A stretch of DNA of 30,696 nucleotides from a virus: positions 1 through 30,696 of the IMG/VR virus record IMGVR_UViG_3300045135_000497. One strand, written 5' to 3'. This document shows, piece by piece, positions 1 through 30,696 of the stretch. The position numbers were made by a program, and so were the translations under genes. Below the pieces are notes generated by a model. It was not told the origin of the DNA. It did no database searches and was given only the letters and a program-made list of their open reading frames with translations. Position 1 is the first letter of the stretch. Each line of letters opens with the position of its first letter.

Positions 1-2
1 TA

Positions 3-185
3 CAATTTGGCAGAGCGAGGATTTATGGAGGGCCAGTATACCGACTAAACAACCAACCTGCACTTTGTATTGGTAGAGTAGGATTGGACTTCCAAGTGTA
101 CAGATGGATTTTTGCATCATTAAGTCTGCTACAGCCTAATAAAGATGTGAATTACCTTCATGTAGGATTAAAGATTAACTACTAA
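3..185 (+). CDS. C-terminal end of an unidentified protein (5' truncated by window)
   Basis: An open frame enters from the left edge and runs about 60 codons to a TAA that overlaps the ATG of the terminase gene (TAATG). The residues alternate polar and hydrophobic, and the chain ends in a short amphipathic strand finishing in ...KINY. This looks like a beta-barrel or beta-sandwich C-terminus, but the family is not recognised. The stop/start overlap suggests translational coupling to terL. The product is left open because the N-terminal part lies outside the window. Confidence 0.6.
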   Translation, partial: QFGRARIYGGPVYRLNNQPALCIGRVGLDFQVYRWIFASLSLLQPNKDVNYLHVGLKINY

Positions 186-1441
186 TGCAGATAAAACTAT
201 ACAAGCCTACTGAGCCGCAAAAGGATTTTAATCGGCTCACAAACGTAGACCAACCGTTTATCAGTTGCTTGGTCGCTGGTCGACAAACAGGTAAGACTTT
301 CTTTATGCAGAATGATGCTGTGATGAGGGGTCTGAACAACCCTAAGCACAGAATGTTCTGGGTGTCTCCCATCCAGGATCAGGCCAACAAGGTTATGAAA
401 GATATCGAGGCAATGTTTTCTAACCATCAAGATTTGTGGAATCAAATAGTAAAGCGTTTTGACAGAAAGGCAAACGAGATGTATTTTTATAACGGGTCTT
501 TTATTAAGTTTCGTTCTGCTGACTCAGGGGATAATCTTCGTGGGGCTACGTTGGACTACATCTATCTTGATGAGGCTGCTTATATGCGTCTTGACTTCAT
601 TAACGAAGTTTTACTCCCGATGGTTACGAGAACCAATGGTAAGGTTTGTGCAGCATCTACGTTCAATGGGCCGAACTGGTTCTTCGACTGGTACAGAGAT
701 GGACAGCTCGAAGAAAACTGGGAACAAATAAAAAGCATTAAACGCACATACCTTGACCTCAACGATCCAAGTGTAGAGAAGACTGTACTCGGTATCAAGA
801 AGAGTATGACTAAATCTCAGTTTGACCAAGAGTTTTTATGTAAGCCTATCTCCGCAAACGCACTATTTAGTAATGTGGAAGAGGCAGTAGTAACGCAAGA
901 CGTTAGTAATTACGAAAGACTCTACATTGGGATGGATATTGGTGTGGCTCAAGATTACACGGTGCTTACTGCAATGACAGAAAACTATGAGGTGATTGCT
1001 ATCGACAGGTTTAATTTTAAAGAAGAGAATATGGATTCTGAAGAATTTAAGCAGCGGATAAAAGATTTTTACCTGCACCACGATTCTGAAGATAAACTTG
1101 CGGCTTGTTACTTCGAGATAAACAACAACGACTTGCTGTTCGATGACCTCACCGATGATGATCGCTTGTACAAGATGTTGCCCTTTCATACAACCTCAAA
1201 GACTAAGCCATTGATTATCAAGAACTTAATGAAATTATTCGAGGACAAGCTCATTAAAATTCCAAATAACGAAGACTTAATTAAAGAAATTTACGATTTT
1301 AAATCTAAAAGAAATCCAATTACTGGTAACTTGCAGTTTTCCAACACGGATGGTAAACACGATGACATGGTAATGAGTTTAGCAATTTGTGCATACTGTG
1401 CAGCTGAAGAACAAGATGGGGGTGTAACACTATTCTTATGA
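185..1441 (+). CDS. terL: Terminase large subunit (ATPase plus nuclease)
   Basis: This is the DNA-packaging motor that translocates DNA into the prohead and cuts it. The 418-residue chain has the N-terminal ATPase with a Walker A-type loop AGRQTGKT at residues 31-38 and a Walker B YIYLDEAA with D129-E130. The C-terminal RNase H-like nuclease shows an acidic strand GMDIG (D251), a middle acidic strand YFEINNND, and a final GKHDDMVMS (D393, D394). Length and domain order are normal for TerL. The ATG overlaps the preceding stop (TAATG) and the gene overlaps the next one by ATGA. No small terminase was recognised nearby; it may lie left of the window. Confidence 0.95.
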   Translation: MQIKLYKPTEPQKDFNRLTNVDQPFISCLVAGRQTGKTFFMQNDAVMRGLNNPKHRMFWVSPIQDQANKVMKDIEAMFSNHQDLWNQIVKRFDRKANEMYFYNGSFIKFRSADSGDNLRGATLDYIYLDEAAYMRLDFINEVLLPMVTRTNGKVCAASTFNGPNWFFDWYRDGQLEENWEQIKSIKRTYLDLNDPSVEKTVLGIKKSMTKSQFDQEFLCKPISANALFSNVEEAVVTQDVSNYERLYIGMDIGVAQDYTVLTAMTENYEVIAIDRFNFKEENMDSEEFKQRIKDFYLHHDSEDKLAACYFEINNNDLLFDDLTDDDRLYKMLPFHTTSKTKPLIIKNLMKLFEDKLIKIPNNEDLIKEIYDFKSKRNPITGNLQFSNTDGKHDDMVMSLAICAYCAAEEQDGGVTLFL

Positions 1442-2157
1442 TCACATATAAAGACCATATGGAGATCTCTAAGGGACTTTCTATTGATGATGATGGTAAG
1501 GTATCACTTGGAAATAAAAACCTCTTAGAGAAGCTAGAATTAATTAAGGAGATAGACAATGTGTATCCACTTAGAGACAGTAAGAGGATTACTCCATACA
1601 TTGCAGAGAAGTTTACGGTGTGCAGTAGCGTGAAGACAATGGTGCTTGGGCAGTTCATTATGGTCGAGCAAATACTCACGGGCAAAGAAAAGTTCAATAG
1701 TGATGAGGAAATGGAACTTGCACTACTGCAACTTTTGTTGCGACCTAAACACCACAAGGAGTTTGACAACACCAACCCAAGTGATGAACAACAAAATAAA
1801 GAGGATATCTTAAACTCTCCTATTCAAGACACCTACAACATCTTAAACAGGTACTTGTCAAACAGAGAACAAGTACTCTTCAAAGAATTTGCTGGGGTAT
1901 TCTACGAGGTAAACGATGAAACCGAAGAGATTGAAGAGAAGACCGAGGTAGATGATCACACCGTGGGTAGAAACTTTTACCAGCAATGGTACTGGTACTC
2001 AATTGTAAGGACTCTAGGTAAGGAAGACATAAGGGTTTATCCCGATATCTATATGCTGAAGATGGAGGTAGTACTGCCTGAGATGAGTTACTTGGCACAG
2101 AAGAATAAAGTAGAATCTGCACAGCAAAGACAAGACGCTGCCCTAAGTAAATTGTAA
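1438..2157 (+). CDS. Putative tail assembly chaperone-like protein
   Basis: A 239-residue acidic protein that starts within the terL stop (ATGA). The C-terminal part has an aromatic patch FYQQWYWYS (about residues 180-190) followed by a helical, Lys/Glu-rich tail. I associate a W-x-WYS patch followed by a charged helix with proteins encoded just before tape measure genes in Bacteroidota phages, which act as tail assembly chaperones. That match is from memory, so the call is tentative. It lies three genes upstream of the tape measure gene. I did not see a convincing slippery frameshift site. Its stop codon lies inside the recurrent TTGTAAATTA motif. Confidence 0.45.
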   Translation: MITYKDHMEISKGLSIDDDGKVSLGNKNLLEKLELIKEIDNVYPLRDSKRITPYIAEKFTVCSSVKTMVLGQFIMVEQILTGKEKFNSDEEMELALLQLLLRPKHHKEFDNTNPSDEQQNKEDILNSPIQDTYNILNRYLSNREQVLFKEFAGVFYEVNDETEEIEEKTEVDDHTVGRNFYQQWYWYSIVRTLGKEDIRVYPDIYMLKMEVVLPEMSYLAQKNKVESAQQRQDAALSKL

Positions 2158-2163
2158 ATTATA
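2152..2163 (+). promoter_or_regulatory. TTGTAAATTA motif, copy 1
   Basis: TTGTAAATTATA sits at the junction of the chaperone-like gene and the next gene; its TAA is the stop codon of the former. The next ATG is 10 nt downstream. It is one of six copies at structural gene boundaries. Its role is unknown; a late promoter element or a translation/processing signal are both possible. Confidence 0.45.
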
Positions 2164-2173
2164 AAAAATTGAT

Positions 2174-2614
2174 ATGAACAATCTTTCGCAATTTTACGAT
2201 GTGGTAAAAGACTTTTGCGAGTCCCACAACATGATTAACGAGTTCTTCTTGCTTGGCTCAAAGGATGACCTATCATCGAGAGAGTTTGAATACAGAACCT
2301 TCGTTATGATTCCGAACAGATCTAACATATCGAGAGATTTAGCAAGGCCAATCTATACATTGACTTTTGATTGTTTGGTTATAGACAAGTCTAAGAACCA
2401 AGACTCTTTAGCAGCAATCAAGTCTACAGAAGAAAACCTATTTGTCGTAGGTCAGCTCCAAGACTTTTTGATACAGCAAGATGAAAACTGCTACATTGAT
2501 GAAGTAGATGTAGAAAGTTATATGGGAGAAGATGAGAACATTACGACTGCATTCTTCTCGTTAACGGTAGCCTTTGCTAGAAAAAATTATAATGTTGCTA
2601 TAGATAATGCTTAG
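2174..2614 (+). CDS. Putative neck / tail completion protein
   Basis: A 146-residue acidic protein with alternating strands and helices. Its position between terL and the tape measure gene, its size, and its tight coupling to the next gene (8 nt overlap) fit a tail terminator or tail completion protein that joins tail to head. No diagnostic motif was found, so the role comes from synteny and size only. The ATG is preceded by an A-rich tract, as is common for flavobacterial phage genes without a Shine-Dalgarno sequence. Confidence 0.45.
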   Translation: MNNLSQFYDVVKDFCESHNMINEFFLLGSKDDLSSREFEYRTFVMIPNRSNISRDLARPIYTLTFDCLVIDKSKNQDSLAAIKSTEENLFVVGQLQDFLIQQDENCYIDEVDVESYMGEDENITTAFFSLTVAFARKNYNVAIDNA

Positions 2615-3221
2615 TCCAGCACAGCAAAGAGGTAGGCTCAGACAACTTATAATTAGGGAGCTGAAGACTGCCGATTTGAAAGGATATTTTAAGTCGTTGT
2701 TGAGAGAGAACGAACAAGATGTTACTGGGTTTCTACAGAGAAGTATTTCCTCTAGTAGATACGAAACCTCTGTAACCGTAAGGTCTAGTGTGAATAGTCA
2801 ATCTGGGTGGATAGAAGACATACAGATATTTTTAGGCACTGGCCCTTGGGGTAGGTACGGTAACGAACTTGACAGCAAGTTTGGTGTGGGTGCGGTGAAA
2901 GACCCACCGAACACCGAAACAATTATGCAATGGATAAACGCAAAAGGTGTTACTGCTATACTGTCCGTTGATAAGACGCTGAAAAGCGGTGAGAAGAAAC
3001 AATACACATATGTAAACACCCTTTCCGCAAAGAAGGCAATGGCTTATCATATCGCTAAAAGAATTAGAGATACGAGAAGCATAAAGACTAGATACGATTA
3101 CACTAGCAGCATTGAAGAAGTTTTTTCAAGCATAGTATACCAATCATTGTTTTACTGGTTTGAGGAAATGGGCGTAGAATTTTTAGGAAGGATAGAAACT
3201 GAAATTACAGGATTAGTATAA
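2607..3221 (+). CDS. Putative HK97 gp10-like neck protein
   Basis: A 204-residue basic protein. A helical N-terminus is followed by a middle segment with GTGPWGRYG and a Gly/Pro-rich loop (about residues 75-100), then a C-terminal helix. The presence of a basic helix plus a W-G-x-YG region just upstream of the tape measure gene is reminiscent of head-tail joining (HK97 gp10-type) proteins. The resemblance is weak and not proven here. It overlaps the preceding gene by 8 nt and is separated from the tape measure ATG by a single base. Confidence 0.45.
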   Translation: MLSPAQQRGRLRQLIIRELKTADLKGYFKSLLRENEQDVTGFLQRSISSSRYETSVTVRSSVNSQSGWIEDIQIFLGTGPWGRYGNELDSKFGVGAVKDPPNTETIMQWINAKGVTAILSVDKTLKSGEKKQYTYVNTLSAKKAMAYHIAKRIRDTRSIKTRYDYTSSIEEVFSSIVYQSLFYWFEEMGVEFLGRIETEITGLV

Positions 3222-3222
3222 C

Positions 3223-6200
3223 ATGGCAGATTTAAGCAACTTCGGACCAGGAAACTTTGGTGGAGGATCATCTTCTAGTGGCGGTGGCAGCGGCCAAGGA
3301 GCGTTAGAAGCAAAAGTAGGTGCATTAAAAGCTGGTCTACAGTCTTTGAACGTAGCCATCAATGATTTACGCCAACAAGGTGTAGGGGGAGGTCTTATCT
3401 TTGAGGCGTTAGCAGAGAAGATATCTCAAATGCTCATTGCTCAAAAGGCATTGACTACAGAACTAGAGCAGCAGAAAATCGTATTCAAGGACAATGCTGA
3501 TCAGTTAGAGGTATACACAAAACTTCAAGGACAACTACAGACAAACATTGACGGTACTGTAAAGGCAGTCAGTTCTTTAACCAAGGAGCAACTTGAAAAT
3601 TCTAAGAGAGCGCAGAAGGTAGCCAATGATGCTGCATTAGCTAGACAAGAATCCAACAAAGTACAAGAGCAGTCTGAGTTATCTTTACTTGACCAAATTA
3701 AGTTAAGGGTTGCTCGTGAGCAAAGAGAGGCCGAAGCGCAGAAAAAAATACTTGAGGAAAGAGAAGCGCAACGCAGACAAGCAGCAGCTGAAGAACAGCA
3801 AAGACTTCGTGATAGTATCAAGGAGCAGAATGCAATTCGTTCCAAAGAGGTTTCTGATTTTGAGGCTAGACAAAAAGAGCTAAGAAGCAGAAGAAAGGCT
3901 AGACAAAGAGAAATTGAACAAGAGCAGAAAGCTGCTTCTAGGGCAAAGATTGAAGCCGATTTAAAGGTTATACGATCAAGCAAAAAGTCTTTAAGAGAAA
4001 GGCTAGATGATGAGATAAAATACCTCAAGGAAGTACAGAAACGCTACAAAGAAGGTAGCGCAGAGTTTGAAAAGTTTAGAGGTAGAATTGCTCAAGCTGA
4101 AGGCCGTAGAAGAGATGATAGTTTTGGTAGTGGATTCTTAAAAGGACTCACTGGCGGTGGTGGACTTGGCAAGGCTTTAGGTAGACTTACTGGTATTGGC
4201 ACGGCAGTCCAAGCACTAAGAAAGACATTCCAACTTTTACAAAGGGCAATTACCGGGTCGTTTAGGGCGGCAGTAGACTTTGAGGCACAGATGGCTCAAC
4301 TACAAGCGGTAACGGGTATTAACAACGAGGAACTTTCTAGACTTCGTAAAAATGTACTTGATGTTGCTGGTAGTACTAAGTTTACCTCTGAGGAAATTGT
4401 ACAGCTCCAAACAGAGCTTGGTAAGTTAGGTTTTAGTGTTACTGAAATTGAAGCGGCTACACTTGCTGTGGCTCGTACAGCACAAGCACTTGGTGAAAAG
4501 GTTGGACCAGTAGCACAGCGTATTGGTCAAATCCTTAACCAGTTTAATCTTAGCGCAGCTGAAACCACTCGTGTATCAGATAGCCTTGTATCGGTGATTA
4601 ACTCTTCGGCACTTTCATTTGAAGGCTTTAGTACTGCATTGCAATACATTGGGCCTCTTGGAGCGCAAGTGGGTACTACATTTGAAGAGACTGCTGTAGC
4701 CATGGCACTCTTGGCCGATAACGGTTTTACCGCATCTCGTATCGGTACAGGTCTTCGTGGTATTATGACTGAACTATCTAAGACTGGTAAAGACCTAAAC
4801 ACTACTATAGAGGAATTAGCAGAACAAGAAGTTACACTTGCTGAAGCTGTTGACTTGGTAGGTAAGCGTAATGCGGCACAGCTTATTACTCTTGTAGATA
4901 CAGCTCGTAGACAAAGAGAAGTAGGGCAGTCGTTAGATGACCTCAACGATAAATACTTTGCCCAGGGTTCTGCGGCTATCGCTGCATCGCAGCAGGTAGA
5001 TACCTTCCAAGGTAACTTAGACCTTTTAAAATCTGCCATCAACCGTGTGCAAATTGCTTTTGGGGAGTTTCTAAAAACAAGTAAGGTTCTTAGAGCTGCG
5101 CTTAGACTTGTTGATGAAGATGGTTATGCAGCAGCTGTTGCGGCTCAAGCCATTGCAGAAGCCGATCCCATGACATTTAGTCAAGGGCTTCAAGAGGCAT
5201 CTGAGTCTGTAGGTAAGCTTAAACAACAATTAGCAGATACTAAAGATATTGATGCTGCTATAAACGAAGCTGCTAAAGGAATATTTGGTGGAATTGTAGA
5301 AAACATAGAACGTGAAATTCAAGCCATTGATGATAGGGAAGAAGCTATAAAGGAAGAACAGAAAGCTTATCTTGAGGGACTAAAAGAAAGAGCTGATGCG
5401 TTAGAGGCTCAAGGGAAAAAAGAGGAAGCGGAATTACTTAGAAGAGTAGAAGCTAACCTTGGTGCTGCGAGAAAACTACAGTCTGGATATGCTGCTACTG
5501 CGGATGTTGATTTATACACAAGCAAAGAATTTAATGAAGCAAAAGCAGAATATGGCAAGTACTCAAAAGAAATAGCTGATAACAATAAAGAAAGAATTAG
5601 GTTATTAGATATTCTTGAGCAAAAGGAAAAAGAATTAATTCCTGGTAACCCAGAGTTTGAAGAGTATGAAAAGCAAATTGCTTACGTTAAGCAGTTGATT
5701 GCAGAAGGAGCTTTAGAAGAAGCCTTGGCTATCGAAAGAAATTTAGTCGAGCAAGAAAGAGCTGCTATATTAAAGCAATTAAGAGCAGAAAGAAAAGATG
5801 ATATTAACGACCTACAATCTGCTGTTGACTTTAACAAGAAGATTAACAAGGAAGATATAGCCATAACCAAAAAAATAAATGCGCTTCTTGCAGAACAAAC
5901 AAGAAGAAAAGAAGAAGGCAATGAAATTGTAGGTGATGAACTTCTTTTATTTGAGGCAAAATTAGAACAGTACAGAACTGAAAAAAATAATATTGCTAAC
6001 TTAACCGTAACTCTTGAAGAAAGAAACCAATTAGCTCAAAAAGAATTTGAAAGAGAATTTAAAAGAATAACCAACCTAAAAACCGCTAGAAAGCAAGAGC
6101 TTGATCAAAAACAAGCCCTGCTAGATATAGAGATAGATACTCAAAGAAACCTAGCAAATAACGCAGCAACAGAAGAGAAAAGAATTGCGGCAAGTGAAGA

Positions 6201-7536
6201 ATTAGATAAGCTTATTCAACAAAGACTTCAAAACGAAATTGATGCCTTCAATGACTTAGATAGTGTTGCAACTGAGTTTAGCGAGACACTAGAGGGCATG
6301 GCCGATTTGTTTGAAGAGGCTGGTCTCGATGGCAGTATAATTGAAAAGGCTCAAGAAAGATTAGAAGGATTTAGACTTAGTTTTCAAGACCTAGCCTTAG
6401 ACTTAGGGGATATCAAAGGTGCTGCAAATTCTTTAGCAGATTCTTTAGAGGCAGCATTTAAAGTTAAATTAGATTCTGGTACAGAGCTAGATGAAGCAGA
6501 TTTAGAAAAGGTAAAGGAGCAAGTCAGGGCTATGCTTAGAAGACTTTTACCTGCTTTAGAAATTCTTTATCCAGATGTATTTGAGGCTCTATATCAGAAA
6601 ACTGAAGACCTTGTAATGTCTCAGCTTATTCCTGATCCTAAGAAGGGCGAGAAAAAACGTAGGGACAGAATTAAAAAGCTTCTTGATGTTGTTCTTAAAG
6701 AACTTGCAGATGCTGCTAAAGCGTACAATGATACTGCATTAGAAAACACTAGGAACAGATTAAACGCAGAGCTTGATGCTATCCGCAACAGATACAAGAC
6801 TGAAGAAGAAATATTAAAGTCTCAGTTAGACAACCAGTTAATTACAGAGTCTCAGTTTAGAACGAAAAAAGAAGAGCTTAGAAAAAAAGAACTTCAACAA
6901 ACAAATGAAGTCAACAAAGCGATTTTCGATGCAGAGAAAAAGGCAGACCTTAATAATGTTGCTATAGAAGCATTCGAGGCAATAGCATCCAACTTGATAA
7001 ACAACATGGGTAAGCTTACAACTCCAGAAGCTACTCGTCAAGCAGCCATTGGTTATGCTGCGATTGTCGCTGGTGCTGCTGCTAAAGCAGATGCAATTAG
7101 AAGAAGAAAATTCTACCCTGTACAGTTTGAAGAAGGGGGTTTTGTACAAGGGCCAAGCCACTCTGAAGGCGGTGTTCCATTTACTGTGCAAGGGCAACCT
7201 GGATATGAAATGGAAGGCGGTGAGTTTATCGTAAACAAAAAGGCTGCTGCGTTCCATAGAAGTTTACTAGAACGTATCAATGGATCATACAAGCCTAACA
7301 CATCTATTCAGCCGTTGCAATTTGCTCAAGGAGGTATAATACAAAAGCCATCTTCTGCTAGTATAAATGTAGATACAGGTGTAGCAGAAAGTGTACATTA
7401 TTTAAGAGCCATTGCTGAAGCTACTACTACCTCGGCAATCCAAGGTTCTAAACCTGTAAGGGCTTATGTTACTGAAAGAGATTTAAGATCAAGTGATACG
7501 GCTAGACAATTAAAAGATAGAAATAGTAGAATATGA
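3223..7536 (+). CDS. Tail tape measure protein (TP901 core)
   Basis: This 1437-residue protein sets tail length and is expelled during DNA injection. Residues about 130-300 are a long Arg/Lys/Glu/Gln coiled coil. A Gly-rich hinge (about 302-340) leads to the TP901-type core at about 345-520, with the typical AVDFEAQMAQLQAVTG start and the GFTASRIGTGLRG helix near its end. A second long coiled coil covers about 690-1000. A small hydrophobic Ala/Gly segment lies near 1275-1293. The C-terminus has EEGGFVQGPSHSEGG and EMEGGEFIVN, typical of tape measure C-termini in this phage group. With no sheath gene seen, a long flexible tail is likely. It couples to the next gene through ATGA. Confidence 0.93.
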   Translation: MADLSNFGPGNFGGGSSSSGGGSGQGALEAKVGALKAGLQSLNVAINDLRQQGVGGGLIFEALAEKISQMLIAQKALTTELEQQKIVFKDNADQLEVYTKLQGQLQTNIDGTVKAVSSLTKEQLENSKRAQKVANDAALARQESNKVQEQSELSLLDQIKLRVAREQREAEAQKKILEEREAQRRQAAAEEQQRLRDSIKEQNAIRSKEVSDFEARQKELRSRRKARQREIEQEQKAASRAKIEADLKVIRSSKKSLRERLDDEIKYLKEVQKRYKEGSAEFEKFRGRIAQAEGRRRDDSFGSGFLKGLTGGGGLGKALGRLTGIGTAVQALRKTFQLLQRAITGSFRAAVDFEAQMAQLQAVTGINNEELSRLRKNVLDVAGSTKFTSEEIVQLQTELGKLGFSVTEIEAATLAVARTAQALGEKVGPVAQRIGQILNQFNLSAAETTRVSDSLVSVINSSALSFEGFSTALQYIGPLGAQVGTTFEETAVAMALLADNGFTASRIGTGLRGIMTELSKTGKDLNTTIEELAEQEVTLAEAVDLVGKRNAAQLITLVDTARRQREVGQSLDDLNDKYFAQGSAAIAASQQVDTFQGNLDLLKSAINRVQIAFGEFLKTSKVLRAALRLVDEDGYAAAVAAQAIAEADPMTFSQGLQEASESVGKLKQQLADTKDIDAAINEAAKGIFGGIVENIEREIQAIDDREEAIKEEQKAYLEGLKERADALEAQGKKEEAELLRRVEANLGAARKLQSGYAATADVDLYTSKEFNEAKAEYGKYSKEIADNNKERIRLLDILEQKEKELIPGNPEFEEYEKQIAYVKQLIAEGALEEALAIERNLVEQERAAILKQLRAERKDDINDLQSAVDFNKKINKEDIAITKKINALLAEQTRRKEEGNEIVGDELLLFEAKLEQYRTEKNNIANLTVTLEERNQLAQKEFEREFKRITNLKTARKQELDQKQALLDIEIDTQRNLANNAATEEKRIAASEELDKLIQQRLQNEIDAFNDLDSVATEFSETLEGMADLFEEAGLDGSIIEKAQERLEGFRLSFQDLALDLGDIKGAANSLADSLEAAFKVKLDSGTELDEADLEKVKEQVRAMLRRLLPALEILYPDVFEALYQKTEDLVMSQLIPDPKKGEKKRRDRIKKLLDVVLKELADAAKAYNDTALENTRNRLNAELDAIRNRYKTEEEILKSQLDNQLITESQFRTKKEELRKKELQQTNEVNKAIFDAEKKADLNNVAIEAFEAIASNLINNMGKLTTPEATRQAAIGYAAIVAGAAAKADAIRRRKFYPVQFEEGGFVQGPSHSEGGVPFTVQGQPGYEMEGGEFIVNKKAAAFHRSLLERINGSYKPNTSIQPLQFAQGGIIQKPSSASINVDTGVAESVHYLRAIAEATTTSAIQGSKPVRAYVTERDLRSSDTARQLKDRNSRI

Positions 7537-8117
7537 GTAACTTTGGATTCCTAACAACAACTTCTGGGAACATAGCACCACAAGCTGTGAACGTGACAGT
7601 AAGAGCTAACACGGCTTCTTTAGATGTGTTTGCAGATGTAATTGCTCGTGATGTTATACATATGCGATATAGAGAAAACGGTATACCAAAGGGCGTTTAT
7701 GGGGTGTGTACATACGCTGACATGGACGGGGTTGTTCCAAGCTTTACCTTTACTTTTGACCAAAATATATATCCATTGTTTTCTGACGTATCTCAAGGAG
7801 ATTTTTTAGGAATAGAGGTATATAGACAAATAGAACACAATAAGGTTTCTTACTATTCTATTTCAACATCTGTAACCAGAGCAAATTACAGCGAAGAGTT
7901 AAAATCTTACAACGTTTCGCTTGATCATTCCTTGACTATTAACAATGACGGCAGAGAATTTTTTGGAGACTTTAAAGATGTTATTGTTGCAGACAAAATA
8001 ATCTTTGCAGATTACTGTGATAATTATGCATATGGAGTATCTTTAGATGAAGATACTTACAACAATAGATACAATAAGTTTAGAAAATCAGTAAGCTTTA
8101 ACGTAGCGAAAAGATGA
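7533..8117 (+). CDS. Putative distal tail / baseplate protein
   Basis: A 194-residue, strand-rich protein encoded directly after the tape measure gene, where distal tail (Dit-type) proteins usually lie. No motif proves the family. It begins within the tape measure stop (ATGA) and ends by overlapping the next gene in the same way. This three-gene coupling suggests balanced synthesis of tail-tip parts. It could instead be a small hub subunit. Confidence 0.5.
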   Translation: MSNFGFLTTTSGNIAPQAVNVTVRANTASLDVFADVIARDVIHMRYRENGIPKGVYGVCTYADMDGVVPSFTFTFDQNIYPLFSDVSQGDFLGIEVYRQIEHNKVSYYSISTSVTRANYSEELKSYNVSLDHSLTINNDGREFFGDFKDVIVADKIIFADYCDNYAYGVSLDEDTYNNRYNKFRKSVSFNVAKR

Positions 8118-10792
8118 GTTTTACTTTATCAATAAGTTCAAATGCGGTTTCATTTGTTGATGCTGATTTGTTTGAAGGAGAAGAGTTTTTCTATGATGTA
8201 TCATTTTATGATGATGCTTCAATAAAAGATGTTAAGATACCTTTTTATACAAGTCTAACATTACCTCTGACCCCTACCAACAAGTCTATCTTTGGTTACG
8301 ATCCAATAAACACAAACGTGAGTTCGTTTCCCAGCGGTGACTATCATTTTATTATTTCTTACCACAATTCATTTAATACTGAAATAAGAGGTATAATGAC
8401 GGTTGATTCAATAGAATACAATTCTGATCAGCCATATATGAGTGTTACCTTAAAAGATTACCTCTCATTATTTTTCTCAGAACTTTCGGAAAAAAAGTTA
8501 GGAGATATACTTACTTCATCTTACCACACATCTAACCACCCCTTATCAGATTTTTTTAAAACTACTGCAAATAATGGGGAGGCAGGAGTCGCAGGTCAAG
8601 ATCCAGACTTAACACGCATTGTAAACTTTCCATTCGTGGATATGTGTAACGATGTAGAAAAGTTTGACTATGAAACAAGACAGTTTACCGAATATGGCTC
8701 TGGAGAAACTAGGTCTGGGTTTATTCCAACACTCTCTGTTAAAAACTACTTAAAGCAAGTTGGTGAGTATTTATCTACTTCTAATATCCCGGTAAAGGTA
8801 AAATCAAAACTATTTGGCATTAATGAATCTGAGGCCATACCAGACTTTCAGCCATCAAAGTTACAGGCTGTAATACCAGCAAAGTTACAAGCCAAAAGAG
8901 GATTTAATACAAGAAACTTTACTTTGTATAACAGATTTGATACTGCATTTCCAAATGAGGACATGACAGAAAACAAAAATCTGTTTGGTAATCAAAGGCA
9001 ACTAAGAACAAATTATTATGGGAAGTATACTGTTTTTGGTCATTACGGCACTATTCCAGCAAACTACAACCCAATTAAAAAACACGCCCTTGAATGGCCT
9101 GATGACGGATATGTAGATTCATCTGTAGATACTTCTGGAGAAAAGGGATATATCTCTCCCCACACAAGTTTTGGAGCAGAGATATCATTTGCCAGTGGAA
9201 ACAGAACAGAAACAATAGGGACTTTGACTTGGGAGTTACCTGTCGTTGACGAAGAAAAAATGGTTTACAAAATATTCCCTAACAACTCAGACATGAGTTT
9301 TAATTTAAAGCTTGGGATATTTGTAGATGGATATTTAACTAAGTCTATAGGAATGTTAGATTCCAATGGAGATAAACTTGAATTAAATGCCCAAAACGCA
9401 ACAGTAACACAGTCTAATGCTGTAAAGTCTAGCGCAGATATTCCTACCGTTGGAAATTTCTTTGGTTTGACATCTGGGAGTTTGGCCTATCTAGATGATA
9501 GCAGTTTTCCAAACTATAATGATTCTTTGCAATGGAACAATATAGAAGTTTATCTTCCAAACGAAGAAAGATTTATTGATTTAATTGGAGACAGTAGATA
9601 TGGAATGTGTTATTATCTAGAGCCTTTAGAGGGATCGTTAGACATAACATATGCCGATCAATGGTATGCTGTATCTCCGTCTCCAATGACTGGTTATACG
9701 GTATACTATAATGGGAATATAGTAAATTCTGATTTCGGGCCACTTAAAATAAGAAAGGCAATAACGAAGATATCTAATTACACCGACTTTGATATTAAGT
9801 TTACAGCAAACAGAGACTTTTCACCTTACTATCCAGATGATAGATATAACATAAAAGACTCTATAAACAATACTTGTGATATTAAAGTCCCTGAGTTTTT
9901 AGATATAATTACAAAAAGATTTGGCTGTGGTATATTCTATGAATATGATGGCTCTCATCATATTTTAAGAATAGATCCGCTACATATTTTAAGAACCTCT
10001 AATGTTAATATTGACAGCAGGATAGATGATTTAAATTCTATAGTTGTATCAAGACCTATAGAAATAATTAAAAACTTAGTAATAACCAATGAGGGCAATG
10101 ATTTGTTTTATGACTCTGTAAGGTATAAAGAAACTACTAGGGGTTCTACTACACAAGAAATCAATCCAAACGGTATTAATGATTTTGAATTAAAACTAGA
10201 TTCTGCTGTTTATTATAAAACCTTATGCGGAGAAGATAACTCATTAACAAACGAGAATGTAATTAAGGGTTACTTGAACGAATATCAAATAGGTTATACT
10301 AAAAATATATTCACTCCTTACAATGAGTTTTCAGTTAGGTTCGCTTATATAGATAATCCATTGTTTCAGACTAAAATAAAAGTACCTTACATCGTAAACA
10401 ATAACGTTATAAATAACTTAACGACAACGACTCAAAGGCTTTATAGAAATATCTTTGACTATGTTACTTCTGAAGAACTTGATCCTCATGTGTTCAATGG
10501 TAGACTGTCAAATAAGAATACCGCTGGGTGGGATTTATTAGCAGAAGATGAAGATGAGCTTACTACTGATTATTACGATTTAATCGCATCTACAGAACAG
10601 TTAAAAACAAAACAATATCCGTCTATTGAATTTGATATGGTTGTTCCCGTAGGCGAACTAACAAATTCTGCATTTATGTTTAGCAAGGGAATATTGTCAT
10701 ATATAAACAATCAGAAAGTTTTAATTAAAGAAGCTAAAGGACAAGTTTATGATGACAATGCTTATCTGTCTGTCAAAGGTTTAATAGAATAA
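8114..10792 (+). CDS. Putative baseplate hub / tail tip protein
   Basis: A large 892-residue, strand-rich and aromatic-rich protein. The N-terminal 120 residues hold a beta-sandwich-like segment with the phrase FYTSLTLPLTPTN, which I recall from tail proteins of Bacteroidota phages. Later parts resemble the hub-type folds of tail-associated proteins. No lysozyme or peptidase motif was seen. Its position after the tape measure and Dit-like genes supports a baseplate hub/tail tip role. Codon use here is noticeably more A/T-ending (AGA, ATA, TTA) than in the capsid gene. Confidence 0.55.
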   Translation: MSFTLSISSNAVSFVDADLFEGEEFFYDVSFYDDASIKDVKIPFYTSLTLPLTPTNKSIFGYDPINTNVSSFPSGDYHFIISYHNSFNTEIRGIMTVDSIEYNSDQPYMSVTLKDYLSLFFSELSEKKLGDILTSSYHTSNHPLSDFFKTTANNGEAGVAGQDPDLTRIVNFPFVDMCNDVEKFDYETRQFTEYGSGETRSGFIPTLSVKNYLKQVGEYLSTSNIPVKVKSKLFGINESEAIPDFQPSKLQAVIPAKLQAKRGFNTRNFTLYNRFDTAFPNEDMTENKNLFGNQRQLRTNYYGKYTVFGHYGTIPANYNPIKKHALEWPDDGYVDSSVDTSGEKGYISPHTSFGAEISFASGNRTETIGTLTWELPVVDEEKMVYKIFPNNSDMSFNLKLGIFVDGYLTKSIGMLDSNGDKLELNAQNATVTQSNAVKSSADIPTVGNFFGLTSGSLAYLDDSSFPNYNDSLQWNNIEVYLPNEERFIDLIGDSRYGMCYYLEPLEGSLDITYADQWYAVSPSPMTGYTVYYNGNIVNSDFGPLKIRKAITKISNYTDFDIKFTANRDFSPYYPDDRYNIKDSINNTCDIKVPEFLDIITKRFGCGIFYEYDGSHHILRIDPLHILRTSNVNIDSRIDDLNSIVVSRPIEIIKNLVITNEGNDLFYDSVRYKETTRGSTTQEINPNGINDFELKLDSAVYYKTLCGEDNSLTNENVIKGYLNEYQIGYTKNIFTPYNEFSVRFAYIDNPLFQTKIKVPYIVNNNVINNLTTTTQRLYRNIFDYVTSEELDPHVFNGRLSNKNTAGWDLLAEDEDELTTDYYDLIASTEQLKTKQYPSIEFDMVVPVGELTNSAFMFSKGILSYINNQKVLIKEAKGQVYDDNAYLSVKGLIE

Positions 10793-10804
10793 TTGTAAAT
10801 TAAT
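10793..10804 (+). promoter_or_regulatory. TTGTAAATTA motif, copy 2
   Basis: TTGTAAATTAAT begins directly after the stop of the hub gene and ends only 3 nt before the next ATG at 10808. If it were a -10 element, the transcript would be leaderless or nearly so. Confidence 0.5.
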
Positions 10805-10807
10805 TTG

Positions 10808-11200
10808 ATGGCTACATATAATGATTACCCACAAGCAGCAGTAAACAACGCAAAGAAAGTACTTGCGTGGAAAAAGAAGTATGGCTCTGAAGTAAAGGGT
10901 ATGACTTCTGTGGGCTGGACTCGTGCAAATCAATTAGCCAATAAAAGAAAACTAAGTTATGAGACTATTGCTAGAATGGCTGCGTTTAATCGCCATAGAA
11001 AAAATGCTGCGGTTGACCCTAAGTATAAGAATGAGCCTTGGAAAGATAGAGGCTATGTTGCTTGGCTTGGATGGGGTGGCTCAAGCGGAGTTAACTGGGC
11101 AATTAGAAAAGCAGAGTCTATACGAAAGGGAACAGTCCGAGCAAGTACGGATGTGGCTGACCTCCCGTGGGGTAACCGTAAGGTCAAGGATGAAAAGTAA
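10808..11200 (+). CDS. Conserved small phage protein near capsid protease
   Basis: 130 residues, Lys/Arg-rich. The middle part holds a helical segment RANQLANKRKLSYETIARM, and the C-terminal half has GYVAWLGWGGSSGVNWA (about residues 93-109). I recognise this pattern as a small conserved domain found next to capsid maturation proteases in many phages; its function is not known to me. The ATG at 10808 is preferred over the in-frame TTG at 10805 because it is a standard start. The gene lies immediately upstream of the protease, with only a micro-ORF between. Confidence 0.7.
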   Translation: MATYNDYPQAAVNNAKKVLAWKKKYGSEVKGMTSVGWTRANQLANKRKLSYETIARMAAFNRHRKNAAVDPKYKNEPWKDRGYVAWLGWGGSSGVNWAIRKAESIRKGTVRASTDVADLPWGNRKVKDEK

Positions 11201-11270
11201 TAAGGCTAAACGTATACAGAAAGCTAAAGACAAATACAATCATCTTGTAGACAAGCTTAACGTAAAGTAA
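11190..11270 (+). CDS. Possible 26-residue basic micro-protein
   Basis: A short frame starts inside the end of the preceding gene and ends one base before the protease ATG. The predicted peptide is very basic (KSNKAKRIQKAKDKYN) and predicted helical. An AGGTCAAGG stretch lies just upstream. It fills an otherwise empty gap between two coupled genes, which favours it being real, but the length is too short for coding statistics. Confidence 0.4.
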   Translation: MKSNKAKRIQKAKDKYNHLVDKLNVK

Positions 11271-11271
11271 C

Positions 11272-12324
11272 ATGAATAAAGATTTACCTTTATACGATAT
11301 TACACTTGAGGATTTTGAACAAGGCATGTACAAAATTTCTCTTGTAGACAAACCTGCAATCGAGGAAAACTTTATCTACTTCAATGAAGTAAAGAAAGTT
11401 GAGATGTTTGCAAACGATGAGAAGAAAGAAGTTGTTGGGCCAATTATGATTCCTAACAAAGAGATCCTACGCTTCTCGCCAGAAAATGGCTACTACTATG
11501 TACGCTTCACGGAAGAGACTATTCGTGATATTATGTACAATTACTCTAAGAAAGGTTTGTTTAACCAATTTGGTATTCACCACGAGTACGATACTCAAGA
11601 TGTGGTGATGCTTGAAGTTTGGATGAAAGAGTCAGAGAACGACAAGTCAAAGGACTACGGATATGACTTACCAAACGGAACAGTATTCGTTAAGGCTAAG
11701 ATTGAGTCTGATGAATTGTTTAGTGCGATTAAGAACGGAGAAGTAAATGGCTTCTCTATCGAAATTCAAGCTGATATTAAACCCGTAAATAAAGAAAATA
11801 ACATGACTGAATTTACTTTTGCCAAAGAACTAGGCAAGTTGGAGGCTCAATTTGAGGCTATGACTGCTAAGTACGAGGCTAAAATCCAGGGCCTAGAAGA
11901 GGAGAACGCAGTTCTTCTTGAGGCTATGACATCTTTTGAGGATAAGTTCGGTGGCGTAGAAGAGCTAAAAAGCGCAATCGAAATGATTCAAAAGCACATT
12001 GAAGGTATGAGTCAATCAGAAGAAATGACTGCTGATGCTGATGCTGATGATGAAGAAAAGAAAGAAGAGGAAATGGCTGAAGAAGCACCAGTGAAGAGCA
12101 TCGCTCCAGCTAGTGAAGAAGCCACGGATCTTTCTAAAGAGGAGAAAGAAGAAGATTACGAAGCCGTTGAGGAGGAAGTAACAGAGAATGAAGTTGAAGA
12201 GCAATTTGCTGCTGAACAAAAAGCTGAAGAGCAAGAAGAGCAAGTTGAAGATAAGACAGTATCATTTGATGCTATCACGCCAGAAAAGGTTGCGATGATT
12301 AACAACTTCTTCAATCGTAAATAA
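11272..12324 (+). CDS. Capsid maturation protease fused to scaffold (XkdF-like)
   Basis: A 350-residue protein with two parts. Residues about 1-170 resemble XkdF-type phage serine proteases: SLVDKPAIEENF at about 23-34, a His-containing GIHHEYD (H103 a candidate catalytic residue) and NGEVNGFSIE (S162 the candidate nucleophile). Residues 178-350 are a coiled coil and then a very acidic Glu-rich tail, typical of scaffold proteins. The gene sits directly before the major capsid gene. Assignment of the catalytic residues is by family analogy. The scaffold part probably also has its own internal start at 11803. Confidence 0.8.
   Translation: MNKDLPLYDITLEDFEQGMYKISLVDKPAIEENFIYFNEVKKVEMFANDEKKEVVGPIMIPNKEILRFSPENGYYYVRFTEETIRDIMYNYSKKGLFNQFGIHHEYDTQDVVMLEVWMKESENDKSKDYGYDLPNGTVFVKAKIESDELFSAIKNGEVNGFSIEIQADIKPVNKENNMTEFTFAKELGKLEAQFEAMTAKYEAKIQGLEEENAVLLEAMTSFEDKFGGVEELKSAIEMIQKHIEGMSQSEEMTADADADDEEKKEEEMAEEAPVKSIAPASEEATDLSKEEKEEDYEAVEEEVTENEVEEQFAAEQKAEEQEEQVEDKTVSFDAITPEKVAMINNFFNRK
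11803..12324 (+). CDS. Nested in-frame scaffold protein from internal start
   Basis: Met178 of the protease opens a 173-residue in-frame product that consists only of the coiled coil and acidic tail. The bases before this ATG (AATAAAGAAAATAAC) are A-rich, like the tracts before the capsid (AATAAAATG) and tube (GAAAATAAAATG) genes. The arrangement copies lambda C/Nu3, where a scaffold is made from inside the protease gene. Internal initiation is inferred from this match and from where the domain break falls. Confidence 0.6.
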   Translation: MTEFTFAKELGKLEAQFEAMTAKYEAKIQGLEEENAVLLEAMTSFEDKFGGVEELKSAIEMIQKHIEGMSQSEEMTADADADDEEKKEEEMAEEAPVKSIAPASEEATDLSKEEKEEDYEAVEEEVTENEVEEQFAAEQKAEEQEEQVEDKTVSFDAITPEKVAMINNFFNRK

Positions 12325-12327
12325 TTA

Positions 12328-12339
12328 TTGTAAATTAAT
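12328..12339 (+). promoter_or_regulatory. TTGTAAATTA motif, copy 3
   Basis: TTGTAAATTAAT lies just after the protease stop and 31 nt before the major capsid ATG, inside an otherwise A/T-only leader containing a T-run (12350-12356). The spacing would suit a promoter -10 element with a short 5' leader. Confidence 0.5.
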
Positions 12340-12370
12340 TAAAAAGAACTTTTTTTAAAATCATAATAAA

Positions 12371-13258
12371 ATGAGTGTATCTATTTCTAATTTGCCATAC
12401 GGAGATCGTAGACCAGACTTGTTCATCGACTCAATGGTAAAATCTGCTGCGGTTCTAAACCGTTTCCGCCTTATTGACGGAGTTAAAGCAAAAGTAAATG
12501 TGCCTATCTTTGATGCTCAGTTGACTTGGGGTAATGACCTTTGCCAATTTGATCCACAATCTACTGCTACTATTTCTGAAAAAGAAATGACAGTTGATAC
12601 TTACAAGTGGGCTTTCCTAAACTGTAAGACAGCTCTAGAGTCTTCTTACCGTGGTTTGTTGTTGAAGAAAGGTCAGCACAACCCTGAAACTATGGACGCT
12701 GAGTTCAAAGACTGGGTGTTTGACTACTTCGCAAAACTATCTGCTGAACGTGCTTTGCAACAAGCTTCTACTGAAATTATTGCTGAGTTGACTGCTGATG
12801 CTGCTGTTATCGACTACATTACTGGTGCGCCTATTACTGCGTTGAACGTACTTGACTTGATGGAAGGTGCTTACGCTGCAATGAGCGATGTAATGTTGGC
12901 TGCTATCTACGGTGATGCTGATCGTGATTTCAAACCAGCATTCTTCTTGGGAACTGCTGCTATGCAAAATTACCAAATCGCTATCGCTGAGAAATTCACT
13001 ACTACTCCACAAGGTATCATCGAGGGTAACATTCCTCCTTACTTTGGTATGGAAGTAGTTCACATGTCTTCTCTACCAGCTGATGAGTTTTTCGTGGCTG
13101 CTCCACAAAACTTGGTTATGTTGACTGATGACTACAACGATGTTCGTGCTATCGACATGAAGTACGAAGCTGAATTGTCTTCTGATAAGATTTGGGGTCA
13201 ATTCAAACTTGGCTTCTCTTACTTGAAAGGCGAAGAAATCGTTTACGCACATCAATAA
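12371..13258 (+). CDS. Major capsid protein (HK97-type)
   Basis: 295 residues forming the prohead shell. Position immediately after the protease/scaffold, a normal size, a C-terminal half with short strands and an N-terminal arm all fit an HK97-fold capsid protein. Codon use is strongly biased to GCT, CGT, AAC, TTC and TTG compared with neighbouring genes, which fits very high expression. The gene has its own motif-bearing leader and is followed by a strong intrinsic terminator. I did not see a conserved cleavage motif near the N-terminus. Confidence 0.85.
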   Translation: MSVSISNLPYGDRRPDLFIDSMVKSAAVLNRFRLIDGVKAKVNVPIFDAQLTWGNDLCQFDPQSTATISEKEMTVDTYKWAFLNCKTALESSYRGLLLKKGQHNPETMDAEFKDWVFDYFAKLSAERALQQASTEIIAELTADAAVIDYITGAPITALNVLDLMEGAYAAMSDVMLAAIYGDADRDFKPAFFLGTAAMQNYQIAIAEKFTTTPQGIIEGNIPPYFGMEVVHMSSLPADEFFVAAPQNLVMLTDDYNDVRAIDMKYEAELSSDKIWGQFKLGFSYLKGEEIVYAHQ

Positions 13259-13265
13259 TAGTTAG

Positions 13266-13290
13266 AGGGGAGGGAAGCCTCCCCTTTATT
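13266..13290 (+). terminator. Terminator after major capsid gene
   Basis: AGGGGAGG (13266-13273) pairs perfectly with CCTCCCCT (13278-13285) around a GAAG loop and is followed by TTATT. It lies 7 bases after the capsid stop. Confidence 0.8.
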
Positions 13291-13312
13291 AACCCTTAAA
13301 AACGAAAATAAA

Positions 13313-13861
13313 ATGCCTTGTAATTTAACTCTTGCTGATGTAACCTACGACTGTACTGACCTCGGTATTGGTGGGTTGAAAGCTGTATACCTTGCTAACC
13401 GTGATGAGCTTATCACTCAGAGCCTTGTAAGCGTTTCTGGTGGTGCTGCTACAGTAACTCCAGCTGCTGCTAACTTGTATGCTGATGGTGATGCTATCAA
13501 AATCGAGTTTAACTTGAAAGATGGTTTCTCTGTATTTACAGATGTAAAAACTGTATCTGCTGACGGTATTACTTCTACAGTACCTACTATTGCAATCGAA
13601 GTTCCTAAGATGTCTCCTGGACACCGTGATGCTTTGAACGCTATGGCTGTTGCTGGTTCTGAATTGGTTGCCTTTGTTGAAACTGCTGCTGGTACTTACC
13701 ACATGATTGGTTTTGATTACGGTCTATATGCTGCGACTGTTGATGGTACTTCAGGTACTGGTCGTGCAGAAAAGAACCGTTACCAATTGACTTTGACTGG
13801 TGACGAGGATAGCCTTGCATACCACCTAGATTCTGCTAACTGGGCTAATGTAGCCGGTTAA
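13313..13861 (+). CDS. Putative major tail tube protein
   Basis: A 182-residue, Ala/Thr/Val-rich beta protein encoded between two strong terminators and directly after the capsid gene, with similarly biased codon use (CGT, GCT, GGT), so it is probably a high-copy virion protein. Two N-terminal cysteines (C3, C14) precede a GIGGLKAVYL strand. The following gene encodes a paralogue with the same layout. The tail tube assignment rests on size, abundance signals and the absence of another candidate; a second capsid-associated protein is possible. Confidence 0.6.
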   Translation: MPCNLTLADVTYDCTDLGIGGLKAVYLANRDELITQSLVSVSGGAATVTPAAANLYADGDAIKIEFNLKDGFSVFTDVKTVSADGITSTVPTIAIEVPKMSPGHRDALNAMAVAGSELVAFVETAAGTYHMIGFDYGLYAATVDGTSGTGRAEKNRYQLTLTGDEDSLAYHLDSANWANVAG

Positions 13862-13868
13862 TAGAAAC

Positions 13869-13880
13869 TTGTAAATTAAT
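13869..13880 (+). promoter_or_regulatory. TTGTAAATTA motif, copy 4
   Basis: TTGTAAATTAAT lies 7 bases after the tube gene stop and immediately before the next terminator hairpin, 46 nt before the paralogue's ATG. A promoter here would sit upstream of a terminator, which argues for an RNA-level role at this copy. Confidence 0.45.
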
Positions 13881-13882
13881 AC

Positions 13883-13918
13883 AAGGGGGAGGGAGTAATC
13901 CCCTCCCCTTTTTTTTTA
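13883..13918 (+). terminator. Terminator after tube gene
   Basis: A G-rich arm (AAGGGGGAGGG, from 13883) pairs imperfectly with CCCCTCCCCTT (ending about 13910) around a short loop, followed by a run of T. It is similar in sequence to the hairpins at 13266 and 16451. Confidence 0.8.
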
Positions 13919-13926
13919 TATAAACT

Positions 13927-14439
13927 ATGAGTTTTAGTTGTAGCATTTTTTTAGAGGATATAGATATTAACTGCAATAATAATGTAGGGGGTATTAAGAA
14001 AGTGGTCTTGGGTCTTCAAAAAGATTTGAGCATTTCACTTGATCCTGCGGATGAAACAATTGTTACTCAAGCAGAGTTATTAAATTCTGTAGTATTTGAA
14101 CACAATAATAAAGATGCTACTACAATATTTAATGAGTCTAAAAGCGTAAATAACGGACTTGGTGTAATAACAACAGAGATAATTATAAGACTGCCACTAC
14201 TTGATGTAAAGATGAACAAGGTGGATTATATGTCTCGCAGAAACGACATTGTTTGTATTATGTACCACAATAACGGAACTGCTACTATTAGCGGTTGGAT
14301 GGATGGACTTACTATGCAGTATAGTGCAACAAGTGGTGCTTCAAGAAACGAATTGTCTCTTGTAGATGTTACTCTTTCTACTGATAGTTGGATAGCATCT
14401 TTTGCGGTTAACGATCCTAATATTATAACACTTCCGTAA
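13927..14439 (+). CDS. Tail tube-like paralogue
   Basis: 170 residues. The N-terminus repeats the layout of the preceding tube protein: C5 and C16 in the same spacing, then VGGIKKVVLG matching GIGGLKAVYL. The rest is beta-rich and ends in a VTLSTDSW strand. Codon use is more A/T-rich and Arg uses AGA, unlike its neighbour, so it is likely less expressed. It may be a minor tube, tail terminator-like or receptor-side tube subunit. It overlaps the next gene (TAATG). Confidence 0.6.
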   Translation: MSFSCSIFLEDIDINCNNNVGGIKKVVLGLQKDLSISLDPADETIVTQAELLNSVVFEHNNKDATTIFNESKSVNNGLGVITTEIIIRLPLLDVKMNKVDYMSRRNDIVCIMYHNNGTATISGWMDGLTMQYSATSGASRNELSLVDVTLSTDSWIASFAVNDPNIITLP

Positions 14440-14693
14440 TGTACGCACCAATAAAAATAGGATATCAAGCAAACGCTGTACAAACCGACAAAGGTTTTTT
14501 AGATTATGTTTTTCCTGATATTGATGCTTATAACGCTGATGCAATACAATACGACAAGGGAATGGTTGATTACCTTATCGGAACAACAGGGCTTTACTCT
14601 GATGTTTTGATTGAGCAATCATCTGGTTGGAGTGTTAATTGGGAATTGATAAATATGCAATGGGAAACCATTAATGTAAAATGGGAATTATAA
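14439..14693 (+). CDS. Small tail protein with internal repeats and Trp-heptad tail
   Basis: 84 residues made of repeats. AVQTDKGFLDYV and AIQYDKGMVDYL are two near-copies of one unit. The C-terminus carries tryptophans spaced every 7 residues (NWELINM, QWETINV, KWEL). The same W-heptad peptide ends the 44-residue protein encoded at 14954. Function is unknown; position suggests a small virion or tail-fibre accessory protein. It abuts the next ATG (TAA then ATGG). Confidence 0.6.
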   Translation: MYAPIKIGYQANAVQTDKGFLDYVFPDIDAYNADAIQYDKGMVDYLIGTTGLYSDVLIEQSSGWSVNWELINMQWETINVKWEL

Positions 14694-14957
14694 ATGGATA
14701 ACAACATTACTAAAGACAGAAACTACTACCAGTCTTCTATGGGAGATTTTGGATTCCGTAGAATTGGCCCTGGTGAGACATCTCCTGGTGGAGAGACTTA
14801 CAGAGTTATTGTTTGCTTACAAGAGGCAAGTATCAATGCAGAGTCTATGGTTGGTGATTCTTTGACTGGACAAGTATTGCCTACAGGCATGCAGGTGTTT
14901 GGGAAGTTCACCGAGGTTTCTTGTTACCAAGGAGTTGTGTTAGCTTACTTGGGATGA
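14694..14957 (+). CDS. Small beta-rich structural protein
   Basis: 87 residues. It begins immediately after the preceding stop. Phrases such as FRRIGPGETSPGGETYRVI and a final VVLAYLG resemble a family of small beta-strand proteins encoded among phage tail genes, as I recall them, though I cannot name it. It ends in an ATGA overlap with the next micro-gene. A virion accessory role is inferred from context. Confidence 0.6.
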   Translation: MDNNITKDRNYYQSSMGDFGFRRIGPGETSPGGETYRVIVCLQEASINAESMVGDSLTGQVLPTGMQVFGKFTEVSCYQGVVLAYLG

Positions 14958-15088
14958 TATTAGCATTAGGCATATCTATACACGCCAATAATTTTATTGG
15001 AGACAAGTATGAGTTTGACAACAGATACTGGGATCGTATTGATATGAAATGGGAGACTATTAACGATACTTGGGAGGAAGAAATATAA
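14954..15088 (+). CDS. 44-residue Trp-heptad protein
   Basis: The frame starts in the stop of the previous gene (ATGA) and its stop overlaps the next ATG (TAATG). The N-terminus is hydrophobic (MILALGISIHANNFIG). The C-terminus repeats the W-x6-W-x6-W pattern (YWDRIDM, KWETIND, TWEEE) found at the end of the 84-residue protein encoded at 14439. Perfect coupling on both sides makes it likely to be translated. The function is unknown; a docking peptide or fibre anchor is a guess. Confidence 0.6.
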   Translation: MILALGISIHANNFIGDKYEFDNRYWDRIDMKWETINDTWEEEI

Positions 15089-15444
15089 TGGCTACACTAA
15101 CAGGAAATAAACCAAAGGATACCTACAAAGGTCTTATTAAGACCGTTGATAGTAACGAGGTAACAGGCGAGGTTCAACTAAGCGATGGTAACGGCAATGC
15201 GTTGCCAATGACTGTTTCTACTACCGATGTACGAGTACGAGGTGTGGGGTTGACAGGTTACTCTCACGATCAGAATGTCTCTGAACCAGAATGGCTAATA
15301 GAGCATGGACTTGGTAAGAAACCATCTGTAACAGTAGTAGATTCTATGAATAGGACTGTTATGGGTGAAGTAGAATATATAGATGATAACGTACTTATTG
15401 TGCGATTTAAATCCGCTTTCAAAGGCAAAGCATATCTTAATTAA
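15088..15444 (+). CDS. Small tail fibre-type beta domain protein
   Basis: 118 residues. The ATG at 15088 is chosen over an upstream in-frame ATG at 15070 because it overlaps the preceding stop (TAATG), as elsewhere in this cluster. The C-terminal half shows WLIEHGLGKKPSVTVVDS, then GEVEYIDDN, then FKGKAYLN. This motif is common in phage tail spike/fibre domains and marks a beta-sandwich module seen fused or free-standing. It is probably a virion fibre or baseplate attachment protein. Confidence 0.75.
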   Translation: MATLTGNKPKDTYKGLIKTVDSNEVTGEVQLSDGNGNALPMTVSTTDVRVRGVGLTGYSHDQNVSEPEWLIEHGLGKKPSVTVVDSMNRTVMGEVEYIDDNVLIVRFKSAFKGKAYLN

Positions 15445-15456
15445 TAAATAAATAAA

Positions 15457-16428
15457 ATGGCAAGTATTAAATATTTGGTTGACTTAGACCTTGGACAGAA
15501 TGAGTTGCAGAATGCGGTATTGCAGACTGTTGCTGGACCTACTGGTGGGGTTGCAGGTCAAATTGTTTACGACACCGCAGCAGGTGCAGTAAAAGTAAGT
15601 GATGGTTCGGACTTTATCCGTGTTGGATTAACGGCTGATGGTGAGACTATTACTGATGCAAGTGGTACTATTAGTGTGGGTACAATCTCTATCAGCAATG
15701 TACAAGGTCTTGCTTCTCAGTTAAACAACAAAGTTGATGACTCACAAGTATTGACTGATGTACCAGCAAACGCATTGTTTACCGATGAGGATGTAAGTAC
15801 AGGTAATCTATACGATAGACTTACTCAAATCTCAGCAATGGTTCTTGGTGATGGTACAGGCTCAATTACCGTTAATGGTGACTTTAATGTTGTAGGTAAC
15901 ACTACTACACTTGAGACTGCTAACTTGGTTGTTGAGGATAACATCATCACTCTTAACTCTACGGCAACAACGGCTGCATTAGATGCAGGTATTGAGGTTA
16001 ACCGTGGTAGTGGTAACGGAGTCCCTGCGTTGAAGTGGAACGAGACTGCTGATCGTTGGCAGTTTAGTAATGATGGAACTAACTACTATAACATCCCTCT
16101 ACCATCTCAGTATGCAGCAGGTGATATTACTGCGGTAGTTGCAGGTGACGGTCTTGGAGGTGGTGCTACAAGCGGTAGTGCGACTTTGACCAATGCCTAC
16201 AATCGTGTTTTACAACAAGTCGAAGGTACAGGTGCTTACGAAATTTTTGGAGGTCAAATCTTTGGTGCATTTGTTCCAGAAAGCATTGAGGTTGTAGTAA
16301 AAGAAATTGTTGGTAACACTTTTGTTCAAGTGATTACAGATGTGATCGTTGATATGGATGCTGCCGCAGTTAAGGTTTTCCTTCCTGTTGGGCAATACTT
16401 TGTATCGTTTAGCGGTATCCGTGCCTAA
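15457..16428 (+). CDS. Tail fibre-like structural protein
   Basis: 323 residues, beta-rich. Key phrases are NGDFNVVGNTTTLETANLVV and VEDNIITLNS, then AGIEVNRGSGN and LKWNETADRWQFSNDG, a module found repeatedly in phage tail fibre proteins. The 3'-flank carries a TTGTAAATTA motif and a GGGGAGGG terminator, like the capsid and tube genes, which suggests high expression. The preceding A/T-rich AATAAATAAATAAAATG serves as the start context. Confidence 0.75.
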   Translation: MASIKYLVDLDLGQNELQNAVLQTVAGPTGGVAGQIVYDTAAGAVKVSDGSDFIRVGLTADGETITDASGTISVGTISISNVQGLASQLNNKVDDSQVLTDVPANALFTDEDVSTGNLYDRLTQISAMVLGDGTGSITVNGDFNVVGNTTTLETANLVVEDNIITLNSTATTAALDAGIEVNRGSGNGVPALKWNETADRWQFSNDGTNYYNIPLPSQYAAGDITAVVAGDGLGGGATSGSATLTNAYNRVLQQVEGTGAYEIFGGQIFGAFVPESIEVVVKEIVGNTFVQVITDVIVDMDAAAVKVFLPVGQYFVSFSGIRA

Positions 16429-16432
16429 TAAT

Positions 16433-16444
16433 TTGTAAATTAGT
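16433..16444 (+). promoter_or_regulatory. TTGTAAATTA motif, copy 5
   Basis: TTGTAAATTAGT lies a few bases after the stop of the 323-residue fibre-like gene and just before the next terminator, 53 nt before the large fibre's ATG. Confidence 0.45.
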
Positions 16445-16450
16445 AATAGA

Positions 16451-16478
16451 AGGGGGAGGGTTGATCCCTCCCCTTTTT
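16451..16478 (+). terminator. Terminator before large fibre gene
   Basis: GGGGAGGG (16453-16460) pairs perfectly with CCCTCCCC (16466-16473) around TTGAT, followed by TTTTT (16474-16478). It is nearly identical to the hairpins after the capsid and tube genes. Confidence 0.85.
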
Positions 16479-16497
16479 GTTAATCAAAAAAGATTTT

Positions 16498-19400
16498 ATG
16501 GCTGTTAAGTTTCTCAATGGTATTGATGTAGATGGTTCAATGAACATCGCTGCATCCGATGTCCCTAATTTAGATGCTTCTAAAATTACAAGCGGTACTC
16601 TTTCTGCTGATCGCATTCCTAACCTTAGTGGTGTGTACCAACCTGCAGGAGACTACCTTACTTTAGAAACTGCCAATACAACTTTTCAGCCACTTGGGAA
16701 TTACTTAACAAGTGTCCCTTCCGAGTATCTAACTCAAACCGAGGGTGATGCTCGTTATTTGCAAAGTTTACCTTCGCATAATCACGATGGAAGATACCTT
16801 AGAACAGGTGTTACATTAGGAAACTTTTCCGAAGTAGATGCTATAGAAGATGACAGAGTTGTAGGTTTAACAAATTATGATACTGCACCATTTGCGAATC
16901 ATAATATTGTAGCCACATTTATTAATCATGCCTCTGGAGGAAGAAGAGCGCAATTGTTTTTTGGGGATACTCCAAATGCAGGTGCTTGGTTTAGATTAAG
17001 ACAAGGAACTGGAGTTCAACACGATTGGTATAAAATTTGGAACTCCTTTGACTTTACATCCACCAATATTTCTAATTGGAATACTGCTTACGGATGGGGT
17101 AATCACGCTTCAGCAGGATACCTAACCTCACTACCTTCACACAACCACGACACATTATACGATGCTATCGGCTCTGCTAATGCAGTAGGTCAAGCATTGA
17201 ATGAGCGCATTGACACAGAAGTATTTGATGCTATCGCTTCGGTTCAAGCAACAGCCGATGCTGCACTACCCAAAAGCGGTGGTACTTTATATAAACAAAC
17301 AAATACAGCAGGTACATCCGGAACAACTTTCTTAACAGTACACAATAATGTAGGTGGTGATATTAGTCAGCAGCAGTCTTTTGTAGACTTTATGTTTACC
17401 GATACTAATGCTAACTTTACTCCACAAGTAAGAATAGGAGCGCAAGTAGGTAGAAACGCTGACGCTAACGCAATCTCCAAAGAAGGAGCAGGAGCATTCG
17501 TAGTTTACACAGGCGATGGTACTGATGAAAGCGGTAACGGTGCTTTGAGTGAGGCAATGAGAATTGGCTTTGATAATAAGTTATATGTTCAAGGTGAAAT
17601 TCAAGCGAGTGGTTATAATAAAACAAATTGGGATACAGCGTATGGATGGGGCAACCATGCTTCTGCTGGGTACTTGACATCTATCCCATCAACATATGCT
17701 ACCGATGCGGAGGTAAACACAGCCGTAGGTGCTGTTGATGCTCGTATAGACAACGAAGTTTTCCCTGCTATAAATGATTTAGGAAATGCAATCCCTACAA
17801 ATAACAATCAACTTACTAACGGTGCAGGATACGCAACTACATCATATGTAAACACAGCCGTATCAAACCTTGTAGCCTCTGCACCTGCAACATTAGACAC
17901 ACTCAACGAACTTGCTGCTGCATTAGGTGACGATGCAAACTTTAGCACAACTGTAGCAAACAATATTGGTGCTATTGATACTCGTATTAACGATGAGGTC
18001 ATTCCTTATATTGACAGCGTAGCCGGAGATGCTGCCAAAGGCGTAACTGCTTACGGATGGGGAAACCATGCGAGTGCAGGATATTTGACTTCGCTTCCTT
18101 CGCACACACACAATAAGATTGTCGAAAACGATGCCATAACATACGGACAAGGTTCTTTACAGTGGACTGATGTAAGTGGGCTTGGAGGAACTGGATATGC
18201 TGGTAGCACTCTTGCAAATCCATTTAATGATTGGCATCATCATATCTTAATGAACCATGCTAACAGTTCTGGATACTATGTTGACATGGCTTACTCTTTC
18301 CATAACGATAGAGTACACTTTAGAAGAAAAGCAGGTGGCGGTGATTCAAACCTTGGTACATGGAGAGAGTTTTGGCATACTGGCAATTTATCTAAATCAG
18401 AGTTTGATAGCGCAGGTTCTTCCGCAGCAGTTTCTACTGCCTTAAACGAGAGAATTGACACAGAGGTATTTGGTGCTATAGGGGATGTTGCAGGAACCAT
18501 TCCAACCAACAATAACCAACTTACTAACGGAGCAGGATACATTACATCTGCTGATGGAGGTAATGCCGATACTGTAGATGGATACCAAGCATCTCAACTT
18601 TGGAGAAGAACTGGAGCAACTAATGCAACCGTAGGTGGTGGATGGGTAACAGTTGCTCACGCAGGTCAAGGTGGAAGATGGTCTGGAGAAGTTATTGTTA
18701 CGGATGGAGAAAGTGGTGACCACTCATTCATTCGTATACACTGGATGCGTAGTTACCAAGATTCAAATTTTACCGTACTAAATTGTGGTGGACACGCAAA
18801 CAGAATTACTGGCGCAAGGGTATTGTACCAAACATCCGACAGTACATACGGATGGAAATACCTACAAGTATATGTAACAACATCTTCAAATTATTATGTT
18901 CGAATAACACAAGAAGGTGACACGCCAAACTTTAGCACTATTACAGCCGTTACTCCTGTAGTAGAAAATACTAAGAGTGGATATGCTGTTCACGGAAGTG
19001 AACTAACAGGGCTTGAAAACGCATCATTGGCCGCAGAAGAAGGCATTAAAGTTGGAGGTACTGTTTACACAAATTCACACGGAGATTCTTCTCAATGGAA
19101 CACCGCCTACGGTTGGGGTGACCATTCTGCCGCAGGGTACTTAACTTCTCTGCCATCTCATAATCACGATACATTATACGATTCATTAGGTTCTGCAAAT
19201 GCAGTTGCTACTGCCCTAAACGAAAGAATAGACACGGAGGTATTCGATGCTATTGCAACTGTAGATGGCAATATACCGACTAACAATAATCAACTTACTA
19301 ACGGTGCAGGATACATAACAGCAGTACCATCTTCCTTTACTACAACAAATATAACAGCAACAGGTTATATTAAAGGTGGTGGTCAGCAACTTGTATTGAG

Positions 19401-20592
19401 TGCAGGTGAGGCTCAAAACTATGCTACTGGGCAAACTGCCGAGTACATCTACATGAACGCAGAGCAGGGCCTTGAAATCAATTCCGATACAGGCAACTGG
19501 GCAGGTGGATGGGCTGCAAGAAAAACAGCATATCTAAGAGGTGATCAGTTAACTCTTGATGGAGAGACACTCACTAAAACCAATATTCAAAACTTTAAGA
19601 CTGCATATGGTTGGGGTAACCACGCAAGTGCAGGATACCTAACATCTATTCCTTCTACCTATGCAACTGATGCTGAGGTAGGCACAGCCGTAGGTGTTGT
19701 TGATGCTCGTATTAATGACGAGGTTATTCCTTATATAGATGTCGTAGCCGCAGATGCTTCTAAAGGTGCAGTTGCTCATGGATGGGGTGACCATTCTGCG
19801 GCAGGATATTTAACCTCTCTTCCTGCACATAACCACGATGGTTCATATGACCCTATTGGATCAGCAGATGCGGTAGCATTGCAAGTAAATACAAGAATTG
19901 ACCAAGAAGTTATTCCTTCAATTCCTACCAACAACAATCAGTTGCTTAATGGTGCAGGTTATATTACCGCAGTACCATCTTCTTTTAGCACAAACTCCAT
20001 AACAATAGGAAATGGCGTAACACTTAGCGAGTCTACTGATCGTGCTGATTTGTTAATGATTAAGAGTTCTACTTCTACTTGGGGTGGTCTTCAAATATCT
20101 AACACATCAAATGAGATTATATTCTCTATGATGGGAGATGGAACTACAGGTGGTATCTATGATGACCAAAACAGCGATTGGTTAATTCAATGGACTGAAA
20201 ACGCAGGTGTTAGATTATATCACAACGCAGGTGAAAAATTAACAACTACCTCAACAGGTGTATCTATTACAGGTGCTTTAGTAGCAAGTGGAGATGTTAC
20301 CGCATTCTCCGATGCTCGTGTTAAAGAAAATGTAGAGACTATTTCTAATGCACTTGAGTCTGTTAAGCAGATGAGAGGTGTTACTTACAATAAGATAGGC
20401 GAAGAGAAGCAGTCTGTAGGTGTTATAGCGCAAGAGTTAGAAGAGGTTGTACCACAACTTGTACATACTGATGAGGAAGGTATGAAGTCTGTAGCATACG
20501 GAAATATAACTGCTGTATTGATTGAGGCTCTTAAAGAGCAACAAGCACAAATCGAAGAATTAAAAGCAAGACTTGATGGCCTTACAAAGTAG
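16498..20592 (+). CDS. Large tail fibre with C-terminal Peptidase_S74 chaperone
   Basis: 1364 residues from the ATG at 16498 (MAVKFLNG); an earlier in-frame ATG at 16477 lies in the terminator-proximal leader. The body carries six copies of an AYGWGNHASAGYLTS unit (AHGWG in the last), several followed by PSHNHD, and intervening beta and coiled regions, typical of trimeric fibre shafts. The last ~94 residues are an intramolecular chaperone domain: SDARVKEN beginning at S1271, with GVIAQELEEVVP and a final helix. S74 domains fold the trimer and then self-cleave at the Ser; the SD.R.K pattern is intact. Receptor binding is the likely role. Confidence 0.88.
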   Translation: MAVKFLNGIDVDGSMNIAASDVPNLDASKITSGTLSADRIPNLSGVYQPAGDYLTLETANTTFQPLGNYLTSVPSEYLTQTEGDARYLQSLPSHNHDGRYLRTGVTLGNFSEVDAIEDDRVVGLTNYDTAPFANHNIVATFINHASGGRRAQLFFGDTPNAGAWFRLRQGTGVQHDWYKIWNSFDFTSTNISNWNTAYGWGNHASAGYLTSLPSHNHDTLYDAIGSANAVGQALNERIDTEVFDAIASVQATADAALPKSGGTLYKQTNTAGTSGTTFLTVHNNVGGDISQQQSFVDFMFTDTNANFTPQVRIGAQVGRNADANAISKEGAGAFVVYTGDGTDESGNGALSEAMRIGFDNKLYVQGEIQASGYNKTNWDTAYGWGNHASAGYLTSIPSTYATDAEVNTAVGAVDARIDNEVFPAINDLGNAIPTNNNQLTNGAGYATTSYVNTAVSNLVASAPATLDTLNELAAALGDDANFSTTVANNIGAIDTRINDEVIPYIDSVAGDAAKGVTAYGWGNHASAGYLTSLPSHTHNKIVENDAITYGQGSLQWTDVSGLGGTGYAGSTLANPFNDWHHHILMNHANSSGYYVDMAYSFHNDRVHFRRKAGGGDSNLGTWREFWHTGNLSKSEFDSAGSSAAVSTALNERIDTEVFGAIGDVAGTIPTNNNQLTNGAGYITSADGGNADTVDGYQASQLWRRTGATNATVGGGWVTVAHAGQGGRWSGEVIVTDGESGDHSFIRIHWMRSYQDSNFTVLNCGGHANRITGARVLYQTSDSTYGWKYLQVYVTTSSNYYVRITQEGDTPNFSTITAVTPVVENTKSGYAVHGSELTGLENASLAAEEGIKVGGTVYTNSHGDSSQWNTAYGWGDHSAAGYLTSLPSHNHDTLYDSLGSANAVATALNERIDTEVFDAIATVDGNIPTNNNQLTNGAGYITAVPSSFTTTNITATGYIKGGGQQLVLSAGEAQNYATGQTAEYIYMNAEQGLEINSDTGNWAGGWAARKTAYLRGDQLTLDGETLTKTNIQNFKTAYGWGNHASAGYLTSIPSTYATDAEVGTAVGVVDARINDEVIPYIDVVAADASKGAVAHGWGDHSAAGYLTSLPAHNHDGSYDPIGSADAVALQVNTRIDQEVIPSIPTNNNQLLNGAGYITAVPSSFSTNSITIGNGVTLSESTDRADLLMIKSSTSTWGGLQISNTSNEIIFSMMGDGTTGGIYDDQNSDWLIQWTENAGVRLYHNAGEKLTTTSTGVSITGALVASGDVTAFSDARVKENVETISNALESVKQMRGVTYNKIGEEKQSVGVIAQELEEVVPQLVHTDEEGMKSVAYGNITAVLIEALKEQQAQIEELKARLDGLTK
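17077..19841 (+). repeat. Six-copy protein repeat region inside the fibre gene
   Basis: Six TAYGWGNHASAGYLTS-type units lie at about 17085, 17637, 18048, 19104, 19601 and 19778. Copies one and four share the downstream NERIDTEVFDAI segment; copies two and five share IPSTYATDAEV. The codons differ between copies although the peptide is conserved, which suggests old duplication and selection for protein sequence rather than recent slippage. Confidence 0.75.
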
Positions 20593-21457
20593 TGGTGCTA
20601 TAAGCATAGATGACATAAGAACAGAGTTGGGAACTACAACTGGTAGCCTTGCTCAACTTTCTGCTGCTGTGGGCTTTCCTGCTCCACATGCAATGTCGGA
20701 TTTCTATGGGTATACATCCGCTACTCCTAACGACCTGTATTGGGACTTTGCTGAAGATGATGGTGGAGCAAAGTTTGTTGGGGATGGAGGAGATCAGCCT
20801 GGTCCATTTTCTTTTAGTATGTTTGTAAGACCATCTTGGACTGCTGTTGATGTCAATATTATGCTATTTGAGATAAACACCGGTAGTGGTTTAAATTCCG
20901 ATAGGTTATTGCTCATCTATGACTACGGCTTTAACAGACTTGTGTTTAGATATAGAGGTGGAACTTCTAATCACCATATAAACTGGGCACTTAATGCAAA
21001 TGCAGCAGCAGGTAATATTAGTCGTTGGCACAGCACATCTACAGGTCCAGTCAATGAAAATGGATTTGCACACATAGCAGGTACATTTGACCCAACGCAA
21101 TCATTGGCTATAAATGGATTAAAATTGTATTGGAATGGAGTTGCTTTTAATACCGCTATTACACAAGCAAATGGAACTATGTCACCGTTTCCAAAAACAA
21201 ACATGTACATAAATGTTGCGTTTAACGAAACTGCAGATAGGTCTGGAGACTTTGATAATGTTGCATTTTGGTTTAATAGACTATTAACTCCTTCTGAGAT
21301 AGTGTCTCTTTATAATGATGGTAAAGGCTCTACTGCTGCTGATGCAGGGTTAACTACAGGATTAGGATTTGAGGCTACGATGGAGAGTGGTGCGTTTATA
21401 GATAACACAGGTAATTGGACTCCTACAGCAGTTGCAGGACAAGCAATACCTTATTAA
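20576..21457 (+). CDS. LamG/concanavalin-like tail adhesin
   Basis: 293 residues; the ATG at 20576 overlaps the fibre gene end by 17 nt (an in-frame TTG lies one codon earlier). The N-terminus has SGAISIDDIRTELG, a short segment common at the start of phage tail proteins, then a large jelly-roll-like domain with FSFSMFVRPSW, GFAHIAGTFD and DNVAFWFNRLLTPSEIVSLYNDG, matching the laminin-G/concanavalin lectin fold. It probably binds sugars on the host surface or acts as a tail-tip adhesin. The family call is from these motifs. Confidence 0.7.
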   Translation: MALQSSGAISIDDIRTELGTTTGSLAQLSAAVGFPAPHAMSDFYGYTSATPNDLYWDFAEDDGGAKFVGDGGDQPGPFSFSMFVRPSWTAVDVNIMLFEINTGSGLNSDRLLLIYDYGFNRLVFRYRGGTSNHHINWALNANAAAGNISRWHSTSTGPVNENGFAHIAGTFDPTQSLAINGLKLYWNGVAFNTAITQANGTMSPFPKTNMYINVAFNETADRSGDFDNVAFWFNRLLTPSEIVSLYNDGKGSTAADAGLTTGLGFEATMESGAFIDNTGNWTPTAVAGQAIPY

Positions 21458-21477
21458 TAAATATTAACATTATCAAG

Positions 21478-21524
21478 TATTATAATAATATTATATATAT
21501 TAGTACTATTAAATTATTATAATA
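21478..21524. other. AT-only inverted repeat upstream of small gene
   Basis: TATTATAATAAT (21478-21489) is the exact reverse complement of ATTATTATAATA (21513-21524), with a 23-nt A/T-rich spacer. It ends 6 bases before the ATG at 21531 and could hide that start in RNA, or be a weak terminator for the fibre genes. The 73-bp gap between genes contains only A/T-rich DNA. Confidence 0.45.
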
Positions 21525-21530
21525 ATAGGT

Positions 21531-21764
21531 ATGAAGAAGATTAGCGAAGAACAACTAAACGAGCTGAATCAATTGGTAAACACCATAAAGTTCGTAGGTA
21601 ACAAAGTAACAGAACTTTCTGTAGAAAAGTCTCGTGCAGTAGATGCGTACAAGCAACTGCAAGAAAGCCTTGAAGAAATGAAAGGTAAAATCCGTGAGGA
21701 ATTTGGAGACGTAGATATTGATTTGCAAACAGGAGAAGTTAAGGAGACACCCAAAGAAGAATAG
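21531..21764 (+). CDS. Small coiled-coil protein
   Basis: 77 residues, almost entirely a predicted coiled coil (EEQLNELNQLVNTIKFV and KQLQESLEEMKGKI), ending in DIDLQTGEVKETPKEE. Small Glu/Lys coiled-coil proteins with a DxxTGEV ending are frequent in phages; I do not know the function. It lies between the adhesin and portal modules. Confidence 0.65.
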   Translation: MKKISEEQLNELNQLVNTIKFVGNKVTELSVEKSRAVDAYKQLQESLEEMKGKIREEFGDVDIDLQTGEVKETPKEE

Positions 21765-21767
21765 TAA

Positions 21768-22112
21768 ATGAAAAGGTTAGTTAACAATACTATAAACACA
21801 TTGTCTTTTGTTAAAAGCATTAATTATGTTATTAATGACTTTGATGTTATACTGACTAAAGTAGTCGGTGATGAAGTATTGGAACTAAACAACCTTACAT
21901 CATTAAATGGGTTACCTGTTTGTAGCGACTTTATCAAATTAAACATTGATTTGTTGTCCAATAACTTAGAGGGTGGGGAATATTACCTCACCCTCGTTAA
22001 TGGAAATACCGAAACATCTTATCTATGTTTGGTAGAAACGCATCAAAATTCTAACGGAAGTACATCTGTAGATGAGGTTTACGGAGATACAGTTAAGTTC
22101 TCTCCTTATTAA
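21768..22112 (+). CDS. Unknown 114-residue protein
   Basis: Not recognised. It is beta-rich with a short hydrophobic N-terminus and a GGEYYLTLVNG strand pair followed by TSYLCLVETH. It starts 3 bases after the coiled-coil gene stop, so the two are probably cotranscribed. The TTGTAGATTATA motif copy follows its stop. A virion or head-proximal role is possible from its place before the portal. Confidence 0.6.
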   Translation: MKRLVNNTINTLSFVKSINYVINDFDVILTKVVGDEVLELNNLTSLNGLPVCSDFIKLNIDLLSNNLEGGEYYLTLVNGNTETSYLCLVETHQNSNGSTSVDEVYGDTVKFSPY

Positions 22113-22114
22113 TA

Positions 22115-22126
22115 TTGTAGATTATA
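22115..22126 (+). promoter_or_regulatory. TTGTAAATTA motif, copy 6 (variant TTGTAGATTA)
   Basis: TTGTAGATTATA ends 3 nt before the portal ATG. It differs from the common form by A to G at position 6 and matches the TATA ending of copy 1. Confidence 0.35.
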
Positions 22127-22129
22127 GTA

Positions 22130-23371
22130 ATGGGATTATTAGATAACATAACAGAATTTTTTGCATCTGTAACAAACGTTCAAGCTACAGAGGCTACTGT
22201 GTCTACCAACGAACTTGAAAACTCAATTGTAGACCTAAATGGTCGCTACAAATTGGGGCATACACTAGAAGGGGATTACATTAAGTTTGGTGTAAACGAT
22301 GACTTCCCAGTGATTTTAGAAAAGATGCTAAGACAATCTCCAGTACACTCTGGCATCTTGACCAAGAAAGCAAAGATGATTGCTGGTAACGACATCAGCT
22401 TTAATGCAGATTTCTTGAGTACTAAGAAAGCACAGCAAGAGCTGCGTGTCTTTTTAAATAATTGTGCTGGTGCCAATAAAGGAATGTACGATGTAATTCT
22501 ACACGCTGCATTTCAATACGAATCAAAAGGTGCTGCTGCGTTCTACATCCGTTGGAACAGAGGCAAGACAAAAATCCTAGAGCTAAAGTCTCTAGATGTT
22601 AAAGGCGTTAGAGCTGCCGAGCCTAACGAAAAAGGAGATGTAACCCATTACATTATCCGTAGATCATTTGGATATGGTGCAAACTCTGTGCAACACAATG
22701 AGCCTAAAAGGGTAAAAGCGTTTGACAAGTTTGACAAAAACGGCACAGAAGCTGTACTATACATACCCAACCCATATAGTGGCAATCCATACTATGGTGT
22801 GCCTAATTACATTTCTGCATTTCACTATATAGAATCTGACTTTGCCTTTGGTAAGCACATTAAAAACTCTGCTGAGAATGGATTCTCGCCAAAGGTTCTT
22901 GCTACATTCATTGGTCGCAACATGTCTAATGAGCAGAAAGCCGCTGAATACAAAAACTTTAAGCAATCTTTTATTGGCCCTCAAGCGGATAACTTCGTAG
23001 TATCTTGGGTTAAAAAGGAAGAGGATGCACCTAAGTTTACTCCGTTAGATATCTCTAACTTAGATAAAACTGTAGATGTCCTCTCACGCTTAAACGATGC
23101 TAAAATTCTTACTGCTCATAATATTACTAGCCCTACTCTATTTGGCGTTATGGTTAGTGGTAAGCTTGGCGGAACCGGGAATGAACTTGTTACCGCATAC
23201 CAAATTTTTAGAGCTACTGAAACGTTACCTAACAGGGAGATTATCCTAAATGGTATAAACAGAATCTTATCTACTGTAAAGTACGATCAGATGCAGCTCG
23301 GTATTGTTGAAGAAGAGATTAACCTTGAAAGCATCAAGGGTGCTAACACAGAAGATATAGCAAATGGTTAA
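22130..23371 (+). CDS. Portal protein
   Basis: 413 residues, a little short for a portal but with the usual layout. The N-terminal part (YKLGHTLEGDYIKFGVNDDFP) leads to MLRQSPVHSGILTKKAKMIAGNDISF, a helical stem region, a middle crown-like part and a C-terminal LVTAYQIFRATETLPNREI helix. Portals form the dodecameric DNA gate at one capsid vertex. The unusual feature is its position about 22 kb downstream of terL, after the fibres, instead of directly next to it. The next gene overlaps by 8 nt. Confidence 0.8.
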   Translation: MGLLDNITEFFASVTNVQATEATVSTNELENSIVDLNGRYKLGHTLEGDYIKFGVNDDFPVILEKMLRQSPVHSGILTKKAKMIAGNDISFNADFLSTKKAQQELRVFLNNCAGANKGMYDVILHAAFQYESKGAAAFYIRWNRGKTKILELKSLDVKGVRAAEPNEKGDVTHYIIRRSFGYGANSVQHNEPKRVKAFDKFDKNGTEAVLYIPNPYSGNPYYGVPNYISAFHYIESDFAFGKHIKNSAENGFSPKVLATFIGRNMSNEQKAAEYKNFKQSFIGPQADNFVVSWVKKEEDAPKFTPLDISNLDKTVDVLSRLNDAKILTAHNITSPTLFGVMVSGKLGGTGNELVTAYQIFRATETLPNREIILNGINRILSTVKYDQMQLGIVEEEINLESIKGANTEDIANG

Positions 23372-23885
23372 GGTAATTTTTATAGATGACAACTACTTGT
23401 ACCAAAACTTCCCTCTGCCAAAGAGATTGGATCGTGCTGCCTTGTTGTCTCTTATTCAACTAGAACAATACACTTCTATTCAAGACCTATTAGGTACTTG
23501 TCTTTACGAACACATTGAAGATGGTGTAGACCAGCAAACATTAACTGCTGATGAGATTGCACTATTCAAACTTATTAAGTACACACTTGCTATGTACGCT
23601 GCAAAAGCAGCTATTACTCTTTTGAGAACACAAGCAGCAAACACTAAGCAAGAAGAAGGTGTCCGTGATCAGTATGTTATTGATGCACTTGCTACACAAA
23701 TTGATAGTAAGGTGGGATACATCAATCAACGAATTGCTGATTTCGTAAAAAATACAGCTGCTATTAAGGCTATTGCCACAGCTGATGGATGCACAGGAGA
23801 TTTGTTTAATGAGCTTGAAGTATATAACAGTTCTGTATACTATCCGTCTACTGGTTTAATTGATGATAATTGCGAAGACCTATGA
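23364..23885 (+). CDS. Putative head-tail connector protein
   Basis: 173 residues, largely helical, translated from within the portal stop codon region (ATGGTTAA). This size, helical character and position directly after the portal suit a connector/adaptor. I recall a similar family in Bacteroidota phages (DUF6712-type), but could not confirm it. The stop is within the next gene's start (ATGATG). Confidence 0.55.
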   Translation: MVKVIFIDDNYLYQNFPLPKRLDRAALLSLIQLEQYTSIQDLLGTCLYEHIEDGVDQQTLTADEIALFKLIKYTLAMYAAKAAITLLRTQAANTKQEEGVRDQYVIDALATQIDSKVGYINQRIADFVKNTAAIKAIATADGCTGDLFNELEVYNSSVYYPSTGLIDDNCEDL

Positions 23886-24346
23886 TGCTAACTAAAAACC
23901 TTTCACTTGCAGAAGTGATTAAATCTGCTACTGCTATTAAGTTTGGACTAAAGAATGAGCCAAACGAGCAGCAACTAGCAAACCTTGTGGCTATTGCAGA
24001 GAACGTGTTTCAGCCTGTAAGAGAATACTTCGGTGTTCCCATTATGGTAACTAGCGGATTTCGTGGACAAGCTCTCAATGATATCATTCACGGAAGTCCT
24101 TCATCACAGCATTGCAAGGGTCAAGCTTTAGACCTGGATGCAGACTACTTTGGAAAGATTACTAATGCAGAAATCTTCCACTACATTAAAGACCACTTGG
24201 ACTACGATCAACTGATTTGGGAGTTTGGTAATGATGATGAACCAGCCTGGGTTCACGTTAGCTATGTTTCTGAGGAAGAGAATAGAAAGGAAACTTTAAA
24301 AGCATTTAAAGGTCATAATAATATCACAAAATACAAACACTTTTAA
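23882..24346 (+). CDS. M15-type peptidase endolysin
   Basis: 154 residues from the ATG at 23882 (ATGA overlap with the connector stop; a TTG at 23870 is less likely). The M15 zinc site is intact: H77 and D84 in SQHCKGQALDLD, E114 in LIWEFG and H125 in WVHVSY. Such enzymes cut peptidoglycan peptide cross-links (D-Ala/L-Ala peptidases), so this is the probable endolysin. There is no signal peptide, so release needs a holin; two candidates lie close by on opposite strands. Confidence 0.88.
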   Translation: MMLTKNLSLAEVIKSATAIKFGLKNEPNEQQLANLVAIAENVFQPVREYFGVPIMVTSGFRGQALNDIIHGSPSSQHCKGQALDLDADYFGKITNAEIFHYIKDHLDYDQLIWEFGNDDEPAWVHVSYVSEEENRKETLKAFKGHNNITKYKHF

Positions 24347-24357
24347 CAACATAGGAA

Positions 24358-25059
24358 ATGCAGAACCGGGAATTATTAAACATATCTCAGGCTACCAAAG
24401 GTAGATACGGTGTATACTCTATTGAATTTCACGAGACTCAAAACTATACTCATGTAAAGAGAGTAAATAGTGATGGCTCTGAAACACTATTCCAGATTGG
24501 TGGAGGTGGAGGTGGTACTACTTATACTGCTGGTACGGGTATTGATATCACTAACGGAGTAATTAGCTCTACAGTTGTAGATACTGATACAAATAACTTT
24601 GTTTCTAATGTTGCTCTTAACGGAACAGATCTTGAGTTTTCTGGTAGTGGAGGTGCATTTAGCGGTACAGTCCCATTGGCTTCACTTGTATCATCTGGTG
24701 GTACGGAGACAAATATTATTCCTTATACTGGCGGTACTATCAACACAGATACCGTAGGTATTTATGGTCTGCGTGAAGGTGCTGAAAAAATAGAATTGGT
24801 TAGAACTGTTGCAAGTGACACCACATTTGTATTACAAGCAGGAACAGGTGTTCTTGGGACAAACAACTTTGGTATCCTTGTGGTTTATGTTACTATCAAT
24901 TGTAGTGGATTAGGTGGCATTAACTTGCAGTATAAAAATTTGCAGAATAACAATCAACAAATTCACGGATCGAATCACTTAACAAGCGGAAACTTTGCAC
25001 TTACGTTCTCGTATTTTGGTACTACAGGATTGCAACTACTCGCATTTACTGAATTGTAA
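24358..25059 (+). CDS. Structural/fibre-like protein
   Basis: 233 residues, Gly/Thr/Asn-rich. A Gly-rich linker (QIGGGGGGTTYT) is followed by AGTGIDITNGVIS, a repeated motif of phage fibres, and beta strands up to the C-terminus. It may be a late-added fibre or receptor protein. It starts 11 nt after the endolysin stop and its own stop overlaps the next ATG (TAATG). Confidence 0.6.
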   Translation: MQNRELLNISQATKGRYGVYSIEFHETQNYTHVKRVNSDGSETLFQIGGGGGGTTYTAGTGIDITNGVISSTVVDTDTNNFVSNVALNGTDLEFSGSGGAFSGTVPLASLVSSGGTETNIIPYTGGTINTDTVGIYGLREGAEKIELVRTVASDTTFVLQAGTGVLGTNNFGILVVYVTINCSGLGGINLQYKNLQNNNQQIHGSNHLTSGNFALTFSYFGTTGLQLLAFTEL

Positions 25060-25226
25060 TGAACCATTCTGATATCAAAATATTGCTGTTGAATGTTACC
25101 ACACTTGGAATAAGTATGGCCCAAGTAGAGATTGCTTTGAAAGTTTTGCTGCTTATGGTTTCTATTGGATACACACTACAAAGGTGGTATCTGATGAATA
25201 AGAAAGAGAAAGAAGATAATGAATAA
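25059..25226 (+). CDS. Small membrane protein, possible holin
   Basis: 55 residues translated from an ATG inside the preceding stop (TAATG). One hydrophobic helix (about residues 24-40, ALKVLLLMVSIGY) is followed by a basic tail (QRWYLMNKKEKEDNE). One-helix proteins in this place, a gene or two after an M15 lysin, often act as holins or spanin-like partners; this is inference. It is the last plus-strand gene before the bidirectional terminator. Confidence 0.6.
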   Translation: MNHSDIKILLLNVTTLGISMAQVEIALKVLLLMVSIGYTLQRWYLMNKKEKEDNE

Positions 25227-25228
25227 AA

Positions 25229-25250
25229 AAAGGGAGCATTAGCTCCCTTT
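25229..25250. terminator. Bidirectional terminator between convergent blocks
   Basis: AAAGGGAGC (25229-25237) pairs with GCTCCCTTT (25242-25250) around ATTA, with A-run before and T-run after. It can stop plus-strand transcription and, read from the other side, minus-strand transcription. Confidence 0.8.
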
Positions 25251-25260
25251 ATTTTTACAA

Positions 25261-25301
25261 GTACTTAAACAAGTACATTCTACTGGTGCATATTCGCACC
25301 A
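25261..25301. other. Two short hairpins past the minus-strand operon
   Basis: GTACTT(AAAC)AAGTAC lies at 25261-25276. TGGTGC(ATATTC)GCACCA lies at 25284-25301, two bases from the stop of the holin-like gene. The second has the same arms and loop length as the hairpin at 29840-29857 and may be part of the operon's 3' end. Confidence 0.5.
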
Positions 25302-25303
25302 CT

Positions 25304-25669
25304 TTATTTTATCTTGGTTCTTTTGTCCACGGTTCTTACTGCGAAGTATCCTCCGATCACCGTGATGCTTACCATTTCCCATAAACCTATCCACTTTTCA
25401 TCTACATTACTAATACCAAATCCTTCAAAGAAAGTCATTAGTATTAGGAATACCATTACGGTGGCAAGTGTTAAGGGTCGCACATTCTTGGATAGCCAAG
25501 AGTCAGAAGACATATCAGACTTCCAACGAGCAGAGATTTCATTCTCTATGCTCTGTCTAATTTTCTCCTTTTCTTCTGGTGTTGAAACAAACTTATCAAC
25601 TACGTTTGCTACTGCATTGACAGTTTCCGTTACACCAGCATTCATTAATTTTTTCAATGGGTTTTTCAT
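25304..25669 (-). CDS. Holin, 3TM-like family
   Basis: 121 residues. A helical, charged N-terminal half (VVDKFVSTPEEKEKIRQ) is followed by two hydrophobic helices: residues about 64-85 after RPLTLATV, and about 96-113 (MVSITVIGGYFAVRT), then a basic tail. This matches the layout I associate with the 'holin of 3TMs' family, with ENVRPL-type start of the first helix. Holins make the membrane lesions that let endolysin out. Its ATG overlaps the upstream minus-strand gene (TAATG). Confidence 0.65.
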   Translation of the reverse strand: MKNPLKKLMNAGVTETVNAVANVVDKFVSTPEEKEKIRQSIENEISARWKSDMSSDSWLSKNVRPLTLATVMVFLILMTFFEGFGISNVDEKWIGLWEMVSITVIGGYFAVRTVDKRTKIK

Positions 25670-25797
25670 TATCCACTACAGCTTTCACACTCTGGATTAT
25701 CAATGGAGCATTGAGCATTATCATTCTTTTCTGAGCTTTCCAGTTCATCAATAAAATCTTGGAAGTCATTTTCAAATCCGAAATCTGTGTCGTTCAT
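25669..25797 (-). CDS. 42-residue acidic, Cys-tailed protein
   Basis: Too short for usual gene finders. The stop overlaps the holin ATG (TAATG). The N-terminus is acidic (MNDTDFGFENDFQDFIDEL) and the end holds three cysteines in CSIDNPECESC. Perfect coupling to the holin supports translation. A metal-binding or disulphide tail is possible; the function is unknown. Confidence 0.55.
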   Translation of the reverse strand: MNDTDFGFENDFQDFIDELESSEKNDNAQCSIDNPECESCSG

Positions 25798-25800
25798 AAA

Positions 25801-25956
25801 TCATTTAGTTTTTTTGGCTTCTGCATTCCATGCACTATAACAAACTCCTAGTCTCTGTGAAGCATCGGGGTACTCCATTTGTAGTTCGTCATCTTGCATA
25901 CATCTTGATAAAAATTGTTGTCTATTCTCCTGGGGATTGGGAGTTGGAATCGGCAT
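25801..25956 (-). CDS. 51-residue conserved small phage protein
   Basis: The start MPIPTPNPQENRQQFLSRCM is chosen at 25956, as GAGGAAG directly upstream is the clearest Shine-Dalgarno-like sequence seen on this strand. A longer in-frame ORF begins 13 codons earlier. I recognise the pattern of a Pro-rich start, then FLSRCM, MEYPDASQR and VCYSAWN as a small conserved phage protein, but do not know its function. It overlaps the upstream gene's end by 35 nt. Confidence 0.6.
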   Translation of the reverse strand: MPIPTPNPQENRQQFLSRCMQDDELQMEYPDASQRLGVCYSAWNAEAKKTK

Positions 25957-26041
25957 CTTCCTCTGGGTTTTTAGAATTAGTAAATACAGGCTCATCCCAA
26001 TATAGGAAAAGCCACTCGCTTTTATAATTTACATTTTTCAT
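25922..26041 (-). CDS. 39-residue micro-protein
   Basis: The ATG at 26041 overlaps the stop of the upstream membrane gene (ATGA). The peptide runs MKNVNYKSEWLFLYWDEPVF and ends with an acidic, Asn/Ser-rich tail. A TGTAAATTATA sequence follows its first codons, probably by coincidence. The coupling to the membrane gene supports it; the function is unknown. Confidence 0.45.
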   Translation of the reverse strand: MKNVNYKSEWLFLYWDEPVFTNSKNPEEDADSNSQSPGE

Positions 26042-26283
26042 TGAACCAATTTCCTGTATGTGAGTTCTGCAATTAGAGCCGTATAGATGGCGAATAAGAC
26101 GTTCATTTCTAAATAATAATAGATGATACCACTTACCCAAAAAGATAAGCAGAGAACGCAGTTAAACGGCTTAAACGGTGCGATACGTTCTATGAACCAA
26201 CCGTATGGTTCAAACACAAAAAGGTAAGAGAATAAAAATCCTAAACCACTTACCAAAAACCAATCATTATATATCTGTATCAT
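26038..26283 (-). CDS. Small membrane protein with CxxC
   Basis: 81 residues with three hydrophobic segments (about 8-24, 44-58 and 60-74). PFKPFNCVLCLSFW contains C42 and C45, a signature I recall in many small phage and prophage membrane proteins of unknown role. The ATG overlaps the sigma-like gene's stop (ATGA). Possible roles include a lysis regulator or host membrane modulator; none is shown. Confidence 0.6.
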   Translation of the reverse strand: MIQIYNDWFLVSGLGFLFSYLFVFEPYGWFIERIAPFKPFNCVLCLSFWVSGIIYYYLEMNVLFAIYTALIAELTYRKLVQ

Positions 26284-26687
26284 AATTTTCTACTTGTATA
26301 ATCATCACGGATGTAACGTATAAGTTTCCTTTTTGCCTCTCCGTTTTCTATTACTATCATATGTCCTTTAATCTTTTGACCATAGACATCTCTCCACTTT
26401 AAAGATATGATTTTATTTGTCATAGTGGAGTAGATTATTGAAATAATTAAATTCGCTGCTGATCGCTCTGGCTTGTAGTAGTACAAGAACTTTTCGCATA
26501 CACGCATAACAGCCTCATCAACTAAGGATTGCTGTAGCTCCTTGTTGCCGTTTGTTACAAAAGCAAATCCTGAAATCTCTTTTGCTCGGTCAAGAATAAA
26601 TTCTCCTAGGGCTTGAGTGATATACCCTTGCTCTTTAGATTGCTTTGCTTCTTGCTCAATTATTTTTTTGTCGTACTTCGTTTTCAA
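26280..26687 (-). CDS. Probable T4 gp55-like late sigma factor
   Basis: 135 residues, helical and basic. The pattern ALGEFILDRAKEISG, then LVDEAVMRVCEKFLYYYKPE and ANLIISIIYSTMTNKI fits the sigma region 2-like core of T4 gp55, which redirects host RNA polymerase to late promoters (there: GxAIMLIAEGLSKRFNFSGY, EMIADGIEASIKGL, AYITQACFNAFVQRI). It is shorter than T4 gp55 (about 185). No region 4 is expected in this family. The call rests on remembered family features, not a search. It overlaps both neighbours. Confidence 0.55.
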   Translation of the reverse strand: MKTKYDKKIIEQEAKQSKEQGYITQALGEFILDRAKEISGFAFVTNGNKELQQSLVDEAVMRVCEKFLYYYKPERSAANLIISIIYSTMTNKIISLKWRDVYGQKIKGHMIVIENGEAKRKLIRYIRDDYTSRKL

Positions 26688-26880
26688 TATGGTCTACGAT
26701 TCTCACGATATCAAAGAGGTAGTCTGAAAGTTCTTCGGACTTAATGTTGAGTTCATAGCCCAGACGAACAAGTGTGACTTTTTCATCATTGAGTATTAGT
26801 TCTCTAATCTGTTCATATAAAGCTATAAGGAAATCTGCTTCAGCTGAAGTGATCTCGTTATATGTTTCATCAAGTGGCAT
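26656..26880 (-). CDS. Small helical protein upstream of sigma-like gene
   Basis: 74 residues, acidic and helical. TLVRLGYELNIKSEELSDYL (residues about 36-55) could form a helix-turn-helix, but that is a weak guess. It overlaps the sigma-like gene by 32 nt and the upstream gene by 11 nt, so it belongs to the operon. Not recognised as a family. Confidence 0.5.
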   Translation of the reverse strand: MPLDETYNEITSAEADFLIALYEQIRELILNDEKVTLVRLGYELNIKSEELSDYLFDIVRIVDHIENEVRQKNN

Positions 26881-27088
26881 ACGGTCTTATTGATAGAGCC
26901 TTGTCTGGATCGAGTTCAGCAATCTTATCAATGAGTTCGTTCTCCTTCTTGTATGCTGACTGTATCTCCTCCAGAGTAGAGTCTGTTCCTAAATTGGTAA
27001 ACAGAGTGGCCATCTCCCTTAATAGATTGTCAATCTGTTCTCTTTTTAATTTACAAGTGTGGTAGTTACTATTCTTCATCTTGCTCAT
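26870..27088 (-). CDS. Small helical protein
   Basis: 72 residues, Lys/Glu-rich, with a helical DNLLREMATLF and a later KKENELIDKIAELD coiled stretch. Two possible starts, 27088 and 27079, both lie inside the end of the RusA-like gene. Not recognised. Tight overlap with both neighbours suggests a real operon member. Confidence 0.5.
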   Translation of the reverse strand: MSKMKNSNYHTCKLKREQIDNLLREMATLFTNLGTDSTLEEIQSAYKKENELIDKIAELDPDKALSIRPYAT

Positions 27089-27485
27089 ATATTAAGTTTT
27101 TACAATAAACTTTACATACATAGGTGTTCTTGTCAAGATTTTCATCGTATCTTATCGAAACGCTCTTGTAATACTTCGGGTTATCATCTGGTATAACACC
27201 TTCAGAAACAAGGGTATCAGCAAGAAACTTTGATACAAGAATCCCATTGTCAATATCAAGGCGGCTATTATACGAAATGGCAATGTAGATTTCTTCGCAA
27301 GTGAATCTATCATATTGTTCCAACGCCTTGAGACATTCTTTCTTATATTCATCTTTATATTTTTTTCTTATAGCCCAATGACCTCCAGCGTAAATTTTGT
27401 TTAGGCTAGGAGGCTTCGGGAGCGTAAGCTCTATCTTGGTAAACCAATCCTTATCTACTTGGTAAGGGGAGCTATCCATCTGCAC
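27069..27485 (-). CDS. RusA-like Holliday junction resolvase
   Basis: 138 residues. LPKPPSLNKIYAGGHW (about 22-37) matches the N-terminal strand of RusA nucleases. The metal site is present as SRLDIDNG (D77, D79) and VIPDDNPKYY (D100, D101), like LDLDN and HDD in E. coli RusA. Such enzymes resolve Holliday junctions during phage recombination or before packaging. It overlaps the nuclease gene by 31 nt; an alternative start is Met at 27479. Confidence 0.75.
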   Translation of the reverse strand: MQMDSSPYQVDKDWFTKIELTLPKPPSLNKIYAGGHWAIRKKYKDEYKKECLKALEQYDRFTCEEIYIAISYNSRLDIDNGILVSKFLADTLVSEGVIPDDNPKYYKSVSIRYDENLDKNTYVCKVYCKNLIYEQDEE

Positions 27486-27916
27486 AAGTCTTTAGGTACA
27501 CGATAAAAGGCATCAAGCCCTTGTCTGTGTCCTGTGTTTATTCTACGAACTTCTCTAAATTCTTCCTTGAAGATTTCGGAAGAGTGAGCCATACACATTG
27601 CCTGTGTCTCAGCACAAACTAGCGCATAATAAAAACCCTTGCCTTCCCACTTTTTCTTTCTACCTAAGAAAGATACTGTGTCGAAAGGAAAGGATTCTTT
27701 GTCTGACCAGGGGTAGTTACCCTTGACCTCAGCTTCTATAAATGTGGATCTACCTTGATGGTCGATAACCTCGATGTCTACACCAAAGTCCTCTTCCTCT
27801 ATAATGTCTGCTACCCAGTCTTGAGTCTTTAGCCAAGCGATAACAATCGCTTTGCCATACGCATCATTAGTGTCGTAAGATTCTTGGTTGAATTTTCTGG
27901 CGGCATACTTACTCAT
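27455..27916 (-). CDS. PD-(D/E)XK nuclease
   Basis: 153 residues. The nuclease core reads DFGVDIEVID (D47) then TFIEAEVKG (E63-x-K65), the classic D...ExK catalytic layout, followed by helices. The family is broad (restriction, recombination and repair enzymes), so the substrate is unclear. Because the gene is coupled to a RusA-like resolvase and lies in the replication block, a recombination or host DNA processing role is likely. It starts within the stop of the DUF1599-like gene (ATGA). Confidence 0.75.
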   Translation of the reverse strand: MSKYAARKFNQESYDTNDAYGKAIVIAWLKTQDWVADIIEEEDFGVDIEVIDHQGRSTFIEAEVKGNYPWSDKESFPFDTVSFLGRKKKWEGKGFYYALVCAETQAMCMAHSSEIFKEEFREVRRINTGHRQGLDAFYRVPKDLCRWIAPLTK

Positions 27917-28176
27917 GGTTCTCTGTTTATTGCAATCTTTAGTAGGATTAGATATCCTATCAAATCTTGCACGGTGTCTTCAGTTTCATCTGTAATACCC
28001 CGGCTCTTTATACGCATAAGCTTGTCATCAATCCTAGCGCATAAACTCTCAACTGCGTTTCCCTTCGAGAAGATACCTACGGGGTTTAGGGCTGAGTCCC
28101 CGTAGGCAGCATTCTTCTCTAAGAGCAAGTTAGTAACTTCCGCAGAAACTTCAATAATTAAATCTCTGGTTTCCAT
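27913..28176 (-). CDS. DUF1599/Nmad1-type protein
   Basis: 87 residues. KNAAYGDSALNPVGIFSK, then CARIDDKLMRIKS and ETEDTVQDLIGYLILLKIA form the recognisable pattern of the DUF1599 (nucleotide modification associated domain 1) family. The family has been linked by genome context to modified nucleotides in phages; its activity is not established to my knowledge. No hydroxylase or base-modifying enzyme was seen in this window. It is coupled to the nuclease gene by ATGA. Confidence 0.7.
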   Translation of the reverse strand: METRDLIIEVSAEVTNLLLEKNAAYGDSALNPVGIFSKGNAVESLCARIDDKLMRIKSRGITDETEDTVQDLIGYLILLKIAINREP

Positions 28177-28185
28177 ACTACTAAT

Positions 28186-28509
28186 CTAATCATTATTATC
28201 AAACAAGTCAACTTCTAACTTGTAAACTTTACTAACATTTTTTCCTTGTATAACTAACCTCCCTGATGAGGGATTAAAGAAGATGTAATTCTCAGTACAT
28301 CCAGTATAGTCAGAAACATCAAATTTATAAACATTGTCGTTGATTGCTATAAACACATCCTTGTTCTCTGACTCAGCGATCTCAACCTTCTTGGCCGCTG
28401 CAACATTAAACTTCAAGTAGGCTCTAACAAGATTTGCAAATGCTAACTTCCTATCACGAATTAGACTGTGGATAGGCGTATTGCTTTTCTCCGCTTTTGT
28501 TGTATTCAT
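28186..28509 (-). CDS. Unknown 107-residue protein
   Basis: Not recognised. An amphipathic helical N-terminal half (RDRKLAFANLVRAYLKFNVAAAKK) leads to strands with DVFIAINDNVYKFDV and an acidic end DLFDNND. The ATG lies 56 nt inside the end of the helicase gene. It could be a helicase partner from its place, but that is speculation. Confidence 0.55.
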   Translation of the reverse strand: MNTTKAEKSNTPIHSLIRDRKLAFANLVRAYLKFNVAAAKKVEIAESENKDVFIAINDNVYKFDVSDYTGCTENYIFFNPSSGRLVIQGKNVSKVYKLEVDLFDNND

Positions 28510-29389
28510 AGTATCTGTTCTTTAATTTGTCGTAATATAAGGTAACCTTTCCTAACTTACCAACAATCTTGGGCTTCGCCTTGACCACCGTAATCTCCAC
28601 TTGGTTAGGCTCATACGGCACACCATTGGAGTCTTCGAGTCCGAAGGGGCATCGCCATACGTTGATAACCATCATCCCCTTTCTGGACCATTGCATCCCC
28701 CCGGCAATGTCGTTCATCGTGGGCTTGTCCACATAGGGTACACCGTTCTTGTACTTGGCTTGTTGGTGTTTAGTGTGTACGGTAACGATAGTGTGGTAGT
28801 CCTTATCGCTTGAGTGCTTACGGATGCGAGTGAGGATTTGCCCAATGGCTATATCATCACGCACCCCACTTGATACATCGGTCTTAATTTCTGTGAACGG
28901 ATCGACAAAGCAACCATCTATCTTTATGAAATGTGTTTGCTCTATTTCTTCTACAGCAGTATAGTACCCTTCAATAGAAAGGTCTTGCAGACCACTATCA
29001 ATAATAAAGAAGTGCTTATTGATAAATTCAAAAGCCTTATCTGTCTCTTCATCTGTTGCAGTCATTGTGTCATTAACGAGGAATGGCTTACGCAAATACA
29101 CCCACATTAATTCTGCGAATACCTCGGTAGGCGATCCTGTCTCAGGCGAATATACTGCCCACTTCCACCCACTATATTGTGCGAGGTTCATCATCAGCTC
29201 AAATCCGAACTGACTCTTTCCTTGGTGCGCCCCAGCATAGATGTATGTGGTGCTACCTTTTTTCATAGAGTACTTGTCAAACAAGGAATCAAATCCTGTC
29301 CAAGCCCCTTTCTTAATACCTTCGTTTCTCAGAGAATTTAAATTGCCCTTTAATTCTTCTGCGGTATATACAAACTTACTCATGCTCAT
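28454..29389 (-). CDS. DnaB-type helicase core (RecA fold)
   Basis: 311 residues. The Walker A is DnaB-like: AGAHQGKS at 52-59, preceded by a KKGSTTYIYAG strand. An ETGSP (about 81-85) follows the second strand, then Walker B IDGCFVDPFTEI (about 158-169), VTVHTKHQ (about 209-216) and a late GGMQWSRKGMMVINVWR. This is the C-terminal motor domain of DnaB-family helicases with no N-terminal primase-interacting domain, so it is shorter than cellular DnaB. It is the probable replicative helicase. Confidence 0.8.
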   Translation of the reverse strand: MSMSKFVYTAEELKGNLNSLRNEGIKKGAWTGFDSLFDKYSMKKGSTTYIYAGAHQGKSQFGFELMMNLAQYSGWKWAVYSPETGSPTEVFAELMWVYLRKPFLVNDTMTATDEETDKAFEFINKHFFIIDSGLQDLSIEGYYTAVEEIEQTHFIKIDGCFVDPFTEIKTDVSSGVRDDIAIGQILTRIRKHSSDKDYHTIVTVHTKHQQAKYKNGVPYVDKPTMNDIAGGMQWSRKGMMVINVWRCPFGLEDSNGVPYEPNQVEITVVKAKPKIVGKLGKVTLYYDKLKNRYYEYNKSGEKQYAYPQSNS

Positions 29390-29754
29390 TCTCCAAACTC
29401 TTTTACATATTCTGATTCTTTGTGCTGAAAACTTCTACTAATTTCTTTTCTATAAAACTCTTCGCTTATATAGAAGTCGTAAACCTTTTTCCCTGTGAGT
29501 CCGTTGTACGCCATTATCTTGGCGATCATCTCTGGGCTTCGGTTAACGTGGTCAATAGACTTTGCTCTAGTTACGAACTGAAAAGGATGTGATGCAGTAC
29601 CTTTGTGCATATTAGAATATCCGTTTCCTTTCTTTACTTTCCAGGAAAGTCTTACACCAATGTCATAAATCATTTGGCCTTGATCATCCGATAGTGGTGC
29701 GCTATTAGGATTGATATCGAAGTGTTCATCTAATGGCCCTTGTTCTTCTTTCAT
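29386..29754 (-). CDS. Unknown 122-residue protein before helicase
   Basis: Not recognised. An acidic N-terminus (MKEEQGPLDEHFD) precedes a segment with WKVKKGNGYSNMHKG and a helical C-terminus (VYDFYISEEFYRKEI). Its stop overlaps the helicase ATG (ATGA), so a helicase loader or partner is possible by context only. It is the first gene after the 365-bp intergenic region. Confidence 0.55.
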   Translation of the reverse strand: MKEEQGPLDEHFDINPNSAPLSDDQGQMIYDIGVRLSWKVKKGNGYSNMHKGTASHPFQFVTRAKSIDHVNRSPEMIAKIMAYNGLTGKKVYDFYISEEFYRKEISRSFQHKESEYVKEFGE

Positions 29755-30119
29755 TTCTCTTTGGTGTTAAAGGTTTTTATATGCTTACGCTTATAATTTG
29801 ATGGATAAGCCCATCTTTATATGCTTAAACGCTCATTATTGGTGCAAATAAGCACCATTCAATCTGTTTAAATAAACATTATTGCACATCGCAATATGCG
29901 ATATTGCCCTTATTTTGTATACTGCGTTGTAAGGTTATAACTTGACTAAAGTTCAATTTCCGTGAGGTTATACCCTTACTTTGTCACAATTTTAGTTTCT
30001 TTTTGTGACGATTTAAGGCTCATCATTGGGAGGATTTGTGTACCACTTTGGTACATCCCAAGTTAAAGAAGGGGGGCGATGCCCCCCTACTACCATAATA
30101 CTTAACAACTTGGAAAAAA
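29755..30119. other. Dyad-rich intergenic region, candidate origin/regulatory region
   Basis: No gene is visible. It contains direct repeats TTTATATGCTTA (29776-29787, 29816-29827; 40 bp apart) and AGGTTATA (29932-29939, 29965-29972). Perfect dyads are TGGTGC(6)GCACCA at 29840-29857, GCAATAT(3)ATATTGC at 29891-29907, GTCACAA(13)TTGTGAC at 29983-30009 and TGTACCA(3)TGGTACA at 30039-30055. The right end carries a strong terminator. The helicase lies to the left and an SSB-like and DnaA-like gene to the right. I saw no canonical TAnnTTTG promoter. Confidence 0.5.
30071..30087 (-). terminator. Terminator after SSB-tip gene
   Basis: GGGGGGC (30071-30077) pairs with GCCCCCC (30081-30087) around GAT. 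Read on the minus strand it is followed by TTCTTTAAC, a U-rich tail, and lies about 30 bases after the stop at 30120. Confidence 0.75.
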
Positions 30120-30359
30120 TCAGAATGGAAGATCTGAATCTGTATCGTTAACGGCAGCTGCCTGTTGCTTCATTTCCCCTTGCAACTGGATGTACTTGCC
30201 ACCATCACGTTTGTCTTTAATCTCTAGGTTTACCCAACCCTTGTCATTCTTAGCGTTTGTCAACACCTCAAAGTCTTGAGGGCCGAGAGCCACCTTTACA
30301 ATTTGTCCGAACTTTGTGTTCACTACTGTAGTCTTACCTACGAAAACCTTGTCTGCCAT
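30120..30359 (-). CDS. Small protein with SSB-like acidic tip
   Basis: 79 residues. VFVGKTTVVNTKFGQIVKVAL is strand-rich, followed by GWVNLEIKDKRDGGKYIQLQGE and then a flexible linker ending in DSDLPF. Bacterial SSBs end in DDDIPF-type tips that recruit partner proteins; this ending is the same kind. The body is far shorter than a normal SSB OB-fold, so it may be a reduced SSB or a partner-recruiting protein. The hairpin terminator follows it. Confidence 0.7.
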   Translation of the reverse strand: MADKVFVGKTTVVNTKFGQIVKVALGPQDFEVLTNAKNDKGWVNLEIKDKRDGGKYIQLQGEMKQQAAAVNDTDSDLPF

Positions 30360-30371
30360 TTTCTTTTAAAT

Positions 30372-30695
30372 TTAATCAGAGGTTAATAATTCTTTTAAGT
30401 GGTTGTACTTTCCTTCTAGGTCTAAGTACTTTGAATAGATACTATCTATCTTTTCTTGTAAGGATTCTTCCGAGTGTTTTTCATAGTCACGGATATACTC
30501 CATGGCTTTTCCATATGCTCGTAAGTATCTTTTGTTAGCCATCCTGTTATCGTTGCCTTGGATGTACACGCTCACGCCTTTAGGATCGGTGTTCGTGATT
30601 CTGGAAATCTGTCGAATACCGAAACCCCAATTGCTTAGAACCGTACAAGTCAATGCTCTTGCCATAACAGTTTCCTTGTCTTTCTTTGTGCCAAG
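30372..30695 (-). CDS. DnaA domain IV-like DNA-binding protein (start uncertain, may extend past window)
   Basis: The frame is open to the right edge (...KKDKETVMARALTC). The internal ATG at 30665 would start in the middle of the first predicted helix, so the real start may be further right. The motif ARALTCTVLSNWGFGIRQI, then RITNTDPKGVSVYIQ, resembles the C-terminal DNA-binding domain of DnaA, though the DHTTV motif is replaced by DPKGVSVYI. A replication initiator or origin-binding protein is plausible. The tail is a Lys/Glu coiled coil (about 70-90). The match is from memory. Confidence 0.5.
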   Translation of the reverse strand, partial: LGTKKDKETVMARALTCTVLSNWGFGIRQISRITNTDPKGVSVYIQGNDNRMANKRYLRAYGKAMEYIRDYEKHSEESLQEKIDSIYSKYLDLEGKYNHLKELLTSD

Positions 30696-30696
30696 G

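Follow-up and report, generated by a model that had tools for sequence, protein, structure and literature searches.

A putative late promoter motif and a candidate gp55-like sigma factor in a group of small uncultured phages

Late transcription by means of gp55 and a promoter octamer is described as characteristic of T4-related phages, and in T4 it depends both on this sigma factor and on replication. The T4 late octamer is located at -13/-6, without a -35 element and with an AT-rich stretch downstream (PMC2988020). Departures from its sequence are known, as the late promoter of Aeromonas phage Aeh1 is a variant at -13/-12 (PMC2988020), and in cyanophages a late motif, NATAAATA, has been linked in silico to a gp55 homologue (PMC2984593). 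The flavobacterial sigma-A promoter is characterized by a -7 box TAnnTTTG (PMC9723704).

The motif TTGTAAATTA described here is, with a probability of about 0.8, a variant T4-type late promoter (a -10-type element), probably read by a gp55-like sigma factor encoded at 26280-26687 of the same phage. The locus resembles the T4 system, TATAAATA with gp55, in having an octamer in the likely -13/-6 register, no -35 element and an AT-rich downstream stretch, in the place of the motif before virion operons, and in a small phage-encoded putative sigma factor with only region 2. It differs in its consensus (TGTAAATT, with G at -12 and T at -6, and at the structural operons a preference for T at -14 and A at -5), in the phages that carry it (about 40 kb or less in the contigs seen, not T4-like, clamp and gp33 not recognised), and in that a late-type site precedes the operon of the sigma gene. 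No T4-type core genes were found. Membership of the T4 type is partial: the two have in common that no -35 element is conserved and that the sigma factor has a region-2 fold, whereas the octamer is a variant in which six of the eight bases match in the -13/-6 register. The cyanophage promoter is likewise a late motif of marine phages that was linked in silico to a homologue of gp55, but the consensus is another one and the phage groups are unrelated. Aeh1 provides a precedent for a gp55-family sigma factor with an altered upstream half of the octamer, although other bases are changed there and Aeh1, a relative of T4, has a genome of 233 kb. TAnnTTTG, the Bacteroidota sigma-A element that is likely to be part of the host's main promoter, is not matched by the motif; a scan of eight genomes for host sigma-A promoters (TTG-N-TAnnTTTG) gave mostly matches inside genes and provided no information on early promoters. 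A literature search with the 10-mer had no phage paper among the matches listed.

The sequence studied (the window, i.e. the whole stretch of DNA analysed) is a 30,696-base virus record from IMG/VR and carries genes for terminase, tape measure, XkdF-like protease, portal, tail fibre, endolysin, holin, RusA and a DnaB-like helicase. The genome in the window appears to be incomplete, as relatives reach up to 39.6 kb. The putative capsid protein, assigned from position and conservation and not from a family match, has 208 relatives in IMG/VR. In tblastn searches of the INPHARED phages no relatives of either the capsid or the sigma candidate could be identified among cultured phages, and megablast of the whole window against the same collection gave no match. 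A capsid search of GTDB genome contigs was also without a match, so that no host or prophage can be named. Relatives of the helicase are mostly from Flavobacterium and Riemerella phages, with one from a Tenacibaculum phage, which makes a Bacteroidota host likely. Most start codons lack a Shine-Dalgarno motif and many have A at -3, the same pattern as in Flavobacterium (PMC6847099). An Rfam scan of the window at gathering thresholds found no RNA family. The neighbouring genes 13313-13861 and 13927-14439 look like a duplicated virion protein gene, as both match the uncharacterised PHROG 19091. In addition, a short unlisted open reading frame of about 44 codons (14954-15088, plus strand) occupies the gap that runs from 14957 to the ATG at 15088; its translation runs MILALGISIHANNF...WETINDTWEEEI and repeats the WETIN..WE pattern of the gene ending at 14693.

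The initial annotation of this DNA had placed the motif at six positions, each between two structural genes. All six could be recovered, five as exact copies and the one at 22115 as TTGTAGATTA, and all six lie in gaps, the copy at 2152 overlapping the preceding stop codon:

2152-2161, plus strand: site 1, TTGTAAATTA (core TGTAAATT at 2153-2160), before the tail operon 2174-10792
10793-10802, plus strand: site 2, TTGTAAATTA, before 10808-12324, which includes the XkdF-like protease
12328-12337, plus strand: site 3, TTGTAAATTA, exact in all relatives checked, before the putative major capsid gene 12371-13258
13869-13878, plus strand: site 4, TTGTAAATTA
16433-16442, plus strand: site 5, TTGTAAATTA, followed by the tail-fibre gene 16498-20592
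22115-22124, plus strand: site 6, TTGTAGATTA, before the portal gene

A sixth exact copy (27047-27056) is found on the minus strand; this site and a copy of the core at 26025-26034, also on the minus strand, were absent from the initial annotation, and both are conserved. On both strands together, the six exact copies compare with a mean of 0.26 in shuffled sequences (sd 0.46, maximum 2). When one mismatch is allowed, the count of nine against 6.6 expected is not unusual in itself, and the evidence therefore rests on exactness, position and conservation. In the late block (185-25059), gaps make up 510 of the 24,875 nt (2.05%), the remaining 98% being coding. The plus-strand copies begin -6 to +7 nt from the upstream stop codon and end 5, 5, 12, 33, 48 and 55 nt before the next ATG; the two nearest had been given as 3 nt away, and the measured distance is 5 nt. 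In the longer gaps, the motif adjoins the upstream stop codon and not the downstream ATG.

The same six boundaries carry the motif, as six syntenic classes, in 80 loci of capsid relatives, where 131 distinct exact contexts were found on the late strand versus 1 on the opposite strand; with 40 further contigs these numbers become 187 and 3. The 10-mer TTGTAAATTA is the most context-diverse one of the relatives' sequences. Frequencies within genes and in gaps are far from equal, since on the late strand of the relatives no exact copy lies in the 711 kb of called coding sequence, versus 160 distinct copies in 30 kb of gaps. The capsid gap has the exact 10-mer in every locus checked, and the gap of site 6, which has TTGTAGATTA in the window, carries TTGTAAATTA in relatives. 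In the relatives the motif lies -6 to +11 nt from upstream stop codons and 4 to 70 nt from start codons. Most gene boundaries within the same operons have no copy of it.

Upstream of the motif, no -35 element could be identified, as no position 10 to 50 nt upstream exceeded 0.41 bits (160 contexts). Positions 10-15 downstream are AT-rich. At position 15, 125 of the 132 distinct sites have an A, which is the majority base in all six unrelated contexts; as sites within one class are homologous, this counts as about six independent observations and not as 132. Position 15 corresponds to +1 or +2 in T4 numbering, and T4-type spacing predicts +1 within one base. From this we infer that transcription starts at the conserved A, 15 bases after the first base of the motif. 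The predicted starts are as follows:

A 2167, plus strand: site 1, with a 7-nt leader before ATG 2174; conserved in class c1 (A at position 15 in 14/14)
A of ATG 10808, plus strand: site 2, leaderless (24/26)
A 12343, plus strand: site 3, leader of about 28 nt, A/U-rich (35/35)
A 13884, plus strand: site 4, hairpin immediately after (35/36)
A 16448, plus strand: site 5, at the base of a hairpin (9/9)
A of ATG 22130, plus strand: site 6, leaderless portal mRNA (8/12)

Starts at the A of the ATG of gene 10808 and of the portal gene would yield leaderless mRNAs, a minority type of 5.5% in flavobacteria (PMC9723704). Initiation at the same position would give the capsid gene its 28-nt A/U-rich leader, and the mRNAs from sites 4 and 5 would begin with a hairpin at the very 5' end. 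The reading as a late promoter, raised in the initial annotation from the likeness to the T4 late -10 element, is backed by the strand asymmetry, the place before operons, the conservation, and the register of the octamer together with a conserved A where the start would be expected.

Two copies had also been described as lying just before terminators, and hairpins do follow sites 4 and 5, beginning at or next to the predicted +1:

13885-13918, plus strand: stem-loop and T-run, starting 1 nt after the predicted +1 of site 4, with a covarying stem
16448-16483, plus strand: stem-loop and T-run, at the predicted +1 of site 5

In the first of these stems, four of nine pairs show two-sided changes. 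One of the nine sequences of the site 5 set (L019) is without the hairpin, and belongs to class c1. After the other site classes no hairpin was found. A terminator-like hairpin at 13259-13312 (GAGGGGAGGGAAGCCTCCCC) follows the putative capsid gene without a motif, which indicates that the hairpins are not tied to the promoter. A 5'-terminal hairpin may protect the mRNA or attenuate it.

The two minus-strand sites flank the candidate sigma gene on the same strand, and both lie within coding sequence:

27047-27056, minus strand: site 7, TTGTAAATTA, inside a small open reading frame upstream of the sigma operon, with a predicted start at 27041
26870-27088, minus strand: small open reading frame carrying site 7 (NYHTCKLKRE...)
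26025-26034, minus strand: site 8, ATGTAAATTA (core TGTAAATT at 26026-26033), upstream of 25801-25995 and the holin, with a predicted start near 26019
25304-25669, minus strand: holin (phrog_3427, 1.8e-18), presumably driven by site 8

In 53 of the 80 sigma loci an exact copy of site 7 is present, 370-389 nt ahead of the start of sigma. As site 7 encodes T-C-K-L, the use of synonymous codons could be compared. Among 51 distinct sequences, the codons at the site are TGT for C (51/51), AAA for K (50/50), TTA for L (48/48) and ATT for I (37/37), while elsewhere in this open reading frame TTA accounts for 23 of 195 L codons and AAA for 46 of 104 K codons. Nearly all other conserved residues of the frame vary synonymously; none under the motif core does. 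Judged by these codon counts, site 7 is under a constraint at the DNA or RNA level within coding sequence. In sequences without the exact 10-mer, TGTAAATT is retained as the core, and the preceding base is changed to C or G or the following base to T; one sequence (L166) breaks the core, as TGTACATT. Site 8 is found about 250 nt after the sigma stop codon, and in 68 of 74 loci a copy of the core occurs no more than 900 nt beyond the sigma gene, with 70 copies in the forward and 0 in the reverse orientation. In some lineages the sequence after site 8 has been replaced and the motif kept, and in the relative G003 the site 8 motif precedes an amidase and a holin. Core TGTAAATT is nearly invariant at these coding sites, and from sites 7 and 8 together the invariant core is therefore 8 bp. 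At position 1653 (minus strand) of G003, in L109, TTGTAGATTA is present in the gap just before an exonuclease VIII-like gene, and may be a further site or chance.

The protein between these sites, and its neighbour, are the following:

26280-26687, minus strand: gp55-like late sigma factor candidate, 135 aa, probable reader of the octamer
26656-26880, minus strand: companion protein, 74 aa, three-helix, directly upstream, overlapping the sigma start and conserved beside sigma

No match of the sigma candidate was found in PHROG and Pfam, and a PDB sequence search gave nothing usable. Its structure as predicted by AF2 (pLDDT 81.7) shows a sigma region-2 fold without regions 3-4, and by both methods used the top PDB match of the model is T4 gp55 in the gp55-RNAP-promoter complex (7d7c_F; VIA Z 12.8 over 91 residues, rmsd 1.7 A; Foldseek probability 1.00, TMq 0.59), other sigma region-2 domains scoring Z 10.6 and below. 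A gp55-like nature of this small protein is thus supported by the model. Against a profile of seven gp55 proteins the candidate gives a weak match (hhalign probability 7%, P-value 0.0047); the T4 gp55 query matched the T4 record at 100%, and record sequences only were used in the comparisons. Of 14 related records, 7 carry a homologue, the five longest being among these, and the gp55-like proteins of relatives are at least 61% identical to the copy in the window. With regard to a clamp epitope, the C-terminus, DDYTSRKL, has no visible likeness to the T4 end, and the model is poor for the final residues. Neither of the T4 co-activators gp33 and gp45 could be found, and no clamp was identified among the scanned early and lysis proteins of G003, a possibly incomplete record. 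Fold matches of the companion protein (TetR-type, sigma3 and sigma4, the best VIA rows being TetR-type and sigma3-like) are not significant, and an assignment as gp33 or sigma4 was rejected for that reason. It is possible that the companion is a split-sigma partner or a co-regulator.

Other explanations of the motif were weighed against recognition by the gp55-like protein. One is that the octamer serves as a late promoter for another sigma factor, either a second phage sigma-like protein with region 4 or an alternative sigma factor of the host. G003 does encode such a protein in its early region (L109:2794-3525, minus strand, 244 aa; Sigma70_r4, E 2.8e-6; PHROG sigma factor), 30-58% identical among relatives, and matches were found in 14 other records (G002, L087, L150, L154, L158, L161, L163, L198, L200, L209, L223, L233, L247 and L258), with L087 being the closest relative by sigma protein. 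Region 4, however, implies contact with a -35 element, and no upstream element is conserved; furthermore, the second protein diverges to about 30% identity, whereas the octamer is invariant and the gp55-like protein retains at least 61%, and a match to gp55 fits a promoter that consists of the octamer only. We consider this explanation rather unlikely. As relatives encode a second sigma-70-like protein, a two-sigma cascade is suggested in a phage of about 40 kb. The initial annotation had also proposed an RNA or translation signal, for instance a cleavage or processing site in a polycistronic late mRNA or an element that acts in translation at the borders between genes. Strict directionality, nearness to upstream stop codons (-6 to +11 nt) and the two copies abutting hairpins, one of them covarying, would agree with this, but the motif is missing at most gene boundaries of the same operons, other site classes have no hairpin downstream, the motif resembles the -10 octamer of the very sigma family that the phage encodes, and on the minus strand it is found ahead of the sigma and lysis operons as well. 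An RNA signal is thereby quite improbable, and a translation signal in particular was judged unlikely because the distance to the ATG ranges between 4 and 70 nt.

Chance, in the form of an AT-rich string favoured after TAA stop codons, could appeal to the AT-rich genome, to the stop codon within TTGTAA and to the unremarkable one-mismatch count; it is refuted by the excess of exact copies, the strand bias, the conservation over 80 contigs and the synonymous invariance, and its probability is negligible. Sites 4 and 5 may still differ from the others, as promoters of very short terminated RNAs or as 3'-end pieces of the upstream operon, since a perfect stem with a T-run after it starts right at the predicted +1, which is odd for driving the next gene, and a similar hairpin without motif follows the capsid gene. 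For these two sites such a role is conceivable but doubtful, as the downstream genes show no alternative promoter element and as the motif and the A at +1 are no less strictly conserved here than elsewhere.

With the octamer as a late promoter, the gp55-like sigma factor and host RNA polymerase would recognise the core TGTAAATT at -13 to -6 and fire six structural units on the plus strand. Site 7 would drive the operon that contains sigma itself, giving positive feedback, and site 8 would drive the lysis genes, placing lysis under late control. Tentatively, we propose a compact, self-amplifying switch for phages of about 40 kb, in which the gp55-like sigma2 and its helix-turn-helix companion, encoded next to each other, form a split sigma expressed from its own site 7, firing six virion operons and the lysis cassette, with the 5' ends of at least four virion mRNAs set deliberately (leaderless or flush with a hairpin).

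The synonymous codons frozen over 51 distinct genes provide a sharp prediction, and the motif is usable for calling late operons in many uncultured contigs. If the late-promoter reading is true, this late switch would exist outside the T4 lineage, in small unrelated marine phages that probably infect Bacteroidota, and would give a sigma-promoter pair for hosts with few genetic tools.
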